A stretch of 64,000 nucleotides of DNA, taken from assembly GCF_001518015.1 (NCBI RefSeq), contig NZ_LPUY01000077.1:1-64000 (forward strand). Reading direction: 5' to 3'. This document shows, one piece after another, positions 1 to 64,000 of this stretch (position 1 is the stretch's first letter; each line of letters begins with the position of its first letter). The DNA comes from Tritonibacter horizontis. Its GTDB lineage: Bacteria > Pseudomonadota > Alphaproteobacteria > Rhodobacterales > Rhodobacteraceae. Under the pieces are notes generated by a model. It was not told where the DNA came from, searched no databases, and saw only the letters and a list, made by a program, of their open reading frames with translations. A program made the position numbers and the translations under genes.

Positions 1-1
1 C

Positions 2-583
2 GGCAACGGCAACCACCTGGTGGCGCAATCCGATGCCGCAAGGCCGGTCTATCGCGCCTCCGGCGGGCTGCGCTGGCTGGAGTTTGACCGGGTCGACGAC
101 TATCTGGAAGTGGCAATCACCGGGACGCCCAATCACACGGCTGTCATGGCCGCGCGCCCGTTGGAAGCCACCGGTGTCAACGAAAGCCTCTGGTCCTTTG
201 ACGCGGTGTCGCGGGACTATCAGGTGGAGGCCGGGGGCGCGGGCAAGTTCTATGGCCGGGCGAATTCCTCCGGCATGGGGCTGTCGGGCTTCCTGAATGA
301 TGTCGTGGACCGGCTTGGCGTTGATTTTGTCGAGGCGATCCGGCTCGATCTCGATGCCGGTACCGCTGCGATGATCATCGACGGCACCGTGGTCGATCAG
401 CTCGCAGAATACACAACCGCCCTGCACCCGGACCAGACCCTGCGCGTCGCCGCCAACCGCGCCGCGACCAATCCCTGCGGCATGCGCATGCACGCCTTCG
501 CGATCTTTGACGCGGCGTTGACGGGCGCGGCGCTGGCCGATGTGACCACTTGGTTTGGAGTAAAACAGGGGCGGGCGCTATGA
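2..583 (+). CDS. Partial phage-like/LamG-type protein (C-terminal end)
   Basis: The reading frame is open from the left edge, so the gene starts outside the window; a GTG at 20 is internal rather than a convincing start. The visible 193 or so residues contain a run close to ARPVYR..GGLRWLEFDRVDDYLEV, the usual opening of concanavalin/LamG-like jelly-roll domains in phage and gene-transfer-agent structural proteins, and end in a short helix (DVTTWFGVKQGRAL). It overlaps the next gene by four bases (ATGA), so the two are translationally coupled. I infer a virion-associated or surface-binding role. The family assignment rests on general pattern only, and a non-phage secreted protein is possible. 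Confidence 0.5.
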   Translation, partial: GNGNHLVAQSDAARPVYRASGGLRWLEFDRVDDYLEVAITGTPNHTAVMAARPLEATGVNESLWSFDAVSRDYQVEAGGAGKFYGRANSSGMGLSGFLNDVVDRLGVDFVEAIRLDLDAGTAAMIIDGTVVDQLAEYTTALHPDQTLRVAANRAATNPCGMRMHAFAIFDAALTGAALADVTTWFGVKQGRAL

Positions 584-951
584 CCACGAAACATGTCTAC
601 AGGTTCGACTTCTACGTTGCGGCTGAACATGCTGCCGCCTGCAACCGCGCTGCAAATGCACTGGGGCGCGACGGCGACAACTTCAGGACGCGGCTGTCGT
701 CTACCGGTGAAGAGCCTGCCACGCACCTGGGCGGCTCGACGGTGGAAACCGCCCTGTTTGTCGCTGCCGTTGCGTCCGCGCCCGCGCTCCCGGCGGGGGT
801 GGATTGGCCGGAGGGGCTGGTCGTGGGCGACTGGCAGGCGGTTGCCGATCATCTGTCGGCCGTGTCGCGTCCCGCTGACAGCCCGGAGGCGCGTGGGCAG
901 TTTGATGCCCTGATCGCGCAGGCCAATCTGCACAGGATCAAAGGCGACTGA
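580..951 (+). CDS. Small hypothetical protein coupled to the phage-like gene
   Basis: This 123-residue protein starts at the ATG at 580, whose ATGA overlaps the stop of the preceding gene. A longer upstream start at 550 would lie inside the previous coding region and is less likely. It has no signal peptide or membrane segment and is rich in Ala and Asp. I do not recognise a family. Position and coupling suggest an accessory protein of the same phage-like module, possibly a chaperone or tail-associated factor, but that is only context. No gene follows for about 350 bases, so it is the last gene of the module. Confidence 0.55.
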   Translation: MTTKHVYRFDFYVAAEHAAACNRAANALGRDGDNFRTRLSSTGEEPATHLGGSTVETALFVAAVASAPALPAGVDWPEGLVVGDWQAVADHLSAVSRPADSPEARGQFDALIAQANLHRIKGD

Positions 952-998
952 AACGCCCCTTTAAATCCCGCATCATCCTAAAACCGCGTTGCTGTAAA

Positions 999-1029
999 AA
1001 AGTCTGTAAATCACTGTAAGAAAGTCTGT
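999..1029. repeat. Direct repeat AAAGTCTGT, 22-bp spacing
   Basis: AAAGTCTGT occurs at 999-1007 and again at 1021-1029, start to start 22 bp, about two helical turns. It lies in the gap between the phage-like pair and tatA. Such phasing fits a site for a dimeric DNA-binding protein, but no known consensus is recognised. Confidence 0.35.
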
Positions 1030-1079
1030 CACGCTACAACCACTCTGTTCGTCATTTCTGTTGATCCTGTTCAATGAGG

Positions 1080-1131
1080 GTTGCACTGACGCTGTTCTAC
1101 CCGAGTGCAACTGACACAAACCTGTCAGTTG
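1080..1131. promoter_or_regulatory. Two overlapping inverted repeats upstream of tatABC
   Basis: Hairpin 1 pairs GTTGCACT (1080-1087) with AGTGCAAC (1104-1111). Hairpin 2 pairs CAACTGACA (1108-1116) with TGTCAGTTG (1123-1131). Both are perfect and share the four bases CAAC at 1108-1111, so as RNA they would be mutually exclusive. They lie about 170 bp before tatA, in the 346-bp gap 952-1297, which otherwise holds only the short direct repeat. Terminator of the upstream module, operator or attenuator are all possible. Confidence 0.45.
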
Positions 1132-1297
1132 AATGCGGCGCCTTCGAAATTTCCCTCTTTTCCCAGGATCAAGCCCCCCGGAACCGACCGCGGAGACTTT
1201 GCGCCCGGCGCGTCAGCCCGTAACACTCGATGCAGGAAAACACACAGATCGGCCCGCAGCCTCCGGCGCTGGCGGGCGAACAGAAAGGCAGCTACCC

Positions 1298-1516
1298 ATG
1301 CTCAACAATATCGGCCTTCCCGGCATTCTCCTGATCGCCGTCGTGGTTCTTGTTCTCTTTGGTCGCGGCAAGATTTCGTCGCTGATGGGTGAAGTCGGCA
1401 AAGGCATCACCTCCTTCAAAAAAGGCATCAGCGAAGGCAGCAAGGAACTGGAAGAAGATGCCGCAGCCGATGCCCGCGACGTGACCCCGGCTGACGCTGA
1501 AAAAGACAAGGCGTAA
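1298..1516 (+). CDS. tatA: Sec-independent protein translocase TatA
   Basis: TatA forms the size-variable pore of the twin-arginine translocase that exports folded proteins across the inner membrane. The 72-residue product has the usual build: a short periplasmic start, one membrane helix (about residues 6-21, [20 protein letters not shown]), the FGRGK hinge, an amphipathic helix with phenylalanine, and an acidic tail. The ATG at 1298 is chosen because the helix must lie at the N-terminus; the frame is open further upstream but adds an implausible Arg-rich leader. AAAGG lies about 12 bases before it. tatB follows after 7 bases, and the order A-B-C is the standard operon. Confidence 0.95.
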
Positions 1517-1523
1517 GATTTAG

Positions 1524-2009
1524 ATGCTGGATCTTGGCTGGACCGAGCTTCTGGTCATCGGCGTTGTCGCCCTGATCGTCGTCGGCCCCAAGGATCTGCC
1601 TGTGTTGTTTCGCAACGTGGGCCGGTTCGTGGGCAAGGCGCGCGGGATGGCGCGTGAATTCAGTCGCGCGATGAATGACGCGGCCGAGGACGCGGGCGTC
1701 AGCGACATCAAGAAAAGCTTCAAGACCGCGACGAATCCCCTGGGATCGGCGATGGACGGTCTGAAGGATGCGACCCGAGACCTGACAAGCTCCATCGACC
1801 CGACGAAATTCGACGCTGACAGCGAAACCGGGAAACTGGCCGCGGATCGTGCGGAAAGCGCCAAGAAAATTCAGGCCGCCACCGCACGGGCGGCTGCGGA
1901 ACGCAAGGCCAAGGAAGCTGCCGAGGCCATGGCCAAGGCGGAAGAGGCCGAAGCGGCGCTGTCTGCCCCAAAGGACGCGCCCGCTTCTGACAGTGAGACC
2001 AAGGCATGA
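1524..2009 (+). CDS. tatB: Sec-independent protein translocase TatB
   Basis: TatB is the receptor subunit that pairs with TatC to bind twin-arginine signal peptides. The 161-residue protein begins [20 protein letters not shown], with the conserved N-terminal Glu in the membrane helix and the VGPKDLP hinge after it. A long amphipathic helix and an Ala/Lys/Glu-rich coiled tail (about residues 100-160) follow. Its stop overlaps the tatC start by ATGA, so the two partner proteins are coupled in translation. Confidence 0.95.
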
Positions 2010-2893
2010 GCCAGACCGAAGACATCGACGATTCCACGGCCCCGCTGATCGAGCATCTGGCAGAGCTGCGCACCCGTCTGATCCGCGCGGTGGCAGCCTT
2101 TGCCGTGGGCATCATCCTGGCCTTTACGGTGGCGGAGCCGATCCTGCAGTTTCTGGTCAGCCCGATCGAGGCGACCCTGCGCGATCTGGGCGACCCGTCG
2201 CCGACGCTGCAATATACCTCGCCGCAGGAGTATCTGTTCACGCTGTTCCGCATTTCCATGGTGTTTGGCTTTGCGCTGTCCTTTCCGGTGATTGGCTTGC
2301 AGCTATGGCGGTTTGTGGCACCGGGGCTCTACAAGAGCGAAAAGGGTGCTTTTCTCCCCTTCCTGATTGCCTCGCCCTTCATGTTCCTGCTGGGCGCCTC
2401 CTTTGCGCAATTTGTGGTGACACCGCTGGCGATGAAGTTCTTCCTGGGCTTTGCCGATGTCAGCTCGATCTTTGCCGATCTGCTGTCGCGCACCAACGCA
2501 GAGATCCCCGCCGAAGTGGCCTTGGTGCCGGAAACCAGCGAAGGGGTGAAAATCACCTTCTTTGGCAAGGTCAACGAGAGCCTCGATATCACGCTGAAGT
2601 TCATCATGGCCTTTGGCCTGTGCTTCCAGCTGCCGGTGCTGCTGACCCTGATGGGCAAGGCCGGTCTGGTCAGTGCTGCGGGTCTGGCGGGGATGCGCAA
2701 ATACGCGGTGGTGGCGATCCTGATGCTGGCGGCGGTTGTGACCCCGCCGGATGTGGTCACCCAGCTGATCCTGTTCACGGTGGTCTACGGGCTATATGAG
2801 ATTTCGATCTTCCTGGTCGCACGGGTCGAAAAGAAACGCGAGGCGCAGCTGCGGGCCGATGGCTACTACGACGATGAGGTCGACGGCGAATAG
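2006..2893 (+). CDS. tatC: Sec-independent protein translocase TatC
   Basis: TatC is the polytopic core of the Tat complex and the main binding site for the RR signal. The 295-residue product has the diagnostic N-terminal cytoplasmic part ([16 protein letters not shown], about residues 13-28), six predicted membrane helices, and an L..SPF.FL.G..F element in helix 3-4. It overlaps tatB by four bases. A longer periplasmic loop (about residues 155-190) is usual in alphaproteobacterial TatC. The charged tail ends DDEVDGE. A GC-rich hairpin about 30 bases downstream probably closes the operon. Confidence 0.97.
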
Positions 2894-2924
2894 GCCCCGC
2901 GTCCCCCAGGCGTGACACGAGATC

Positions 2925-2952
2925 GGAAGGCGCGCCTGCGGGGGCGCCTTCC
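2925..2952 (+). terminator. Hairpin after tatC
   Basis: GGAAGGCGC (2925-2933) pairs perfectly with GCGCCTTCC (2944-2952) across a 10-base loop, 32 bases after the tatC stop. There is no strong T run after it (TGCGTTTG), so it is a weak intrinsic terminator or a Rho-assisted/mRNA-end hairpin. Confidence 0.45.
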
Positions 2953-3094
2953 TGCGTTTGGGCTGCCGACATTCGGCGCTGGCCCTGCCACGCGCCAACC
3001 GGCGCCATGGACGCCACCTGCGCGACAACACGGGGTTGCCGTGGCTTTGCGAACATGGTTTGTCGTCGCGCAAACACAGACGGAGGATAGCTGG

Positions 3095-3937
3095 ATGGAT
3101 CAGGACATGCTCAAACGGATCGCCGAAGCGTTGGAGCGGATCGCGCCCGCACCGCTGTCGACGCCGGAATTTGCTGCCGCTTCGGGGTTTGTCTGGCATG
3201 TGTCCCCGGATCGGCTGGAACCGGTGCCGGAGATCAATCGGGTGGCGCTGGATCTGCTGGTCGGCATCAACCGGTCGCGCGACACATTGCTGGAGAACAC
3301 CCGCCGTTTTGCCGCCGGACAGGCGGCCAACAATGCGCTGCTCTGGGGCGCGCGGGGCATGGGTAAATCCTCGCTGGTCAAGGCGATCCACGGGGCGCTG
3401 ACGCCGTCCTATCCGGATCTGAAGCTGGTGGAACTGCAACGCGAGGACCTGCCCTCCGTGGCGCGGCTGCTGCAGCACCTGCGCGGCGCGCCGTACCGGT
3501 TCATCCTGTTCTGCGACGATCTGTCGTTCAGTCATGATGACCAGCATTACAAGAGCCTCAAGGCGGTGCTGGATGGCGGCATCGAGGGGCGGCCTGAAAA
3601 CGTGGTCTTCTACGCCACCTCCAATCGCCGCCACCTGATGCCGCGGGACATGATCGAGAACGAGCGGTCCTCGGCGATCAACCCGTCCGAAGCAGTCGAG
3701 GAAAAGGTCTCCCTGTCCGACCGCTTTGGCCTCTGGCTCGGGTTTCATCCTTGCGATCAGGACGCCTATCTGGCGATGATCGAGGGGTATTGTGCGGCGC
3801 ATGGGGTCGTGGTGGACCCCGAAACGTTGCGCGCCGAGGCGATCGAATGGCAGGCCACACGGGGCGCGCGCTCCGGTCGGGTGGCCTGGCAGTTCTTTAC
3901 CGACCTGGCAGGCCGGCACGGGGTTGTTCTGCGCTGA
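3095..3937 (+). CDS. DUF815 family AAA-type ATPase
   Basis: This 280-residue ATP-binding protein belongs by pattern to the DUF815 family (AAA-like ATPases of unknown function common in alphaproteobacteria). A Walker A motif GARGMGKSSL lies near residues 84-93 and a Walker B-like segment RFILFCDDLSF near 135-145. The following NVVFYATSNRRHLMPRD is the family hallmark containing the sensor Asn. The ATG at 3095 is preferred over longer in-frame starts because GGAGGA sits 8 bases before it and the upstream extension is low-complexity. It follows tatC by 200 bases with a hairpin between, so it probably has its own promoter. Confidence 0.85.
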   Translation: MDQDMLKRIAEALERIAPAPLSTPEFAAASGFVWHVSPDRLEPVPEINRVALDLLVGINRSRDTLLENTRRFAAGQAANNALLWGARGMGKSSLVKAIHGALTPSYPDLKLVELQREDLPSVARLLQHLRGAPYRFILFCDDLSFSHDDQHYKSLKAVLDGGIEGRPENVVFYATSNRRHLMPRDMIENERSSAINPSEAVEEKVSLSDRFGLWLGFHPCDQDAYLAMIEGYCAAHGVVVDPETLRAEAIEWQATRGARSGRVAWQFFTDLAGRHGVVLR

Positions 3938-3978
3938 ACGGCCCCCGGTCCCGCGCCGGAGGCCCCGCAGGGGCGTCC

Positions 3979-4037
3979 GGCGCCCGGCCCAACGGGATGG
4001 GACGTCGCGCCAGCGGCGGCGCAGACGGGCGGGAGCC
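3979..4037 (+). repeat. Hairpin repeat family 1, copy A
   Basis: Block 1 GGCGCCCGGCCCAAC (3979-3993) and block 2 GGGCGGGAGCC (4027-4037) flank a hairpin: GTCGCGCC (4004-4011) pairs with GGCGC-A-GAC (4018-4026) with one bulged A. Blocks 1 and 2 can also pair (CCCGGCCC with GGGCGGG). It lies 41 bases after the DUF815 stop and reads in the gene's direction. The 419-bp convergent gap 3938-4356 holds this copy, copy B and extra hairpins, but no credible gene. Confidence 0.7.
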
Positions 4038-4118
4038 TCCCCCTTTGCGGCGCGCTGCGACGGAGAAGCGAGCGCGACTGCGGGAAGGGTCGCAGCTAGG
4101 TCAACCCTGCTGACCTAT

Positions 4119-4168
4119 TGTTTCGCACGCGAAACATTGGGACAGAAAGGCTGATACTTTTTCTGCCC
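4119..4168. terminator. Hairpin cluster between convergent genes
   Basis: TGTTTCGC (4119-4126) pairs perfectly with GCGAAACA (4129-4136) around a 2-base loop. Right after it GGG-A-CAGAAA (4139-4148) pairs with TTTCTGCCC (4160-4168) with one bulged A. The region separates the plus-strand DUF815 gene from the minus-strand NlpD-like gene and is a plausible bidirectional terminator. No uninterrupted T run is present. Confidence 0.4.
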
Positions 4169-4259
4169 GTTGCCGGATCGGCGAACGCATAGATCTGGGT
4201 TTTCCGCCCTGCGGCGCAACGGCCTTCGGAGGCTGGTCTGTCGCGACAATCGGCGGGGT

Positions 4260-4315
4260 GCTCCCGCCCGGTGCGCCCCTCCGGCGGGCGGGCCGCACCC
4301 GTTGGGCCGGGCGCC
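4260..4315 (-). repeat. Hairpin repeat family 1, copy B
   Basis: This is read on the minus strand. Block 1 is the complement of GTTGGGCCGGGCGCC (4301-4315) and block 2 the complement of GCTCCCGCCC (4260-4269). Between them GGTGCG (4270-4275) pairs with CGCACC (4294-4299), and the stem continues inwards with CCC/GGG. It is 42 bases downstream of the NlpD-like gene, in that gene's direction, and inverted relative to copy A. Confidence 0.7.
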
Positions 4316-4356
4316 GGACCTGTCGGTCCGGCGCGGGTTGCATTCCGCCTGAGGGG

Positions 4357-5616
4357 TTATTGCAGGTAGGGCAGCGGGTCGACGCTGTCAAAACCGTCGC
4401 GCACCTCGAAATGGACATAGGCCTCTTCCGGGGAGGCGCGCAGCTGTGCGATGGATTGGCCGCGATTGACGCGGTCGCCTTTGGAAACCTTGATGGCATC
4501 GACATTGGCGTAGACCGACAGCAGGTTGCGGTCATGGCGCACGACGATGATCGGGATCTTGTTGGAATCCGCCGTGATTGCGGCAATCGTGCCCGCCTCG
4601 GCGGCCTTGACCGCGCTGCCCGGCGCGGCGGAGATGTCGATGCCGTCGTTCTTGCCCTTGGAGTAGGTGCGGATGATCTTGCCATTCACCGGATAGGCCA
4701 TCGCGCTTTGCGAGGCGCGCGACGGGGCCTGGACCTCGACCGTTGGCGCGGGCTCGGCCTGGGATTCGGCGGCCGGTGTCACGTCCTCGTCCGGCAGCGG
4801 CCGGGCGGCGCTGGGGGGCGTTGGAGTGCTGCTGCCGGCTCCGGGCGGGGCGACGGCGACCTCTGTCTCTACGGGGGCGGCTGGCGCGTTCTGATCCTTG
4901 AGCGGGATCAGCAGGTACTGCCCTTCGCGCACCGAGAAATCGCTGTCGAGGCCGTTCCAGTCGGAGAGGGATTTGACCGAGATCTGATAGAGGCGGGCAA
5001 TCGTATAGGCGGTCTCGCCGCGGGTGACCTTGTGGCGGACCGGTTCCGGGCCGGGCTGGACCTGCGTCGGCACCGGCTTGGCCGGGGTTTTCTGCAAGGT
5101 GGTGGTGGTCACGGAGCCGGGGTTGGGCGAGGTGGCGGGGGCGCTGTCGATGGCGCTGCCGGCCAGCGAGGCGATATCGACACCGCCGGGATTTGTGCTG
5201 CCGCCGCGCACTGATGCTTCTGGCGCACGGCGTGGCAGGACCAGCACCTCGCCCTTGCGCAGGACATCGTCGGTCTGCACCCCGTTGAACTTGGCCACCT
5301 CGACCGAGGGCAGGCCGATCCGGGTTGCCAGATCCGCGACCGTGTCACCGCGCTGGGCGACGGCGACCTGATACGACGGATAGGTGATCAATCCGCGGCT
5401 ATCCGGCGTTGGTCGGATCTCGGTTGCATCCTGGGCGGCAGTGGTGGTGTTGAAGGCGCCGATCTGGCCCCGCAGGTCATAGTCCAGCGGCGCAGTACAG
5501 GCCGCCGCCAGCAGCACAAGGGGAACCAGACAGGTCCCTTTGCGGCGGAGGGCGAGGCCAAGGGGGCGAGTGGGCCGGAAACCGGCGGGGCGAAGGACCT
5601 TGCGGGGGCGGGTCAT
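4357..5616 (-). CDS. NlpD-like LysM/M23 lipoprotein, degenerate active site
   Basis: This 419-residue envelope protein probably activates peptidoglycan amidases during division, as NlpD does. It has a lipobox-like LLAAAC with Cys40, two LysM domains (about residues 79-127 and 193-239), a Pro/Ala/Glu linker and a C-terminal LytM/M23 domain (about 305-419). The zinc ligands look lost: the first His is Asn in KNDGIDIS, and HxH has become YVHFEVR with only one His. That favours a non-catalytic activator over a hydrolase. GAGGAGAG precedes the ATG. It lies downstream of surE-pcm, the position of nlpD in many proteobacteria, 123 bases after pcm. Confidence 0.85.
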   Translation of the reverse strand: MTRPRKVLRPAGFRPTRPLGLALRRKGTCLVPLVLLAAACTAPLDYDLRGQIGAFNTTTAAQDATEIRPTPDSRGLITYPSYQVAVAQRGDTVADLATRIGLPSVEVAKFNGVQTDDVLRKGEVLVLPRRAPEASVRGGSTNPGGVDIASLAGSAIDSAPATSPNPGSVTTTTLQKTPAKPVPTQVQPGPEPVRHKVTRGETAYTIARLYQISVKSLSDWNGLDSDFSVREGQYLLIPLKDQNAPAAPVETEVAVAPPGAGSSTPTPPSAARPLPDEDVTPAAESQAEPAPTVEVQAPSRASQSAMAYPVNGKIIRTYSKGKNDGIDISAAPGSAVKAAEAGTIAAITADSNKIPIIVVRHDRNLLSVYANVDAIKVSKGDRVNRGQSIAQLRASPEEAYVHFEVRDGFDSVDPLPYLQ

Positions 5617-5739
5617 GTCTTTGCTCTCCTCGAATGGTGTCTCCTGTCAGACGGAGACTTGGACGGCAGCGGCCGGCAACGGGGCGCGGTGACAGACAAC
5701 CGGACCGGCGAATGGCAGCTCCCTTTGGCATAGGACAGC

Positions 5740-6387
5740 TCAGGTGTCTTTTCCAAGCCCTTCCAGCAGCGGAACAAAGCGCACGGGGCGCAATTCGTCA
5801 TATTCGAGGCCGAATTCTGTCTTGCGCACGCGAATGAGGGTTTGCACGGCATCGGACTGACCGACGGGCACCACCATGATGCCGCCAACCTTGAGCTGTG
5901 CCAGGAGCGGGCCGGGGGGGTCCTCGGCGGCGGCTGTCACGATGATTCGATCAAACGGCGCCTGGTCGGGCAGCCCGTGGCTGCCGTCGCCGACCAGCGA
6001 GGTGATATTGGGCAGGCGCAGGGTCTGAAACACCTTGCGCGCCTCATGCACCAGCCTGTTGTAGCGTTCGATCGTATAGACCCGGCGGGCCAGTTTCGCC
6101 AGAATAGCAGCCTGATAGCCCGAGCCGGTGCCGATTTCGAGCACCGTGTCACGCGGGGAGACCTGCAGCGCCTGGGTCATCAGCCCCACCACCGAAGGTT
6201 GCGAAATGGTCTGACCGCAGGCAATCGGCAGCGGCACGTCCTCATAGGCGCGGTCAGCGAAAATGCCGCGCAGGAACAGGCCGCGATCCACGGATTCCAT
6301 CGCTTCGAGCACAGCAGTGTCGGTCACCCCCCGCGACCGCAGGGCAAAGAGAAATTGCATCTTGGTTTCCGCATCAGGCGTGGTCAT
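5740..6387 (-). CDS. pcm: Protein-L-isoaspartate O-methyltransferase
   Basis: This enzyme uses S-adenosylmethionine to methylate isoaspartyl residues in aged proteins, starting their repair. The 215-residue product carries the class I methyltransferase motif [13 protein letters not shown] (about residues 78-90). It also has the family segments [18 protein letters not shown] and [10 protein letters not shown]. Its start overlaps the surE stop (ATGA), giving the common surE-pcm stationary-phase survival pair, with the nlpD-like gene next. Length and motifs are normal. Confidence 0.96.
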
Positions 6388-7166
6388 TCGATTGCCTTGA
6401 GGGCCTCCAGCGCATCATAGGCGGTCAGATCCGCGCGCATGGGCGTGACTGAGATATAGCCATCGAGATTGGCCTTTGCATCGGTCTCGTCGGCCGTCGC
6501 CACCTGTTGATCACCGCCCTGGATCCAGACGTAGCGGCGTCCGTTCGGGGACAGCTGTTGCTGGGCCGAAAACCGCGTGCCCTGCCGGTAGCCCTGTCGG
6601 GTCACCCGGATCCCTTTGACCTCTGTATCGGCGACCGGCGGGAAGTTGATGTTGTAAAACAGCCCGTAGTCCTGCCGGTTCTCCGGTTTGGCTGCCAGCA
6701 GTTTTTGCACAACTGCCGCACCATGGACGCGGGCGGCGGCGAAAGGATCGTCGATCGCGCGGTTGCCGGGGCCGTAGTATTGCGACAGGGCCATGGCTGG
6801 CAGCCCCTGCAGTGCGCCCTCCATGGCGCCCCCCAGGGTGCCGGAATAGAGCGCGTTCTCGGCGGAATTGTTGCCTCGGTTGACGCCGGAGAGGACCAGA
6901 TCCGGGCGGCGGTCCTGCAACACCACATGCAGCCCGGCCAGCACGCAGTCGGCTGGCGAGCCTTCGGTGGCAAAGCGGCGCGGGCCGAGTTCGGTGATCA
7001 TCGAAGGGTGGGTATAGCTGATGCAATGGCCGACGCCGGATTGTTCAAAAGCGGGCGCCACGGTCCAGACCTCCCCATCCGGGCCGGCAAGGGTGGCGGC
7101 GATCTCTTCGAGCACGGTCAGGCCGGGAGCGCTTATGCCATCGTCGTTGGTGACCAGAATGCGCAT
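6384..7166 (-). CDS. surE: 5'/3'-nucleotidase SurE
   Basis: SurE is a metal-dependent nucleotide phosphatase. The 260-residue product starts [15 protein letters not shown], with the metal-binding TNDDG at residues 6-10, and has [18 protein letters not shown] further in. The ATG at 7166 is chosen because the family always starts a few residues before the first strand; the in-frame extension upstream has a shadow-like composition. It is coupled to pcm by a four-base overlap. Confidence 0.96.
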
Positions 7167-7386
7167 ACGGATCCCTTGCTGTGCTGCAGACCTTGGCTGT
7201 TTGGTGTCGTTTTCAACAGCCTGCCGGTTTTGGTCCTGTCTAGGGGGCGGCGGGCGACAGGGCAAGGATTTTGCCCGCAACCGTGCGGGCGGCCCCCGGT
7301 GGGTGTGACCAAATCGCCCGACCGGTCGCGGTGGACGGCGGGGCCGGGCGATCAAACCCCAAGCTGTCCTATGGATCCGGGGCTGG

Positions 7387-7430
7387 TCGGGGCGCTGCCC
7401 CGAACCCCGAGGTATTTTCAAAAAGATGAA
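7387..7430 (+). repeat. Repeat family 2, copy 1 (hairpin + CCCCGAGGTATTTTC)
   Basis: A stem TCGGGGC-GCT-GCCCCGA (7387-7403) is followed at once by CCCCGAGGTATTTTC and AAAAAGATGAA (7405-7430). The same hairpin-plus-motif unit recurs at 31350-31395 (inverted) and 37965-38013. This copy is in the 301-bp gap 7167-7467 between the SDR stop and the surE start; I see no gene there. Confidence 0.7.
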
Positions 7431-7467
7431 GCCGCAGGCCAGGGGAAGGCCCCGCGTGGGTGGGGCG

Positions 7468-8115
7468 CTAGCTGGCGAGGATCTGCGGCAGTAGGGCCGC
7501 AGCGGCCTCGGCCGATGAGGTCAGAGCCGCGCGATCCTCGCCCGGAAAAAACCGGGCGCGCAGGGCGGTTGGCATCGGTGGTGGCGAGAGCAGACGCACC
7601 TGGGGACCGGTGCGCAGGGTTTCTTGTTGCCAGCTGCGCACCAGGGCCAGCTGGGCGGCCTTGGTGGCGCCGTAAGCGCCGAAGAATTTGTCGCCACCGC
7701 GCGGGTCATCAAAAAAGACGGCGGTGCCGGTCTGGCCGAGCAGGGGGGCGACATAGGGGATCAACAGCGACGGTGCCGTGGCATTGATCGCGACCGATTT
7801 TGTCCAGTCCTTGGCCGCCACATGATGGGCCGGGCTGAGCGGAGCGGCGTGGATGGCGGTGTGGATCCAGAGGTCCAATTTGCCCCAGCGGTCAAACAGG
7901 CCGCGACACAGGGTTGCCATGGCCTCGGGGACTGTGATGTCCATCGGGGCCAGCGTCGCGGCACCGCCGAGGGCGCGGATGCGATCGTCGAGCTCTTCGA
8001 GCGCACCGGTGGTGCGGGCGACGGCTACGATATGGTGGGTTGGCGCAAGCGCCTCGGCCAAGGCGGCGCCAAGGCCCCGCGAGGCCCCGGTGATAAGGGC
8101 GAGTCTGTCGGTCAT
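7468..8115 (-). CDS. SDR family NAD(P)-dependent oxidoreductase
   Basis: This 215-residue classical short-chain dehydrogenase/reductase has the nucleotide-binding TGASRGLG at residues 9-16. The catalytic YGATK lies near residues 148-152, and NATA takes the place of the usual NNAG. The substrate-binding C-terminal region is short, so the substrate cannot be guessed. The gene stands alone on the minus strand between two gaps; its downstream gap holds a family 2 repeat. Confidence 0.85.
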
Positions 8116-8208
8116 GGGCGTCTACATGCGGTGCGGCTGCGCCGGGGTCAAGCCCTGGCCGCAGCGGTGAGCGAGATGGGGCAATCGGTCGCCCCGGGGC
8201 GGGGCGGC

Positions 8209-8463
8209 TCAGTTGGCGAGGATGGGCAGGCGCGCGAGGGTGCCGCGCTGATCGACCAGCAGCCCCTTGGCATCAATGCCGACGATGCGGCCGATCGACA
8301 GGCGTTCTCCGGCGCGGACGGTGCGGATCTGGCCGGAGGGGAAGCGCACCAGGCCCTGCAGCGCGTCCTGGGGGCCGAAGAGGCCGATCAGGGCCAGGCC
8401 CCGGCCGGGCAGGGCGTTCTTTTGCGTGGCGATGCGGCCGGTGGTGGTTTGCGGATTGGCCAT
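8209..8463 (-). CDS. Conserved small hypothetical protein
   Basis: This 84-residue protein begins MANPQTTTGRIATQ; the ATG at 8463 is preferred to a longer in-frame start that would run into the upstream gene. It is basic at the N-terminus and has the pattern ALIGLFGPQDALQGLVRFPSG. The C-terminal half reads like a small beta-barrel or SH3-like domain (GERLSIGRIVGIDAKGLLV). I recall similar short proteins in Rhodobacterales but no function. It lies 31 bases after the DUF2199 gene, so the two are probably co-transcribed. Confidence 0.55.
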   Translation of the reverse strand: MANPQTTTGRIATQKNALPGRGLALIGLFGPQDALQGLVRFPSGQIRTVRAGERLSIGRIVGIDAKGLLVDQRGTLARLPILAN

Positions 8464-8494
8464 GCGGGTGGCGGTCTCTTTTGCTGTGGTCGGG

Positions 8495-9058
8495 TCAGGC
8501 GTCGTAGACCAGCGAGGCGAGGTCGTGGCCATAGGCATGCAACATCGCCAGGAGCTGTTCGAGATCGACGCCGAGTTCCTGCATCCGGGCCAGTTCGTGG
8601 TTCACTTCGGAGATCTGCAGTTCCGGATATTCGCCCTCGGGACGCATATGCAACATACAGGCCAAGGGGCCTCCGCTGTCGGGCGGGATCTGGTTGGACA
8701 GCCAGGCAGGGCGGCTGCCCATGGTTTCGATTTCGCGCATGTCAAAGAGGTCAAGATATTCGTCGAAGACCTCTTCGCTGACCCCGGCCCAGGTGCCGAG
8801 GATGAATTCCTCGCCGCCGGTGTCGGCCAGCGGCACCGCCAGCACGGCGCGCAGGAACCGCAGGGTGCCAAAGCGGCAGAAATCCTCGGTCAGCACATCG
8901 CCGTCGGTGGCAAAAACCGCCGTGTTGTCCTGCACCGGCAGGTCCGGCGGACAGATGTCGGGCCGGTCGCAGGAGAGGCTCAGGAGCTGAGAGAAGGTCG
9001 CACCGCAACAGCGGCACTGACGCGATGAACTCAGCATGCGGGCAAGATGCGCGTCCAA
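8495..9058 (-). CDS. DUF2199 domain protein
   Basis: This 187-residue soluble protein has an N-terminal zinc-binding-like pair (CRCCGATFSQLLSLSCDRP, about residues 15-33). The middle region EEFILGTWAGVSEEVFDEYLD matches the DUF2199 pattern as I recall it (family of unknown function). The first Cys pair could bind metal together with CPP at about 36. The small gene at 8209 follows on the same strand. Start and length are usual for the family. Confidence 0.75.
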   Translation of the reverse strand: MDAHLARMLSSSRQCRCCGATFSQLLSLSCDRPDICPPDLPVQDNTAVFATDGDVLTEDFCRFGTLRFLRAVLAVPLADTGGEEFILGTWAGVSEEVFDEYLDLFDMREIETMGSRPAWLSNQIPPDSGGPLACMLHMRPEGEYPELQISEVNHELARMQELGVDLEQLLAMLHAYGHDLASLVYDA

Positions 9059-9091
9059 GAAGGCGCCCCTTTCGAAATCAAAATAGAGAAA

Positions 9092-9117
9092 GGCGCTGAC
9101 CGGTCGGGGTCAGCGCC
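9092..9117 (-). terminator. Intrinsic terminator downstream of purF
   Basis: GGCGCTGACC (9092-9101) pairs perfectly with GGTCAGCGCC (9108-9117) around a 6-base loop. On the minus strand it is followed by TTTCTCTATTTTGATTT. It lies 135 bases past the purF stop and before the DUF2199 gene, so it separates these transcripts. Confidence 0.7.
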
Positions 9118-9252
9118 ATTTGGTATGCGTCCGCGCTCCCTTACGCCTGTTGGCGGAGAAGTGCAATCACCGGGCAAGATGGTGACAGCAGGACCGGCAC
9201 AGAGCTGCCATCGTGCGATGCCGGACGTGCCGTCGCCCGATGCCGGGCGCGA

Positions 9253-10773
9253 TCAGGAGGCCAGCGTCGCCCCGTTCCACGACCCGCCGGCATTTGGCAT
9301 GTCCTTGATTTTCTTGCTGACGCGGCTGCTGTTTTCCAGGGAGTTGAGGTAGTCGGCGCTGACGCTGCCGGTGATGTATTTGCCGTCAAAACAGGAACAG
9401 TCAAAGCTCTCGATCTCGGCATTGCCTTCCTTGGCGGCCCAGACCAGGTCTTCGAGTTTCTGATAGAACAGGGCGTCGGCCCCCAGTTCCTGGCGAATCT
9501 CTTCGAGGCTGAGGCCATTGGCGATCAGCTCGTGTTTGGTGGGCATGTCGATGCCATAGACATTGGGGTATTTCACCGGCGGTGAGGCGGAGGCGATATA
9601 GACCTTCTTGGCGCCGGCCTCGCGGCACATCTGCACGATTTTCTTGATCGTATTGCCGCGCACGATGCTGTCGTCGATCAGCAGGATATTGCGGTCCTTC
9701 ATCTCCAGCGGAATGGCGTTCAGTTTGCGGCGGACAGATTTCTGACGCTCCGCCTGACCAGGCATGATAAAGGTGCGACCGACATAACGGTTTTTGACCA
9801 GCGCCTCGCGGTAGCGGATGCCGGTGGCGTTGGAAACCTCGAGTGCCACCGGACGGGCGCTGTCGGGCACCGGAATGACCGCGTCGATGTCCAGCCCGGA
9901 GGCGGCAATCTGTTTCGCCAGGGCCTCGCCCATGCGCAATTGCGTCTTATAGACAGATATCCCGTCGAGCATGGAATCCGGCCGCGCCAGATAGACATAT
10001 TCAAAAATGCAGGGGGTCAGCTTGCCTTCGACCGCCTGAAACTCGTGCAGGTTGCCCTCAAGATCGACAAGGATGGCCTCGCCCGGTTTCAAATCACGCA
10101 GCTTTTCAAACCCGTTGATGCCAAAAGCCACATCTTCGGAGGCAAAGGCGTAGTCGTTCCCGTCGCCCTCGGCCTTGCGCTGTGCCACAGAGAGGGGCCG
10201 AATGCCGTGGGGGTCGCGGAAGGCCAGCATGCCGACGCCGGCAATCAGGCAGATCACGGAATAGGCGCCCTGCACCCGCTCCATCGTCATCTTGACGCCG
10301 GCCAAGATGTTGCGGATCGGATCGGTATTGCCATTGACCTTGATCGCGTCGGCGACCTTGTCCGCAAGCACGTTCAGCAGGATTTCGGAATCGGAATTTG
10401 TCCGCAGGTGGCGGCTGTATTTCCCGGTGACCTTGGCGCGCTGTTCAGCGGTATTGGTGATATTGCCGTTGTGTACCAGATAGATACCGTAGGGCGCGTT
10501 GACAAAGAACGGCTGCGCCTCGGAGGCGGCCAGCGATCCGGCGGTGGGATAGCGCACATGGCCCATGCCGATGCGGCCGATCAACGTATCGGCATCCCGG
10601 GCGTTGAAGACGTCCTTGACCAGACCGTTGGCCTTGCGTTCGTGGAAGAAGCCATCGCCATAGGTGACGATGCCTGACGCGTCCTGGCCGCGATGCTGTA
10701 GCATCAACAGGCCGTCATAGAGTTCCGCAAACACTTGTTCGGTTCTGCTTGCGATGCCCAAGATACCGCACAT
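9253..10773 (-). CDS. purF: Amidophosphoribosyltransferase
   Basis: PurF catalyses the first committed step of purine synthesis: PRPP plus glutamine to phosphoribosylamine. The start MCGILGIASRTEQ puts the catalytic Cys at residue 2 after Met removal, which fixes the ATG at 10773. The glutaminase part has MLQHRGQDASG and HNGNITN. The PRPP-binding loop ILLIDDSIVRGNTIKKIV lies in the C-terminal half. The length, 506 residues, is typical. Its usual neighbour cvpA is close, but a Hint-domain gene and two gaps separate them. Confidence 0.97.
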   Translation of the reverse strand: MCGILGIASRTEQVFAELYDGLLMLQHRGQDASGIVTYGDGFFHERKANGLVKDVFNARDADTLIGRIGMGHVRYPTAGSLAASEAQPFFVNAPYGIYLVHNGNITNTAEQRAKVTGKYSRHLRTNSDSEILLNVLADKVADAIKVNGNTDPIRNILAGVKMTMERVQGAYSVICLIAGVGMLAFRDPHGIRPLSVAQRKAEGDGNDYAFASEDVAFGINGFEKLRDLKPGEAILVDLEGNLHEFQAVEGKLTPCIFEYVYLARPDSMLDGISVYKTQLRMGEALAKQIAASGLDIDAVIPVPDSARPVALEVSNATGIRYREALVKNRYVGRTFIMPGQAERQKSVRRKLNAIPLEMKDRNILLIDDSIVRGNTIKKIVQMCREAGAKKVYIASASPPVKYPNVYGIDMPTKHELIANGLSLEEIRQELGADALFYQKLEDLVWAAKEGNAEIESFDCSCFDGKYITGSVSADYLNSLENSSRVSKKIKDMPNAGGSWNGATLAS

Positions 10774-11434
10774 GGCGTGGCTCCAATATTTCTGTCGTGT
10801 TGGCTTACAGCGGCGAGGCTGCAGCGAGAGAGGCAGGACCCGTCCCCCGGCGATGAGGGCCGAAGGCAGGATCCATGAAGAGCTGTGTGTTCGAAAGCGG
10901 CGAAGCCGGGCCATGACCCGGAGGCCGCGCCACATGGCGCAGAGTCAGGTGGCGCAGGGTCAGGCGTGGTCTGCAAGAGGGGGCAGCGGCGGGGCGGAGA
11001 GTGCCGGTCGCGGCCCCAGATGCGCCGCCGACGGGTGCAGGGCGAGCGAGACTTGCCGCAGGGGCAGATCCAGCAGCCAGGGACGGGCGGCTCAGGTCGG
11101 CGTGGTGTTGGGTCAACACAGGGGCGTCAGCTCCGAATCCGGTCGAACAGGGACGGCCCTCACATAGGCGCTCTGGCCGGCAATGTCATCAAAGGATCAC
11201 AATGCTGGCCCGGATATCGCGCGGATTTTCATGCGCGCCATGGGCCACGCCACGAAAAGGAGCGTCAATTGTCTTGGGGCTGCATAAAAGAGCGTGGTCG
11301 GCGACCCCGTGCGGACAGACGGGGCGGCGGATGCTGGCACGGGAGCGCGGGGTCCCCCATGTCGCAATCGGCGGCGATCGGCTGGCGATCAGCGGCGCCG
11401 GGCAGGTCCCTGCGATCCGTGATCAGATCGGGGA
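10774..11434. other. 661-bp gap upstream of purF, no gene supported
   Basis: The stretch between purF and the Hint gene is G+C-rich. It is crossed only by Arg-rich frames typical of non-coding high-GC DNA. The one tidy element is a dyad GTGTTG-GGT-CAACAC at 11105-11119, about 330 bp before the purF start, which might be an operator. I see no repeat-family copy or RNA gene here. Confidence 0.5.
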
Positions 11435-12163
11435 TCAGGCGGCGTAGCGGCCGAACAGCAGGTCGAGGGGGTCAAATTTCGGCGCCGGGCACAGGGAGAA
11501 ATCAAAGATGTCTTCGTCCCCTTCGCCGGTGGGCGCCAGATCGGTGCCAAGATCGGCGTCTTTTTCGATCTGGTCCTGACGGGCGGCCGCGACGATCTGA
11601 CGGGTGTCTGTCAGCGACAGAACATCATAGAAATCATCCGCGCCGGTTTCGCTGGCCTTGAGCAGCAGACCGCCTTCGGCCCAGAGCAGTTCTTCCTCTT
11701 CGCATTCGATGTAGATCCGGGCGAGCCGCTGGGGCAGGGCGGTGGTGATCCCGTGGTAGCCGACAAGCGCCACCAGTTTGACGGACACCACCGGCAGGTC
11801 AAAGAGGTCGAGGGCGATGCCACCCTCAAGCGCGACAACCGCGTCGGAGGGCAGGTCCAGCGCCGCATCATTGCCGAGTGCGCCGGCCGGAACATGCACC
11901 ATCGCCGTGAGGCGCGGCACGCAGTGACGGATGTTGAAGACCTCGCGCAGGCCGCCATCAAAGGTCTGAACCTGATCGCCGGGGCGCAGGGCGCGGGCCT
12001 GTTTGAACCCCTGTGGTGTCTCGATGAGGGTGCCGGGCAGCACACCGCCCTGTTGGGGGCGGGCGCGGGACGCGGTTGATGTCTGAGCGCTGTCCGAACG
12101 CAGGTCCAGAAGCAGGTCAACCGGCTGATAATCTGTAAACGCGGTGGTGTGATCCAGCAGCAT
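11435..12163 (-). CDS. Hint-domain protein without splicing cysteine
   Basis: This 242-residue protein has a central Hint (Hedgehog/intein) fold signature, LPGTLIETPQGFKQARALRPGDQV, beginning about residue 40. The usual first residue Cys (as in CFTPGT) is absent; the sequence is QGGVLPGT. Self-cleavage by the standard N-S acyl shift is therefore unlikely. An acidic C-terminus (EGDEDIFDFSL) follows, and no signal peptide is seen. The start at 12163 has AAGGGAC 7-8 bases upstream on the minus strand; the longer frame adds a non-conserved leader. The gap before it holds two CtrA-type boxes. Function unknown; related proteins occur across Rhodobacterales. Confidence 0.75.
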   Translation of the reverse strand: MLLDHTTAFTDYQPVDLLLDLRSDSAQTSTASRARPQQGGVLPGTLIETPQGFKQARALRPGDQVQTFDGGLREVFNIRHCVPRLTAMVHVPAGALGNDAALDLPSDAVVALEGGIALDLFDLPVVSVKLVALVGYHGITTALPQRLARIYIECEEEELLWAEGGLLLKASETGADDFYDVLSLTDTRQIVAAARQDQIEKDADLGTDLAPTGEGDEDIFDFSLCPAPKFDPLDLLFGRYAA

Positions 12164-12332
12164 GTTATCTTGTCCCTTCTGAGAGCACCGAGGCTTTTGC
12201 CTTCGTTGATCCCAATTGGCCCTCGAATTGGGCCGAAAATGGGGCAAGCTTGGGACGCTTTCCGCACCTTCGCGGGTTTGAGGCTGGAAAAACACTTATC
12301 TATCCAAAGGTTAACGGCCTGGCTGGGGGTAA

Positions 12333-12418
12333 TTAACCCTTTCTTAAGGAAATCGAAAGGTGCTTGCGGTAGGTTTACGGTGTTTAGAATCGATTCTTTA
12401 TTATTAACAAATGGTTAA
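12333..12418. promoter_or_regulatory. Two CtrA-type boxes and a GANTC palindrome
   Basis: Exact TTAA-N7-TTAA boxes lie at 12333-12347 (TTAACCCTTTCTTAA) and 12404-12418 (TTAACAAATGGTTAA). Between them is the 12-base palindrome AGAATCGATTCT (12386-12397), which contains two overlapping GANTC (CcrM methylation) sites. Extra TTAAC half-sites flank this AT-rich patch. The 395-bp gap 12164-12558 has a terminator at its cvpA end, so the only promoter it can serve is that of the Hint gene, 170-255 bp away. Confidence 0.65.
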
Positions 12419-12453
12419 TGAAGCGCCGCGCCTGTTAACACGAAAGAAGCCTC

Positions 12454-12462
12454 TGTGGATAA
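12454..12462 (-). promoter_or_regulatory. Single consensus DnaA box
   Basis: TGTGGATAA is an exact TTATCCACA DnaA box on the minus strand, next to the AT-rich patch with the CtrA-type boxes. One box is too little for an origin and may be chance (about one exact match is expected in 64 kb), but DnaA, CtrA and CcrM sites together suggest cell-cycle control. Confidence 0.35.
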
Positions 12463-12510
12463 CTCTGTGTGTTGTTCAAAGGCGCCAAGTTTCGACATGG
12501 TGCCAAAACA

Positions 12511-12536
12511 AAAGGCGCCCGAGACCGGGCGCCTTT
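12511..12536 (-). terminator. Intrinsic terminator of radA-cvpA
   Basis: AAAGGCGCCC (12511-12520) and GGGCGCCTTT (12527-12536) form a perfect 10-bp stem with a 6-base loop, 22 bases past the cvpA stop. On the minus strand a TTTTGTTTTGG tract follows. It uncouples cvpA from the Hint gene and purF. Confidence 0.8.
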
Positions 12537-12558
12537 GAGGCCTCAGGCTGAGAAGGGG

Positions 12559-13113
12559 TCAACCTTCGCAGGAGGAAATCAGATCTTCGTACTTCTGCGT
12601 GACCCAGCCCAGAGCCTGCTCCGGGTTGCGTTCTTCGACCTTGCCGATCACCCGGTTGAACACCGCGGCAGAGCGGCTTTCGTCCACCATCGTGAAACTT
12701 TGGCCGGTCATGACGACATTGTAGACAAAGAACCCGATCACCACGAGCAGGATCCCGCGCAGCACGCCGAAGAAAAAGCCCGCGCCCTGGTCGATCCCGC
12801 CAAGTGCGGAGCGTTGCACCAGCCCGGCCAGCAGCGGGGTGAAAAAGGACACGACAATCAGCGCCACCGCAAAGACGGCGAAGAAGGCCGCGATCAGCGA
12901 GAGTTCGCAGCTGTCCGCGATGAAATCGCCGATCACCGGGATCTCTGCCATCAGCGGTTCGGCCTTTGGCGCGAACATATAGGACAGAATGCCGGCCGCG
13001 ATCCAGCCAATGATGGCCATGATCTCGCGCACAAAGCCGCGTGCATAGGCGAGAAGTGCCGAAACTACGATGACAAGCGCAACCGCGCCGTCGATAATGG
13101 TGAAACCTTCCAT
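12559..13113 (-). CDS. cvpA: CvpA family membrane protein
   Basis: This 184-residue inner-membrane protein has four predicted helices, at about residues 8-25, 32-48, 72-95 and 110-132. The family signature ARGFVREIMAIIGWIAAG lies near the N-terminus. CvpA was named for colicin V production and typically sits beside purF; it is also linked to envelope stress. Here it follows radA by 41 bases and ends at a strong terminator. The C-terminal tail after about residue 135 is soluble. Confidence 0.9.
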   Translation of the reverse strand: MEGFTIIDGAVALVIVVSALLAYARGFVREIMAIIGWIAAGILSYMFAPKAEPLMAEIPVIGDFIADSCELSLIAAFFAVFAVALIVVSFFTPLLAGLVQRSALGGIDQGAGFFFGVLRGILLVVIGFFVYNVVMTGQSFTMVDESRSAAVFNRVIGKVEERNPEQALGWVTQKYEDLISSCEG

Positions 13114-13154
13114 GTGCCTCGCCTGTTGCCCGCAAAATATCCGTTAGTGGCCTT

Positions 13155-14531
13155 TTAGCCGGCTCCGAAATATTCGCCAACAAATCCTGTGAGGTCGGAG
13201 GCCGGGCGCAGGGTCAGGCCGGAGACGGAAACGGATTTGCCGCCACTCGGAGCGATCGCTGACGTGAAACCAAGTTTTTGCGCTTCTTTCAACCGGTTTT
13301 CGGTCTGCGGGGCGGGCCGAAGGGCGCTGGACAGAGATATTTCGCCAAAAATCACCGTGTCTGGCGGCAGGCAGGTGTCTTCGCGGGCGCTGAGCAGGGC
13401 GGCGGCCACTGCGAGGTCGGCGGCGGGTTCCGAGATTTTCATGCCGCCCGCCACATTGAGATAGACGTCCAGCCCGGCAAAGGGGATGCCGCAGCGCGCC
13501 TCAAGCACGGCGAGGATCATCGCCAGACGCGAGCTGTCCCAGCCAACGACGGCGCGGCGCGGCTGAGAATGCGGCGAGGGGGCAACCAGCGCCTGCATCT
13601 CTACCAGCACCGGGCGGGTGCCTTCGATGCCGGCAAAAACGACAGAGCCGGGGGAGGGCTGGCCGCGTTCGGACAGGAACAGCGCCGAGGGGTTGAGCAC
13701 CTGGGCCAGGCCAGCGCCGGTCATTTCAAAAACGCCGATCTCGTCCGCCGGGCCAAAGCGGTTCTTGACCGCGCGCAGAATGCGGAACTGATGGCCGCGC
13801 TCTCCCTCGAAATAGAGCACGGTGTCGACCATATGTTCGACCACGCGGGGGCCGGCGATCTGGCCGTCCTTGGTGACATGGCCGACCATGATGATGGAAA
13901 CGCCATTGGTCTTGGCAAAGGTGGTCAGCTCATGCGCGGCGGCGCGCACCTGGCTGACGGAGCCCGGCGCGCTGTCGACATTGTCGGCCCACATGGTCTG
14001 GATCGAGTCGATGATGGCAAGCTGTGGTTTTTCCGCCTCCAGCGTGGTCAGGATATCCCGCAGGTTGGTTTCGGCAGCGAGTTTCACCGGCGCCTGTTCC
14101 AGCCCCAGCCGCTGCGCCCGCATGCGGACCTGGGCCGAGGCTTCCTCGCCGGAGACATAGATTGTTTTCAGCCCCGCATTGGCGAATTGCGCGGCGGCCT
14201 GCAACAGAAGGGTTGATTTGCCGATGCCCGGATCGCCGCCGACCAGAATGGCCGAGGCCTCGACCAGACCGCCGCCAAGTACCCGGTCGAGTTCGGCGAC
14301 ACCACAAAGCGTGCGGGGAGGCGGGGTTTCCTGGGTGGCGAGGTCGGTCAGGGGCACGCGTTTGCCGCGCATTGCCCCCAGGGATTTCTTGGCCGGACCG
14401 GCGGAGGTCAGGCCCTTGTCCTCGGAAATGGTGTTCCAGTCGCCGCATCCGTCGCAGCGGCCGGACCACTTTGTAAAGGAGGCGCCGCAGGCGGAACAGG
14501 AGAAGGAGGTTTTTGCCGGTGATTTTGCCAT
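13155..14531 (-). CDS. radA: DNA repair protein RadA
   Basis: RadA (Sms) is a RecA-like ATPase that promotes branch migration in recombination repair. The 458-residue product has a zinc finger (C12-x2-C15-x10-C26-x2-C29), Walker A GGDPGIGKSTLL and the RadA-specific KNRFG motif in LRAVKNRFGPADE. A Lon-protease-like C-terminal domain follows (AGGMKISEPAADLAVAAALL). The ATG at 14531 places the zinc finger at the N-terminus as usual; the in-frame upstream extension is not conserved in character. cvpA follows. Confidence 0.96.
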   Translation of the reverse strand: MAKSPAKTSFSCSACGASFTKWSGRCDGCGDWNTISEDKGLTSAGPAKKSLGAMRGKRVPLTDLATQETPPPRTLCGVAELDRVLGGGLVEASAILVGGDPGIGKSTLLLQAAAQFANAGLKTIYVSGEEASAQVRMRAQRLGLEQAPVKLAAETNLRDILTTLEAEKPQLAIIDSIQTMWADNVDSAPGSVSQVRAAAHELTTFAKTNGVSIIMVGHVTKDGQIAGPRVVEHMVDTVLYFEGERGHQFRILRAVKNRFGPADEIGVFEMTGAGLAQVLNPSALFLSERGQPSPGSVVFAGIEGTRPVLVEMQALVAPSPHSQPRRAVVGWDSSRLAMILAVLEARCGIPFAGLDVYLNVAGGMKISEPAADLAVAAALLSAREDTCLPPDTVIFGEISLSSALRPAPQTENRLKEAQKLGFTSAIAPSGGKSVSVSGLTLRPASDLTGFVGEYFGAG

Positions 14532-14600
14532 CCTGGATCTGTGGCAGATGTTTCCGGTTTGTTCAAGTCCGTTGGCGCCGCATTTATGCGCGCGGCGCAC

Positions 14601-14658
14601 GCTCCCGCCGGTCGGCCGATCCTTTGAAAAGGATCGCCACCCGTTTGGGCCGGGCGCC
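14601..14658 (-). repeat. Hairpin repeat family 1, copy C
   Basis: This is read on the minus strand. Block 1 is the complement of GTTTGGGCCGGGCGCC (14643-14658) and block 2 the complement of GCTCCCGCC (14601-14609). The central stem is CGATCCTTT (14617-14625) with AAAGGATCG (14628-14636) around a GA loop, extended by GG/CC past one bulge. It lies in the 269-bp gap between the pqiA-like stop and radA, downstream of pqiA in its direction. Confidence 0.7.
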
Positions 14659-14800
14659 GCTGGCGCGGCGCAGTAAGAAGACGTGCTGAGAAGCGGTTCA
14701 GGGGCAGGTCTGCCCTGAACGCGCCAGAGCCAGTCTGGGTGCGAGTCGCCGTCGCGTCAATGATCTGCGACCGCGCGGGGCGCGGCGGCCCGCTGGGCCG

Positions 14801-15268
14801 TCATTGACCCGCCGTCGACTCGCGGTGGATCTGGCGTTCGGTCAGATGGGACAGAAGGCCAGAGGCGAGGATGCAGGCGGTGAACAGATAGAGCCCCCAG
14901 GCGGTCTGGATCGTGGCGTAGCCGATGCCCTTGGCCAGTGTGATATAGAGCGCAATCAGGAAGACATCGGCCATGGCGAGTTTACTCAGGACATTGAGCG
15001 CGGGCAGGGCGTGGGCGCCGAGCTGGTGAAACTGCACCAGCAGCAGGGCAATGGTTTTGAGATAAGGCGCAACGATGGCAAATATGGTGACGATCAGCGC
15101 CAGTGCGATGTCGCTTTGCCAAAGGCTGCTGAGGCCGGTGACGACGGAAATTTCCGACAAGCCGAAGATCGGCAACAATCCGGCGCGCATCAGCGGTGCG
15201 GACCAGGCGACGGGGTAGAGGATCAGGAGTGAGAGGGTGGCGAGGCGGAGGAGGGGCAGCACGGTCAT
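14801..15268 (-). CDS. PqiA-like (paraquat-inducible protein A) membrane protein
   Basis: This 155-residue protein has about four membrane helices and the PqiA-type segments YPVAWSAPLMRAG, FAIVAPYLKTIALLLVQ and LSKLAMADVFLIALYI. PqiA domains accompany MCE-type lipid transport systems across the envelope, which fits the mlaF-mlaE genes just upstream. The ATG at 15268 is preferred; the longer frame upstream runs through the neighbouring gene. It is a single-domain form, about a third the size of E. coli PqiA. No MCE-domain (MlaD/PqiB) gene is in the window. Confidence 0.75.
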   Translation of the reverse strand: MTVLPLLRLATLSLLILYPVAWSAPLMRAGLLPIFGLSEISVVTGLSSLWQSDIALALIVTIFAIVAPYLKTIALLLVQFHQLGAHALPALNVLSKLAMADVFLIALYITLAKGIGYATIQTAWGLYLFTACILASGLLSHLTERQIHRESTAGQ

Positions 15269-15270
15269 GC

Positions 15271-15645
15271 TTATTCGCCATAACTCGCTACGGCACTCGC
15301 AGAAGCGATCAATACGAGCACGTTCAGCAAGACGACGGCGTCCGTGCGCCAAAATGAAAATCGCGTCTTGAATACATAGAAGATCCAATCTCCAGCGATC
15401 CCTATGTACAGCATTATTTGTGCGGGCAAAGCGAATTGAGAAAGCCCCAAACCACCGGGAAAAGCATATGTTGCACTGCTCAGGAGAAACCACGTGACAG
15501 AGAGGATGATGCCAGCGGCAAGCTTGTGGTCTCTAAGGCCGGATCGCCATTTATGGATGAGGGCGATGCACGCTGTAACTGGAAGTAGGAGGAGCGCAGA
15601 GGTTACGAGCGTGACGAGCAGATCATAATTGACGATGCTACTCAC
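15271..15645 (-). CDS. Small four-helix membrane protein, unknown
   Basis: This 124-residue protein has four hydrophobic stretches (about residues 8-28, 42-62, 72-92, 100-120). It starts with an ATGA overlap on the mlaF stop and ends two bases before the pqiA-like start, so it is within the operon. Its DNA is visibly less G+C-rich than both neighbours and uses more A/T-ending codons, which suggests later insertion. I recognise no family. A helper subunit of the lipid transporter is one possibility by position only. Confidence 0.6.
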   Translation of the reverse strand: MSSIVNYDLLVTLVTSALLLLPVTACIALIHKWRSGLRDHKLAAGIILSVTWFLLSSATYAFPGGLGLSQFALPAQIMLYIGIAGDWIFYVFKTRFSFWRTDAVVLLNVLVLIASASAVASYGE

Positions 15646-16412
15646 CGGACCGCCTCGATCGGCCCCTCTGCGCTGCCGGAGATGAATTGCTCCACATAAG
15701 GGTCGCCCGAGTGGTCCATCTCGGCCACGGGACCCGTCCAGCGGATCTTGCCGCCGTGGAGCATGGCGACATTGTCGGCAATGGCGCGCACCGAGGTCAT
15801 GTCGTGGGTGATGGTCATGGCGGTGGCGCCCATTTCAACCACGATTTCACGGATCAGGTCGTTGATGACCCCGGCCATGATCGGGTCCAGCCCGGTTGTG
15901 GGCTCGTCAAAAAAGATGATTTCCGGTTCGGCCGCGATGGCGCGGGCCAGGCCGACGCGTTTTTGCATGCCGCCGGACAACTCGGCGGGAAGGCGGTCAG
16001 CGACGTCCGGCTTGAGCCCGACGCGGCGCAGTTTCTCAATCGCGATGTCGCGGGCCTCATCGCGGGGGCGGGCGAGGCTGCCGCGCAGCAGACGGAAGGC
16101 GACGTTCTGCCAGACCGGCAGGGAGTCAAACAGCGCGCCGCCCTGAAACAGCATGCCGAACCGCGCCAGAAAGGCGTCGCGTTCCGCGCTGCCGGTCCCG
16201 CTGCCAACGCTTTTGCCGTCAACGGCGATGCGGCCGCTGTCCTGCGGGATCAGTCCGAGGACGGATTTCAGCATCACGGATTTACCGGTGCCGGAGCCGC
16301 CGATGATCACCATGGAGGTGCCACGGGCGATGGTCAGGTCGATCCCGCGCAGAACGGCATTGCTGCCAAAGGTCTTGTGGACGTCGGACATCTCGATCAT
16401 CGGGTGGGTCAT
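15642..16412 (-). CDS. mlaF: MlaF-type ABC transporter ATP-binding protein
   Basis: This is the ATPase of an Mla-like system that moves phospholipids between outer and inner membrane to keep lipid asymmetry. The 256-residue product has Walker A GGSGTGKSVML, the signature LSGGMQKRVGLARA typical of the MlaF subfamily (QKR rather than QQR), Walker B IIFFDEPTTGLD and the switch His in TITHDM. Its start overlaps mlaE by ATGA. Confidence 0.93.
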   Translation of the reverse strand: MTHPMIEMSDVHKTFGSNAVLRGIDLTIARGTSMVIIGGSGTGKSVMLKSVLGLIPQDSGRIAVDGKSVGSGTGSAERDAFLARFGMLFQGGALFDSLPVWQNVAFRLLRGSLARPRDEARDIAIEKLRRVGLKPDVADRLPAELSGGMQKRVGLARAIAAEPEIIFFDEPTTGLDPIMAGVINDLIREIVVEMGATAMTITHDMTSVRAIADNVAMLHGGKIRWTGPVAEMDHSGDPYVEQFISGSAEGPIEAVR

Positions 16413-17191
16413 AGCGAGAAAAACACCCCTGTGAGCGCGAAGTTTGCCGCGAGGATCAGAATGGCGGCGGCCTCGACCGAGCTTTTGGTGGCCTGTCCCA
16501 CGCCCTGGGCGCCCCGGCCTGATTGCATACCGAAGTAGCAGCCCATCAGGGCGGCGATGGTGCCGAAGGCGGCGCCCTTGACGAGGCTGGAGATGATATC
16601 GCGTGGTTCGAGAAAGTTGACGGTGTTCTTGAGATAGGCGGCGGCGTTGAAATCCAACGTCTCGGTCGCGACCACATAGCCACCAAGAATTCCGATGATG
16701 TCGCCGACGCCGACCAGCACCGGCACCGTCAGCAGGGCGGCCAGCACGCGGGGCGCGACGAGGTATTTCATCGGGTTGGTGGAGAGCGTGACCAGCGCGT
16801 CGATCTGCTCTGTCACTTTCATCGTTGCGATTTCGGCGGCAATCGAAGAGGTGACGCGGGCTGCGATCATCAGCCCAACCAATACGGGGCCAAGTTCACG
16901 CACCATGCCGATGGCGACGATCTGGGGCACCACGGCCTCGGCATTGAAACGCGCACCGCCCGCATAGATCTGCAACGCCAGCGCGCCGCCGGTAAAAATC
17001 GCCGTCAGCGCCACCACCGGCAAGGAGAGCCAGCCGATCTGCAGCAGGGCTACGGCGAATTCACGCGGGTAGAAGGGCGGCCGGGCCATATGGCTGAAGG
17101 TCGAGGCGGCAAAACGTGTGATCCGCCCGAGGGCGGCGAGCCGCCCGAGAGCGGCCTGGCCGATGGCGCCAAGAACAGAAACCGGGGTCAT
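16409..17191 (-). CDS. mlaE: MlaE-type ABC transporter permease
   Basis: This is the inner-membrane permease partner of MlaF. The 260-residue product has an amphipathic N-terminal region and about five helices. It carries the MlaE hallmarks [35 protein letters not shown] and [16 protein letters not shown]. It overlaps alr upstream (ATGA) and mlaF downstream, forming alr-mlaE-mlaF. The Gly-rich coupling region is complete. Confidence 0.93.
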
Positions 17192-18225
17192 GCGCTATAG
17201 GTCCGTGCGTAGCGGTTTCCAAGCGAGGTCAGCACCTCGTAGCCGATGGTGCCTGCAGCGTTGGCCAGCATGTCGACCGTCTGCGCCTCGTTCATCAGGG
17301 AGAGCATGGCCGGAACCTCTGGCAGGTCGGTCACATCGACGGTGATCAGATCCATGGAGATCCGGCCGACCACCGGGCAGGGGGTGCCTTCGGCATAGGC
17401 CATGATGCCCTGACGCTGAAAGGCGCGGTGGAGACCGTCGGCATATCCGGCTGCGAGGGTGGCGATGCGGGTGTCGCGCTGGGCGATCCAGGTATTGCCG
17501 TAGCCGACGCTTTCACCGGGCGAGAGGTCGCGGGTCTGGATCACCGGCACTTCCAGTTCGACCACCGGCAGGGCGCCATCAAAAGGCGCGCCGCCATAGA
17601 GGCCGATCCCAGGGCGGCAGAGGTCGAAATGATAGTCGCGCCCGAGGAGCAATCCACCGGTCGCCGCGAGAGAGCGGGGCAGGTTCAACCCCTCGGTCAT
17701 CTCGATGAAATTCCGGAGCTGATAGGGGTTCATGCCGTGGCTCGGCTCGTCGGCGCAGGCGAGATGCGACATCAGCAGGACAGGGTTCTGGTCCAGGGCG
17801 ATGTCGCGCACCGCCATCCATTCCGCCGCCTCCATGCCAAGCCGGTTCATGCCGCTGTCGAGCTGAACGCCAAAGGGGTGGCCCGGTAAGCTCTCGAAGT
17901 GGCGCAGCATCTGGTCGAGCGAATTGAGCATCGGGGTCAGTTGAAAGTCGCGCAGCAGTTTCGCGTCGCCCTCCATATGACCGGAGAACACCGAAATGCC
18001 GGGTCCAGGGCCGATGCTGCGTCGCAGAGCGATGCCTTCTTCGGCTATCGCGACAAAGAAATTGCGTGCGCCTGCCTGGGCCAGCGCCTTGCCGACGCGG
18101 CCGGCATCAAGCCCATAGCCATTGGCCTTGACCACGGCAGCGGTCTCGCAGCCGGTCTTGGCATCCAGATTGCGCCAGTTGATCGCAAGCGCATCCAGGT
18201 TGATTTTCAAACGTGCCGTACTCAT
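17188..18225 (-). CDS. alr: Alanine racemase
   Basis: Alr interconverts L- and D-alanine for peptidoglycan. The 345-residue fold type III PLP enzyme has the PLP-binding [12 protein letters not shown] (Lys about residue 33). SVGYGNTW carries the catalytic Tyr of the C-terminal domain, and [16 protein letters not shown] is also present. It is the first gene of the run with mlaE and mlaF. It follows dnaB across a 340-bp gap that holds a family 1 repeat. Confidence 0.95.
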
Positions 18226-18444
18226 GGGTTGTTCATGACATGGAAGGCGCGAGGGTCAAGTGGGAAACCGCTGTCGGTTTCGGTTTGAGCGATGGGCTGC
18301 GGATCTTTGACGCCGTAGGCGGGCGGGCGGCGTCATAAATGCGCGCGGGCTGTCGCCATTGCTGCGTCGGCGCGCCGGGGCATCGCCCTTGCCGCGCGCT
18401 CTTCTAGCCGCGCAGGCCAGAGGGGACGCGCCCGCCGCGCCAGC

Positions 18445-18500
18445 GGCGCCCGGCCCAACTGTGGAGATTGCATTTTAATGCAAATTCCATGGGCGGGAGC
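18445..18500 (+). repeat. Hairpin repeat family 1, copy D
   Basis: Block 1 GGCGCCCGGCCCAAC (18445-18459) and block 2 GGGCGGGAGC (18491-18500) flank a hairpin. TTGCATT (18468-18474) pairs with AATGCAA (18477-18483), and the stem extends outwards through TGGA/TCCA to nearly fill the interval. It lies 66 bases past the dnaB stop, oriented against dnaB. The 340-bp gap 18226-18565 holds nothing else I can support. Confidence 0.7.
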
Positions 18501-18565
18501 CCGCCCCGGCCGGCCCCCACCCCTGGGCGTCGGGCGGTTTGCAGGGGCAGGACGAGGCGCCGGGC

Positions 18566-20083
18566 CTAGTAGCCGTCGGGCTGTTGCTGCCAGGACTTTG
18601 CCAGATTTCCAAAGCGGGTGAACTGGGCCTCGAACGACAGCTCGATCGTGCCAATCGGGCCGTGACGCTGTTTGCCGACGATGACCTCGGCCTTGGCATG
18701 CAGGCGCTCCATCGCCTGTTTCCACTCTTCCATCTTGTCCAGCTCGTGATCGCCGGGTTTTTCCCGTTCCTTGTAGTATTCCTCGCGGAACACGAACATC
18801 ACAACGTCGGCGTCCTGTTCGATGGAGCCGGATTCCCGGAGATCCGAGAGCTGCGGGCGTTTGTCTTCGCGGCTTTCCACCTGACGCGACAGCTGCGACA
18901 GGGCGACAACGGGGATGTTCAACTCCTTGGCAATCGCTTTCATCCCCATCGAGATTTCGGCAATTTCGTTGACCCGGTTTTCGGCCATGCCGCGGCAGAG
19001 CTGCAGGTAGTCGATCACCAGAAGGTCAAGCCCATGGGTCCGTTTCAGGCGGCGGGCGCGGGCGGCCAGCTGCGAGATCGGGATGGCAGGGGTGTCGTCG
19101 ATGAACAGCGGGCAGCTTTCCAGATCCTTGGCGGCCTGTACAAAGCGGCGGAACTCTTCTTCGGTCATGTCGCCCTGGCGGATCTTGTGGCTGGAGATTT
19201 CCGACGCCTCGGCCAGAATACGTCCGGCCAGCTGTTCGGCCGACATCTCCAGCGAGAAGAACCCGACGACGCCGCCGTCAATGGCCCCTTCGGTACCATC
19301 GGGTTTCAGCCCGCGTTTATAGGCCTTGGCAACGTTGAAGGCGATGTTGGTGGCCAGCGAGGTCTTACCCATCGACGGGCGTCCGGCGAGGATCAGCAGG
19401 TCGGAGGGGTGCAGCCCGCCGAGCTGTTTGTCGAGATCATCCAGACCGGTGGAAATCCCGGCCATGCCGCCGCCGCGCTGATAGGCTTCGTTGGTGACAT
19501 TGACCGCCTCGGTGACGGCGCGCAGGAAGGATTTGAACCCCTGTTCGGTCTGCCCCTGTTCGGCCAGCGAATAAAGCTGCTGTTCCGCCTCGACGATCTG
19601 TTCCTTGGGTTCGGACGCCACATCGACCCGGCGGGCCTTGTCGGCAATCGTATGGCCAAGGGCGATCAGCTCGCGCCGGATCGCCAGGTCATAGATCATC
19701 TGGGCGTAGTCGCGCACAGCAAAGGCAGAGATCGACGCCGAGGCGAGTTTTGCCAGATAGGCGGGGCCGCCCAGCTCTCGCAGGCCCAGGTCATCTTCCA
19801 TGAAGGCCTTGAGCGTCACCGGCGAGGCCAGCGCATTTTTCGAGATCCGCGCCGCTGCCACTTCGTAGATGCGGGCGTGCACCGGGTCATAGAAATGCGA
19901 CACGTTGATGATCGAGGCAACTTTGTCATAGACATCGTTGTTGGTGAGAATTGCCCCCAGAAGCTGCTGTTCTGCCTCCACCGAGTGGGGCAATTCGGAG
20001 GCCTGCAAATCCCCGGGCTGCCCACCGGTCGCGGTCTGGGCAGGCGGGTTTGGATCGCCGTCAAAAGGGGTGATCTCGTTCAT
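18566..20083 (-). CDS. dnaB: Replicative DNA helicase
   Basis: DnaB is the hexameric 5'-3' helicase that unwinds DNA ahead of the replisome. The 505-residue product has an N-terminal DnaG-interaction domain (SVEAEQQLLGAILTNNDVYD, about residues 33-52). The RecA-like domain has Walker A AGRPSMGKTSLA, Walker B LLVIDYLQL and LSQLSRQVESREDKRP with the arginine finger region. No intein is present. An AGAGAG tract before the ATG serves as ribosome-binding site. The 252-bp gap upstream holds no gene. Confidence 0.97.
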   Translation of the reverse strand: MNEITPFDGDPNPPAQTATGGQPGDLQASELPHSVEAEQQLLGAILTNNDVYDKVASIINVSHFYDPVHARIYEVAAARISKNALASPVTLKAFMEDDLGLRELGGPAYLAKLASASISAFAVRDYAQMIYDLAIRRELIALGHTIADKARRVDVASEPKEQIVEAEQQLYSLAEQGQTEQGFKSFLRAVTEAVNVTNEAYQRGGGMAGISTGLDDLDKQLGGLHPSDLLILAGRPSMGKTSLATNIAFNVAKAYKRGLKPDGTEGAIDGGVVGFFSLEMSAEQLAGRILAEASEISSHKIRQGDMTEEEFRRFVQAAKDLESCPLFIDDTPAIPISQLAARARRLKRTHGLDLLVIDYLQLCRGMAENRVNEIAEISMGMKAIAKELNIPVVALSQLSRQVESREDKRPQLSDLRESGSIEQDADVVMFVFREEYYKEREKPGDHELDKMEEWKQAMERLHAKAEVIVGKQRHGPIGTIELSFEAQFTRFGNLAKSWQQQPDGY

Positions 20084-20335
20084 CTCTGCTCTCTTTCGTT
20101 AGGCCTGATACCTACGCCAAGTCGCACCCTGAATGCCATCTGGAAATCCCTGTGGATGGATCGAGGATAACTGCTGACCCGGGTGTGGGCAATTCGGGCT
20201 CGTCCCGAGGCGGGCGTGAGGTGTCGCTAGATCCTGTGGATCGCTTTGGCGCCACCTACTCCATCTGGGGCGGTCAGGTCCGATTCGGTCCTGGCTTTTC
20301 CACAGGTGACGGTCTGCCTGGGGAGGAATTTACCC

Positions 20336-21016
20336 TCAGCTCTTGGCGTTGGCGGCTTGCCATGCGCGCGGATCACGCAGAAAATTCTCTACCTCATCAA
20401 GGGTTTCGGCGCTAAAGGCCTGCTGGGCGCGGGCCTCGGCCAGAACATCCCACCAGGTGCAGAGGTGATGCAATTCCACCCCGTGGTCGGCCAGCGTCTT
20501 GAGCGTGTCCGGGAAGATGTCGTAGTAGAAAATCACCGCCGTATGGCCGCAGGTGGCGCCGGTTTCGCGGATCGCATCAACAAAGGACAGCTTGGAGCCG
20601 CCATCGGTGGTCAGGTCTTCGACCAGCAGCACCCGGTCCCCGTCGCGCATGACACCTTCGATGCGGGCGTTCTTGCCGTAACCTTTGGGTTTTTTGCGCA
20701 CATAGGTCATTGGCAGCGCCAGACGTTCGGCGACCAATGCGGCGAACGGAATACCAGCCGTCTCACCCCCGGCGATGTTGTCAAAGGCCTCAAGACCGGC
20801 GTTGCGCATCACGGTGACGGCCATGAAATCCATCAGCGTGGAGCGGATGCGCGGATAGGAAATCAGTTTGCGGCAGTCGATGTAGCTGGGCGAGGGCAGG
20901 CCCGACGCCAGTGTGAAGGGCGTGTCGGTGTTGAAGTTCACGGCCCCGATTTCCAGCAACATACGGGCAGAGAGGCGGGCGATTTCTTCGGCGGTGGGAT
21001 AGGAGGAGGGGATCAT
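20336..21016 (-). CDS. pyrE: Orotate phosphoribosyltransferase
   Basis: PyrE joins orotate to PRPP in pyrimidine synthesis. The 226-residue product has the PRPP loop [20 protein letters not shown] and [18 protein letters not shown] near the N-terminus. The ATG at 21016 is chosen because the conserved N-terminal helix starts right after it. pyrC lies on the same strand but an RTX gene with its own terminator sits between, so the pair is probably not one transcript. Confidence 0.95.
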
Positions 21017-21098
21017 GAGCAGCCGCGTCCTTATGGTTCGGGAGTTTGCTTGTCCATAAACCGATTGGCCCGCAGAGAGAAGCCCCCGCTGCAACAGA

Positions 21099-21132
21099 AA
21101 ACCGGGCCAGGGGAGGATCCCCGGCCCGGTTT
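21099..21132 (-). terminator. Terminator of the RTX gene
   Basis: AAACCGGGCC (21099-21108) and GGCCCGGTTT (21123-21132) form a perfect 10-bp stem, and GGGGAGGATCCCC in the loop can pair further. On the minus strand TTTTCTGTTG follows. It is about 40 bases past the RTX stop and just before pyrE. Confidence 0.7.
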
Positions 21133-21174
21133 CGGATAATGCGAACGCGCGGGTGCGCGCTGTCCAAGATCCGA

Positions 21175-22524
21175 TCAGAAGATGAAATCGTTGCCGGACA
21201 GATCCGAGATCGAAACATCCAGCAGCGTGATCGAGTTGCCATCGTTGTCGTGGATCACCACGTCGCCGTCGTCGTTTTCTTCCACGTGGTTGCGCTTCAG
21301 ATCGCGGAACGACTTGATCTCGCGGATGCTGCTGAGGTCGATCTTTTCCTTGCGACCGCCGGTGGAGAAATCGGTGATCTCATCGTCGCCAAAGTTGCCT
21401 TTGAAGATGAACCGATCCGCCCCGCTGCCGCCGGACAGCATGTCGTCACCGCTGCCGCCGGTGATCTTGTCGTTGCCGTAGCCGCCATAGATCTCGTCAT
21501 CGCCGCCACCGCCGTCGATGACGTCATGGCCGTTGAGGCCCTGGAATTCCTCGCCTTTGCGCGAACCGATGAATTTGTCCTTTGAATCGGACCCCATCAC
21601 GCGCTCAAAACGGGAGAGCGTATCGCGATCCCCGAACCCGTCGATGGCAAAGCCTTTCTTGAGGTTCACGGTCACGCCGTCCTCGCCGCCGTAACGGGCG
21701 TCGCGGTCATAGCGCACCAGATCGGTGCCCCGGCCGCCATCAAGCGTGTCGTCCCCGGCCAGCCCGCGAATGTGGTTGGCCTTGCGGTCGCCGGTCAGGT
21801 CATCGTCATACGCCGAGCCGCGCACCATTTCGATGCTCCGCAACGTATCGGTGTCGCCAAAGTCATCGGTTGCGGTCTGGGCGCCAAGGTCGACGACGAC
21901 GCCGCTGCTGGCGTTGCCATAGGTGACCTGGTCGAATCCGTTGCCACCGGAAAAGGTGTCATCCCCTTCGGAGGTGCGGAAATAATCGTCGCCGCGACCG
22001 CCGATCAGGAGATCATCGCCGTCCGTCCCGGAGAAGTCGTCTTCTTCGGTGTTGGTCTGCTCGATAAAGGAGTTCCACGCGATGTCGACGCCGGGCGCGA
22101 AATCCCCTGTCGGGGTCCGAATGGCGGTGATGGAGTTGTCGAAGTCTTCCCAATCGTCCACGTCGTCCACTTCGGGGGCGGGTCCGTCGAGAATGAAATA
22201 CAGTTCGGAATCATTCTGCCCGAAAGGTTCGATATTGATGCCAAACACGACGCTGGTGCCGCGGCTCCAGTCGATCTCGACAATAAACGGTTGCAGCTCG
22301 GAGAAGTCCTCGAGCGTGGTCGTGGGGCTGCCATCGAGATGAATTTCGAAGAAATCCCCATCAAGCGTGATCTGCGGCACGCCGTCGTCAAACCCCGTCA
22401 CAGTGTATGAGAAGGTTGAGGTTTCTGATGGGGTGATGATCCGTGCGGAAGCTGACGCAAGATTTACGCTCTCGCCTTCGTCGTCAAAATAGAGACGGAC
22501 TCCTGGTACGTTAAATGTGGTCAT
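21175..22524 (-). CDS. RTX (hemolysin-type calcium-binding repeat) protein
   Basis: This 449-residue acidic protein is likely secreted by a type I (ABC) exporter. The N-terminal 150 residues are a beta-rich, Asp/Glu-rich region without signal peptide. From about residue 160 there are roughly ten GGxGxDxUx nonapeptides in two groups, e.g. [23 protein letters not shown] and [17 protein letters not shown]; these bind calcium. The hydrophobic C-terminus ([10 protein letters not shown]) fits a type I secretion signal. The start at 22524 is chosen because GAGGTAA precedes it at the right distance; a GTG at 22545 is the alternative. Function is unknown: adhesin, matrix or enzyme-associated protein. 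It lies between pyrC and pyrE. Confidence 0.85.
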
Positions 22525-22696
22525 TCTGTTTACCTCAACAGTCAATTAGGGGCAGCAAACACCGCTGCACAAGTTAATAATTAAGCAGACGCTCATCGAA
22601 AATGGAAGGTCGGCCAATGTGAAAAGGTGATGCTTGCGGCCGAAAATTTGTGAAAAACAACCGCATGCGGGGAAGGGGTGGTCGCGATTTCCCGTA

Positions 22697-23737
22697 TCAG
22701 GCGACTGTCCAATAGACGTCAAACCCTGGGTCGAAAACAGTCACAGGACCGTCCGGCGTGTCGATCTTGTCGGGGAACGCAACCGGTGACGCGTGTTTCG
22801 TCAGGGTGATCCGGGCATCGTTCTCCGCCAGTCCGTAAAACGCGGGGCCATGCCGGGAGGCAAAGCCTTCGAGCTTGTCCAGGGCATTGTCCGCCTCGAA
22901 CACATGGGCCAGAAGCGCCATCGTGTTTGTCGCGGTGAAGCAGCCTGCGCAGCCGCAGGCACTGAGTTTGTTCGGGTCCGTATGGGGCGCGGAATCGGTG
23001 CCCAGAAAAAACCGCTGATCGCCGGAGGTGGCAGCGGCGCGCAGGGCCAGCCTGTGTTCTTCGCGTTTGGCGACGGGCAAGCAGTAATAATGTGGTTTGA
23101 TGCCGCCCACGAGGATGTGGTTGCGGTTGATGATCAGATGGTGCGTGGTGATGGTCGCGCCCAGATCGCTGTCCTGTGACCGGACATAGTCGGCGGCGTT
23201 TTTCGTCGTGATATGCTCCATCACGACCCGAAGGCCGGGGGTGGCGCGACGGATCGGGTCCAGCACACGGTCGATGAACACGGCTTCGCGGTCAAAGATG
23301 TCGATGTCGTGGTCTGTCACCTCGCCATGGGTGCAAAGGGGCAGACCGATATCGGCCATCTTTTCCAGCACCGGACGAACCTTGTCGAAATCAGTCACGC
23401 CTGAGGCCGAATTGGTGGTTGCCCCGGCGGGATAGAGCTTCACCGCTTTGACCAGACCGGAAGCATGCGCCGCAGCCACATCGGCCGGATCGGTATCCTC
23501 GGTCAGATAGAGCGTCATCAGCGGCTCGAAGGTCATGCCATCGGGCAGGGCGGCGAGAATACGGTCGCGGTAGGCCGCAGCCTGATCGCCCGTCACCACG
23601 GGCGGCACCAGGTTGGGCATGATGATGGCGCGGCCAAAATGGCGGGCAGTTTCCGGCAGCACCGCGCGCAGCATGTCGCCATCGCGCAGATGTAGGTGCC
23701 AGTCGTCGGGGCGGGTGATGGTGATGCTGTCGGTCAT
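22697..23737 (-). CDS. pyrC: Dihydroorotase (type II)
   Basis: PyrC closes the dihydroorotate ring in pyrimidine synthesis. The 346-residue length and motifs are those of the E. coli-like type II enzyme. The metal ligands are in [12 protein letters not shown] (residues about 9-20). [11 protein letters not shown] holds the carboxylated Lys; [15 protein letters not shown] and FLGTDSAPH supply the remaining ligands. The upstream gap of about 120 bases probably carries its promoter. Confidence 0.95.
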
Positions 23738-23857
23738 GCGCAGCCGTTAGCACACCACATTTGACTTGGGAAGTCGCAGAGGTGCAGCGCGCGTGCCGCT
23801 CGCCGGTGGTGCCGGCTGCGGACAGCGGGGCAAAGAGGCCGAAACGGCCGTCTCAGA

Positions 23858-24826
23858 TCAGTCGCGCATCGGCGGGACGCGAAATTCGCCCTTGGCGGCG
23901 CGCTCCTGCAAGACCTGCATCCGACGCCCAAAGCGCGGCAACCGGCGCCGGTCATGCACATTGCGGCACAGCAACATGGTGAGGTAGGGACGTTCCAGAT
24001 AGTCGAGCCGGTTCAGCAGGTTGCGCAGGTAGACATTGTTGTCGCGCCGGGCGCGGGCCAATTTGTGAAAGGCCATCGGTGTCAGCCGTCCGCTGCCGGC
24101 AAGCGACATGATCCGATAGAGCAGCTCCATTTCGATCAGTCGTGTCTGGATTGCCTCGCCCATGCAGGGCAGGCGCAGCCGGGTGACATTCGACCGTGCA
24201 AACAGCGCCGCATGCATCGCATCCAGCGTCTGATAGGGATCGTAGAGCACATAGGCGTGGTCGGCGGCATCAATCATGTCAGGCGCAAACCCGTACCGGT
24301 CGGTAAAGGAGACGCGCCGCATCTCGGTAAACCGGTCGTCCCATTCGGTCATCCGTGGATCCAGCGTGGCCTGCGGCTGGATCGCGACCACCGTTGCGCC
24401 GGGGGCGGCCACGGAAAAGGCCGCCGCCGCATAGCCGCAGGGACCAGCGCCGTAAAAGACGACGTTGTCGAATTCTTCAAAGAATCCATCGTCGATCAGC
24501 TGATCGAAAAAACCATAAATGCGATGGTCGCGAAACCAGGTGTCGCCATCGGAAATCAAACAGAGATGCGACCAGCCGAGATTCTGCACCAGGTCAAATC
24601 CAAGCGGCTGCGCGGTTTCCGACAGGCTCTGGATGCCCTGGCGGCTTTCGAAGGTCACAAGCAGGGTGTTGCCCTGGTCGATGAACGTCGCAAAATGACG
24701 ATCCCCCAGGGGCTGGTACATGCCATGATTTTCCGCCGTTTCAGCCAAGCGGGCCTGCCAGTCGGCTGGCGACAGGCCGGAAAGATCCTGTTCGTGAATT
24801 TCTGTGTCGTCCTGCATGCGCGCCAC
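23858..24826 (-). CDS. Conserved Rhodobacterales protein, unknown (alpha/beta-fold-like)
   Basis: This 322-residue soluble protein has a central segment VVFYGAGPCGYAAAAFSVAAPGATVVAIQPQATLD resembling the strand-nucleophile-helix core of alpha/beta hydrolases or a Rossmann fold. Then come MTEWDDRFTEMRR and YGFAPDMIDAADHAYVLYDPYQ. I recall close relatives in roseobacters labelled phosphoadenosine phosphosulfate reductase, but the PAPS-reductase motifs are not here, so I do not use that name. It is the last gene of the glycosyltransferase/sulfotransferase locus and follows a glycosyltransferase by about 120 bases. A role in sugar or sulfate-ester handling is inferred from context only. Confidence 0.55.
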   Translation of the reverse strand: MARMQDDTEIHEQDLSGLSPADWQARLAETAENHGMYQPLGDRHFATFIDQGNTLLVTFESRQGIQSLSETAQPLGFDLVQNLGWSHLCLISDGDTWFRDHRIYGFFDQLIDDGFFEEFDNVVFYGAGPCGYAAAAFSVAAPGATVVAIQPQATLDPRMTEWDDRFTEMRRVSFTDRYGFAPDMIDAADHAYVLYDPYQTLDAMHAALFARSNVTRLRLPCMGEAIQTRLIEMELLYRIMSLAGSGRLTPMAFHKLARARRDNNVYLRNLLNRLDYLERPYLTMLLCRNVHDRRRLPRFGRRMQVLQERAAKGEFRVPPMRD

Positions 24827-24943
24827 TCGCCACCCGTTGTTCGGCTGTTATCACCCGCAGAGATAGGCCAGGAATAAGGCTAAAATTTGAAGAAGCTGGG
24901 CCCAATTGCAGGCTATTGTTTCCGGATCGGGGATGCCGGTGGC

Positions 24944-26035
24944 TTAACTGTCGGGATCGGTGGCGGTGCTGCGGCGGTTCTGGAACTGCTGGATGTCGCG
25001 TCTGCCCAATGTGGCAAAGCCCGCAAGCGTGCGCCCCGTGACCTCGCTGATCGGGCGTGAGGGTGGCGTCATCATCAGGCGGCCAAAGAGCGCGCGAAAG
25101 GGTTCGTCGCGCATCAGGGCCATGAAACGGTCCTTGCGCCATTGCACGGCCTGATCCTGAAGACGGGTCAGCAGGGCGTCCGCGAGAAACATATCCATGA
25201 TGGCATCGCGCGCGGGGCGGTAGCGGGCAATCGAGGTGTCTTCTTCGGAGTTGAAATTGCGCTCGACCCAATAGTCGAGGTCCAGCATCTGGTCGGAATG
25301 CACGGCCCGCCCGCGGTCGGCCTTGAGGATATAGCTTTCCATGGCGCCAAGCGGATAGTGGTTGAGCTGTGCCAATTTGTAGTTGTCCTGACCGTAGTTG
25401 GAGAACACCCGTTTGGTCTTGAAATCGCCCGTGAGCTCGCGGCCGACACAGTCAAACCAGCGATAGCCGTCCAGCATGCTGGTGTCGCGCACGCTGCGCG
25501 GGCGATGGATGCCAATTTTGCGGTAGGTCCCGGAGTTGCGATAAAGCGTTTTGAACATCGAGGCCCGCCACGGCCAATGCATGATCGCGGGGGCGGCGCG
25601 GGTGAACCGGTCGGTGACACGCTCGCCCAGATAGCGGACCTGATCGGCATTGCCGAACAGCCGCCAGGTGAGGGTGATCGCATCCGCCTCGGGCAATGCC
25701 TCCAGCAGATCCGACAGCTGCCCCTTGCCACAGTGGATATTGACGAATTCATCCACATCCAGCGCCAGAATCCAGTCCGCGCGTTTGGCCAAACGGTGCT
25801 TGTCAGCGCGTTTCATGGCAGTGAACTGGATGCCGCCTTTGTCGTAGGGCCCATCGTTTTCGACATGGGCAAGATGGCCCAGTTCGTCCAGCCGGTTCAG
25901 CATCGCGACAGTCTGGTCGTCGCAGTCGTTTGAAAACACGAGGAAATCGGTAAAACCCACCGCCTTGTGATGGGCCAGCCATTCCAGCAGATATGCGGCC
26001 TCGTTGCGCACGGTCAGGACAGCCAATGTGCGCAT
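24944..26035 (-). CDS. Glycosyltransferase family 2-like protein (PF13704 type)
   Basis: This 363-residue protein opens MRTLAVLTVRNEAAYLLEWL, then FTDFLVFSNDCDDQT and ADWILALDVDEFVNI (about residues 83-97). This is the compact GT-A nucleotide-sugar domain of the Glyco_tranf_2_4 type, with DVDEF as the DxD-like metal site. QLNHYPLGAMESYILK is shared with the two other copies in this locus. The ATG at 26035, 3 bases after the upstream stop, is preferred over a TTG at 26041. No membrane segment is seen. Donor and acceptor are unknown; a surface polysaccharide is the natural guess. Confidence 0.8.
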   Translation of the reverse strand: MRTLAVLTVRNEAAYLLEWLAHHKAVGFTDFLVFSNDCDDQTVAMLNRLDELGHLAHVENDGPYDKGGIQFTAMKRADKHRLAKRADWILALDVDEFVNIHCGKGQLSDLLEALPEADAITLTWRLFGNADQVRYLGERVTDRFTRAAPAIMHWPWRASMFKTLYRNSGTYRKIGIHRPRSVRDTSMLDGYRWFDCVGRELTGDFKTKRVFSNYGQDNYKLAQLNHYPLGAMESYILKADRGRAVHSDQMLDLDYWVERNFNSEEDTSIARYRPARDAIMDMFLADALLTRLQDQAVQWRKDRFMALMRDEPFRALFGRLMMTPPSRPISEVTGRTLAGFATLGRRDIQQFQNRRSTATDPDS

Positions 26036-26037
26036 GT

Positions 26038-28404
26038 TCAACTCTCCATATCCAGCGAGAGCGCCCAGGCCACCCGTTCGGTGGCGGTGAGGTCGATCTC
26101 CAGCGCGCGACGGTACAGCTCTTCGAATTCCGCCGTCTGATGCAGCTCGGCGGCCTTGGCACGGTGCCAGGCGACGCCCGCCTGATGCAGGAGCCGCAGG
26201 GTGTCATCGGCCATCAACCGCGCCAATTCGGCCTGCAGACGCGGCAGGTTGCGCTGGATCGTGACATCCTTGTGATCGTTCCAGTCCATCCGGATCCAAT
26301 AGTTCAGCCCGATGGAGCGGTCCACATGAAGGGCGCGTCCGCGCTGGCGTTTCACCAGAAAACTCTCGGCCGATCGCAGCGCGTAGTGGTTGAGTTGCAA
26401 GAGGTCATAGCCGATGGATTTCTTGGAGTTGCGCCAGCCGTTGTCGATTGCTTCGACCGTCATGTCCTGCGCCGACCCATTCACCCATTTGACCTCTTGG
26501 CGTTTGTCGTCGGCCAGCTTGTTGGGCCGGTGACAAGAGATTTTCTGATAGGCGCCGATGTTCTTGAACATCGTCTTGAACCCCCAGACCGTGTGCGGCT
26601 TGGGGCAGAAGCGCGGCGCACAGTGGTCGAACTGGGCAATCACCGGCGCCTCTGCCAGGGCCGTTACCCCGTTGTGACCAAAGAGCCGCCAGGTCATTGC
26701 CACATTGGTGGCCTCGGGGGCATGGGCGAAGAAATCCGCCAGGGTGCCGTTGCCGCAGCGCACGTTCATGAACTCGTCCACGTCGATGTGGATCACCCAT
26801 TCGGCCTGACGGATCACCGGCTCCTTCAGGGCCTGGTTCAGCGCATATTGCTGGGGCGAGTTGCCTTTCCAATTGTCGTTGTTGCGATGTTGCAGGATGC
26901 CAAGTGCTTGCAACCGATCCAGAATTTCTGATGTGCCGTCGCTGCAGCCATTGGTGTAAATCAGGAAATTGTCTACACCGATCATGCGGTGATAGGCGAC
27001 CCATTCCAGTATATAGGGGGCTTCGTTCTTCATGCAGCCGACAATGACATTGCCGCTGTTGTCGTCTGCGCGCGGTCGGGGCGGCACCTCGGAGTAGGGC
27101 GGGCGTTCGACCTGTTCGTCCAGTTGGCCAAGCCGGTTGTGCGGTTTGAACGACGAGGTCTGCAACATTTCGAAGTTCTTCACCGCCAAGGGGGGCATCA
27201 GCCGGTTTGCAGGCGCCGAGAGCTGCGCCGTGGCGGCAGGTGGCGCCTGGGCCGCGCGGTCTTCCTGCAGTTGCTGCAAATCACCCTCGCGGGCGGCGCG
27301 GGCCTCTGTCGTGGCTTTGTCGATCCGGTGGAGAAAAGCCAGAAGATACTGCGAGGCCCGAAACCCAAGCGTCGGGTCCGCTTCTGTCCAGCTGTCCTGC
27401 GCGATGGGCACGTCAAAAAGATCCGGCGTCAGATCCGGGTGACCTTCGCAGAGTGCGGCGTTGTCGGCGGCGAAATGATGGGTGAGGGCACCCAGTTGGC
27501 TGGGGTCGATTGGGGCGCCGTCGATGTGCAGATCCTGGATCATCTGACGCCAGAGCTTGCGCGGCAGGATATGCTCGCCACGCGCCAGCAGTTTCAGCAA
27601 CAGCACGTTGAACTGCCGCCCACGAGTCAGCCAGGCCGCCGCCGCGGGCGGCGGCGGTGCGACAGGGGCGACCTTGCCGATCTGGTCTGATATACCAAAG
27701 GCCGCGCGGAGTTCTTCGGTGACCTCGGCGCTGTGAAACAGCTCGGGGCGATAGGCGCGATAGCAGACGCTGCCGGCGCCAAAGACATCCTCCCAGAACG
27801 TCTGCAGCGCGACAAAATCAAGCCAGAAGGGCGCGCCTTGGGTTTCTTCGAACTGACCGGCCTGAGGATCGACAACGGGGTGGGTGTCGAGGGACGATTG
27901 CCACCAATTGCCGTCGCGGGCCATTTCCAGCTCCCGGGCGAGGCTGGCGGTGCGCCCCTCAAGGATCTGTTCGGCAAAAAGCTGCGGCAATATCCGGGCC
28001 TGCGCGTCAACATGGGCGACAATGCGAATGTCGTCGGACAGTGTGACCAACAATGCCCGCAGCCGTTCCAGCTCGCTGCGCCGCGACAATTGCGTGCCAA
28101 GCTGATGTGCGGTCAGGATCAGCGTCGAGGGCGCGTGCAGCGCAATATCTCGACGCAGGCCATCCAGCAGAACCGCCTGCAATTGCGCCTGTTTTTCGGC
28201 GCTGATGTAGCCTCGGTTATAGCGCAGCGTGTCAACGTGATCCGGGTCGGTCACCGCCATGAAAAGGCGGGTATGGTTTTGCGTTCCGGCGACATGTGGC
28301 ACCAGCACGCCCTTGGTCAGCAATTGCTCGCGCTTGTCGCGCAGCACCGATTGCAGCCGCTCGGCCCCCACATGCTGCAGCCCGATATGAAGGTAAATCC
28401 GCAT
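26038..28404 (-). CDS. Fusion: degenerate sulfotransferase-like domain + glycosyltransferase
   Basis: This 788-residue protein has two parts. Residues 1 to about 230 begin MRIYLHIGLQHVGAERLQSVL, which lines up with the sulfotransferase PAPS loop (IGxPKxGTTxLQ) but lacks the Lys and the Thr pair, so catalysis is doubtful. A Pro/Ala-rich linker and a helical middle region follow (about 250-440). From about 450 there is a PF13704-type domain: CMKNEAPYILEWVAY, NFLIYTNGCSDGTSEI, EWVIHIDVDEFMNV, LLQLNHYALRSAESFLVK. It overlaps the sulfotransferase start by one base. I infer a glycan-building enzyme with an acceptor-binding N-terminal domain. Confidence 0.75.
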   Translation of the reverse strand: MRIYLHIGLQHVGAERLQSVLRDKREQLLTKGVLVPHVAGTQNHTRLFMAVTDPDHVDTLRYNRGYISAEKQAQLQAVLLDGLRRDIALHAPSTLILTAHQLGTQLSRRSELERLRALLVTLSDDIRIVAHVDAQARILPQLFAEQILEGRTASLARELEMARDGNWWQSSLDTHPVVDPQAGQFEETQGAPFWLDFVALQTFWEDVFGAGSVCYRAYRPELFHSAEVTEELRAAFGISDQIGKVAPVAPPPPAAAAWLTRGRQFNVLLLKLLARGEHILPRKLWRQMIQDLHIDGAPIDPSQLGALTHHFAADNAALCEGHPDLTPDLFDVPIAQDSWTEADPTLGFRASQYLLAFLHRIDKATTEARAAREGDLQQLQEDRAAQAPPAATAQLSAPANRLMPPLAVKNFEMLQTSSFKPHNRLGQLDEQVERPPYSEVPPRPRADDNSGNVIVGCMKNEAPYILEWVAYHRMIGVDNFLIYTNGCSDGTSEILDRLQALGILQHRNNDNWKGNSPQQYALNQALKEPVIRQAEWVIHIDVDEFMNVRCGNGTLADFFAHAPEATNVAMTWRLFGHNGVTALAEAPVIAQFDHCAPRFCPKPHTVWGFKTMFKNIGAYQKISCHRPNKLADDKRQEVKWVNGSAQDMTVEAIDNGWRNSKKSIGYDLLQLNHYALRSAESFLVKRQRGRALHVDRSIGLNYWIRMDWNDHKDVTIQRNLPRLQAELARLMADDTLRLLHQAGVAWHRAKAAELHQTAEFEELYRRALEIDLTATERVAWALSLDMES

Positions 28405-29153
28405 CAGTCCGGCTCTTTCTGCAGTGCAACCTGTGTGGTGGTATGGGTGATTTCTGCCCCTGACCAGACAGGCGTCTCAGTCTCAGTCTCAGTCTCAGTC
28501 TCAGTCTCCGGGTGCGGCGGCGGCGCGGTCGCCATGGCCGCGCGAAAATTGACATTCGCCTGCCCCCACCAGGGAAGCGGTCGACCAAGAAAACGTTCCA
28601 GTTCGGACTGCGCACCGGGGGCCGACACATCCAGTTCCAGATAAAGGGGATCATCCCGAAACCAATGCGCCAGCGCTTCGTAATGGCCGTCGATCCAGAT
28701 CATCTGCTCGTCGATCTCATGGCCAAAACCCGCCGGCAACCCTGGCACGGTCGAGGTCGGCAGGCGTTCGCGGCCCAGGTTGTTCCAGCGCATGATGGAA
28801 TGGGCCATTTCCTCGGTGTCACGACGGGTGGCCACAAAACGAACCTTTGGATGCAGTTTGCGCAGGGCAAGCAGCATCGCCTGGTCACATTGCGGCCAGA
28901 CCGAGTTGCGCCCGAAAATATAACTGACCTCCGTCAGCGCCTGAATGTCCTTTAGTCGGGCGGTCGGGTCGCCGAACTTGAACAGCCCCTCATACATCAG
29001 GGCGCCGACAAAACAGCGGTCATTGGGATCGTTCTTGTTCTCGCGCGCCTTGATCCGGTGGTCGGCGACCTTGTAGCCGGCCTCAGTCAGGGCGCGGCGC
29101 AGGGTGGTGGTGCCCGATTTGGGCAGGCCGAGATTGACAATCTCCAGGCTCAT
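28404..29153 (-). CDS. Sulfotransferase family protein
   Basis: This 249-residue enzyme has an intact PAPS-binding loop, VNLGLPKSGTTTLRRAL (about residues 6-22). The second element is VRFVATRRDTEEMAHSIMRW with the Arg and Ser expected to bind the 3'-phosphate. The family transfers sulfate from PAPS to a hydroxyl on carbohydrate or another acceptor. The ATG at 29153 overlaps the preceding gene by ATGA; a longer in-frame start would run into it. Near the C-terminus is a Glu-Thr repeat (six ET pairs) encoded by a 6-base tandem repeat. Close coupling to glycosyltransferases points to a sulfated glycan. Confidence 0.82.
   Translation of the reverse strand: MSLEIVNLGLPKSGTTTLRRALTEAGYKVADHRIKARENKNDPNDRCFVGALMYEGLFKFGDPTARLKDIQALTEVSYIFGRNSVWPQCDQAMLLALRKLHPKVRFVATRRDTEEMAHSIMRWNNLGRERLPTSTVPGLPAGFGHEIDEQMIWIDGHYEALAHWFRDDPLYLELDVSAPGAQSELERFLGRPLPWWGQANVNFRAAMATAPPPHPETETETETETETPVWSGAEITHTTTQVALQKEPD
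28474..28509 (-). repeat. Hexanucleotide microsatellite (GTCTCA)n
   Basis: Five perfect GTCTCA units at 28474-28503 are followed by GTCTCC at 28504-28509, inside the sulfotransferase gene. On the coding strand it gives Glu-Thr pairs. Because the unit is six bases, slippage would change the linker length by two residues per unit without shifting the frame. Confidence 0.85.
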
Positions 29154-30181
29154 GTGAACAGCCCCAGACGCCGCAACATGGCGTCTTCTTGCGGCGGAAG
29201 TGAGGAGGCGGATCGCAACGCCGCGCGCATCTCCTGATAGGCCGGCTGCGTCAACAGGGCGTCGCGATGTGCACGGTGGCGGTGTACACATTCGGCATGC
29301 AATCGGGCGATTTCGGGATCGGATTTCAAGTCTGCAAGTGCCGCAGTCAGCGCCGGTAACATTCGATGGATAGAGCGATCCTGCCAGGATTGATCGTTTC
29401 TCTCGCGCCAATAGGTATCGTCAAATGCCCGGTTTTCCCGATTCACGTCGCCGCGGTCGTTCTTGACCAGATAGCTGTCGAGCGAGCGCAGCGCATAGTG
29501 GTTGAGTGTCGCAAACCGGCGCGCGTCCTTGGCCGGGAACTTGCGAATGCGGCGCGGCGAGCCGGCCACCATGAAACGGTGCTGAACCTGCCGCCCGCTG
29601 CCGTCACACCAGACCGGGCGGTCCTCTGATCTGGTGTTCTTGCGCAGAAACGGGCGGTGGGCGCCATAGTAGCCCAGTGGAAAATCGCGCCGGACGAGGG
29701 TCTTGACCTCGATCGCGGTCTCGCCGCACCAGATGTCCGGGTTATGGGTTCGGGTGAATTGTTCAATGACGGGACGGTCTTCGAACCGGTGAACATCGCC
29801 GGCCGCGAAAAACTGAAACGACAGCGAAATTGCATGCGGGTCCCGTGAGGCCGAGATCAGCGCCGGGATCGTATGATCGCCGACATGAATGTTCAGGAAC
29901 TCATCAACATCCGCGATCCAGAGCCAGTCGGCCTGTTGCACAACCGGCTGATGGGCGCAATCCTTCAGCGCCTCCATCTGATAGGCGCGCCCCTCGGCCG
30001 GGTTCGCCAGATGGGTGACTGCGCCGCGCGCGCTCAGCGCATCCAGCAACTCGTCCGTCCCATCGGTGCAATCGTTGGAGTAGAACAGGAAATCGGTCAC
30101 GCCGAGCAGGCGGTTATAGGCGATCCATTCCAACAGGAACGGCCCTTCGTTCTTGACGCAGGTCACCGCAGTGATGCGCAT
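29150..30181 (-). CDS. Glycosyltransferase family 2-like protein (PF13704 type)
   Basis: This 343-residue protein is the first gene of the five-gene locus. It starts MRITAVTCVKNEGPFLLEWI, then FLFYSNDCTDGTDELLD and ADWLWIADVDEFLNI (about residues 83-97). Then come SLSFQFFAAGDVHRF and ATLNHYALRSLDSYLVKNDRG, the same tail element as in the two other copies. No membrane helix or signal peptide is seen, so it acts in the cytoplasm. It is transcribed divergently from the cox cluster (242-bp gap) and overlaps the sulfotransferase start by four bases. Confidence 0.82.
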   Translation of the reverse strand: MRITAVTCVKNEGPFLLEWIAYNRLLGVTDFLFYSNDCTDGTDELLDALSARGAVTHLANPAEGRAYQMEALKDCAHQPVVQQADWLWIADVDEFLNIHVGDHTIPALISASRDPHAISLSFQFFAAGDVHRFEDRPVIEQFTRTHNPDIWCGETAIEVKTLVRRDFPLGYYGAHRPFLRKNTRSEDRPVWCDGSGRQVQHRFMVAGSPRRIRKFPAKDARRFATLNHYALRSLDSYLVKNDRGDVNRENRAFDDTYWRERNDQSWQDRSIHRMLPALTAALADLKSDPEIARLHAECVHRHRAHRDALLTQPAYQEMRAALRSASSLPPQEDAMLRRLGLFT

Positions 30182-30423
30182 TTTCGTGTCCTTCCGCTCG
30201 TCCGCAGACCAGTAGGGTCCGCGTGCCTCTCACCCCGGGGCACGAGCGCCCCGCGTTGTCCGGTCTTCTGCCGGGCCTCTTCACGCCCCCATTTAGTCGC
30301 ACTCCACGCCACCCGCCGTCAATCTTTGGCAGCGCGGATCTGACAATCTGTTGCACGCGCTCCGCTTGACGGCGGTCTCCGGGCGTGGCCTGTTGTGACG
30401 GCAACAGCAGGAGGTTTGACGAC

Positions 30424-31341
30424 ATGAGCAGCCGGTCCGGGTTCTCGTCCATTGATGAGGTGCAGTCGATCCTCTCCGAAACCGGTTATGTCTGTGGCCG
30501 GGCGCTGGCGACGGTGGTCTTCCTTGCCGGACGTATTGGCCGCCCCCTGTTCCTCGAAGGCGAGGCCGGGGTCGGCAAGACTGAAATCGCCAAAGCACTG
30601 TCGGCTGTGACCGGCCGCCGTCTGATCCGGTTGCAATGTTACGAAGGCCTGGATGCCGCCAGCGCTGTCTATGAATGGAATTTCGCCGCCCAGATGGTGG
30701 CAATCCGCACGGCCGAGGCCTCAGGCCAGGCCGATCGGCGCAGCTTGCAAGCGGAGCTTTTTTCCACGGAGTATCTGATCGAGCGGCCGCTGCTGCAGGC
30801 CATGCGCCCGGATGATGCCGGCGCGCCGATCCTGCTGATCGACGAGGTGGACCGCACCGACGAACCCTTCGAGGCGTTCCTGCTCGAAGCGCTGTCCGAG
30901 TTCCAGGTCACCATTCCGGAACTGGGCCCGATCAAGGCACCGGAGCCGCCGACAGTGATCCTTACCTCCAACCGCACCCGAGAGGTCCATGATGCGCTGA
31001 AGCGGCGCTGCCTCTATCATTGGGTCGACTACCCGGAATTTGACCGGGAGCTGGAAATCCTGCAGGCCCGGGTTCCCGACGCGGCCCAGCGGCTCAGCCG
31101 TGAAGTGGTGGCCTTCGTTCAGGCGCTGCGCAGCGAGGATCTGTTCAAGAAACCGGGCGTGGCGGAAACCATCGACTGGGCGCATTGCCTGCTGGCGCTT
31201 GACGTGGTCAGCCTGAGCCCGGAAGTCATCGCAGACACGCTCGGCGCAATCCTCAAATACCAGGATGATATTGCCAAACTGCATGGCTCCGAGGCCAAGC
31301 GTATCCTCGATGCCGCCCGCACTACGTTAGAGGATATGTGA
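30424..31341 (+). CDS. MoxR-type AAA ATPase of the cox cluster (CoxD-like)
   Basis: CoxD-type ATPases help mature the Mo/Cu centre of CO-dehydrogenase-family enzymes. The 305-residue product has Walker A EGEAGVGKTEIAKAL (about residues 45-59), Walker B APILLIDEVDRTDEPFE, and sensor TVILTSNRTREVHDALKRRC. The ATG at 30424 has AGGAGG 9 bases before it. The next gene encodes a VWA partner, the classical MoxR-VWA pairing. It is the first gene of the plus-strand cox run. Confidence 0.88.
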   Translation: MSSRSGFSSIDEVQSILSETGYVCGRALATVVFLAGRIGRPLFLEGEAGVGKTEIAKALSAVTGRRLIRLQCYEGLDAASAVYEWNFAAQMVAIRTAEASGQADRRSLQAELFSTEYLIERPLLQAMRPDDAGAPILLIDEVDRTDEPFEAFLLEALSEFQVTIPELGPIKAPEPPTVILTSNRTREVHDALKRRCLYHWVDYPEFDRELEILQARVPDAAQRLSREVVAFVQALRSEDLFKKPGVAETIDWAHCLLALDVVSLSPEVIADTLGAILKYQDDIAKLHGSEAKRILDAARTTLEDM

Positions 31342-31349
31342 TATGCATC

Positions 31350-31395
31350 TTCATCTTTTGGAAAATACCTTGGGGGTGTGGGGGCAAAGCCCCCA
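31350..31395 (-). repeat. Repeat family 2, copy 2
   Basis: The complement of CCCCGAGGTATTTTC...AGATGAA lies at 31350-31375 with two changes. Next to it is the stem TGGGGGC-AAA-GCCCCCA (31379-31395). The orientation is opposite to copies 1 and 3. It separates the ATPase stop from the VWA gene start, so the VWA gene start cannot be far upstream of 31405. Confidence 0.7.
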
Positions 31396-31404
31396 CCGCA
31401 GCTG

Positions 31405-32655
31405 ATGCCACAATACGCGCCGCTGCCGCTGCCGGAGGATCCGAAACTGGTCGCCAACCTCACTTACTTTGCCCACGCCCTGCGCAAGGCAGGACTGAAA
31501 GTGGGCACGGGGCGGGTGATGGACGCGGTGGAAGCGGTGGCCGCAACGGGGTTCACCTCGCGACGTGATTTCTACTGGACGCTGCACGCCTGTTTCGTCT
31601 CGCGCCCCGAGGACCGGGCGGTCTTCACTCAGGTGTTCCGCCTGTTCTGGCGTGACCCGCGGTATCTCGAACACATGATGGCCGCGATGTTGCCGGCCAT
31701 TCGGGGCGTGCAGGAAAATCGTGCGCCAAAACCGGCAGAAAAACGTGCCGCGGAGGCCCTTCTGGACGGGCAATTGCCAGACGATCTGCCGGAAAACAAC
31801 GCCCCGGAGGACAGTGAAATCGAAATCGACGCGACGCTGACTTTGTCGGCGCAGGAACGGTTGAAAACGCTGGACTTCGAACAGATGAGCACGGCCGAGA
31901 TCGCCGCGGCCAAGCGGTTGCTGACGCAGTTGACCTTACCCGTGAAACCGTTGAAAACGCGCCGCCTTCGCCCGTCACCGCAAGGCGCGCGGGCGGATTG
32001 GCGGCGCACGCTGCGCAGCGCCTGCCGCACCGGCGGAGACATCCAGCGGATCGCCCGGGTCGACAAGGGGGAGCGCTGGCCCAACCTTGTGGTCCTGTGC
32101 GACATTTCCGGCTCCATGAGCCAGTACAGCCGGATGGTGCTGCATTTCCTGCACGCGGTCAGCAATGCCAGGGGGCAGGGCTGGGCAAAGGTGCATGGCT
32201 TTACCTTCGGCACCCGGCTGACAAACATCACCCGGCACCTGAAACAGCGCGACGTGGACGCGGCGCTGGCGGCGGCGGGCGCGCAGGCGCAGGACTGGCA
32301 GGGCGGCACGCGGATCGGCGCCTGTCTGCATAACTTCAACCGCGATTGGTCGCGCAGGGTGATGGGGCAGGGCGCGGTTGTGCTTCTTGTTACCGATGGC
32401 CTTGACCGCGAGGCGCCAGAGGATTTGGAGCGCGAAATGCAGCGTCTGCATTTGTCGGCGCGCCGTCTGATCTGGCTCAATCCATTGATGCGATGGGACG
32501 GGTTCGCACCCCGTGCCCAGGGCATTCGCCGGATGCTGCCACATGTGGACAGCTTTCGCGCCGGGCATAACATCGCCTCACTGGCCGAGCTGGCAGAGGC
32601 GATCTCGCGCCCGCAGGACGCCGGTGAAAAGGCCAGGATGATGGCGCTGCTCTAG
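31405..32655 (+). CDS. VWA domain protein of the cox cluster (CoxE-like)
   Basis: CoxE-type proteins work with the CoxD ATPase in active-site assembly. The 416-residue product has a helical N-terminal half (LVANLTYFAHALRKAGLKVG) and a C-terminal von Willebrand A domain. The MIDAS motif is VVLCDISGSMSQYS and a second element is LLVTDGLDREAPE. The ATG at 31405 is preferred, because the in-frame GTG at 31378 falls inside the family 2 repeat. The gene for XdhC follows after about 110 bases. Confidence 0.85.
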   Translation: MPQYAPLPLPEDPKLVANLTYFAHALRKAGLKVGTGRVMDAVEAVAATGFTSRRDFYWTLHACFVSRPEDRAVFTQVFRLFWRDPRYLEHMMAAMLPAIRGVQENRAPKPAEKRAAEALLDGQLPDDLPENNAPEDSEIEIDATLTLSAQERLKTLDFEQMSTAEIAAAKRLLTQLTLPVKPLKTRRLRPSPQGARADWRRTLRSACRTGGDIQRIARVDKGERWPNLVVLCDISGSMSQYSRMVLHFLHAVSNARGQGWAKVHGFTFGTRLTNITRHLKQRDVDAALAAAGAQAQDWQGGTRIGACLHNFNRDWSRRVMGQGAVVLLVTDGLDREAPEDLEREMQRLHLSARRLIWLNPLMRWDGFAPRAQGIRRMLPHVDSFRAGHNIASLAELAEAISRPQDAGEKARMMALL

Positions 32656-32769
32656 GCCGGAGTGCCAGTTCGAGCCGGGCGTTTGGCACGAATTGGACTT
32701 GAATTCTGGCCCTCTGAGGCCAAGCTGTGCAGACCGCAGTAGGAAACGCATCGGATCGGGGTGAACGAC

Positions 32770-33783
32770 ATGACTTCTGGCACTGAACAGGCTGATCTTT
32801 CTCGCTTTGACAGCGCACCTGAACTGGCCCTGACCTGGCATCGCGCGGGGATCGGCGCGGTTTTGGCCACCGTGGTGGAGACCTGGGGCTCGGCGCCGCG
32901 CCGGACCGGGGCGCAGCTGGTGGTCGGGGGCGACGGGCGCATGGAAGGGTCGGTTTCGGGGGGCTGCGTCGAAGGCGCGGTGATCCTGGAGGCGCAGGAC
33001 ACGCTGGAGAGTGGCCTCCACAAGGTGCTGGAGTTCGGCGTCAGCGACGAAGATGCCTTTGCGGTCGGGCTGGCCTGTGGTGGCACCATCCGGGTGCTGT
33101 TGGAACCTGTGGGCAAGACATTGGACGAAGAGGTTCTGGAGGCGCTTGTCCTGGCCCGCGCGGAGCGGCGGGCGCTGGCCTATGAGGTCAACCTCGGGTC
33201 CGGCAAGGGGCATCTGGTCAATCCGGCCTCCTACCCGGATCGCATGAAAATGGACCGCTCCGGGGTCGAGGAGGACGGCGAGACCTTTGTGGCGGTCCAC
33301 AACCCGCTGCTGCGGCTTATTCTGGTTGGCGCGGTTCATATCGCGCAGGCGCTGGTGCCGATGGCGCGACTTGCGGGCTACGATCCGGTGCTGATCGATC
33401 CGCGCGCGGCCTTTGGGTCCGCCGCACGGTTCCCGGGCGAGACGATCCTGCAGGACTGGCCCGATGAGGCGATCGAGCGCCTTGGCCTTGATCGCCGGAC
33501 GGCTCTTGTGCTGCTGACCCATGATCCGAAGCTGGATGATCCGGCGCTTTTGGCGGGGCTCGGGGGGGGCTGTTTCTATATCGGTGCGCTGGGCTCCAGA
33601 CGGACCCACGCGCAGCGTTGCCAGCGGATGATCGCTGCCGGTTTCAATCAGGACGATCTGGCGCGCATACATGGTCCGGTCGGTCTGGATATCGGCGCTG
33701 CCAGCCCGGCGGAAATTGCGGTGTCAATCCTGGCGGAAATGACGGCGGTGCTGCGCGGTCGGGCCGGAGGCGGCACAGAATGA
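32770..33783 (+). CDS. XdhC/CoxI family molybdenum-cofactor maturation protein
   Basis: XdhC-type proteins bind molybdenum cofactor, help sulfurate it and insert it into xanthine-dehydrogenase-family enzymes. The N-terminal XdhC_CoxI domain has VVETWGSAPRRTGAQLVV and GSVSGGCVEGAV. The C-terminal Rossmann domain has LILVGAVHIAQALVPMARLA and the late GALGSRRTHAQR. The ATG at 32770 follows a GGGGTG tract; a GTG at 32761 would add three residues. It overlaps the next gene by ATGA. The product is 337 residues. Confidence 0.88.
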   Translation: MTSGTEQADLSRFDSAPELALTWHRAGIGAVLATVVETWGSAPRRTGAQLVVGGDGRMEGSVSGGCVEGAVILEAQDTLESGLHKVLEFGVSDEDAFAVGLACGGTIRVLLEPVGKTLDEEVLEALVLARAERRALAYEVNLGSGKGHLVNPASYPDRMKMDRSGVEEDGETFVAVHNPLLRLILVGAVHIAQALVPMARLAGYDPVLIDPRAAFGSAARFPGETILQDWPDEAIERLGLDRRTALVLLTHDPKLDDPALLAGLGGGCFYIGALGSRRTHAQRCQRMIAAGFNQDDLARIHGPVGLDIGAASPAEIAVSILAEMTAVLRGRAGGGTE

Positions 33784-34808
33784 AATTTGGACCGATCCGG
33801 GTTCAAGACGCCATGGGTGCGCTTGTCGCCCATTCTGTCCAGGCCCGAAAGCGGGACAAGGCGGAAGGGTGGAAGACCTACAAGATCGCCAAGGGGACCC
33901 TGCTGTCGGCTGCGCATATTGACGATCTCATGGCTGCGGGCCACGCGCAGATTACGGTCGCAAGGCTCGACGCGGAGGACGTGCACGAAGATGCCGCCGC
34001 CTTGCAGGTGGCCGCGGCGATCGTGCCGGACCCGCAGCGCCAGGGGCTGCGCATTTCCGGGGCGGGCGCCGGCCGGGTCAACCTTTATACGACGGGCTGT
34101 GGGATCACCTGCGTCGATTCTGCGCGCATTGCGGCGCTGAACGCGGTGGATCCCATGATCTCTATCGCGACGGTGCCCGACGCCCACCGGGTCGATGAGG
34201 ACGGCATGGTCGCGACAATCAAGATCATCTCCTATGCGGTGCCGCAGCGGGCGCTTGCGGCCGCATTGCGCGATGTGGCCGGGGCGCTGCGCCTGCTGCC
34301 GCCCGTGTATGCGACGGCAACGTTGATCGAGACTCAGGTCAGCGAAGAGGTGCCGTCGGACAAGGGGCGCGCGGCCATGGCCGGGCGGCTGGACCGGATG
34401 AAGGTTGATCTGGGGGACCGGGTTCTGGTGCCGCATCGCACATCCGCCATAGCGGAAGCGCTCCGCTCCGCGCCGGGAGAGGTGCTGCTGGTTCTGACCG
34501 GGTCGGCCACCTCCGACCCGATGGACGTGGCACCCGAGGCGGTGCGACAGGCGGGCGGCAAAGTGACGCGCTTTGGCATGCCGGTGGACCCCGGCAACCT
34601 GCTGTTCCTTGGCAGGCTGGGGGAAAAGCCGGTCATTGGCCTGCCGGGCTGTGCACGTTCGCCCGCGCTCAATGGGGCGGATTGGGTGCTGGAGAGGGTG
34701 CTTTGCGGGGTGGCGCTGACCTCGGCCGACATCGCGGCCATGGGGGTCGGAGGCCTGCTGAAAGAGATCCCGACCCGTCCGCGCCCGCGTCGACCGGAGG
34801 CAGAGTAA
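33780..34808 (+). CDS. Molybdopterin-binding protein (MoeA/MogA-like)
   Basis: This 342-residue protein is typical of cox and xdh clusters. The N-terminal region resembles the MoeA-type linker (GALVAHSVQARKRDKAEGWK, YKIAKGTLLSAAHIDDL). The C-terminal half is a MoCF-biosynthesis-like fold with VLLVLTGSATSDPMDVAPEAV and LGEKPVIGLPGCARSPALNGADWVLE. It probably supplies or modifies the molybdopterin cytosine dinucleotide cofactor of the CoxL-like subunit. The ATG at 33780 overlaps the XdhC gene stop. Confidence 0.8.
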   Translation: MKFGPIRVQDAMGALVAHSVQARKRDKAEGWKTYKIAKGTLLSAAHIDDLMAAGHAQITVARLDAEDVHEDAAALQVAAAIVPDPQRQGLRISGAGAGRVNLYTTGCGITCVDSARIAALNAVDPMISIATVPDAHRVDEDGMVATIKIISYAVPQRALAAALRDVAGALRLLPPVYATATLIETQVSEEVPSDKGRAAMAGRLDRMKVDLGDRVLVPHRTSAIAEALRSAPGEVLLVLTGSATSDPMDVAPEAVRQAGGKVTRFGMPVDPGNLLFLGRLGEKPVIGLPGCARSPALNGADWVLERVLCGVALTSADIAAMGVGGLLKEIPTRPRPRRPEAE

Positions 34809-34929
34809 CGCCCTATGGGGCGTGTGACGTTTTCATGTCGCATCTTGCAGTAGAAAATTCTCGCACCATCTGCAGACGCATGATTAACTAAGTGCAGCCA
34901 GATCAAATTATTCAGCTAGGGAGGAATTT

Positions 34930-35415
34930 ATGACGAAGGTCACGATGACCGTAAACGGCAAACCCATGACGGGTGAGGTCGAGGGTCGCACACTTTTAGT
35001 TTCATTTCTGCGCGAGACATTGGGGCTGACCGGCACCCATGTTGGTTGTGACACCAGCCAATGTGGCGCCTGTGTCGTGCATGTTGATGGCGCCGCGGTC
35101 AAAGCCTGCACCATGCTCGCCCTCGAAGCCGAAGGGGCAGAGGTTGCCACAATTGAGGGGCAAGCCGAGGCCGATGGAACGTTGAATGCCATCCAGGCCG
35201 CTTTTCAGGAGCATCACGGGCTTCAGTGTGGGTTCTGCACGCCGGGCATGGTCATGTCGGCCGCGGCCCTGTTGAAGGACAACCCCAAACCGACGGAACA
35301 GGAGGTCCGTCACTATCTGGAGGGGAACCTGTGCCGGTGCACTGGATACCATAACATTGTCAAAGCGATCATGGCGGCCTCCGGTCAGGATGTCTCTGCC
35401 ATCGCTGCGGAATAG
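34930..35415 (+). CDS. coxS: Form II CO-dehydrogenase-like small Fe-S subunit
   Basis: This 161-residue protein carries two [2Fe-2S] clusters that pass electrons from the Mo site to FAD. The plant-ferredoxin-like cluster is [16 protein letters not shown] with a later C (AVKACTM). The second is [12 protein letters not shown] plus [20 protein letters not shown] precedes the ATG. A 121-bp, partly AT-rich gap upstream may hold a promoter of its own. The order S-L-M here is that of form II clusters. Confidence 0.93.
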
Positions 35416-35575
35416 TCCCGCCAAGATGAGAAACGGGCCGCTTGACCAGAGGGGCCCGCGTTGACCTTTGAATTTCCGAAAGACCAAAACGGTCAGGCCT
35501 TGCATCTGAGGGAGGAGCCCCGGCGTGCGTGTGGCCCGATACCGGGGTCTGTGACTCCAGGGAGGAGAATGGAAG

Positions 35576-37954
35576 ATGCCTAAGGATATTGACGCCAAGG
35601 AAAGCGGCATTGGTGCCGCCACCAAACGGCGCGAGGACATCAGGTTCCTGAGCGGAACCGGAAATTACACCGACGACATCAATGTGAACGGCCAGGCCTA
35701 TGTGCATTTCCTGCGCTCGGACGTGGCCCATGGCCGCATTTCGAGCCTGGAGACCACAGCTGCCGCAGCGATGCCGGGCGTGCTGCGGATCTTTACCGGA
35801 GCGGATTTCGAAGGGGTCGGCGGGCTGCCCTGTGGCTGGCAGGTCACCGACCGGTTTGGCGAGGTGATGCAGGAACCGGCGCATCCGGTGCTGGCCCAGG
35901 GCAAGGTCCGCCATGTGGGCGATCCGATTGCCGCTGTCGTCGCGGAGACGCCAGAACAAGCCCGCGATGCCGCCGAGGCCATCGAGCTGGAGATCGAAGA
36001 GCTGCCGGCCGTGATCGACATGAAGGCCGCCCTGCAAGACGGCGCGCCGAAGGTGCATGACGATCTGACCTCCAACCTCTGCTACGACTGGGGGTTTGTA
36101 GAGGAAAACAAGGACGCGGTGAACAAGGCCTTTGATGCCGCCGCCCATGTCACCACGCTGGAACTGGTCAACAACCGTCTGATCGCCAACCCGATGGAGC
36201 CGCGCGTCGCAGTCGGGGATTTCAACCGGGCGACCGGCGATTCGACGCTCTACACCACCTCGCAGAACCCGCATGTGATCCGCCTGTTGATGGGCGCCTT
36301 CGTGCTCGGGATCCCGGAACACAAGCTGCGTGTTGTCGCACCTGATGTCGGGGGCGGTTTCGGCTCCAAGATCTTTCACTACGCGGAAGAGGCGTTCTGT
36401 ACCTTCGCGGCCAAAGCGCTCAATCGGGCGGTGAAATGGACCTCGTCGCGGTCTGAGGCCTTTATGTCGGATGCCCATGGGCGCGATCACGTGACCAAGA
36501 TCGAACTGGCGCTGGATGCGGACAACAATTTTACCGCGCTGCGCACCGACACGCTGGCCAATATGGGGGCCTATCTGTCTACCTTTGCACCCTCGGTGCC
36601 GACCTGGCTGCATGGCACGCTGATGGCGGGCAATTACAAAACGCCGCTGATCTATGTGAACGTCAAAGCGGTCTTTACCAATACGGTGCCGGTTGACGCC
36701 TATCGCGGTGCTGGCCGACCGGAGGCGACCTATCAGTTGGAGCGGGTGATCGACAAGGCGGCCCGCGAGCTGGGGGTTGATCCGATTGCACTGCGACGGC
36801 AGAATTTCATCACCGAGTTTCCCTATGCCACGCCTGTAGCGGTGGAATATGACACCGGTGACTACGTCGCGACCATGGACAAGCTGGAAGAAATCGCCGA
36901 TCTGGCGGGTTTTGCCGCGCGCCGTGCCGAGAGCGAAAAGGCCGGCAAGCTGCGGGGGCTCGGCGTCAACTGCTATATTGAGGCCTGCGGGATCGCGCCA
37001 TCGAACCTGGTGGGGCAACTCGGAGCGCGCGCTGGGCTTTATGAAAGCGCCACGGTCCGGGTGAATGCCACCGGTGGCATCGTGGTGATGACCGGCAGCC
37101 ACAGTCACGGGCAGGGGCATGAGACATCGTTTCCGCAGGTGATTTCCTCAATGATCGGGATTCCCGAGGATATGGTGGAGATCGAGCATGGCGATACCAA
37201 CAATGCGCCGATGGGGATGGGGACCTACGGGTCGCGGTCGCTGGCGGTCGGGGGCTCTGCCATGGTCCGCGCAACCGAGAAGATTATCGCCAAGGCCAAG
37301 AAGATCGCCGCCCATCTGATGGAGGCCGCTGATGCCGATATCGAGTTGAAGGACGGCAAGTTCTCGGTGGCAGGTACGGATAAATCCGTGGCCTGGGGGG
37401 ATGTGACCCTCGCTGCCTATGTGCCGCATAACTACCCGCTGGAAGAGATCGAGCCGGGTCTGGAGGAGACTGCCTTTTACGATCCGGCGAATTTTACCTA
37501 CCCATCGGGCGCCTATGCCTGCGAAGTTGAGGTCGACCCGGACACCGGCAAGGTCACCATCGAAAGATTCGCGGCCGCGGATGATTTCGGCAATATCGTC
37601 AATCCGATGATTGTGGACGGTCAGGTCCATGGCGGCATCGGTCAGGGGATCGGCCAGGCGTTGCTGGAAGGCTGCGTTTACGACGAGAATGGGCAGCTGC
37701 TGTCAGCGAGCTTCATGGACTACGCGATGCCGCGGGCCGATGATGTTCCCTTCTATCAGGTGGATCATTCCTGCCAGACACCCTGTACGCACAACCCGCT
37801 GGGGGTGAAGGGCTGCGGTGAGGCCGGGGCCATCGGTTCGCCACCGGCGGTGGTGAATGCGGTGGTGGACGCGCTGCAATCTGCAGGCAAACCCGTGACC
37901 CATATCGACATGCCGCTGTCGCCCGCCCGGGTCTGGGCGGCGATGCAGGGGTGA
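35576..37954 (+). CDS. coxL: Form II CO-dehydrogenase-like large molybdenum subunit
   Basis: This 792-residue Mo-binding catalytic subunit belongs to the xanthine dehydrogenase superfamily. The diagnostic active-site loop is AYRGAGR (residues 375-381), the form II signature. Form I, true aerobic CO dehydrogenase, has AYRCSFR with the Cys that carries copper. GGGFGSK and GVKGCGEAGAIGSP (with the catalytic Glu) are intact. From what is known of form II proteins the physiological substrate may not be CO. GGGAGGAG lies about 12 bases before the ATG. No form I cluster is in the window. Confidence 0.94.
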   Translation: MPKDIDAKESGIGAATKRREDIRFLSGTGNYTDDINVNGQAYVHFLRSDVAHGRISSLETTAAAAMPGVLRIFTGADFEGVGGLPCGWQVTDRFGEVMQEPAHPVLAQGKVRHVGDPIAAVVAETPEQARDAAEAIELEIEELPAVIDMKAALQDGAPKVHDDLTSNLCYDWGFVEENKDAVNKAFDAAAHVTTLELVNNRLIANPMEPRVAVGDFNRATGDSTLYTTSQNPHVIRLLMGAFVLGIPEHKLRVVAPDVGGGFGSKIFHYAEEAFCTFAAKALNRAVKWTSSRSEAFMSDAHGRDHVTKIELALDADNNFTALRTDTLANMGAYLSTFAPSVPTWLHGTLMAGNYKTPLIYVNVKAVFTNTVPVDAYRGAGRPEATYQLERVIDKAARELGVDPIALRRQNFITEFPYATPVAVEYDTGDYVATMDKLEEIADLAGFAARRAESEKAGKLRGLGVNCYIEACGIAPSNLVGQLGARAGLYESATVRVNATGGIVVMTGSHSHGQGHETSFPQVISSMIGIPEDMVEIEHGDTNNAPMGMGTYGSRSLAVGGSAMVRATEKIIAKAKKIAAHLMEAADADIELKDGKFSVAGTDKSVAWGDVTLAAYVPHNYPLEEIEPGLEETAFYDPANFTYPSGAYACEVEVDPDTGKVTIERFAAADDFGNIVNPMIVDGQVHGGIGQGIGQALLEGCVYDENGQLLSASFMDYAMPRADDVPFYQVDHSCQTPCTHNPLGVKGCGEAGAIGSPPAVVNAVVDALQSAGKPVTHIDMPLSPARVWAAMQG

Positions 37955-37964
37955 AGGGACAGGT

Positions 37965-38013
37965 GCGAGGGGCCAGCCCCTCGCGCTCCCCGAGGTATTT
38001 GTGAAAAGATGAA
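37965..38013 (+). repeat. Repeat family 2, copy 3
   Basis: A 9-bp perfect stem GCGAGGGGC-CA-GCCCCTCGC (37965-37984) is followed by CCCCGAGGTATTTGTG and AAAAGATGAA (37988-38013). It lies between coxL and coxM, inside the transcription unit, and may cause partial termination or stabilise the upstream mRNA end. Confidence 0.7.
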
Positions 38014-38046
38014 GGCCGATCACTCGGTTTTTGGAAAGGATACGCG

Positions 38047-38838
38047 ATGTATGAATTTGAGTTCGCACGACCCACGAGTGTCGCGGAGGCGGTGCAGGCG
38101 TTGGGAGCAGAGGAGGCACAGGCGCTGGGCGGGGGGCAGACCCTGATCCCGACATTGAAGCAGCGTCTGGCGATGCCGTCGGTTTTGGTGAGTCTGACCG
38201 GGATTGCCGAAATGACGGGGATCACCACGACGGGGGACGGGGCTGTCGAGATTGGCGGCGCGACCTGCCATGCGGATGTGGCTAAAGGTGCGGCTGCGGC
38301 CTATCCTGCGCTGGCCGCATTGGCTGGGCAGATCGGCGACCCGGCGGTGAGGAATCGGGGGACGATTGGCGGATCGCTGGCCAACAACGACCCGGCGGCG
38401 TGTTATCCGGCGGCGGCGCTGGCCTCTGGGGCGACCATCGTCACCAATGTGCGCGAGATCGCAGCGGATGACTATTTTCAGGGGATGTTCACAACTGCGC
38501 TGGACGAAGGAGAGATCATCACGTCTGTGAGGTTCCCGGTGCCGCAGGCTGCGAATTACCAGAAGTTCCTCCAGCCGGCCTCGCGTTTTGCGATGGTTGG
38601 TGTGTTTGTTGCCAAATTTGCTGAAGGGGTGCGGGTGGCGGTCACCGGGGCCTCGGAGGAAGGGGTGTTTCGTTGGAGCGAGGCCGAAGCGGCGCTGGCG
38701 TCGTCTTTTTCGCCCGATGCAATTGACGGTCTGACGGTCGCGCCTGACGGAATGATCGGCGATATTCACGGGACCAGGGCCTATCGTGCGCATCTGGTTG
38801 GCGTGATGACGAAACGGGCGGTAGCTGCGGCGGCCTGA
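38047..38838 (+). CDS. coxM: Form II CO-dehydrogenase-like FAD subunit
   Basis: This 263-residue FAD-binding subunit passes electrons from the Fe-S subunit to the acceptor. The two FAD motifs are LGGGQTLIPTLKQRLAMP (about residues 28-46) and VRNRGTIGGSLANNDPAACYPA (about 101-122). The C-terminal CO_deh_flav_C domain is short but complete. GGAAAGGA precedes the ATG. A strong terminator 25 bases downstream marks the end of the cox transcript. Confidence 0.93.
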   Translation: MYEFEFARPTSVAEAVQALGAEEAQALGGGQTLIPTLKQRLAMPSVLVSLTGIAEMTGITTTGDGAVEIGGATCHADVAKGAAAAYPALAALAGQIGDPAVRNRGTIGGSLANNDPAACYPAAALASGATIVTNVREIAADDYFQGMFTTALDEGEIITSVRFPVPQAANYQKFLQPASRFAMVGVFVAKFAEGVRVAVTGASEEGVFRWSEAEAALASSFSPDAIDGLTVAPDGMIGDIHGTRAYRAHLVGVMTKRAVAAAA

Positions 38839-38863
38839 GGTCGCAAGCGATCGTTAGAGACGC

Positions 38864-38897
38864 AAAAGCGCCGCAGGGGAGCCTGTGGCGCTTTTTT
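38864..38897 (+). terminator. Intrinsic terminator of the cox operon
   Basis: AAAAGCGCCGCAGG (38864-38877) pairs with CCTGTGGCGCTTTT (38882-38895), with one G-T pair, and a run of six T ends the element (38892-38897). It is 25 bases after the coxM stop. Confidence 0.9.
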
Positions 38898-39004
38898 CGT
38901 TTCATCCCATGTGCCGAAGGGAGCAGGGGAACCGAGTGGCTCTGGTGGGGTGCCTCTGATGAGCGACCGCGGCGAATGAGCCTGGCGATTGGTCCCGACC
39001 GCGG

Positions 39005-39643
39005 TCAGGCGCGCAGGAATGTGGCGATGTTGTTGAGCAGGGACTGGGTGCGGTCGGCGAGCGTGCGGATTTCGGTCGCGATGACAGCAAAGCCCTTGCC
39101 CTGGTCGCCGATCCGGGCGGCCTCGATCGAGGCGTTGAAGGCGATGAGCCGAATGTTGCGCCCGACGGCTTCGGCGTTTTTGACCGCTTCGAGCATGTCG
39201 CCAGAGCGTTTTGCATCGCGGTCCCGCTGGGCCGCGGAGAGTTGCGCCACGAGGTCCTCCAGAAAGCGAGAGACTGTTGGCTCCAGATCGTAGAGGCAGA
39301 GCTCGGCCACCTTAGGGATGGCGCTGACGCGGGACATGACAGAGCCGTCGGTCCCGGCTAATGCGGCGTGCAGCGGCTGCAGCGCGCGCGCACAGGCAAG
39401 CCGCTGTGCGTCCAGGTCCGAGGGCAGGTGATAATCCCGGGCCTGCAGTTGATCGACCAGATCCTTGGACAGCATCTGATAGGCGTTTTCAATCCGGTTG
39501 GTGGAGAGTTTCAGCGCGCGTTCGCTTCGGTCATTGCCTGAGACTTCGCCATCCTGGTGCAGGAGCGCCACCAGCGACAAAGACGCGATCCGGCACGGGC
39601 CGATGGCCATGACGGCGGTGCTTTGGATATCGGTGAGGCTCAT
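39005..39643 (-). CDS. Small cytoplasmic MCP-like protein with truncated signalling hairpin
   Basis: This 212-residue all-helical protein has no membrane segment. Its C-terminal part NIRLIAFNASIEAARIGDQGKGFAVIATEIRTLADRT is the hairpin tip of methyl-accepting chemotaxis proteins, the part that contacts CheA/CheW. Only about 12 residues follow, so the returning helix with the second methylation region is missing. The N-terminal 150 residues are an unrecognised helical region. It could be a soluble scaffold, a non-chemotaxis signalling adaptor or a decayed receptor. It stands alone, convergent with the cox operon. No che gene is nearby. Confidence 0.7.
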   Translation of the reverse strand: MSLTDIQSTAVMAIGPCRIASLSLVALLHQDGEVSGNDRSERALKLSTNRIENAYQMLSKDLVDQLQARDYHLPSDLDAQRLACARALQPLHAALAGTDGSVMSRVSAIPKVAELCLYDLEPTVSRFLEDLVAQLSAAQRDRDAKRSGDMLEAVKNAEAVGRNIRLIAFNASIEAARIGDQGKGFAVIATEIRTLADRTQSLLNNIATFLRA

Positions 39644-39769
39644 GCGGGCTCCGTCCTTGCGATTGTTGCAGTGATATTAGCCTGCTTAACCTTAAGGCTC
39701 TGATAATGAGGGTGCGCCTTTCGGGCCCGCACAGAAGCCTATTGAACCAAACCGCGATCCGCATGAAAA

Positions 39770-39793
39770 AACCCCGCAGGGTCCTGCGGGGTT
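39770..39793 (-). terminator. Intrinsic terminator of infC
   Basis: AACCCCGCAGG (39770-39780) and CCTGCGGGGTT (39783-39793) form a perfect 11-bp stem with a two-base loop. On the minus strand it runs into TTTTTT. It is 43 bases past the infC stop. Confidence 0.9.
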
Positions 39794-39836
39794 CGATCGT
39801 TGTCTTTGGATGCCAGAGACGAGCAGGCGGGGTGCC

Positions 39837-40385
<549 letters not shown>

Positions 40386-40531
40386 GGGTTCTATCCTTTG
40401 ATAATTGCAGAATTTTGAGCCGGGAATTTAATGGGTGTCCAGCTGTCTTGCAAGCCAGAAACAGTGGCGTTTCCAACTGATTTCTGGACGTAAGCAGAAC
40501 ATTGCTATCCGACTGGTCTATGCAATGTAAA

Positions 40532-40562
40532 CACAGGCGCCCGCGCTGGGAAGGCGCCTGTG
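40532..40562 (-). terminator. Hairpin downstream of ferredoxin-NADP reductase
   Basis: CACAGGCGCC (40532-40541) pairs perfectly with GGCGCCTGTG (40553-40562) over an 11-base loop. On the minus strand TTTAC follows. It is 28 bases after the reductase stop and separates it from infC. Confidence 0.65.
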
Positions 40563-40590
40563 GCGATATCCACATCTTTTTACGAACGGA

Positions 40591-41460
40591 TCAGTCCAGA
40601 AAGGCCTTTTCCACCACAAAATGTGCCGGTTTGGAGTTTGCCCCCTCCTCCAGCCCATAGGTGTTTTCAAACAAATCCTTGAGTTCGAGGTTGAAGGCCA
40701 GGTTTCCGCAAATCATCGCCCGGTCGCTTTGTGGGTTCAGGGGCGGAACGCCGAGGTCGGCAAAGGCCTCTCCCGAGCGCATCAGATCGGTGATGCGGCC
40801 CATCTTGGCGCTCTCTTCGCGGGTGGTCGTCGGATAGTATTTGATCTTTTTCCAGAAGCCTTCGCCGATCACTTCGTTCAGAAGCTCGTCCGTTTTCAGG
40901 CTTTCGATCAGGTCGCGGCCATAGGTCAACTCGCCGGCTTCACGGCAGGTATGGGTGATGATGACCTCGTCGTAGTCCTCGTAGGTCTGCGGCTCGCGCA
41001 GCAGGGACGCAAAAGGCGCAAAGCCGGTGCCGGTGGCAAAGAACCAGATCCTTTTGCCAGGCAACAGTGCGTCATGCACCAGCGTGCCGACAGGTTTCGG
41101 GCGCAGGATGATCTCGTCGCCGACCTTGATGTGCTGCAGGCGCGAGGTCAGCGGGCCGTCCTGGACCTTGATCGAGTAGAACTCCATTTCCTCGTCCCAG
41201 CTCGGCGACGCGATGGAATAGGCGCGCAGCAGCGGCTTCACCTTGCCGGTTTTGGGATCGGGGTCGTTCATCAGGCCGATCATCACGAATTCGCCCGAAC
41301 GGAACCGCAGCGAGGCAGGCCGTGTGACCCGGAAAGAGAACAACCGGTCGGTCCAGTGTTTGACTTCGGTCACCGTCTGGGCATCGGGCAGGGCGGGTTT
41401 GGCTTTTTCAGGTGCGGCGGCTTGGGGCGCTTGGTCGGTCACGGGGGCAATCTCGTTCAT
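40591..41460 (-). CDS. fpr: Ferredoxin--NADP reductase
   Basis: This FAD enzyme moves electrons between NADPH and ferredoxin or flavodoxin. The 289-residue product has FAD-binding LLRAYSIASPSWDE (RxYS motif), the NADP-binding IWFFATGTGFAPFASLLRE and a C-terminal FVVEKAFLD. The first 35 residues are an Ala/Pro-rich extension. Two ATGs lie in tandem at 41463 and 41460; the second has the better spacing from a weak AGAG. It follows the cys operon by 156 bases on the same strand and could supply reduced ferredoxin to the siroheme sulfite reductase. That link is inferred. Confidence 0.9.
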   Translation of the reverse strand: MNEIAPVTDQAPQAAAPEKAKPALPDAQTVTEVKHWTDRLFSFRVTRPASLRFRSGEFVMIGLMNDPDPKTGKVKPLLRAYSIASPSWDEEMEFYSIKVQDGPLTSRLQHIKVGDEIILRPKPVGTLVHDALLPGKRIWFFATGTGFAPFASLLREPQTYEDYDEVIITHTCREAGELTYGRDLIESLKTDELLNEVIGEGFWKKIKYYPTTTREESAKMGRITDLMRSGEAFADLGVPPLNPQSDRAMICGNLAFNLELKDLFENTYGLEEGANSKPAHFVVEKAFLD

Positions 41461-41616
41461 CATGTCTCTGCCGGGCGTCAGTCTGCCGGCTCCTCTGAGT
41501 AAGCGTTGATCCGGGTCAGGGAAACCCCACTGCGGCGAACTTGCGCAGTTTCGGCCCGGCATGGGGTGATGCGGGGCCGAAGAGGTCGCGACCTGACGTC
41601 GATAGGCTGAGCTGGC

Positions 41617-42021
41617 TTAACGCGCGGCGTTGGACTGTGCGCGCAGGCGGGCCTGATAGTTGTGGCTTTGCCAATTGGCGCGGAACAGCCACTGGTCCTC
41701 GGACTGGCGGGTGGCGAGATCGTCCGAGATTTCCACCTCGTCAAAGCCCACCCGGCGCGCCATGGCATATTGATCCGAGATCACATGCCCCTTGGCCCGC
41801 AGCCGCCCATCGTATCCCATCAGACGCAGCATGCGCGCAATGGTGAAACCACGGCCGTCGGCGAAAGACGGGAAATCCACGCGGATCATCTGGATGCCAT
41901 CCAACTGGGTTTTCAGGCTGGCCGGGTCGGTGTCGGAGGTCAGGTCGAGCACATTTGCCCCCTCAAAGCCGCCGGTCCAGTCGTCGTGGGCAAAGCCCGT
42001 GTCGGTTACGATAACGCTCAT
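41617..42021 (-). CDS. DUF934 family protein of the sulfite reduction operon
   Basis: This 134-residue protein has the DUF934 pattern IQMIRVDFPSFADGRGFTIARMLRLMGYDGRLRAKGHVISDQYAMARRVGFDEVEI. The family is nearly always next to cysH and cysI and is thought to be an accessory of sulfite/sulfate reduction, with no proven role. The ATG at 42021 lies 5 bases after the cysH stop. The longer in-frame start would overlap cysH heavily. Confidence 0.85.
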   Translation of the reverse strand: MSVIVTDTGFAHDDWTGGFEGANVLDLTSDTDPASLKTQLDGIQMIRVDFPSFADGRGFTIARMLRLMGYDGRLRAKGHVISDQYAMARRVGFDEVEISDDLATRQSEDQWLFRANWQSHNYQARLRAQSNAAR

Positions 42022-42026
42022 GTTAC

Positions 42027-42788
42027 TCAAGCTCCTGTACGGACGAATTTGCCATCCACCACGTGGATGCCGCATTCTTCCTTGTTCTGATCGCGCCAGC
42101 GGCCGGCGCGGGGGTCTTCGCCTTCCTTCACCGGGCTGGTGCAGGGGGCACAGCCGATCGAGGGATAACCCTTCGCCACCAGCGGGTGACGGGGCAGGCG
42201 GTTTTCATCCATATAGGCGCGCACGTCTTCGGGCGCCCAATGGGCCAGCGGGTTGATCTTGATCCGACCGGTCCCGTCCTCGACCTCAAAGAAATCGAGC
42301 GCAGCGCGGGTGCCGGACTGGAACCGCTTGCGACCGGTGATCCAGCCGTCGTAGCCGGCCAGCGCCTTTTGCAACGGGACGGTCTTGCGCAGCGCGCAGC
42401 AGGCATCGGTGTCCGAAAACCGCAAGGCGCCATAGGGATCTTTTTCGGCGATATCATCGGCCTTGATGACATGCACGTTCTTCAGGCCCAGCCGTTCGCT
42501 GACGTCCTGCTGATAGACCAGTGTTTCGGTGAACAGCAGTTCAGTGTCGACAAACAGCACCGGGACCATCGGGTCGATCACCGCCGCCATATGCAGCAGT
42601 ACAATAGATTCCGCCCCGAAGGAGGAGACCAGGGCGACGTTGCCAGCATCGCGAAGGGCGCCCTCCATCACGGAGGTGGCAGAGTGGTGTTTGAACCGCG
42701 CGTTCAGCGCGGCCACCTTTTCTGCCAGGTCATCCCCGCCGCGCGTGGCGGCGGGAAGACCCTGAATGTCCTGGTCGATACGGGTCAT
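42027..42788 (-). CDS. cysH: Phosphoadenylyl/adenylyl-sulfate reductase
   Basis: CysH reduces activated sulfate to sulfite using thioredoxin. The 253-residue product has both Cys pairs, CC in DTDACCALRK and CxxC in GCAPCTSP, which ligate a [4Fe-4S] cluster and mark the bacterial APS-reductase branch rather than the E. coli PAPS branch. The catalytic Cys is in KEECGIH near the C-terminus. Nucleotide binding is by SSFGAESIVLLHM. It is 3 bases from cysI and 5 from the DUF934 gene. No cysDNC gene is in the window. Confidence 0.93.
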   Translation of the reverse strand: MTRIDQDIQGLPAATRGGDDLAEKVAALNARFKHHSATSVMEGALRDAGNVALVSSFGAESIVLLHMAAVIDPMVPVLFVDTELLFTETLVYQQDVSERLGLKNVHVIKADDIAEKDPYGALRFSDTDACCALRKTVPLQKALAGYDGWITGRKRFQSGTRAALDFFEVEDGTGRIKINPLAHWAPEDVRAYMDENRLPRHPLVAKGYPSIGCAPCTSPVKEGEDPRAGRWRDQNKEECGIHVVDGKFVRTGA

Positions 42789-42791
42789 GGC

Positions 42792-44459
42792 TCAGGCCAC
42801 CTTTTTTTCAGAGGCCGGATAGAGCGCCGTCTTGAAGGGCTCCATGCCGACCCGGCGGAAGGTCTGAAGGAAGGTCTCCTCCGCACCATCACGCTGTGCA
42901 AGGTAGGTCTCCACGATGCGTTCCACCGCGGGGACGATCTCGTCATAGGCAAAACCGGGCCCGGTGCGGGTGCCGATGGCTGCCGTTTCGGTCGCATCAC
43001 CACCAAGGGTGATCTGGTAGTTCTCGACACCAGCGCGATCCAGACCAAGGATGCCGATATGGCCAACATGGTGGTGTCCGCAGGCGTTGATGCAGCCAGA
43101 GATCTTGATCTGCAGGTGGCCCACGTCGTGCTCCATCTTCAGATCCTCGAACCGGGTGGCGATCTCCTGTGCGACGGGGATAGAGCGGGCCGTGGCCAGC
43201 GCGCAGTAATCCATGCCGGGGCAGGCGATGATGTCCGAGATCAGACCGATGTTGGCGGTGGCCAGATCGGCCGCCTTCAGGCGCGCGTGGATCGCGGGCA
43301 GGTCGTTCTTGTGCACATGCGGCAGAATGACGTTCTGTTCGTGGCTGATGCGCAACTCGCCATAGGCGAATTCTTCGGCGATATCCGCCATGGCGCGCAT
43401 TTGTTCGGCCGTCGCGTCACCGGGAGTCGCGCCGTGTTTCTTGATCGAGATGGTCGCGATGGCATGACCCGGCGCCTTGTGTGCGGCGAGGTTGGTATCG
43501 GCCCAGGCGCGGAACACCGGGTCAGCATCATAGGCCGCGTCAAAGGCCTCGGTGCCGCCATCGCGGAAGGCTGGCGCGGCAAAGTGGCGCTTGATGTCCT
43601 CGAACAGTGCCTGATCGGCACCGCCGAAGGTCGGGCGGACCTGGGCAAAGCGCTCTTCGGTCAGTTCGCGGATCTTGTCCAGACCCAGCTCGTGCACGGT
43701 GATCTTGATGCGCGCCTTATATTTGTTGTCGCGTCGGCCCAACTGGTTCCAGACCGAAATCACGCTCTCGATATAGGGCAGCAGATCGTCTGCGGCGACA
43801 AAGTCATTCAGCACCTTGCCGATCATCGGTGTCCGGCCCAGGCCACCGCCGACCAGCACCTGATAGCCGACTTCGCCTTCTTCGTTCTTGACGATCTGCA
43901 CGGCGAGGTCATGCGCCTTCAGCACCGCGCGGTCGTTGGATGCGCCAGAGACGGCGATCTTGAACTTGCGGCCCATGAACTGGAACTCGGGGTGGTCGGT
44001 GGACCATTGGCGGATCAGCTCCGCAATGGGGCGCGGGTCTTCGATCTCATCGGCGGCAGCGCCGGCGAAATGGTCGGCGGTCACGTTGCGGATGGTGTTG
44101 CCGGAGGTCTGGATGGCGTGCAGGTTCACCTCTGCCAGCGCGTCGAGCATATCCGGCACGTCGCGCAGTTTGGGCCAGTTGTACTGGATGTTCTGGCGGG
44201 TGGTGAAATGGCCATAGCCCTTGTCCCATTTCTGGGCCAGCAGCGCCAGCGCGCGCATTTGATCCGGGTTCAGCGTACCATAGGGGATCGCGACCCGCAG
44301 CATATAGGCGTGCAGCTGGAGATAGAGGCCATTCATCAGGCGCAGCGGCTTGAACTCGTCCTCGGTGAGGGCGCCGTCGATACGGCGCTCGACCTGGGCC
44401 CGGAACTGGCGGTTCCGCTCGGCGAGGAAGGCGGCGTCGAAGTCGTTATACTTATACAT
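42792..44459 (-). CDS. cysI: Ferredoxin-type nitrite/sulfite reductase (sulfite reductase)
   Basis: This siroheme/[4Fe-4S] enzyme makes the six-electron reduction of sulfite to sulfide. The 555-residue product has two pseudo-symmetric halves. The cofactor ligands are CPGMDYC and GCINACGHHHVGHIG (C-x5-C and C-x3-C types), with siroheme-binding FTTRQNIQYNW in the first half. The start at 44459 overlaps the DUF2849 stop by 8 bases; a longer frame exists but the family begins here. The neighbourhood (cysH, cobA) indicates sulfite rather than nitrite as substrate. Confidence 0.93.
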   Translation of the reverse strand: MYKYNDFDAAFLAERNRQFRAQVERRIDGALTEDEFKPLRLMNGLYLQLHAYMLRVAIPYGTLNPDQMRALALLAQKWDKGYGHFTTRQNIQYNWPKLRDVPDMLDALAEVNLHAIQTSGNTIRNVTADHFAGAAADEIEDPRPIAELIRQWSTDHPEFQFMGRKFKIAVSGASNDRAVLKAHDLAVQIVKNEEGEVGYQVLVGGGLGRTPMIGKVLNDFVAADDLLPYIESVISVWNQLGRRDNKYKARIKITVHELGLDKIRELTEERFAQVRPTFGGADQALFEDIKRHFAAPAFRDGGTEAFDAAYDADPVFRAWADTNLAAHKAPGHAIATISIKKHGATPGDATAEQMRAMADIAEEFAYGELRISHEQNVILPHVHKNDLPAIHARLKAADLATANIGLISDIIACPGMDYCALATARSIPVAQEIATRFEDLKMEHDVGHLQIKISGCINACGHHHVGHIGILGLDRAGVENYQITLGGDATETAAIGTRTGPGFAYDEIVPAVERIVETYLAQRDGAEETFLQTFRRVGMEPFKTALYPASEKKVA

Positions 44460-44760
44460 CTGCGGTGGCCTCCTGTTTGCCATGGTCATAGTTCGAGGGT
44501 CCGGTGCGACGGAACTCCTCGCGGAAATGGGTCGGTTCTGGACCGTTTGCGCCGGCCTTGGCGTCAGCGAGATAGGGGCCAACCGCGATTTTCGGCTGGC
44601 TTTGCGCTTCGAGCAGGCGCAGCTGGGCGTCGGCTTCGTCGGTGATCAACTCGGCGGCGCTCAGGCTGCGGGTCCAGCTGTTGTCGGCGGTGAGATAGAT
44701 GACGTCCCCTTCAAGAAGGTCATTCGCGGTCACCACTTTGGGGGTAAAGGCACGGGCCAT
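44452..44760 (-). CDS. DUF2849 family protein
   Basis: This 102-residue protein (MARAFTPKVVTANDLLEGDVIYL) is conserved between cobA and cysI in many alphaproteobacteria. The function is unknown; an adaptor or assembly role for sulfite reductase is suggested by conserved position. The N-terminal half is beta-rich and the C-terminus hydrophilic (PTHFREEFRRTGPSNYDHG). It overlaps cobA by ATGA and cysI by 8 bases. Confidence 0.85.
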   Translation of the reverse strand: MARAFTPKVVTANDLLEGDVIYLTADNSWTRSLSAAELITDEADAQLRLLEAQSQPKIAVGPYLADAKAGANGPEPTHFREEFRRTGPSNYDHGKQEATADV

Positions 44761-45578
44761 CAGGCAAGCTCCATCTGAATGTGTTTTGGGGCGGCAGCGG
44801 CAGCGCGCGGCGCCAGCCCGAGGAATGTCAGTGCGGGACCGGCAAAGGCAGCATCAGCCAGGTCGGTCGGCAAGCGATCAAGGGTGGTGGCGAGGATGCG
44901 CTGATCGGCGCGGGAGGCATTCTCCACCACGGTGACAGGCGTGGTCCGGTCGGCGCCATGCATCAACAGGCGTCCCTGCACGAACCGCGCGGACTTCTTG
45001 CCCATGTAGACGGCGGCAACCTCGCCCGGACGCGCAAGCTGTGCCCAGTCGTGGTCCGCGAACCCCTTCATGTCGTGCCCGGTAAGGAACCGCACCGAGG
45101 AATTGCGCCTCCGTTGGGTCAGGCTCTGACCGATGGCGGCGACAGCGGCCGATGCGGCGGTGATGCCCGGAAGGATCTGAGTGCCGATGTCGGCCGCCTC
45201 GCAGGCGCTCAGTTCCTCGTCCAGACGGCCGAACAGGGTCGGGTCGCCCGATTTGAGACGCAGCACCTTGCGGCCCGCCTTGGCGTGATGCACCAGACGG
45301 TCGCAAATGTCGTCCTGCGCCATGGAGGGGCCGAAACCTTCTTTGCCGACGTCCTCAAGGATCGCATCGCCGTTTGCCATCGCCATGATCTCGTCACTGA
45401 CCAAGCGGTCGTAGAGGATCACATCCGCCTCCAGCAGCGCCTTGGCCACCTTGAGCGTCAGGAGATCGGGATCCCCCGGGCCGGAGCCGGCAAATGCGAC
45501 GACGCCCGGGCACATCACAGCCGTCGCCCCGGTGAGGGACGGCAGGGAAGCAGGGATATGGCTGATGTCGCGTGGCAT
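44760..45578 (-). CDS. cobA: Uroporphyrinogen-III C-methyltransferase (siroheme synthesis)
   Basis: This SAM-dependent enzyme methylates uroporphyrinogen III at C2 and C7 to precorrin-2, the first step to siroheme, the cofactor of the CysI reductase encoded next door. The 272-residue product has VAFAGSGPGDPDLLTLKVAKAL at the start of its domain and LRLKSGDPTLFGR and ATTLDRLP later. It is the first gene of the operon. The dehydrogenase/chelatase part of CysG is absent, so siroheme completion must use another gene. The ATG at 45578 is chosen; the in-frame upstream extension crosses the divergent promoter region. Confidence 0.92.
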   Translation of the reverse strand: MPRDISHIPASLPSLTGATAVMCPGVVAFAGSGPGDPDLLTLKVAKALLEADVILYDRLVSDEIMAMANGDAILEDVGKEGFGPSMAQDDICDRLVHHAKAGRKVLRLKSGDPTLFGRLDEELSACEAADIGTQILPGITAASAAVAAIGQSLTQRRRNSSVRFLTGHDMKGFADHDWAQLARPGEVAAVYMGKKSARFVQGRLLMHGADRTTPVTVVENASRADQRILATTLDRLPTDLADAAFAGPALTFLGLAPRAAAAAPKHIQMELA

Positions 45579-45619
45579 TGGCGGATCCGTTTCTGGTGTT
45601 TGACTTGTGACTAGATATA

Positions 45620-45630
45620 GGAAATATTCC
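45620..45630. promoter_or_regulatory. Dyad GGAA-ATA-TTCC between divergent genes
   Basis: A perfect 4-bp-arm dyad in AT-rich sequence (context TATAGGAAATATTCCCATG) lies in the 146-bp gap between the divergent cobA and Lrp-type regulator genes. Lrp/AsnC proteins bind short AT-centred dyads, so this is a candidate operator. Confidence 0.4.
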
Positions 45631-45724
45631 CATGTGACTGCTATATGCGTCGGTGAAAAAGGACATGCGTCCCGGCGTAGCGAATGCAAAAGACCGGACG
45701 TCCTCAGCTTGGGAGAATTTTGGA

Positions 45725-46204
45725 ATGGCAGTGCGGATCGACGGCACGGATCGGAAAATCCTGGCGGAACTGCAGCGCGATGCAGGCCAATCTTTGGACG
45801 AAATCGCGCGTCAGGTTGGCAGTTCCAAGACCCCAGTGTGGAATCGCATCCGGAAATTGCGCGAGGCGGGCGTGGTCGGAACCCAGACCATGATCCTTGA
45901 TGCCGAGGCGCTTGGCTTTGAGGCTTGCTTCTTCGTGCTGATCCGCACTTCAGAGCATGAGGCCGACTGGCAGGCGAAGTTTCTCAAGGCGTTGCAGGAA
46001 CGCCCCGAGGTACAGGAAGCCCACAGGCTGGCAGGCGACATCGACTATATTCTGAAGGTGCGGGTCAAGAACGCCCGCGCCTATGACAAGTTCTATCAGG
46101 CCTTGATCTCCGAGGTGCGGGTGCACAATGTCACCGCGCTTTTGTCGATGGAAGAGATCAAATCGACCACTCATCTGCCGCTGGAACAGATCCGGGTCGA
46201 TTGA
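45725..46204 (+). CDS. Lrp/AsnC family transcriptional regulator
   Basis: This 159-residue regulator has an N-terminal helix-turn-helix (RIDGTDRKILAELQRDAGQ then LDEIARQVGSSKTPVWNRIRKL, about residues 4-45). A C-terminal RAM ligand-binding domain follows (VQEAHRLAGDIDYILKVRV). The ATG at 45725 has GGGAGA upstream and starts right before the HTH; longer starts run into the promoter. Its position opposite the cys operon suggests it responds to an amino acid such as cysteine and controls sulfite reduction. Autoregulation is usual in the family. Confidence 0.88.
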   Translation: MAVRIDGTDRKILAELQRDAGQSLDEIARQVGSSKTPVWNRIRKLREAGVVGTQTMILDAEALGFEACFFVLIRTSEHEADWQAKFLKALQERPEVQEAHRLAGDIDYILKVRVKNARAYDKFYQALISEVRVHNVTALLSMEEIKSTTHLPLEQIRVD

Positions 46205-46271
46205 CCCCTCGCAAGGCCGCCTGGCCCATGCGCCTCTGAGCGCCCCGCCCCAGGGTGGTCCATCGCGGTCT

Positions 46272-47459
46272 CTAGGACTGGGTGACCATCAGCTGGGTCA
46301 GGCCGTGAAAATGATAGGTGTTGGAAAATTCCGGCGCCGCGGCCAAGGCGAGGTTCGGACAGCGGGCAAACAAGATCGGCAAAGCGATTTCCATCTCGAG
46401 CCGGGCCAAGGGGGCGCCGACACAGAAATGGAGACCGCCACCGAAGCTCTTGTTCACCTTGGCGGGCCGGGAGGGATCAAACAGATGCGGGGTGTCCAGG
46501 GCGTCGGGATCGCGGTTCGCCGCCGCCAACATCAACGCCACCTGATCACCGCGCTGGAAGGTATGGCCAAAGACCTCGACCTCCTCATAGGCATAGCGGG
46601 TGAACATATGCAGCGGCGGATCAAAGCGCAAAATCTCTTCGACCAGGCCGGAGATGCCGTCGGGCGTCAGCCAATTCGTATCCCAGCCCTGTTCCAGCAT
46701 GGTTTTGACGCCGTTCCCCAGTGAATGCACAGTGGCCTCGTGCCCGGCGTTCAGCAGCAGGATGCAGGTGCCGATCAGCTCGTCCGTAGACAGGCTTTCG
46801 CCATCTTCTTCGGCCTGGATCAGGCGGGTGATCAGGTCTTCGCCCGGTGTCTTGCGGCGTTCTTCGACATAATTGGTGAGGAACTCGGTGAATTCCTGAC
46901 TGGCCTTGGCGGCGGCATGCTCGGTCTCGGTTGTTTTGGAGGCCTGATACATCGCCACCATCTTGTGCGACCAATCCAGAAGCTGCGTTGACATCGTTTC
47001 CGGCACACCCAGAAGACGGCAGATCGCAACCACCGGCACCTGTGTGCAATAGGCGGTCAGCAGATCGAAGGGCTCAGACGCGGGGAAAGCGTCGATCAAT
47101 CCGTGGCAGAGCGTTTTCAGTCCCGGCGACAGAGCCTTGATTTCACGGCTGGTGAAGGCACGCAGCACCAGCTTGCGCAACCGGGTGTGGCGCGGCGGTT
47201 CGGCATCCAGCAGCGAATGGGCTTCGACGTGGAGGAATGGCGCCAGGTGGGCGGGGCCTTCTGTCACCATTTCCTGGGGAATTTCACGTCCGAACCGGCG
47301 GTCGCGCAGCAGCATGTGAACGGTATCATGCCCAAAGGCGGCCATCATCTTGTAGTCTTGCCAGTAGACCAGCTTTGCCTGAGCGCGCGCGGCGTCATAG
47401 AACGGATAGGGCATCTGGACAAAGTCCGGCTCGGTCGGGGATTGGAACACTGTCTTCAT
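46272..47459 (-). CDS. Cytochrome P450
   Basis: This 395-residue soluble bacterial P450 has the I-helix NAGHEATVHSL, the ExxR motif VEEILR, and the heme-binding FGGGLHFCVGAPLARLE carrying the Cys thiolate. It has no membrane anchor, so it needs a separate ferredoxin and reductase, which are not adjacent. The substrate is unknown. The gene is divergent from the DctB-like kinase (61-bp gap) and convergent with the Lrp gene. Confidence 0.94.
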   Translation of the reverse strand: MKTVFQSPTEPDFVQMPYPFYDAARAQAKLVYWQDYKMMAAFGHDTVHMLLRDRRFGREIPQEMVTEGPAHLAPFLHVEAHSLLDAEPPRHTRLRKLVLRAFTSREIKALSPGLKTLCHGLIDAFPASEPFDLLTAYCTQVPVVAICRLLGVPETMSTQLLDWSHKMVAMYQASKTTETEHAAAKASQEFTEFLTNYVEERRKTPGEDLITRLIQAEEDGESLSTDELIGTCILLLNAGHEATVHSLGNGVKTMLEQGWDTNWLTPDGISGLVEEILRFDPPLHMFTRYAYEEVEVFGHTFQRGDQVALMLAAANRDPDALDTPHLFDPSRPAKVNKSFGGGLHFCVGAPLARLEMEIALPILFARCPNLALAAAPEFSNTYHFHGLTQLMVTQS

Positions 47460-47520
47460 AAGACAAGCTTTTTGCCGAGGTCACTGGTCTTGGCAAGGGG
47501 GGCTTTGCTATTGTGCGCGA

Positions 47521-49275
47521 ATGATTGACGCACGTTATCCCCGTCTGGCCCTGGTTTTGGGCGTCGCCTTCGCAATCGTGGGCCTGTCTGTTGCGGTCTG
47601 GTGGTCCGGCTATCGTCAGGCCCTGACCGCATTGGGGGACCGCAGCGCATCGGATTTGGCCCTGGCCTCTGATCGCGTCAGCACCCAGTTGCAGATCTAC
47701 CGCGAGCAGGCGGTTCTGACTGTGGACCATCCGGTGTTTCAGACGTTGGACAACCGGGTCGGCCGACGTCTGGCGACGCAGATGCTGCGGGAGCAGGCTG
47801 ACAAGACCGGGGCGTTGGATGTTTTCTATGCCGACGCCAGTGGACAGGTGCTTGCCGCCGCGCAGGGGGTCGCTGGCGACAATGTGGCGGGGCGGGGATA
47901 CTTCAGACGCGCCATGCAAGGGGCATTGGGGGCAGAGCCGATGGTGCTGCCGGGCGGCAGCGACCAGCGGGCCTATTTCTTTGCCGCCCCGGATTTCGGT
48001 CCCGACGGTCGGGTCAGCGGCACGCTGGTGGTGGTGGCAAACATCGAAGAGGTCGAACAGACCTGGCGCGGATCCTTGCCGGCGGTCTATTTCACCATCG
48101 AGGACGGTCGTGTGTTCATGTCCAACCGGTCAGAGCTTTTGTTCTGGCAGCGCAACGGCGACAGGCCGGGCCTGTTGCCTGTTGGCGGCGATGCGTTGCC
48201 GTTGCAGGTGCGCCAGATTGGCGTTCACGAGATCTGGCAATTGGGGTGGAGCCCTTACCTGCCGGGAGAGGCGCTGCATCTGAGCATCGCGCTTCCGGCC
48301 ATCGAGATGCAGGGCGAGATCCTGGTCGATGTGGCCCCGGCCCGGCGCATTGCGACGCTACAGGCGATGGCGATGGCGGCTGTTTGCCTTGCGTTCGGAA
48401 CCATTCTCTTTCTCGCGGCGGAGCGGCGCCGAACCCTGGCCGAGGCCAATGCCGCGCTGGAATTGCGGGTGGAGGGCCGCACCCGCGCGCTGTCCGAGGC
48501 AAACCAGCAGCTGCGCCGCGAGGTCCGGGAACGCCAAGACGCCGAGGCGGCGCTGAAACGGGCGCAGGCGGACCTGGTGCAGGCGGACAAACTGTCGGCC
48601 CTCGGTCAGATGTCGGCGGGGATCAGCCATGAGCTGAACCAGCCGTTGATGGCGATTCAGCAGTTTGCCGAAAACGGCCAGGCATTTCTGGCCCGCAACC
48701 GGACGGACAAGGCGGCCGAAAACCTGACCCGCATTGCGCAGATGTCCGCCCGGATGGCGCGGATCATCAAGAACTTGCGCGCCTTTGCCCGCAACGAAAG
48801 CGAACCGGTTGGTCGGGTGGACCTGGTGCAGGTCATCAATGCGGCGGTGGAGCTGACGGAGTCCCGGTTGCGCGACCAGGGCGTTGTCCTGGATTGGCGC
48901 CCGGATGCGGTGGGGCCGGTTTTCGCACGGGGCGGAGATGTACGGCTGACACAGGTTTTTGTCAACCTTATCAACAATGCAGCCGATGCGATGCTGGAGC
49001 AAAACGAGCGACGCATTTGCATTGCGATCAACACTGGCGCGCGGTTGAACGTTACGGTGCGCGACATTGGTCCCGGCCTGAAAGAGCCCGAAAAAGTGTT
49101 TGAACCCTTTTATTCGACCAAGGCTGTCGGCAGCTCCGAGGGCATGGGGTTGGGCTTGTCGATCTCCTACGGGCTGGTGCAGAGTTTCGGCGGCAATATC
49201 CGCGGCGCCAACGCTGAAACGGGCGCGGAATTCACGGTCGAGCTGGACTACTGGAAAGAGGAAAACGCCGCATGA
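47521..49275 (+). CDS. DctB-like sensor histidine kinase
   Basis: This 584-residue membrane kinase has a first helix at about residues 7-29. A periplasmic PDC/dCache sensor of about 250 residues follows (YFRRAMQGALGAEPMVLPGG, RAYFFAAPDF); this type binds C4-dicarboxylates in DctB. The second helix is at about 281-300, then a coiled coil, then the HisKA H-box LSAGISHELNQPLM with His370. The ATPase motifs are NLINNAADAM, DIGPG and GMGLGLSISYGLV. It overlaps the regulator gene by ATGA. The pair precedes dctPQM, so it probably senses that transporter's substrate. Confidence 0.88.
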   Translation: MIDARYPRLALVLGVAFAIVGLSVAVWWSGYRQALTALGDRSASDLALASDRVSTQLQIYREQAVLTVDHPVFQTLDNRVGRRLATQMLREQADKTGALDVFYADASGQVLAAAQGVAGDNVAGRGYFRRAMQGALGAEPMVLPGGSDQRAYFFAAPDFGPDGRVSGTLVVVANIEEVEQTWRGSLPAVYFTIEDGRVFMSNRSELLFWQRNGDRPGLLPVGGDALPLQVRQIGVHEIWQLGWSPYLPGEALHLSIALPAIEMQGEILVDVAPARRIATLQAMAMAAVCLAFGTILFLAAERRRTLAEANAALELRVEGRTRALSEANQQLRREVRERQDAEAALKRAQADLVQADKLSALGQMSAGISHELNQPLMAIQQFAENGQAFLARNRTDKAAENLTRIAQMSARMARIIKNLRAFARNESEPVGRVDLVQVINAAVELTESRLRDQGVVLDWRPDAVGPVFARGGDVRLTQVFVNLINNAADAMLEQNERRICIAINTGARLNVTVRDIGPGLKEPEKVFEPFYSTKAVGSSEGMGLGLSISYGLVQSFGGNIRGANAETGAEFTVELDYWKEENAA

Positions 49276-50513
49276 GCGCCGGTGACATACGCAAGATCCT
49301 GTTGGTTGATGACGATGCCGCCGTCCGGGAGGCCCTGAGCCAGACGCTTGACCTCTACGATCTGGAGGCCCTCACTGCGGGGTCCTTTGTTGCGGCCAAG
49401 GATCAGATCACCCCGGAGTTCAGGGGGGTGATCCTGTCGGACATGCGGATGCCGGGCCGTGATGGGTTTCACCTGCTGGCCTACGCGCAGCAGGTCGATG
49501 CGGAACTGCCGGTCGTGCTGCTGACCGGCGAAGGTGACATCCCCATGGCGGTCCGAGCGATGTCGGAAGGGGCCTTTGATTTTCTGGAAAAGCCTTGTGC
49601 CACAGTCACGTTGAAGGCGGTTCTGGAACGGGCCCTGCGCACGCGGGCGCTGGTGCTGGAAAACCGCCAGCTGAAGACGCAACTGGAACGCGGCGACCCT
49701 GCGGCGCGGATGCTTTATGGCACCTCGCCGCAGGCGCACGAGCTGCGGGCGCGGGTGCGCTCGGTTGCGCCCACGGATGCCGAGGTGCTGGTCAGCGGGC
49801 CGCCCGGCAGCGGTATCCCAAAGGTGGCTGAAGTCGTGCATCTGATGTCGCGGCGCGGGCAGCGTGCCTTTGTCAAACGGCCCTGCGCCGGCTTGACGCC
49901 TGACGCATTCGAGGCCCTCTGCCAAAGCGCTGAGGGCGGATCCCTGTTTCTGGATGAGTTGTCCGCGATGCCGGAAGAGACGCAGTTCGCGGTGCTTGAG
50001 CAGCTGGAACAGGGTGGGGCGGTCCGGATCATTGGCGGATCGTCCACTGATCTTGCTGCGCCGGTTGCGTCGGGAAAATTCAATGCAGAGCTGTTCTATC
50101 GACTTGATGTAATGCGGGTCCGCATTCCCTCGCTTGCGGAACGGCGCGACGATATTCCGGTTCTGTTTCAGCACTACGTCAGCCAGGCGGCAGAACAGGC
50201 CGGGATTGATGCACCGGACATCAGTCCGGATTTCCTGGCCGGCCTGATGGCGCAGGATTGGCCCGGAAATGCGCGCTCGCTGATGTCGGCGGCGATGCGG
50301 TTTGTGCTGGGCATGCCGGACGAGGTCACGGAAGCAGGCGATCTTGGGCTGGGGGAGCAGATGGCACAGGTCGAACGTTCCTTGTTGATCGCGGCCCTGG
50401 GCCGACAGAACGGTCGCGCCTCGGCGGCAGCGCAGGCGCTGAAGCTGCCGCGCAAGACGTTTTATGACAAGCTGGCGAAATACGGGATTCGTCCCGAGGA
50501 CTATCGCCGTTGA
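49272..50513 (+). CDS. DctD-like response regulator with degenerate AAA+ domain
   Basis: This 413-residue regulator has the NtrC-type plan: receiver (acid pocket DDD at 13-15, phospho-acceptor Asp57 in LSDMRMPG, Lys near 107), AAA+ domain, and a Fis-type HTH (RASAAAQALKLPRKTFYDKL). The AAA+ domain is damaged. Walker A reads GPPGSGIPK without the GK[ST/E] Lys position, and the stretch with the sigma54-contacting GAFTGA loop is absent. Walker B-like GGSLFLDELSAM remains. It is unlikely to activate sigma54 polymerase; it may act on sigma70 promoters, as known for Rhodobacter capsulatus NtrC, which also lacks GAFTGA. Tandem dyads follow its stop. Confidence 0.85.
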   Translation: MSAGDIRKILLVDDDAAVREALSQTLDLYDLEALTAGSFVAAKDQITPEFRGVILSDMRMPGRDGFHLLAYAQQVDAELPVVLLTGEGDIPMAVRAMSEGAFDFLEKPCATVTLKAVLERALRTRALVLENRQLKTQLERGDPAARMLYGTSPQAHELRARVRSVAPTDAEVLVSGPPGSGIPKVAEVVHLMSRRGQRAFVKRPCAGLTPDAFEALCQSAEGGSLFLDELSAMPEETQFAVLEQLEQGGAVRIIGGSSTDLAAPVASGKFNAELFYRLDVMRVRIPSLAERRDDIPVLFQHYVSQAAEQAGIDAPDISPDFLAGLMAQDWPGNARSLMSAAMRFVLGMPDEVTEAGDLGLGEQMAQVERSLLIAALGRQNGRASAAAQALKLPRKTFYDKLAKYGIRPEDYRR

Positions 50514-50515
50514 CA

Positions 50516-50566
50516 TGTGCGAAAATCCGCACAAACGGGGGTGAAGACTGTGCGGGTTTCCGCACG
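50516..50566. promoter_or_regulatory. Tandem dyads TGTGCG-N6-CGCAC upstream of dctPQM
   Basis: TGTGCG-AAAATC-CGCACA (50516-50533) and TGTGCG-GGTTTC-CGCACG (50549-50566) are spaced 33 bp, three helical turns, on the same face. They lie 190-240 bp before dctP and just after the DctD-like gene. I see no TGGCAC-N5-TTGC sigma54 promoter in the gap. They are likely binding sites of the neighbouring regulator. Confidence 0.65.
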
Positions 50567-50752
50567 GATACTGCCCCGCCGCTTATTTTCGAGGTTGGAA
50601 ATTAATCTAGGCATCTGAAAGAAAACGATTTTCAAGAGAAATTCAGGCGGAGGAAAACGCGTCTTGAGCGGATCGCCGCCTTAACCAATTCTGGCGCCCT
50701 AGCCTGAGGTGCTGCCTCGGCTAGGCAGAAAACAGATTCTTGGGAGGATCAC

Positions 50753-51757
50753 ATGAAATTTTTGACTGCAGCCGCCACCGCGCTGGCTCTGACCGTGACT
50801 GCGGGCGCCGCCTCCGCCGATGCCTGCGACGATGGGGAAATTGTTGTAAAATTCAGCCATGTCACCAACACCGACAAGCACCCCAAGGGGATTGCCGCGT
50901 CCCTGCTTGAGCAGCGTGTCAACGACGAGATGAACGGCACGATGTGCATGGTCGTCTATCCGAACTCGACGCTGTATGATGACAACAAAGTGCTCGAAGC
51001 GATGTTGCAGGGCGACGTGCAACTGGCCGCGCCGTCCCTGTCGAAGTTCGAGAAATTTACCAAACAGTTCCGTCTGTTCGATCTGCCGTTCATGTTCAAG
51101 AACATCGACGCCGTCGATGCGTTCCAGGCGTCGGACAACGGTCAGGCCATGCTGGACAGCATGCAGCGCCGTGGTCTTCAGGGGCTGGGTTACTGGCACA
51201 ACGGCATGAAGCAGATGTCGGCCAATAAGCCGCTGCTGATGCCCGAAGACGCCAATGGTCTGAAGTTCCGCGTTCAATCCTCTGACGTGCTTGTGGCCCA
51301 GATGGAAGCAATCGGCGGCAGCCCGCAGAAAATGGCCTTTTCCGAAGTTTACGGTGCCCTGCAGCAAGGGGTTGTGGACGGTCAGGAAAACACTTGGTCC
51401 AACATCTACGGCCGCAAGTTCTTTGAAGTTCAGGATGGCGTGACCGAAACCAACCACGGCGCGCTGGACTATCTCGTCGTGGCTTCCGTTGATTGGCTCG
51501 ACAGCCTGGATGCCGACGTGCGCGATCAGTTCCTCACCATCATGAGCGAAGTGACCGACGCGCGGAACTCTGAATCCACCAAGGTCAACAACGAAGCCAA
51601 AGAGGCCATCATCGCTGCAGGTGGCACCGTGCGTCAGCTGACACCTGAACAGCGTCAAGCATGGGTCGATGCGATGAAACCGGTCTGGGAACAGTTCTCC
51701 GGTGACGTCGGCCAGGACATGATCGACGCGGCTCAGGCCATCAACGCCGGTCTGTAA
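50753..51757 (+). CDS. dctP: TRAP transporter substrate-binding protein DctP
   Basis: This periplasmic receptor belongs to a tripartite ATP-independent transporter for C4-dicarboxylates or similar acids. The 334-residue product has a Sec signal peptide (MKFLTAAATALALTVTAGAASA). The mature part has VKFSHVTNTDKHPKG, GLKFRVQSSDVLVAQMEAIG with the carboxylate-binding Arg, and GVVDGQENTWSNI. GGGAGGA precedes the ATG. The operon continues with dctQ and dctM. The preceding 240-bp gap carries the tandem dyads. Confidence 0.94.
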   Translation: MKFLTAAATALALTVTAGAASADACDDGEIVVKFSHVTNTDKHPKGIAASLLEQRVNDEMNGTMCMVVYPNSTLYDDNKVLEAMLQGDVQLAAPSLSKFEKFTKQFRLFDLPFMFKNIDAVDAFQASDNGQAMLDSMQRRGLQGLGYWHNGMKQMSANKPLLMPEDANGLKFRVQSSDVLVAQMEAIGGSPQKMAFSEVYGALQQGVVDGQENTWSNIYGRKFFEVQDGVTETNHGALDYLVVASVDWLDSLDADVRDQFLTIMSEVTDARNSESTKVNNEAKEAIIAAGGTVRQLTPEQRQAWVDAMKPVWEQFSGDVGQDMIDAAQAINAGL

Positions 51758-51859
51758 TCCAAATCTTGTGCGGAGCGCGCCACAGCTGTGCGCTCCGACA
51801 CCTCGGCGTCCCCATGGTGCGGTCGCCACATCCTATCCTTAAAAACTGGGGAGACGACT

Positions 51860-52537
51860 ATGTCGGGGGCAAAAGCCAACCCGTCGGGGTTTATTCATAC
51901 GCTTGAAGAAACCATGATCGCGTTTCTGATCGGCTGCATGACGATTTTGACATTCGCCAATGTCATCGCGCGCTATATCTTCAATTCCAATATCCTTTGG
52001 GCGCTGGAGCTGACAGTGTTCCTGTTTGCCTGGCTTGTGTTGTTGGGTGCAGCCTATGCAGTCAAAGTGCACGCCCACCTTGGCGTCGATGCGATCATCA
52101 ATCTGCTTCCGGCTGGGCCACGCCGTATTGTCGGCCTGATTGCCGCCTCTGCCTGTCTCGCCTTCTCTTTGCTGATGCTGAAAGGTGCCTATGATTATTG
52201 GTCGGTCTTTGCCGATTTGCCCCCGACAACAGGGCGATGGTTTCCGACCGGTTTTGATCTCAAGGCCCGCAGCCAGAGTTTCTACGAAGTTCAGGACGTG
52301 CCGATGATCGCGCCGCTGCGCTTCCTCGAGGATCTTATCAACTACGGCGATTCCTATGAGAAACTGCCAAAGGTGGTGCCTTATGTGGTGCTGCCCTTGT
52401 CGATGCTGTTGTTGGTTGGGCGCTTTGTTCAGGCTGCTGTGCAAATTCTACGCGGTGACACGGACCGTCTGGTCGCAAGTCATGAAGTTGAAGACGAACT
52501 CGAAGCGGTTCGCGCACAGAATGAGGGCTCCAACTGA
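51860..52537 (+). CDS. dctQ: TRAP transporter small permease DctQ
   Basis: This is the four-helix membrane subunit that links DctP to DctM. The 225-residue product is longer than average because of a roughly 50-residue loop between helices 3 and 4 (SVFADLPPTTGRWFPTG to DSYEKLPKVVPY), a form known among C4-dicarboxylate systems. ALELTVFLFAWLVLLGAAYAV is the family core. GGGGAGA precedes the ATG at 51860; a longer frame upstream lacks a site. Its stop overlaps the dctM start. Confidence 0.92.
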   Translation: MSGAKANPSGFIHTLEETMIAFLIGCMTILTFANVIARYIFNSNILWALELTVFLFAWLVLLGAAYAVKVHAHLGVDAIINLLPAGPRRIVGLIAASACLAFSLLMLKGAYDYWSVFADLPPTTGRWFPTGFDLKARSQSFYEVQDVPMIAPLRFLEDLINYGDSYEKLPKVVPYVVLPLSMLLLVGRFVQAAVQILRGDTDRLVASHEVEDELEAVRAQNEGSN

Positions 52538-53913
52538 TGGAAGTTGTCCTGCTATTTTCGCTTGTCATCGGCCTGTTGCTGATCGGGGTTCCGATCGCGG
52601 TATCGCTCGGGCTCAGCTCAACCCTGTTTCTGTTGTTCTTTTCAGACAGTTCGTTGGCCTCTGTGGCGGGGACGTTGTTCCAGGCCTTTGAAGGGCACTT
52701 TACCCTGCTGGCGATCCCCTTCTTTATCCTCGCGTCGAGTTTCATGACCACGGGCGGCGTTGCCCGCCGGATTATCCGGTTCTCCATCGCTTGTGTGGGG
52801 CATCTTCCGGGCGGGCTGGCGATTGCCGGTGTCTTTGCCTGTATGCTGTTTGCGGCTCTGTCAGGGTCGTCTCCGGCGACTGTGGTTGCAATCGGTTCGA
52901 TTGTGATCGCCGGGATGCGCCAGGTTGGCTACTCCAAGGAATTCGCGGCCGGTGTGATCTGTAATGCGGGCACGCTGGGCATCCTGATCCCGCCCTCCAT
53001 TGTGATGGTGGTCTATGCCGCTGCAGTCGAGGTTTCGGTCGGTCGGATGTTCCTGGCCGGTGTGATTCCGGGGCTGATGGCCGGCATCATGCTGATGGTG
53101 ACCATCTTCGTGATGGCCAAGGTCAAAAACCTGCCCAAGGGCGAGTGGCATGGTTGGGGCGAAGTCTTTCAGTCCGCGCGGGACGCCGGGTGGGGCTTGT
53201 TCCTGATCGTCATCATTCTCGGCGGTATTTATGGCGGCATTTTCACCCCGACAGAGGCGGCAGCGGTGGCGGCGATCTACGCCTTTTTCATCGCCTGTTT
53301 TGTGTACAAGGACATGGGCCCGCTGTCGAACGGCGAAGGACTGGCCAAGACGCCGCTGCTGCGGAAACCTCATGCCTTGCTGACGGCGTTTTTCCACCCG
53401 GATACCAAGAAAACACTGTTTGAGGCGGGTAAACTGACGGTCACGCTGCTCTTTGTGATCGCCAATGCTTTGATCCTGAAACATGTGCTGACCGACGAAC
53501 AAATACCGCAGCATATCGCCAATGCGATGTTGTCGGCGGGCTTCGGGCCAGTGATGTTCTTGATTGTGGTGAATGTGATCCTGTTGATCGGCGGGCAATT
53601 CATGGAACCCTCCGGGCTGTTGGTGATCGTGGCGCCGCTGGTGTTTCCGATTGCGATTGAACTGGGGATCGACCCGATCCATCTCGGCATCATCATGGTG
53701 GTAAACATGGAGATCGGCATGATCACACCGCCAGTTGGTCTGAACCTGTTTGTCACCTCGGGTGTGGCGGGCATGCCGATGATGGCGGTTGTGCGGGCCG
53801 CATTGCCCTTCCTCGCCGTACTCTTCGTGTTCCTGATCCTGATCACCTATATTCCGTGGCTGTCGACGGTGCTGCCCAATGCGATTATGGGGCCGGAGAT
53901 CATTACGAACTGA
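52537..53913 (+). CDS. dctM: TRAP transporter large permease DctM
   Basis: This is the sodium-coupled transport subunit with about 12 membrane helices. The 458-residue product has the family elements AALSGSSPATVVAIGSIV, GTLGILIPPSIVMVVYA, GIFTPTEAAAVAAIYA and MEIGMITPPVGLNLFV. Its start shares bases with the dctQ stop (TGATG). A terminator-like hairpin lies 27 bases downstream. Confidence 0.95.
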   Translation: MEVVLLFSLVIGLLLIGVPIAVSLGLSSTLFLLFFSDSSLASVAGTLFQAFEGHFTLLAIPFFILASSFMTTGGVARRIIRFSIACVGHLPGGLAIAGVFACMLFAALSGSSPATVVAIGSIVIAGMRQVGYSKEFAAGVICNAGTLGILIPPSIVMVVYAAAVEVSVGRMFLAGVIPGLMAGIMLMVTIFVMAKVKNLPKGEWHGWGEVFQSARDAGWGLFLIVIILGGIYGGIFTPTEAAAVAAIYAFFIACFVYKDMGPLSNGEGLAKTPLLRKPHALLTAFFHPDTKKTLFEAGKLTVTLLFVIANALILKHVLTDEQIPQHIANAMLSAGFGPVMFLIVVNVILLIGGQFMEPSGLLVIVAPLVFPIAIELGIDPIHLGIIMVVNMEIGMITPPVGLNLFVTSGVAGMPMMAVVRAALPFLAVLFVFLILITYIPWLSTVLPNAIMGPEIITN

Positions 53914-53939
53914 TCGGGGACCAGAGTTGATTGAAATGC

Positions 53940-53971
53940 AAAACGCCCGGAGCGACAGCTCTGGGCGTTTT
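53940..53971. terminator. Bidirectional terminator between dctM and tpiA
   Basis: AAAACGCCCGGAGC (53940-53953) pairs with GCTCTGGGCGTTTT (53958-53971), with one G-T pair and a 4-base loop. A/T tracts are on both sides and it serves both convergent genes. Confidence 0.9.
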
Positions 53972-53996
53972 GGCTTTTCGGAAACGGGGCAGGGCC

Positions 53997-54737
53997 TCAG
54001 CTGGCCGCAAGGGCCGCAATGATGGCGCCGAAATCCGCCGCCTTGAGGCTGGCACCGCCGACCAACGCACCATCAACGTTTGGCACCGCGAAAATTTCGG
54101 CGGCGTTGGATGGTTTGACGGATCCGCCATAAAGCAGCGGAATGTCGGACCCCGCCGCGCCGAACCGGTGCTCCACGGCGCGGCGCAGGGCGGTGTGGAC
54201 CTCGCCAATCTGCTCCAGGGTCGGGACCTTGCCGGTTCCGATGGCCCAGACCGGTTCATAGGCCACCACGGTATTGGCGGCTGTGGTCACATCCGGAAGC
54301 GAGCCTGCAAGCTGGCGTTCGACCACGCTCAGGGTCTGGCCGGTTTCACGTTCCTCGAGGGTTTCACCGATGCAGATCACCGCACAAAGACCGGCAGCAA
54401 TCGCCGCTTCGGCCTTGGCGCGAACCGTCTCGCTGGTTTCACCGTGGTCGGTCCGGCGCTCCGAATGACCGAGGATCACATAGGTTGCACCCGCATCGCG
54501 CAGCATGTCGGCGCTGATATCACCGGTGTGGGCGCCGCTGGCCACGGCATGGCAGTCCTGGCCGCCAATGGCGATCCCACCGGCCAGAGCGGCAGCACGC
54601 GACAGCAAGGTCGCCGGTGGGCAGATCAAGATGTCGACGGAGTTGGGCAGATCCTGACCTGCCAGGGCCTGCAGCTCCGTCAGATTGCCGCCGGTGCCGT
54701 TCATTTTCCAGTTGCCTGCCGCCAGTTTGCGCGCCAT
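53997..54737 (-). CDS. tpiA: Triosephosphate isomerase
   Basis: TpiA interconverts dihydroxyacetone phosphate and glyceraldehyde 3-phosphate. The 246-residue product has GNWKMNG (catalytic Lys), LGHSERR (His) and [14 protein letters not shown] (Glu and the flexible loop), then [10 protein letters not shown] for phosphate binding. The gene is monocistronic between a bidirectional terminator and a gap of about 145 bases. Confidence 0.97.
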
Positions 54738-54881
54738 GTCGCCCCCCTATCTATCTGGTTGTGTCGTTGACCGATTTGGTAGCACCGCGGACAGGGCGGA
54801 GCAATCAAAGCCCTTGGCGGATGCAAAAAAGGGTGGCGCGGGGCCACCCTTGGGTCGATGTCTGAAAGGCCTGCCCGCGGT

Positions 54882-55238
54882 CTATTCCTCGCCCACCTTG
54901 AAGCTGATCGACTCGCCGCAGCCGCAGGCCTCTGCCACATTCGGGTTGTTGAACTTGAAGCTGGACTCCAGAAGCGAGACTTCATAGTCGATTTCGGTCC
55001 CGAACAGAAACATCTGCGCCATCGGCGCGATCAGGATCCGTGCGCCGCCCTGTTCCACCACTTCGTCGTTGGGATCAGCCTCTTCGACATAGTCCATAGT
55101 GTATTCCATGCCCGCACAGCCGCCTTTCTTGACGCCGATCCGCAGGCCTGCGTGGCCCGCGCTTTCCATCAGCTTGGAAATCTGCGTGGCGGCGCGCGGG
55201 GTCATGGTGACGGCTTGTTTGCCGGGAATACCGAACAT
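54882..55238 (-). CDS. A-type Fe-S carrier protein (SufA/ErpA-like)
   Basis: A-type carriers pass Fe-S clusters to target proteins. The 118-residue product has the three conserved Cys: KKGGCAGMEYTMDYV and EACGCGESISF. It begins with a short extension before MTPRAATQI. It follows the SufT-like gene by about 85 bases on the same strand, suggesting the distal end of a suf-type operon, although sufBCDS are not in the window. SufA, ErpA and IscA cannot be told apart from sequence alone. Confidence 0.9.
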   Translation of the reverse strand: MFGIPGKQAVTMTPRAATQISKLMESAGHAGLRIGVKKGGCAGMEYTMDYVEEADPNDEVVEQGGARILIAPMAQMFLFGTEIDYEVSLLESSFKFNNPNVAEACGCGESISFKVGEE

Positions 55239-55322
55239 TGTAGGCTCCGTTTCGTTCTAAACGTAACGTAGGGGGTGGAAAGGCGCCCCACAAGGGGGGC
55301 GGGCGATCACAGGGTTTTGTGC

Positions 55323-55685
55323 TTACATGAAGCCAAGTTCAAGCCGGGCTTCGTCGGACATCATATCCATGCCCCATGGGGGTTCCCAGATCAGTTCCAC
55401 GTCGACGCTTTTGACGCCATCGACGGGGGAAATGGCATCGACAATCCAGCCCGGCATTTCACCCGCGACGGGGCATCCGGGCGCGGTCAGGGTCATGATG
55501 ATCTTCACGTCGTTTTCGGACGAGATATCAACGGTGTAGATCAGGCCAAGCTCATAGATATTCACCGGAATTTCCGGGTCATAGACAGTCCGGCAGGCCT
55601 CGACCACCGGTTCGTACAGCGGGTGGGACACAGAGGAGGGCGCGATCAGGGGGGCGCCTTCGAGTGGTTCGGATGCGTTGGTCAT
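55323..55685 (-). CDS. sufT: SufT-like DUF59 (MIP18) Fe-S assembly protein
   Basis: This 120-residue MIP18-family protein helps mature Fe-S proteins. It has VVEACRTVYDPEIPVNIYELGLIY and the Cys-containing TAPGCPVAGEMPGW, then DVELIWEPPWGMDMMSDEAR, the family fingerprint. The N-terminal 20 residues are not conserved. It probably shares a transcript with the downstream A-type carrier gene. Confidence 0.9.
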   Translation of the reverse strand: MTNASEPLEGAPLIAPSSVSHPLYEPVVEACRTVYDPEIPVNIYELGLIYTVDISSENDVKIIMTLTAPGCPVAGEMPGWIVDAISPVDGVKSVDVELIWEPPWGMDMMSDEARLELGFM

Positions 55686-55812
55686 GTGGCTCTCGGTCTG
55701 GTTATCTGAGTATTTATATAGGAAACCTGTCCGCCGGGGTCCAGTCCACGATGCGCATATCCTCTATGACACAGGCCAATTGCGACCGGGATCGGACGTC
55801 TTTCGCGGGCGT

Positions 55813-56085
55813 TCAATCATTTATGTCATGTTGGAAGGTTTTGACCTGGCCGTCGCCGAGGCGAAATTTGCGTCTGAGGCCAAGCCAGGCCGCGAGTGAC
55901 AGAGCGGCAAAGATCAGCAGGAGCAAGGGCAGGCCGAGGCCGCTGGCCAGCCAGACGATGACAGCAACGCCGACCGCGCCAATCGCGAAACCGAGAAAGA
56001 TGAAACCGGGCAGCAGGATTTCAATCATGGCAAGGACCAGCGCCAGCGCCAACCAAGCCCACCAAAAGGTCCAGATCGCCGCCAT
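55813..56085 (-). CDS. NfeD-like membrane protein (short form)
   Basis: This 90-residue protein has two to three membrane helices (AAIWTFWWAWLALALVLAMIEI and FIFLGFAIGAVGVAVIVWLA) and a short charged tail. It lacks the serine protease domain of long NfeD. Short NfeD proteins pair with SPFH proteins; the ATG at 56085 overlaps the last base of the QmcA-like gene. The role is in membrane organisation or quality control. Confidence 0.85.
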   Translation of the reverse strand: MAAIWTFWWAWLALALVLAMIEILLPGFIFLGFAIGAVGVAVIVWLASGLGLPLLLLIFAALSLAAWLGLRRKFRLGDGQVKTFQHDIND

Positions 56086-56975
56086 CAGGGTTTGCCTTTC
56101 AGCATTTTGAACGCATCGCCAAAGGCCTCGATCGCCTGGGCCGGCACGATGATGGTCTGCTTGCCACTGCCATTCCCAAGCGCATTCAGCGCTTCCACCT
56201 GTTTCAGTGCGACCTGATACTGGGCGGCGGCAAGACCGTTTTCTGCGATGGCCTTGGCAACGACCTCAGTCGCAAAAGCCTCTGCCTCGGCTTGGATGCG
56301 GCGCGCTTTGGCGGTTTGCTCGGCGGCATAGAGTTCTGCATCGGCAGACAGTTCAACGGCGCGTTTCTTGCCTTCGGCTTCCGTCACATGTGCGCGACGG
56401 GCGCGCTCCGCATTCAGCTGCTGCAACATGGCATCGCGGGTGGCCTGATCCAGGTTCACATCCAGGATTTCGGCGCGGGTGACTTCGATCCCCCAGTCGT
56501 CCACGGCGCTTTCAACGCTGTGCTGGATCTGACCGATCAGTTGCGAGCGGTTGGATTGTACCTCGTCCAGGTCCATCTTGCCGATCTCTGCCCGCACAAT
56601 GCCGGCCACCGTCGTGGCGATGGCCCCGTCCACGTCCCGGATCCGGTACACTGTCTTTTCGGGTTCCAGAATGCGGTAAAACACCGAAGTATCGATCTGT
56701 ACCAGCACGTTGTCCCGGGTGATGGCGTCCTGACTGGCATTGGGCAACTGGCGTTCCAGGATGGAGACCCGGTGGCGGACAACGTCGAGAAAGGGCACGA
56801 TAAAGTTGATGCCGGGTCCAAGCACCGACAACAGGCGGCCAAAGCGTTCGACCACAAATTTCTCGGATTGGGGCACAATGCGGATGCCCTTGAAAACGAC
56901 GATAATCAGCAACAGCGCCCCGAGGATATAAAGCAGATTACCGGAAAGGGCGTTGAAAATGTCTTGGTCGGTCAT
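56085..56975 (-). CDS. SPFH/stomatin family protein (QmcA-like)
   Basis: This 296-residue inner-membrane protein has an N-terminal anchor (about residues 10-27). The SPFH domain has KFVVERFGRLLSVLGPGINFIVPFLD and LPNASQDAITRDNVLVQIDTSVFY. A long Ala/Glu coiled coil follows (about 180-255). Such proteins form large cage-like oligomers and modulate membrane proteases such as FtsH. It forms a pair with the NfeD-like gene. Confidence 0.93.
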   Translation of the reverse strand: MTDQDIFNALSGNLLYILGALLLIIVVFKGIRIVPQSEKFVVERFGRLLSVLGPGINFIVPFLDVVRHRVSILERQLPNASQDAITRDNVLVQIDTSVFYRILEPEKTVYRIRDVDGAIATTVAGIVRAEIGKMDLDEVQSNRSQLIGQIQHSVESAVDDWGIEVTRAEILDVNLDQATRDAMLQQLNAERARRAHVTEAEGKKRAVELSADAELYAAEQTAKARRIQAEAEAFATEVVAKAIAENGLAAAQYQVALKQVEALNALGNGSGKQTIIVPAQAIEAFGDAFKMLKGKP

Positions 56976-57088
56976 CGGCGCGGATCCAATCTGAAACTAT
57001 ATGGCGGGAAACGTCCCCCCTGACCGGATGAAGGTCAAGGGGAAAGCTCAGGTCGTGGTTTCAGATCCGCAGCGTTTGCAGCCGTGGC

Positions 57089-58504
57089 TCAGTCCGACGG
57101 GGCATCCAGGGCTTTGCGATTGCGCAACGGGGTTGGCCGGACATTTGCCTCGATCTCATCATGGATCAGCGCGGCGATGTCTTTCTTGGATGTCTTTTCA
57201 ATGCCTTCCAGACCGGGCGAGGAGTTCACCTCCAGCACCTTCGGGCCGGTTTCAGAGCGCAGCAGATCGACACCTGCCACCCCGAGGCCAAAACAACGCG
57301 CCGCCCGGATCGCGGTGGAGCGTTCCTCTTTGGTGATCCGCACGCTGACCGCACTGCCGCCGAGATGCAGATTGGAGCGGAAATCCCCGTCTGCGCCCGA
57401 GCGTTTCATCGCGGCAACCACCTTGGAGCCGACCACGAGACAGCGGATGTCGACCCCGGCGGCTTCCTTGACGAATTGCTGCACAAGAAAGTTCGCCTTC
57501 AGGCCGCGAAACGCCGTGATGACGGATTCTGCGGCTTTTTTGGTTTCGGCCAGCACCACGCCCTTGCCTTGGGTGCTTTCCAGCAGTTTCACGATCAACG
57601 GGGCGCCGCCGACGATGTCGATCAGCGCATTGGTGTCCTTGGGCGAGGCCGCAAAGGCGGTGGGCGGCATGCCAATCTTGTAGCGGGCCAGCAATTGGTG
57701 GGCATGCAGCTTGTCGCGGCTCGCGGTGATACCGGCGCTGCCATTGACGCAATAGGTCCCAAGTGTCTCGAACTGGCGCAAAAGTGCTGTGCCATATTGG
57801 GTGATCGAGGCCCCGATCCGCGGGATCACGGCGTCGTACCGTGGCAGGCGTTTGCCGTCATAGTGGATTTCGGGGGCCAGAGAGTTGATCGACATATAGC
57901 AGCGCGTGGTGTCGATCACTTCGACCGAATGGCCGCGTCGCTCGCCTTCTTCGACCAGCCGGCGGGTGGAGTAGTTGTCTTCGCGGCTGAGCACCGCAAT
58001 GCGCAGCGCCCGGTTCGGGGCGGTTTTGCGGATCGCGGGGGTGGCGTAGACGGAGTAGTCCAGCTCCGGCTGGCAATAGCGCTCGGACGGCACGATAGAG
58101 ATATTCTCGTTCAGCGCCTGACGGCCCAGCAACATGTGCAAAGCCATGCCGCGCCGGTCTGTCAGTGTGACCTCGACGGGCCAAGTGTCGCCGCCGATCT
58201 CCAGGTTGGTCTCGATCACATAGCGCAGTTCGCGGTCGCCGTTGGACGAAATGACCTCTCGGCGATCCTTGATCACGGCGGAGCAGGGGATCAAAAGATC
58301 GTCGCTGCCGGGAATCGGGTGCACGGTAAAGCGGACCTTGGGCGCCGATTGGGGGCCGAAGGTTTCGATGTCTGTGGCATGAAGCGCCGACGTTCGCGCG
58401 CCGGTATCGACTTTTGCGCGCAGGGCGGGCAGTCCGAGTTCCGGTAACTTCACCCATTCCTCCCATCCCAGACGCAGGTTCGGGTTCGGGTCATTGGTGG
58501 ACAT
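57089..58504 (-). CDS. rimK: Fusion of retropepsin-like (RimB-type) domain and RimK-type ATP-grasp ligase
   Basis: This 471-residue protein has two enzymes in one chain. Residues 10 to about 150 are a retropepsin-like aspartic protease domain with the active-site [13 protein letters not shown] (Asp33), LMLGRQAL-like [10 protein letters not shown] and [11 protein letters not shown]. Residues about 167-450 are an ATP-grasp RimK domain: [33 protein letters not shown] and [14 protein letters not shown]. RimK adds glutamates to ribosomal protein S6, and RimB-type proteases trim such tails, so the fusion could carry both opposite activities. It is divergent from tgt across 70 bases. Confidence 0.87.
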
Positions 58505-58574
58505 GGGGACGTCTCCTTGGCATTAGGTGGGAATCACCGGGGTTGCGGTGGCCGCAGTGACGCAGGAACATGAG

Positions 58575-59705
58575 ATGGCAGAGCTTTTCAACTTTGAAAT
58601 GTCCGCACAGGACGGCAAGGCCCGGACCGGGGTGATCCATACGCCGCGGGGCGACATCCGCACGCCGGCCTTTATGCCGGTCGGAACGGCCGCCACGGTC
58701 AAGGCGATGATGCCCGAAAGCGTGCGCGCGACGGGGGCGGATATTCTGCTGGGCAACACCTATCATCTGATGCTGCGCCCTACGGCAGAGCGGATTGATC
58801 GGCTGGGCGGATTGCACAAGTTCATGAATTGGGACCGTCCGATTCTGACCGATTCCGGCGGATTTCAGGTGATGTCCCTGGCCGGGCTGCGCAAGCTGAC
58901 GGAACAGGGCGTGACCTTCAAATCCCATATCGACGGGTCCAAGCACGAACTGACGCCAGAGCGCTCGATGGAGATTCAGCGGCTTTTGGGGTCCGACATC
59001 GTGATGTGTTTCGATGAATGCCCGGCCTTGCCTGCGGATCGTGACCGCATTGCCGAGAGCATGCGCCTGTCGATGCGGTGGGCGGAACGGTCGCGCGATG
59101 CCTTCGGCGACCGTCCGGGGCACGCGCTGTTTGGCATTCAGCAAGGCGGGCTTGAAAAAGACTTTCGCGAAGAAAGTGCCGCGGCGCTGACCAAGGTCGG
59201 ATTTGATGGCTATGCGGTCGGCGGACTTGCGGTGGGCGAGGGGCAGGAGGCGATGTTCTCCTGTCTGGACTATGCGCCGGACATGCTGCCCATGGACAAA
59301 CCACGTTACCTGATGGGCGTCGGCAAGCCGGATGACATTGTCGGCGCAGTGGCGCGCGGCATCGACATGATGGACTGCGTGTTGCCGTCCCGCTCCGGCC
59401 GTACGGGTCAGGCCTTTACCCGTCACGGCGTGGTCAATATCAAGAACGCCAGGCATCAGGATGATCCGCGCCCCTTGGATGAGGGCTGCAGTTGTCCGGC
59501 CTGCCGACAATATTCGCGTGCGTATCTGCACCACGTATTCCGGTCGAACGAGATGATCTCCGGTATGCTTTTGACATGGCACAATCTGCATTACTTTCAG
59601 GACATCATGGCGGGCATGCGAGAGTCAATCGCAGCGGGCACATTCGCGGCCTGGCAGGCGGATTTCCACGAAACGCGTGCGCGAGGCGATATTGAGCCGC
59701 TGTGA
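58575..59705 (+). CDS. tgt: Queuine tRNA-ribosyltransferase
   Basis: Tgt swaps the guanine at position 34 of GUN-anticodon tRNAs for preQ1, on the way to queuosine. The 376-residue product has the catalytic Asp region [38 protein letters not shown] and [14 protein letters not shown]. The zinc site is [16 protein letters not shown]. The ATG at 58575 has AGGAAC before it; the longer frame covers the divergent promoter. lon follows after a 362-bp gap. Confidence 0.96.
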
Positions 59706-59947
59706 CCCGAGCGGTCGCGCGGGCTGATATCTTTCCTGTCACATGGGTGTGAACAAACGCGTTGCGTGAAGATCTCGCAAAAGGATAATTGCGGGCCTGA
59801 CAGGGCAGGGGCGTCGCGGGGCGGGTCCGTGCCAAGACGCCGAAAACAAAGCTTTACCCGACCTTTGCCCGCGTTAGTCTTATGGTTACCTCAGTTATAA
59901 AACCGCCCTTGTGGTTGCCGGGGCATCGGGGCATGCTGATCCCAAAT

Positions 59948-60053
59948 CTTGAGGCAAGACGGTTGAATATGTCGCGCCGTCAGACCAGATAATAATTCGA
60001 GTGAGGAGACGACCGAGGTTGCCGAAGGATCGGGACCTGGCCGTCTTGCCAAG
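59948..60053 (+). promoter_or_regulatory. Long-range inverted repeat before lon
   Basis: GGCAAGACGG (59953-59962) is a perfect inverted repeat of CCGTCTTGCC (60041-60050), and CTTG at 59948 extends the pairing to AAG at 60051-60053 past a two-base bulge. The right arm ends two bases before the AAAGGA ribosome-binding site of lon. If transcribed, the 5' leader could fold this site into or beside a stem. The rest of the 362-bp gap 59706-60067 holds no gene; an AT-rich patch at 59890-59910 may be the promoter. Confidence 0.4.
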
Positions 60054-60067
60054 AAAAAGGACCGAGT

Positions 60068-62476
60068 ATGCAAGAGCCTCTCAATTCCTCTTACCCCGTA
60101 CTGCCGCTGCGCGATATCGTGGTCTTCCCCCACATGATCGTGCCGCTGTTCGTGGGCCGGGAAAAGTCGGTGCACGCCCTTGAAGAGGTGATGGCAGATG
60201 ACAAGCAGATCCTGCTGTCCAGCCAGATTGACCCCTCAGAGGACGACCCGGATCACGACGGTATTTACCGGACCGGTGTTCTGGCCAACGTATTGCAGCT
60301 GCTGAAATTGCCGGACGGCACCGTCAAGGTGCTCGTTGAAGGTCAGGCGCGGGTGCAGATCACTGAATTCCTCGACAATGACAACTTCTTCGAGGCGCGC
60401 GCCGAGGCGCTGGTGGAAATGCCAGGCGATGTGACCACCACAGAGGCGCTGTTGCGCGCCGTCGGCGATGAATTCGAACGCTACGCCAAAGTGCGCAAGA
60501 ACATCCCCGAAGAGGCGCTGACGGCCGTCGGCGAAACCACTGCCCCCGCAAAACTGGCGGATCTGGTCGCCGGTCATCTCGGGATCGAGGTGGATCGCAA
60601 GCAAGAGCTGCTGGAAACCCTGCCCATCAGCGAGCGGCTGGAAAAGGTCTATGCCCTGATGCAGTCCGAACTGTCGGTGCTGCAGGTCGAGAAAAAGATC
60701 AAGACCCGCGTCAAGACCCAGATGGAAAAGACCCAGCGCGAATATTATCTGAATGAGCAAATGAAAGCCATTCAGAAGGAGCTGGGCGACGGCGAGGATG
60801 GCGCCGGCGAAATCGCAGAGCTGGAAGAAAAGATCGAGGCGACGAAACTGTCGAAAGAGGCCCGTGAAAAGGCTGATGCCGAGATCAAGAAGCTCAAGAA
60901 CATGTCGCCGATGTCTGCCGAGGCCACAGTTGTGCGCAACTACCTGGATTGGATGCTGTCGATCCCGTGGGGCACGAAATCCCGCGTGAAAAAGGATCTG
61001 AACCGCGCCCAGGACATTCTGGACAAGGACCACTACGGTCTGGAAAAGGTCAAGGAACGCATCGTCGAGTATCTCGCAGTACAGCAGCGCTCGGCCAAGT
61101 TGAAAGGCCCGATCCTCTGCCTCGTCGGCCCTCCGGGCGTCGGCAAGACCTCGCTCGGGAAATCTGTGGCAAAGGCAACAGGTCGCGAATTTATCCGCAT
61201 CTCCCTTGGGGGTGTGCGCGACGAGTCTGAAATTCGCGGTCACCGCCGGACCTATATCGGTTCCATGCCGGGCAAGATCGTTCAGGCCTTGAAAAAGGCC
61301 AAGACGACAAACCCGCTGATCCTTCTGGACGAGATCGACAAGATGGGTCAGGACTTCCGGGGCGACCCGGCCTCGGCCATGCTCGAAGTGCTTGATCCGG
61401 AACAGAACTCCACCTTTGTGGACCATTACCTTGAGGTCGAATATGACCTGTCGAACGTGATGTTCCTGACCACCTCGAACAGCTACAACATGCCCGGCCC
61501 GCTTCTGGACCGGATGGAGATCATCCCGCTGTCGGGCTATACCGAAGACGAGAAGCGCGAGATCGCCAAGCAGCATCTGGTCAGCAAACAGGTGAAAAAC
61601 CATGGCCTCAAGGCCAAGGAATTCGAACTCTCGGACGAGGCACTTACCGAGATCATTCGCACCTACACCCGCGAGGCTGGCGTGCGGAACCTCGAACGTG
61701 AAATCGCCAAGGTCGCGCGCAAGGCCCTGACCTCTATCGTCAAGAAACAGGCGGAAACCGTTTCGGTTACGCCCGACAACCTTGATGATTTCCTCGGTGT
61801 TGCGAAATATCGCTACGGTCTTGCCGAGATGGAGGATCAGGTTGGTGTGGTTACCGGTTTGGCCTATACGTCCGTCGGCGGCGAACTTCTGTCGATTGAG
61901 GCCTTGCGTCTGCCAGGCAAGGGCCGGATGAAAACTACCGGCAAGCTGGGCGATGTGATGAAGGAATCCATCGAAGCGGCTAGCTCTTATGTGCGCTCGG
62001 TCTCACCGCGACTGGGGATCAAACCGCCGCGCTTTGACAAGTGGGACATCCACGTGCACGTCCCAGAAGGCGCGACGCCCAAGGATGGTCCTTCGGCCGG
62101 GTTGGCCATGGTGACCTCGATCGTGTCGGTTCTGACTGGCATTCCCGTGCGCAAGGACATCGCCATGACGGGCGAAGTGACCCTGCGCGGCAACGCCTTG
62201 GCCATCGGCGGCCTGAAAGAAAAACTGTTGGCAGCCCTGCGCGGCGGGATCAAAACTGTACTGATCCCGAAGGAAAACGAAAAAGATCTGCCGGAAATTC
62301 CTGACAACGTGAAGGAAGGACTGGAGATCATCCCGGTGGAGAACGTCTCCGAAGTGCTGAAGATTGCGCTGGTGCGTCAGCCAGATGCAATCGAGTGGGA
62401 CGAGGAAGCAGAAGAAGCAGCCGCCGCAGCCGCCGCATTGCAGGGCGGCGACGCCAGCAATGCGACCGCTCATTGA
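60068..62476 (+). CDS. lon: ATP-dependent protease Lon
   Basis: Lon degrades misfolded and regulatory proteins, in alphaproteobacteria including cell-cycle factors such as DnaA and CcrM. The 802-residue product has the N-terminal LON substrate domain (SYPVLPLRDIVVFPHMIVPL), coiled region, and AAA+ module with Walker A GPPGVGKTSLGKS and Walker B NPLILLDEIDKM. The Ser-Lys protease dyad is in KDGPSAGLAMV and GGLKEKLLAALRGG. AAAAAGGA precedes the ATG. A terminator follows about 60 bases after the stop. Confidence 0.97.
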   Translation: MQEPLNSSYPVLPLRDIVVFPHMIVPLFVGREKSVHALEEVMADDKQILLSSQIDPSEDDPDHDGIYRTGVLANVLQLLKLPDGTVKVLVEGQARVQITEFLDNDNFFEARAEALVEMPGDVTTTEALLRAVGDEFERYAKVRKNIPEEALTAVGETTAPAKLADLVAGHLGIEVDRKQELLETLPISERLEKVYALMQSELSVLQVEKKIKTRVKTQMEKTQREYYLNEQMKAIQKELGDGEDGAGEIAELEEKIEATKLSKEAREKADAEIKKLKNMSPMSAEATVVRNYLDWMLSIPWGTKSRVKKDLNRAQDILDKDHYGLEKVKERIVEYLAVQQRSAKLKGPILCLVGPPGVGKTSLGKSVAKATGREFIRISLGGVRDESEIRGHRRTYIGSMPGKIVQALKKAKTTNPLILLDEIDKMGQDFRGDPASAMLEVLDPEQNSTFVDHYLEVEYDLSNVMFLTTSNSYNMPGPLLDRMEIIPLSGYTEDEKREIAKQHLVSKQVKNHGLKAKEFELSDEALTEIIRTYTREAGVRNLEREIAKVARKALTSIVKKQAETVSVTPDNLDDFLGVAKYRYGLAEMEDQVGVVTGLAYTSVGGELLSIEALRLPGKGRMKTTGKLGDVMKESIEAASSYVRSVSPRLGIKPPRFDKWDIHVHVPEGATPKDGPSAGLAMVTSIVSVLTGIPVRKDIAMTGEVTLRGNALAIGGLKEKLLAALRGGIKTVLIPKENEKDLPEIPDNVKEGLEIIPVENVSEVLKIALVRQPDAIEWDEEAEEAAAAAAALQGGDASNATAH

Positions 62477-62536
62477 TCCTGCTCGATCTAATCTGACATG
62501 GGCGCGCCCGGCGCGCTATTGAGCACTGAAAATAGC

Positions 62537-62567
62537 AAACGAGCGGCACCATTCGGGCCGCTCGTTT
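62537..62567. terminator. Terminator between lon and the dehydrogenase gene
   Basis: AAACGAGCGGC (62537-62547) pairs perfectly with GCCGCTCGTTT (62557-62567) around a 9-base loop, followed by TT on the plus strand. On the minus side GCTATTTTC follows. It serves two convergent genes. Confidence 0.85.
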
Positions 62568-62592
62568 TCCATTTCATGACGGCGCGCTTGCG

Positions 62593-63645
62593 TCAGGCTG
62601 CGGCGACCTTGGCGATGATCCCATCGACCGTGCTCACGGCAACGGTGTCAGGGCTGACGTTCTGGGCGGTCGCTTCGGTCAGGATCTTCGACAGGGTGCG
62701 GTCCAGGGCTGTCAGTTTGTCAGCTACAAATCCCGGCCGGTCCGAGATCGTCAGGATCTCTGTCGCGACATTGATAATGCCGCCGCCATTGGCGACAAAA
62801 TCAGGTGCATAAAGTATTCCCCGCCCATGTAGCCGCGCTGCATCCTCAGATGTGGCCAGTTGGTTGTTCGCCCCACCGACAACCATCGAAACCCGCAGCT
62901 GCGGAATGGTCGCGCTATTGAGCACACCGCCGATGGCGCAGGGGCAGAAGATATCCGCCTGCGTAGCATAGATGGCCTCCGGCGCAACGGTGGTCGCATC
63001 GAATGCGCGGGTTGCGGCGTCAACCCGTTCAGGGTCCATGTCCGTTACGGTCAGCTCCGCTCCGGCCTCCCGCAGCAATTGTGCCAGATGCCAGCCGACA
63101 TGCCCCAACCCCTGCAAGCTGACACGTCGCGCGGACAAATCCTTGTGCCCATGACGTCTGGAATGCGTTGTCAGAATCGCGTTGAAAATGCCCCGCGCTG
63201 TAATCGGAGAGGGGTCGCCGCTGGCGAATGTCCCCGTGGGAAGGCCCGCGACATATGCCGTTTCGGTTGCGATTTGCGCCATATCTTCGGGGGTCACCCC
63301 CATGTCTTCGGCGGTGTAATAGCGTCCGTTCAGTGTCTCCAGCGCCCGTCCGAACGCCCGCAGCAGGGCCGGTGTTTTCTGAGTGGCCGGGTCCGCAAGG
63401 ATCACCGCCTTGCCGCCCCCCAGCGGCAGACCGGCAGCCGCGTTTTTATAGGTCATGCCGGCGCTCAGTCGGCAGACATCCTCCAGCGCGGCGTCAAAAC
63501 TGGGGTAGGGGCGAAAACGCAGACCGCCGGCCGCGGGGCCAAGCTTGGTGGAATGCAGCGCGATGATGCCCAAGAGACCGCTCTCTGGATCTTCGACGCG
63601 GTGGATCTCTTCATGGGTTCGGGATGGAATTGGTGTGATTTTCAT
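62593..63645 (-). CDS. Glu/Leu/Phe/Val family amino-acid dehydrogenase
   Basis: This 350-residue NAD-dependent enzyme oxidatively deaminates an amino acid, most likely leucine/valine-type by length. It has GLPLGGGKAVILADP with the catalytic Lys and FRPYPSFDAALEDV before it. The NAD-binding GLGHVGWHLAQLL and VVGGANNQLA follow. The divergent Lrp-type gene is its probable regulator, a common arrangement for branched-chain or other amino-acid catabolism. The precise substrate cannot be read from the sequence. Confidence 0.9.
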   Translation of the reverse strand: MKITPIPSRTHEEIHRVEDPESGLLGIIALHSTKLGPAAGGLRFRPYPSFDAALEDVCRLSAGMTYKNAAAGLPLGGGKAVILADPATQKTPALLRAFGRALETLNGRYYTAEDMGVTPEDMAQIATETAYVAGLPTGTFASGDPSPITARGIFNAILTTHSRRHGHKDLSARRVSLQGLGHVGWHLAQLLREAGAELTVTDMDPERVDAATRAFDATTVAPEAIYATQADIFCPCAIGGVLNSATIPQLRVSMVVGGANNQLATSEDAARLHGRGILYAPDFVANGGGIINVATEILTISDRPGFVADKLTALDRTLSKILTEATAQNVSPDTVAVSTVDGIIAKVAAA

Positions 63646-63699
63646 GGACTGCTCCTCCTGCCTCGCCCCCAGTCTATTCGCCTCAACGTGCAGAAAATC

Positions 63700-63710
63700 A
63701 CCAAATTGGT
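63700..63710. promoter_or_regulatory. Dyad ACCAA-A-TTGGT between divergent genes
   Basis: This perfect 5-bp-arm dyad lies in the 126-bp gap between the dehydrogenase gene and the Lrp-type regulator, in an AT-rich setting next to CCTTTAACC. It is a candidate operator for the adjacent regulator. Confidence 0.4.
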
Positions 63711-63771
63711 CCTTTAACCTGATAGGATTTGGAGTATTCCGCTAAAAGTGCTGCCACTGATGGTGAAAAAC

Positions 63772-64000
63772 ATGGATAGCCTGGACGTAAAGATCATTTC
63801 CGCGCTGCAGCGCGACGGACGTATGACGATGGCCGAACTCTCTGAAGAGGTCGGTCTGTCGCCCACACCCTGCGCGCGCCGGGTCGCCAACCTCGAGAAA
63901 GCCGGGGTCATCGTCGGTTATGGCGCACGGGTGGATCAGTCCAAACTGGGCTTGCCGGTGACAATCTTTGTTGCAGTCGAGTTGGAACGGCAATCCCGCG
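63772..64000 (+). CDS. Lrp/AsnC family regulator (partial, runs off right edge)
   Basis: The first 76 residues are visible: MDSLDVKIISALQRDGRMTM, then an HTH AELSEEVGLSPTPCARRVANLEKAGV and the beginning of the RAM domain (VTIFVAVELERQ). The ATG at 63772 has GGTGA upstream and matches the usual start of the family; an ATG at 63760 would add four residues. It is divergent from the amino-acid dehydrogenase gene, which suggests substrate-dependent activation of that gene. Confidence 0.88.
   Translation, partial: MDSLDVKIISALQRDGRMTMAELSEEVGLSPTPCARRVANLEKAGVIVGYGARVDQSKLGLPVTIFVAVELERQSR

Follow-up and report, generated by a model that had tools for sequence, protein, structure and literature searches.

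A two-hairpin repeat family of Tritonibacter horizontis and its relatives, with structure under selection on one strand at gene ends

Four copies of an intergenic element

The stretch that we analysed, 64,000 nucleotides of contig NZ_LPUY01000077.1 of Tritonibacter horizontis (the window), holds four copies of an intergenic element, two of them in the gap between a DUF815 gene and a gene for a LysM and peptidase M23 protein, one between the genes for RadA and a PqiA-family protein, and one between those for alanine racemase and DnaB. A preliminary description had proposed these four copies from a pair of conserved blocks, and a covariance-model search of the window recovered them all as genuine, with only one further match there, at E=5. 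The features are the following (genes from our own gene caller, modelled extents from the covariance model).

3095-3937, plus strand: DUF815 gene (PF05673), with 35 nt between its end and copy 1 as modelled
3973-4042, plus strand: copy 1, modelled extent
3953-3983, plus strand: copy 1, hairpin H1 (GCGCCGGA...TCCGGCGC), its 3' arm being the start of block 1 (read from sequence; family-level H1 test)
3979-4036, plus strand: copy 1, block 1, hairpin H2 and block 2 (GGCGCCCGGCCCAAC ... GGGCGGGAGC; model 41.7 bits, pattern search, stem check)
4037-4042, plus strand: copy 1, C-rich tail (sequence and tail composition)
4254-4334, minus strand: copy 2, modelled extent
4311-4334, minus strand: copy 2, H1 (GCGCCGGACC-GACA-GGTCCGGCGC; sequence, family H1 test, covariance model)
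4260-4315, minus strand: copy 2, block 1, H2 and block 2 (model 49.2 bits, pattern search, stem check)
4254-4259, minus strand: copy 2, C-rich tail (sequence and tail composition)
4357-5616, minus strand: LysM and peptidase M23 gene, ending 22 nt from copy 2
13155-14531, minus strand: gene for RadA (DNA repair protein), starting 63 nt past copy 3
14595-14671, minus strand: copy 3, modelled extent
14654-14671, minus strand: copy 3, H1 (GCGCCGC-GCCA-GCGGCGC; compensatory changes in orthologs)
14601-14658, minus strand: copy 3, block 1, H2 and block 2 (model 55.5 bits; alignment of orthologs from 12 genomes including our own)
14595-14600, minus strand: copy 3, tail (GTGCGC; sequence, covariance model)
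14801-15268, minus strand: PqiA-family gene, ending 129 nt ahead of copy 3
17188-18225, minus strand: alanine racemase gene, starting 202 nt from copy 4
18428-18506, plus strand: copy 4, modelled extent
18433-18448, plus strand: copy 4, H1 (CGCCGC-GCCA-GCGGCG; sequence, covariance model)
18445-18500, plus strand: copy 4, block 1, H2 and block 2 (model 60.1 bits, pattern search)
18501-18506, plus strand: copy 4, C-rich tail (sequence, covariance model)
18566-20083, minus strand: gene for DnaB (replicative DNA helicase), opposing, its stop 59 nt past the tail of copy 4

The modelled copies lie 35, 22, 129 and 59 nt (copies 1-4) from a stop codon, within the roughly 150 bases claimed before, and three of the four are indeed oriented like the gene whose stop precedes them. 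Block 1 (GGCGCCCGGCCCAAC, at most two mismatches) occurs four times in the window against 0.80 expected, a number reached in none of 100 shuffles. The other block is by itself a common word (17 window matches with at most one mismatch, 16 expected), so that only the pair is meaningful; searching the 4.86 Mb genome with the pattern block1-N{12,40}-block2 gave 8 exact matches, and the reversed control gave 0. Copy 3 deviates slightly, having CCCAAAC for CCCAAC and CGGCGGGAGC for GGGCGGGAGC. The differing intervals contain stems as described before, with folding z-scores of -1.5, -0.9, -1.5 and -3.5, which are weak for three of the four copies; the case therefore rests on the family.

Anatomy of the element

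The unit is about 80 nt long and reads H1 - CCGGCCCAAC - variable hairpin H2 - GGCGGGAGC - C-rich tail. The preliminary description had neither H1 nor the tail, nor the genome-wide number of copies and the family-wide convergent setting described below. H1 lies directly 5' of block 1 (which starts GGCG) in every window copy; in 102 of 141 copies its stem reaches 7 bp or more. In H2 the lower stem (CCCGgCC/GGCGGG), the AAC bulge and one covarying pair are kept and the tandem G.A pairs often so; the upper stem drifts, with compensation. The blocks had been seen as the base of one long hairpin, and they do pair, with a bulged G and the AAC bulge, but GGCGC of block 1 also closes the separate hairpin H1, so that the base can pair in two ways. 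A reading of the AAC bulge as a k-turn was dropped, a paired layer lying between the bulge and the tandem G.A.

Size and distribution of the family

Covariance-model searches of the genome and its relatives, as had been proposed, gave at least 51 matches in our own genome (E<=1; 150 of 7098 candidates scored, so that counts are lower bounds) and, at E<=0.02, 37, 85 and 67 in three relatives (G009, G007 and G016). With strict filters and at most 15 candidates scored per genome, which again makes the counts lower bounds, the element was present in at least 48 of 295 genomes of the family, in a patchy spread. It was not found in the other families sampled, and all finds are from one order. Among plasmids, the 15 records with a query coverage of 80% or more come without exception from Tritonibacter, Leisingera, Ruegeria or Parasedimentitalea; the search gave 136 records at E up to 10, in which the rows of E. 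coli, Streptomyces and the like are partial and at chance level (E>=0.2 in the rows listed). We found no earlier description in Rfam 15 or by paper and motif-word searches, which cover subscription journals poorly.

The word CGGCCCAAC was considered as a DNA-uptake word, with 5 occurrences in the window against 1.4 expected; 3 of these are within copies, which leaves too few elsewhere for an abundant word, and the idea was dropped. As to a replication-strand bias, the signs of the copies listed for the TM1040 chromosome appeared mixed by eye, the origin not being located.

Placement at gene ends

Copies are found just past stop codons, with a preference for 3' ends. Among 143 non-redundant copies with both neighbours called (clustering kept 157 of 251 inner segments), 91 are in convergent gaps, 30 and 19 in tandem gaps (the two orientations; p=0.15, not significant) and 3 in divergent ones, against 111/193/129 background gaps, which include those that hold elements. 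The tail usually points at the stop of the opposing gene, some 30-40 nt off. A further part of the analysis of model matches used 50 of the 51 own ones (C112 omitted) and 101 of 103 from relatives (two of L280 repeat L226). Gene contexts come from our simple gene caller and were checked against annotation at six plasmid loci only (the element at one of these taken from a BLAST match); the annotation of the TM1040 megaplasmid agrees with the called context at three loci. Around position 144650 of TM1040 one locus tag is apparently missing from the annotation table.

The element had also been suggested to be a terminator. As an intrinsic terminator it fails: a U-tract is absent on either side (T-runs of at least four occur in 6 of 129 copies on the strand that folds and in 4 of 129 on its complement), and a canonical terminator-like hairpin is present at 59 of 176 gene ends with the element and 116 of 294 without (p=0.20), so that it does not clearly replace canonical terminators. 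The rule used was loose, 39% of element-free ends passing, which makes this a weak test of complementarity. Like intrinsic and bidirectional terminators, our element has hairpins past stops, convergent genes and compensation via GU (PMC5381666); unlike them it has sequence-conserved blocks and bulges, no U-tract, and a folded strand that is often antisense to the nearest gene, which is a testable puzzle.

In 30 of the 143 non-redundant copies both neighbours are on the other strand, so that their mRNA does not contain the folded strand, and a median of 185 nt is free upstream. This free stretch and the independence of the folded strand from the direction of its neighbours would suit trans-acting small RNA genes, or parts of them, transcribed as the folded strand by promoters of their own. 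We nevertheless consider small RNAs improbable, since 5' of H1 only two C are conserved (at -2 in 69% and -1 in 65%), hence no shared promoter there, and the upper stem and loop vary among copies, so that no shared seed is evident. In the 64 kb window Rfam gave no family at its gathering threshold either, and of the 10 matches that a search of three element loci to E 1 yielded, only a tRNA was above the gathering score.

The strand that folds

In the H2 helices of non-redundant copies, G.T outnumbers A.C by 30 to 2 on the strand with GGCCCAAC first, against 100 to 134 in random control hairpins from the same loci, and by 7 to 0 in the copies with both neighbours on the other strand. Tandem G.A is found in 64 of 147 copies, tandem C.T in 0 of 147. 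(Clustering kept 157 of 251 inner segments for the first counts and 147 for the tandem count; copies lacking a readable core were omitted.) Unclustered, the numbers are 49 to 7 for H2 and 10 to 2 for H1, the latter falling to only 1 to 0 after clustering. The folded molecule is thus the strand with GGCCCAAC first, also at copies with both neighbours on the opposite strand, and it may be RNA or single-stranded DNA, which explain the bias equally well. For terminators of B. cereus, PMC5381666 gives 89.5% of AU-GC switches with an inferable intermediate as passing via GU, so that the G.T bias matches the behaviour of an RNA stem. A comparison of folding energies favoured the element's own strand in 133 of 157 segments and the other in 21, but as shuffled inner segments gave 124 and 32, base composition explains much of this gap and we do not lean on it.

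The strand bias also disfavours a cruciform and palindrome-templated mutation. A DNA-level site, be it a cruciform or a place where a nucleoid or topology protein binds in gaps in which the supercoils of convergent transcription meet, would agree with the preference for convergent gaps, the conserved blocks and the inverted pairs, and is to our judgement improbable; its cruciform form folds both strands equally and predicts neither an excess of G.T over A.C nor a one-sided tandem G.A. Palindrome-templated mutation during replication could keep hairpins perfect without selection, template switching at palindromes also yielding double changes, but it is strand-symmetric and would not give 30 against 2 or 64 against 0, which leaves it hardly credible.

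Selection on the structure

In a folding test on 143 distinct exact-pattern copies, 111 had an inner segment that no more than 5 of 100 shuffles equalled. To measure covariation, 68 of the 143 were chosen (an H1 with 6 bp or more and within a set length range, a length of 54-58 from block to block, less than 85% alike) and 64 of these aligned, L044, L065, L090 and L152 being omitted as their stems fitted least, on a consensus structure drawn by hand from the same sequences. The score was 0.230 against 0.103 for shuffled alignments, a value that 0 of 500 reach; double changes occur in 19 of 29 pairs, only slightly more than the 16.8 of shuffles (9 of 500 reach 19). The upper stem is only 54.5% paired in a fixed register, because registers vary among copies, and this selection and the four omissions inflate all pairing percentages, most of all the one for H1.

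At the orthologous site of copy 3 in 12 genomes, 97.1% of the cells are paired and 6 of 20 pairs carry a double change, against 1.4 in shuffles (0 of 500 reaching it) and 0 or 1 in slid controls; the relaxed pattern missed the copy in G016 that the covariance model finds, and absences elsewhere at this site are uncertain. The copies also persist: of 50 own ones, 32 could be matched by their flanks to a copy in the partial sets of relatives, and for 31 of these at least one candidate has the same orientation (L185 and L190 are weak flank matches).

Compensatory change is strong, and shuffled folding, covariation among copies, the copy 3 orthologs and the strand-specific mismatches all support the selection suspected from the four intervals: the structure is under selection on one strand, at gene ends. 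An element that stays folded on one strand despite sequence change probably has a real job there and is not simple repeat litter.

Mobility and recombination

Many observations would fit a REP-like non-autonomous mobile hairpin that spreads by way of single-stranded DNA, with an enzyme recognising one of the strands and 3' ends tolerating insertion. The dozens of copies are dispersed, in both orientations. Among the fetched loci, which took in only part of the relatives' model matches, there are 14 inverted pairs and 0 same-direction pairs; 4 of the 14 share one H1, and in 4 of the 14, the window pair included, the tails face each other and not genes. The spread in the family is patchy, stems are more alike within than between sets in Tropicibacter R16_0, Falsiruegeria and Leisingera, of the 9 relatives with an extracted gap at the copy 4 site 7 showed no copy there, and a one-strand structure fits single-stranded DNA. 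We nonetheless regard the mobile hairpin as possible but unlikely. Genus-wide compensatory change at one site is unexplained by selection on mobility alone, stem likeness is no higher within sets in Tritonibacter (0.16 against 0.17) and Pseudophaeobacter (0.16 against 0.16), and the copy 4 site offers neither a clean empty site nor a target duplication, the intergenic sequence of the relatives being unrelated. A test for a linked REP-associated transposase had been suggested; its domain Y1_Tnp (RAYT, PF01797) has 0 matches in our own genome and occurs in 6 of 48 element-bearing (a lower bound) and 24 of 247 other genomes of the family (p=0.60), and the top 25 recurrent proteins among 874 neighbours compared look by eye like ABC ATPases and other enzymes or regulators, none like a transposase.

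The suggested REP-like character thus stands as regards the number of copies, their place at gene ends and their inverted pairs, and falls for the RAYT link and the GTAG/GTGG head, since no GT(A/G)G was seen ahead of the palindrome. REP/BIME with RAYT (PMC2817692) are likewise dispersed intergenic palindromes in tens of copies with inverted pairs, but there the palindrome is conserved, whereas our element has a conserved lower stem and a free upper one, a second hairpin H1, and a structure kept by compensation at one site.

The core sites of attC form a pair, RYYYAAC ... GTTRRRY. Since GGCCCAAC fits RYYYAAC on the 5' side of H2, where an imperfect hairpin structured on one strand has its base, an attC-like single-stranded recombination site was considered, for which the OTH-22-1 motif, reported as attC-like and from several phyla against one order here, is a precedent by description (PMC8632094). 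The GTTRRRY partner is, however, absent at the 3' end of H2, the copies adjoin ordinary chromosomal genes, and none of the 295 family genomes has an integron integrase (TIGR02249) scoring above cut-off (sub-threshold matches in 294 are taken as ordinary tyrosine recombinases), so that we give attC-like sites very little credence.

Proposed function

We favour a 3'-end or border function. Our tentative preference is for a cis-acting RNA at gene borders, where it would end or block transcripts, having spread like REP and then been kept by selection; transcription of the folded strand, a protein that reads it and an effect on transcripts are what we infer. The structured nucleic acid would act in cis, most likely as RNA from the strand with GGCCCAAC first, folding as H1 plus a long H2. 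As the element sits in the gap just outside a stop codon with its C-rich tail usually toward that stop, the transcript containing it would come from outside, mostly as the mRNA of the convergent neighbour, else as an antisense or divergent transcript. A protein would probably read the conserved lower stem and bulges, and the folded RNA may end or protect the transcript by exonuclease-blocked 3'-end formation or factor-assisted termination, so that the outside transcript would not run antisense into the facing gene. In a more speculative form, which we think rather doubtful, the U-tract-free, protein-read hairpin would shield gene borders from antisense invasion as a dispersed roseobacter insulator selected gene by gene. 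Lying beyond the 3' end of a gene, it would fold in, and stop, the transcript that comes in from behind; inverted pairs sharing H1 would then guard both convergent genes at once.

The family is a large, structure-conserved one in an ecologically important marine group. If the border reading is true, tightly packed convergent genes would be separated at those sites without U-tract terminators; if the mobile reading is true, this would be a REP-like family with a mobiliser yet to be named and copies later kept for local use. As long intergenic sequences in inverted organisation, the Caulobacter intergenic repeats (CIR) and further palindromic repeats of alphaproteobacteria resemble our element by description. 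HRC-8-4 and other Rhodobacterales motifs (PMC8632094) share the order and the hairpins; HRC-8-4 is mainly tied to cco operons and described with a U run, whereas our element has no U run and is dispersed.

Architecture of the repeat unit

The preliminary description had reported four intergenic copies in the window, each consisting of a variable hairpin between two fixed blocks, and all four were found at the positions claimed. When the copies were lined up with their flanks, a second hairpin, H1 (GCGCCG-loop-CGGCGC), became apparent immediately 5' of block 1; the first five bases of that block serve as the 3' arm of H1. The whole unit of about 80 nt has the order H1 - CCGGCCCAAC - H2 - GGCGGGAGC - C-rich tail, where tail positions 2 to 6 are C in 60-79% of copies. 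The variable hairpin H2 is built from a lower stem, in which the blocks pair with each other and leave one G bulged, an AAC bulge and a free upper stem.

Copies of the element and other short repeats in the window
3973-4042 (+), element copy 1
4254-4334 (-), element copy 2
14595-14671 (-), element copy 3
18428-18506 (+), element copy 4
14684-14725, second short hairpin repeat with GGTTCAGGGGCAGGTCTGCCCTGAAC core, beside copy 3
7408-7430 (+), repeated intergenic motif CGAGGTATTTnnnAAAAGATGAA
37991-38013 (+), repeated intergenic motif CGAGGTATTTnnnAAAAGATGAA
31350-31372 (-), repeated intergenic motif CGAGGTATTTnnnAAAAGATGAA

The concern that the blocks are merely common words applied to one of them: block 2 on its own showed no excess in the window (17 matches versus 16 expected), whereas block 1 had 4 matches versus 0.80 expected, a number reached in none of 100 shuffles, and the pair of blocks at fixed spacing was matched at 8 places in the 4.86 Mb genome, with no match in the reversed control. 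Of 147 non-redundant copies, 97% had a standard pair in the second layer above the AAC bulge (GC 91, CG 30, AT 10, GT 9, TG 3). Within the first nine layers, tandem G.A/A.G pairs were present in 64 of these copies and the mirror case, tandem C.T, in none. Some copies (at loci L014, L018, L027, L030 and L033) have an additional perfect hairpin just 5' of H1.

Compensatory change and the folding strand

For 111 of the 143 distinct copies with the exact pattern, no more than 5 in 100 shuffled versions of the inner segment folded as well as the original. H1 was 7 bp or longer in 102 of 141 copies, its mean length being 7.8 bp versus 4.3 bp when shuffled. An alignment of 64 copies gave a covariation score of 0.230 versus 0.103 for shuffles (0/500), although this alignment overstates pairing because the copies were chosen partly by their stem. 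A cleaner test was provided by one orthologous site, where copy 3 separates radA from a gene of the PqiA family; the alignment had 12 rows, from our genome and 11 congeneric ones. Here 97.1% of the cells were paired and 6 of 20 pairs showed a double change, versus 1.4 when shuffled (0/500); slid controls gave 0 or 1 such pairs. The changes affected both hairpins equally: GC to AU, CG to GC and CG to AU in H1, and AU to CG, UA to CG and CG to UA in H2. Covariation in the large alignment and compensatory change at this single site support the selection on structure suggested earlier. The model also matched the copy 3 site in genome G016 of the same genus, and no pattern match was found there in G001, G003, G012, G014 or G015.

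The two strands were not equivalent. G.T wobble is tolerated in a folded strand and reads as A.C on the complementary strand. With one helix taken per sequence cluster, isolated mismatches in the H2 helix, read on the strand bearing block 1 first, were G.T in 30 cases and A.C in 2, versus 100 and 134 in random hairpins from the same loci (p ~1e-8) and 1.22 to 1 expected from base composition (p ~2e-6). The folding molecule is therefore this strand, as RNA or single-stranded DNA. A cruciform and palindrome-templated mutation would both treat the strands alike, and the 30 to 2 ratio argues against either. The bias was still 7 to 0 in copies with both neighbours on the other strand, and is thus independent of neighbour gene direction.

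Placement and possible function

Gene context was taken from our own gene caller. Among 157 non-redundant copies, 91 were in convergent gaps and 3 in divergent gaps; tandem gaps held 30 on the strand opposite to the genes and 19 on the gene strand. A further 13 had a single neighbour and 1 overlapped a gene call. Background gaps of 90 nt or more in the 8-kb loci around the copies, element gaps included, were convergent in 111, tandem in 193 and divergent in 129 cases. In the two classes with an opposing gene, the median distance from the tail side to that gene's stop is 28.5 or 39 nt, and the H1 side is farther from a gene (medians 61 to 185.5 nt). The PLSDB annotation of the TM1040 megaplasmid is in agreement for two convergent cases and for one tandem case on the opposite strand. 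On plasmids of Leisingera and Parasedimentitalea, one and the same convergent gene pair has a copy between its members. The window neighbours are ordinary genes (DUF815, LysM/M23 peptidase, RadA, PqiA, alanine racemase and DnaB). The fetched loci contained 14 inverted pairs and no same-direction pairs; ten had their H1 ends together (in four of these the two copies share a single H1) and four their tails, including the window pair.

A local function is implied by the compensation at one site, an exposed single strand with the polarity of the block 1-first strand by the strand bias, and something acting at gene ends by the placement. Taken together, these are most simply read as an RNA that acts on a transcript nearing the gene from its 3' side. 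The folded RNA would end or protect the incoming transcript at the gene border. The structure, strand and location are established by the data; to these the reading adds, by inference, transcription of the folded strand, a protein that reads it and an effect on transcripts. The terminator proposed earlier does not hold in its canonical form, as no U-tract follows the element on either strand, and a loose test showed no clear replacement of canonical terminators by elements.

A REP-like origin by spreading is the chief competing explanation for the observations as a whole, and it is also compatible with an RNA acting at gene borders. The linked REP-associated transposase that had been considered was not found: its domain, Y1_Tnp, is absent from our genome and showed no association with the element across the family genomes, and no transposase was seen among the 25 neighbour proteins listed as recurring most often. 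No integron integrase exceeded the cut-off in 295 family genomes. Rfam gave no above-threshold match for the element, papers listed by a literature search on motif words were unrelated to it, and the parts consulted of PMC2817692, PMC8632094, PMC12306157, PMC2267715, PMC2864571, PMC11109978, PMC4809877 and PMC5381666 contained no description of it.

Distribution, persistence and turnover

Genome and relatives were searched with a covariance model, as proposed in the preliminary description. Trained on 64 copies, the model returned the four copies and one chance-level match in the window, 51 matches in our genome (E<=1) and 85, 37 and 67 in the relatives G007, G009 and G016 (E<=0.02). Within the genus, 15 of 18 genomes carried the exact pattern, compared with 1 of 19 from other genera of the family and 0 of 24 from other families. 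At least 48 of 295 family genomes were model-positive; among 289 genomes sampled from the class, ours was the only one. A scan of one genome per species gave at least 117 loci, those listed belonging by title to Rhodobacterales genera or unplaced alphaproteobacteria, except for three (L058, L098 and L121) on a record titled Nocardioides marinus DP1N28-1, which is probably a mislabelled roseobacter or a contaminated assembly.

In our genome 14 of the 51 model matches are found no more than 25 nt from the end of a contig (C76, C127, C27, C71, C38, C57, C17, C88, C54, C134, C11, C139, C42 and C23), each time with the H1 side at the break. Draft assemblies seem to be interrupted at H1, possibly where inverted pairs are centred on it, and such pairs may therefore be undercounted.

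A flank-matched copy with changed stems was found in the partial fetched sets of relatives for 32 of 50 own copies (some rows by a single flank, and L185 and L190 by weak matches), in the same orientation in at least one candidate for 31 of the 32. Copy 1 has counterparts in G016 and G005, and copy 2 in G016, G010 and G009. The copy 4 site is occupied in G012 and G006, and no copy was found there in G007, G009, G005, G010, G011, G001 or G016. In one own copy (L165, 1501-1605) H2 is much longer than in flank-matched relatives, which have the usual length, possibly reflecting stem growth at a fixed site.

Other short repeats

Near-identical copies of the GGTTCAGGGGCAGGTCTGCCCTGAAC repeat occur elsewhere in the genus (e.g. 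G004:C209:9030-9071, 100%, and G007:C1:42491-42523), some adjoining an element. The CGAGGTATTTnnnAAAAGATGAA motif, with at most 3 mismatches, was found 3 times in the window versus 0 expected; of 359 fetched loci, 9 contained exact relatives. In G007, G009, G005 and G001, whose copy 4 site has no element, a CGAGGTATTTnnnAAAAGATGAA-like motif follows a GC-rich hairpin at that site.
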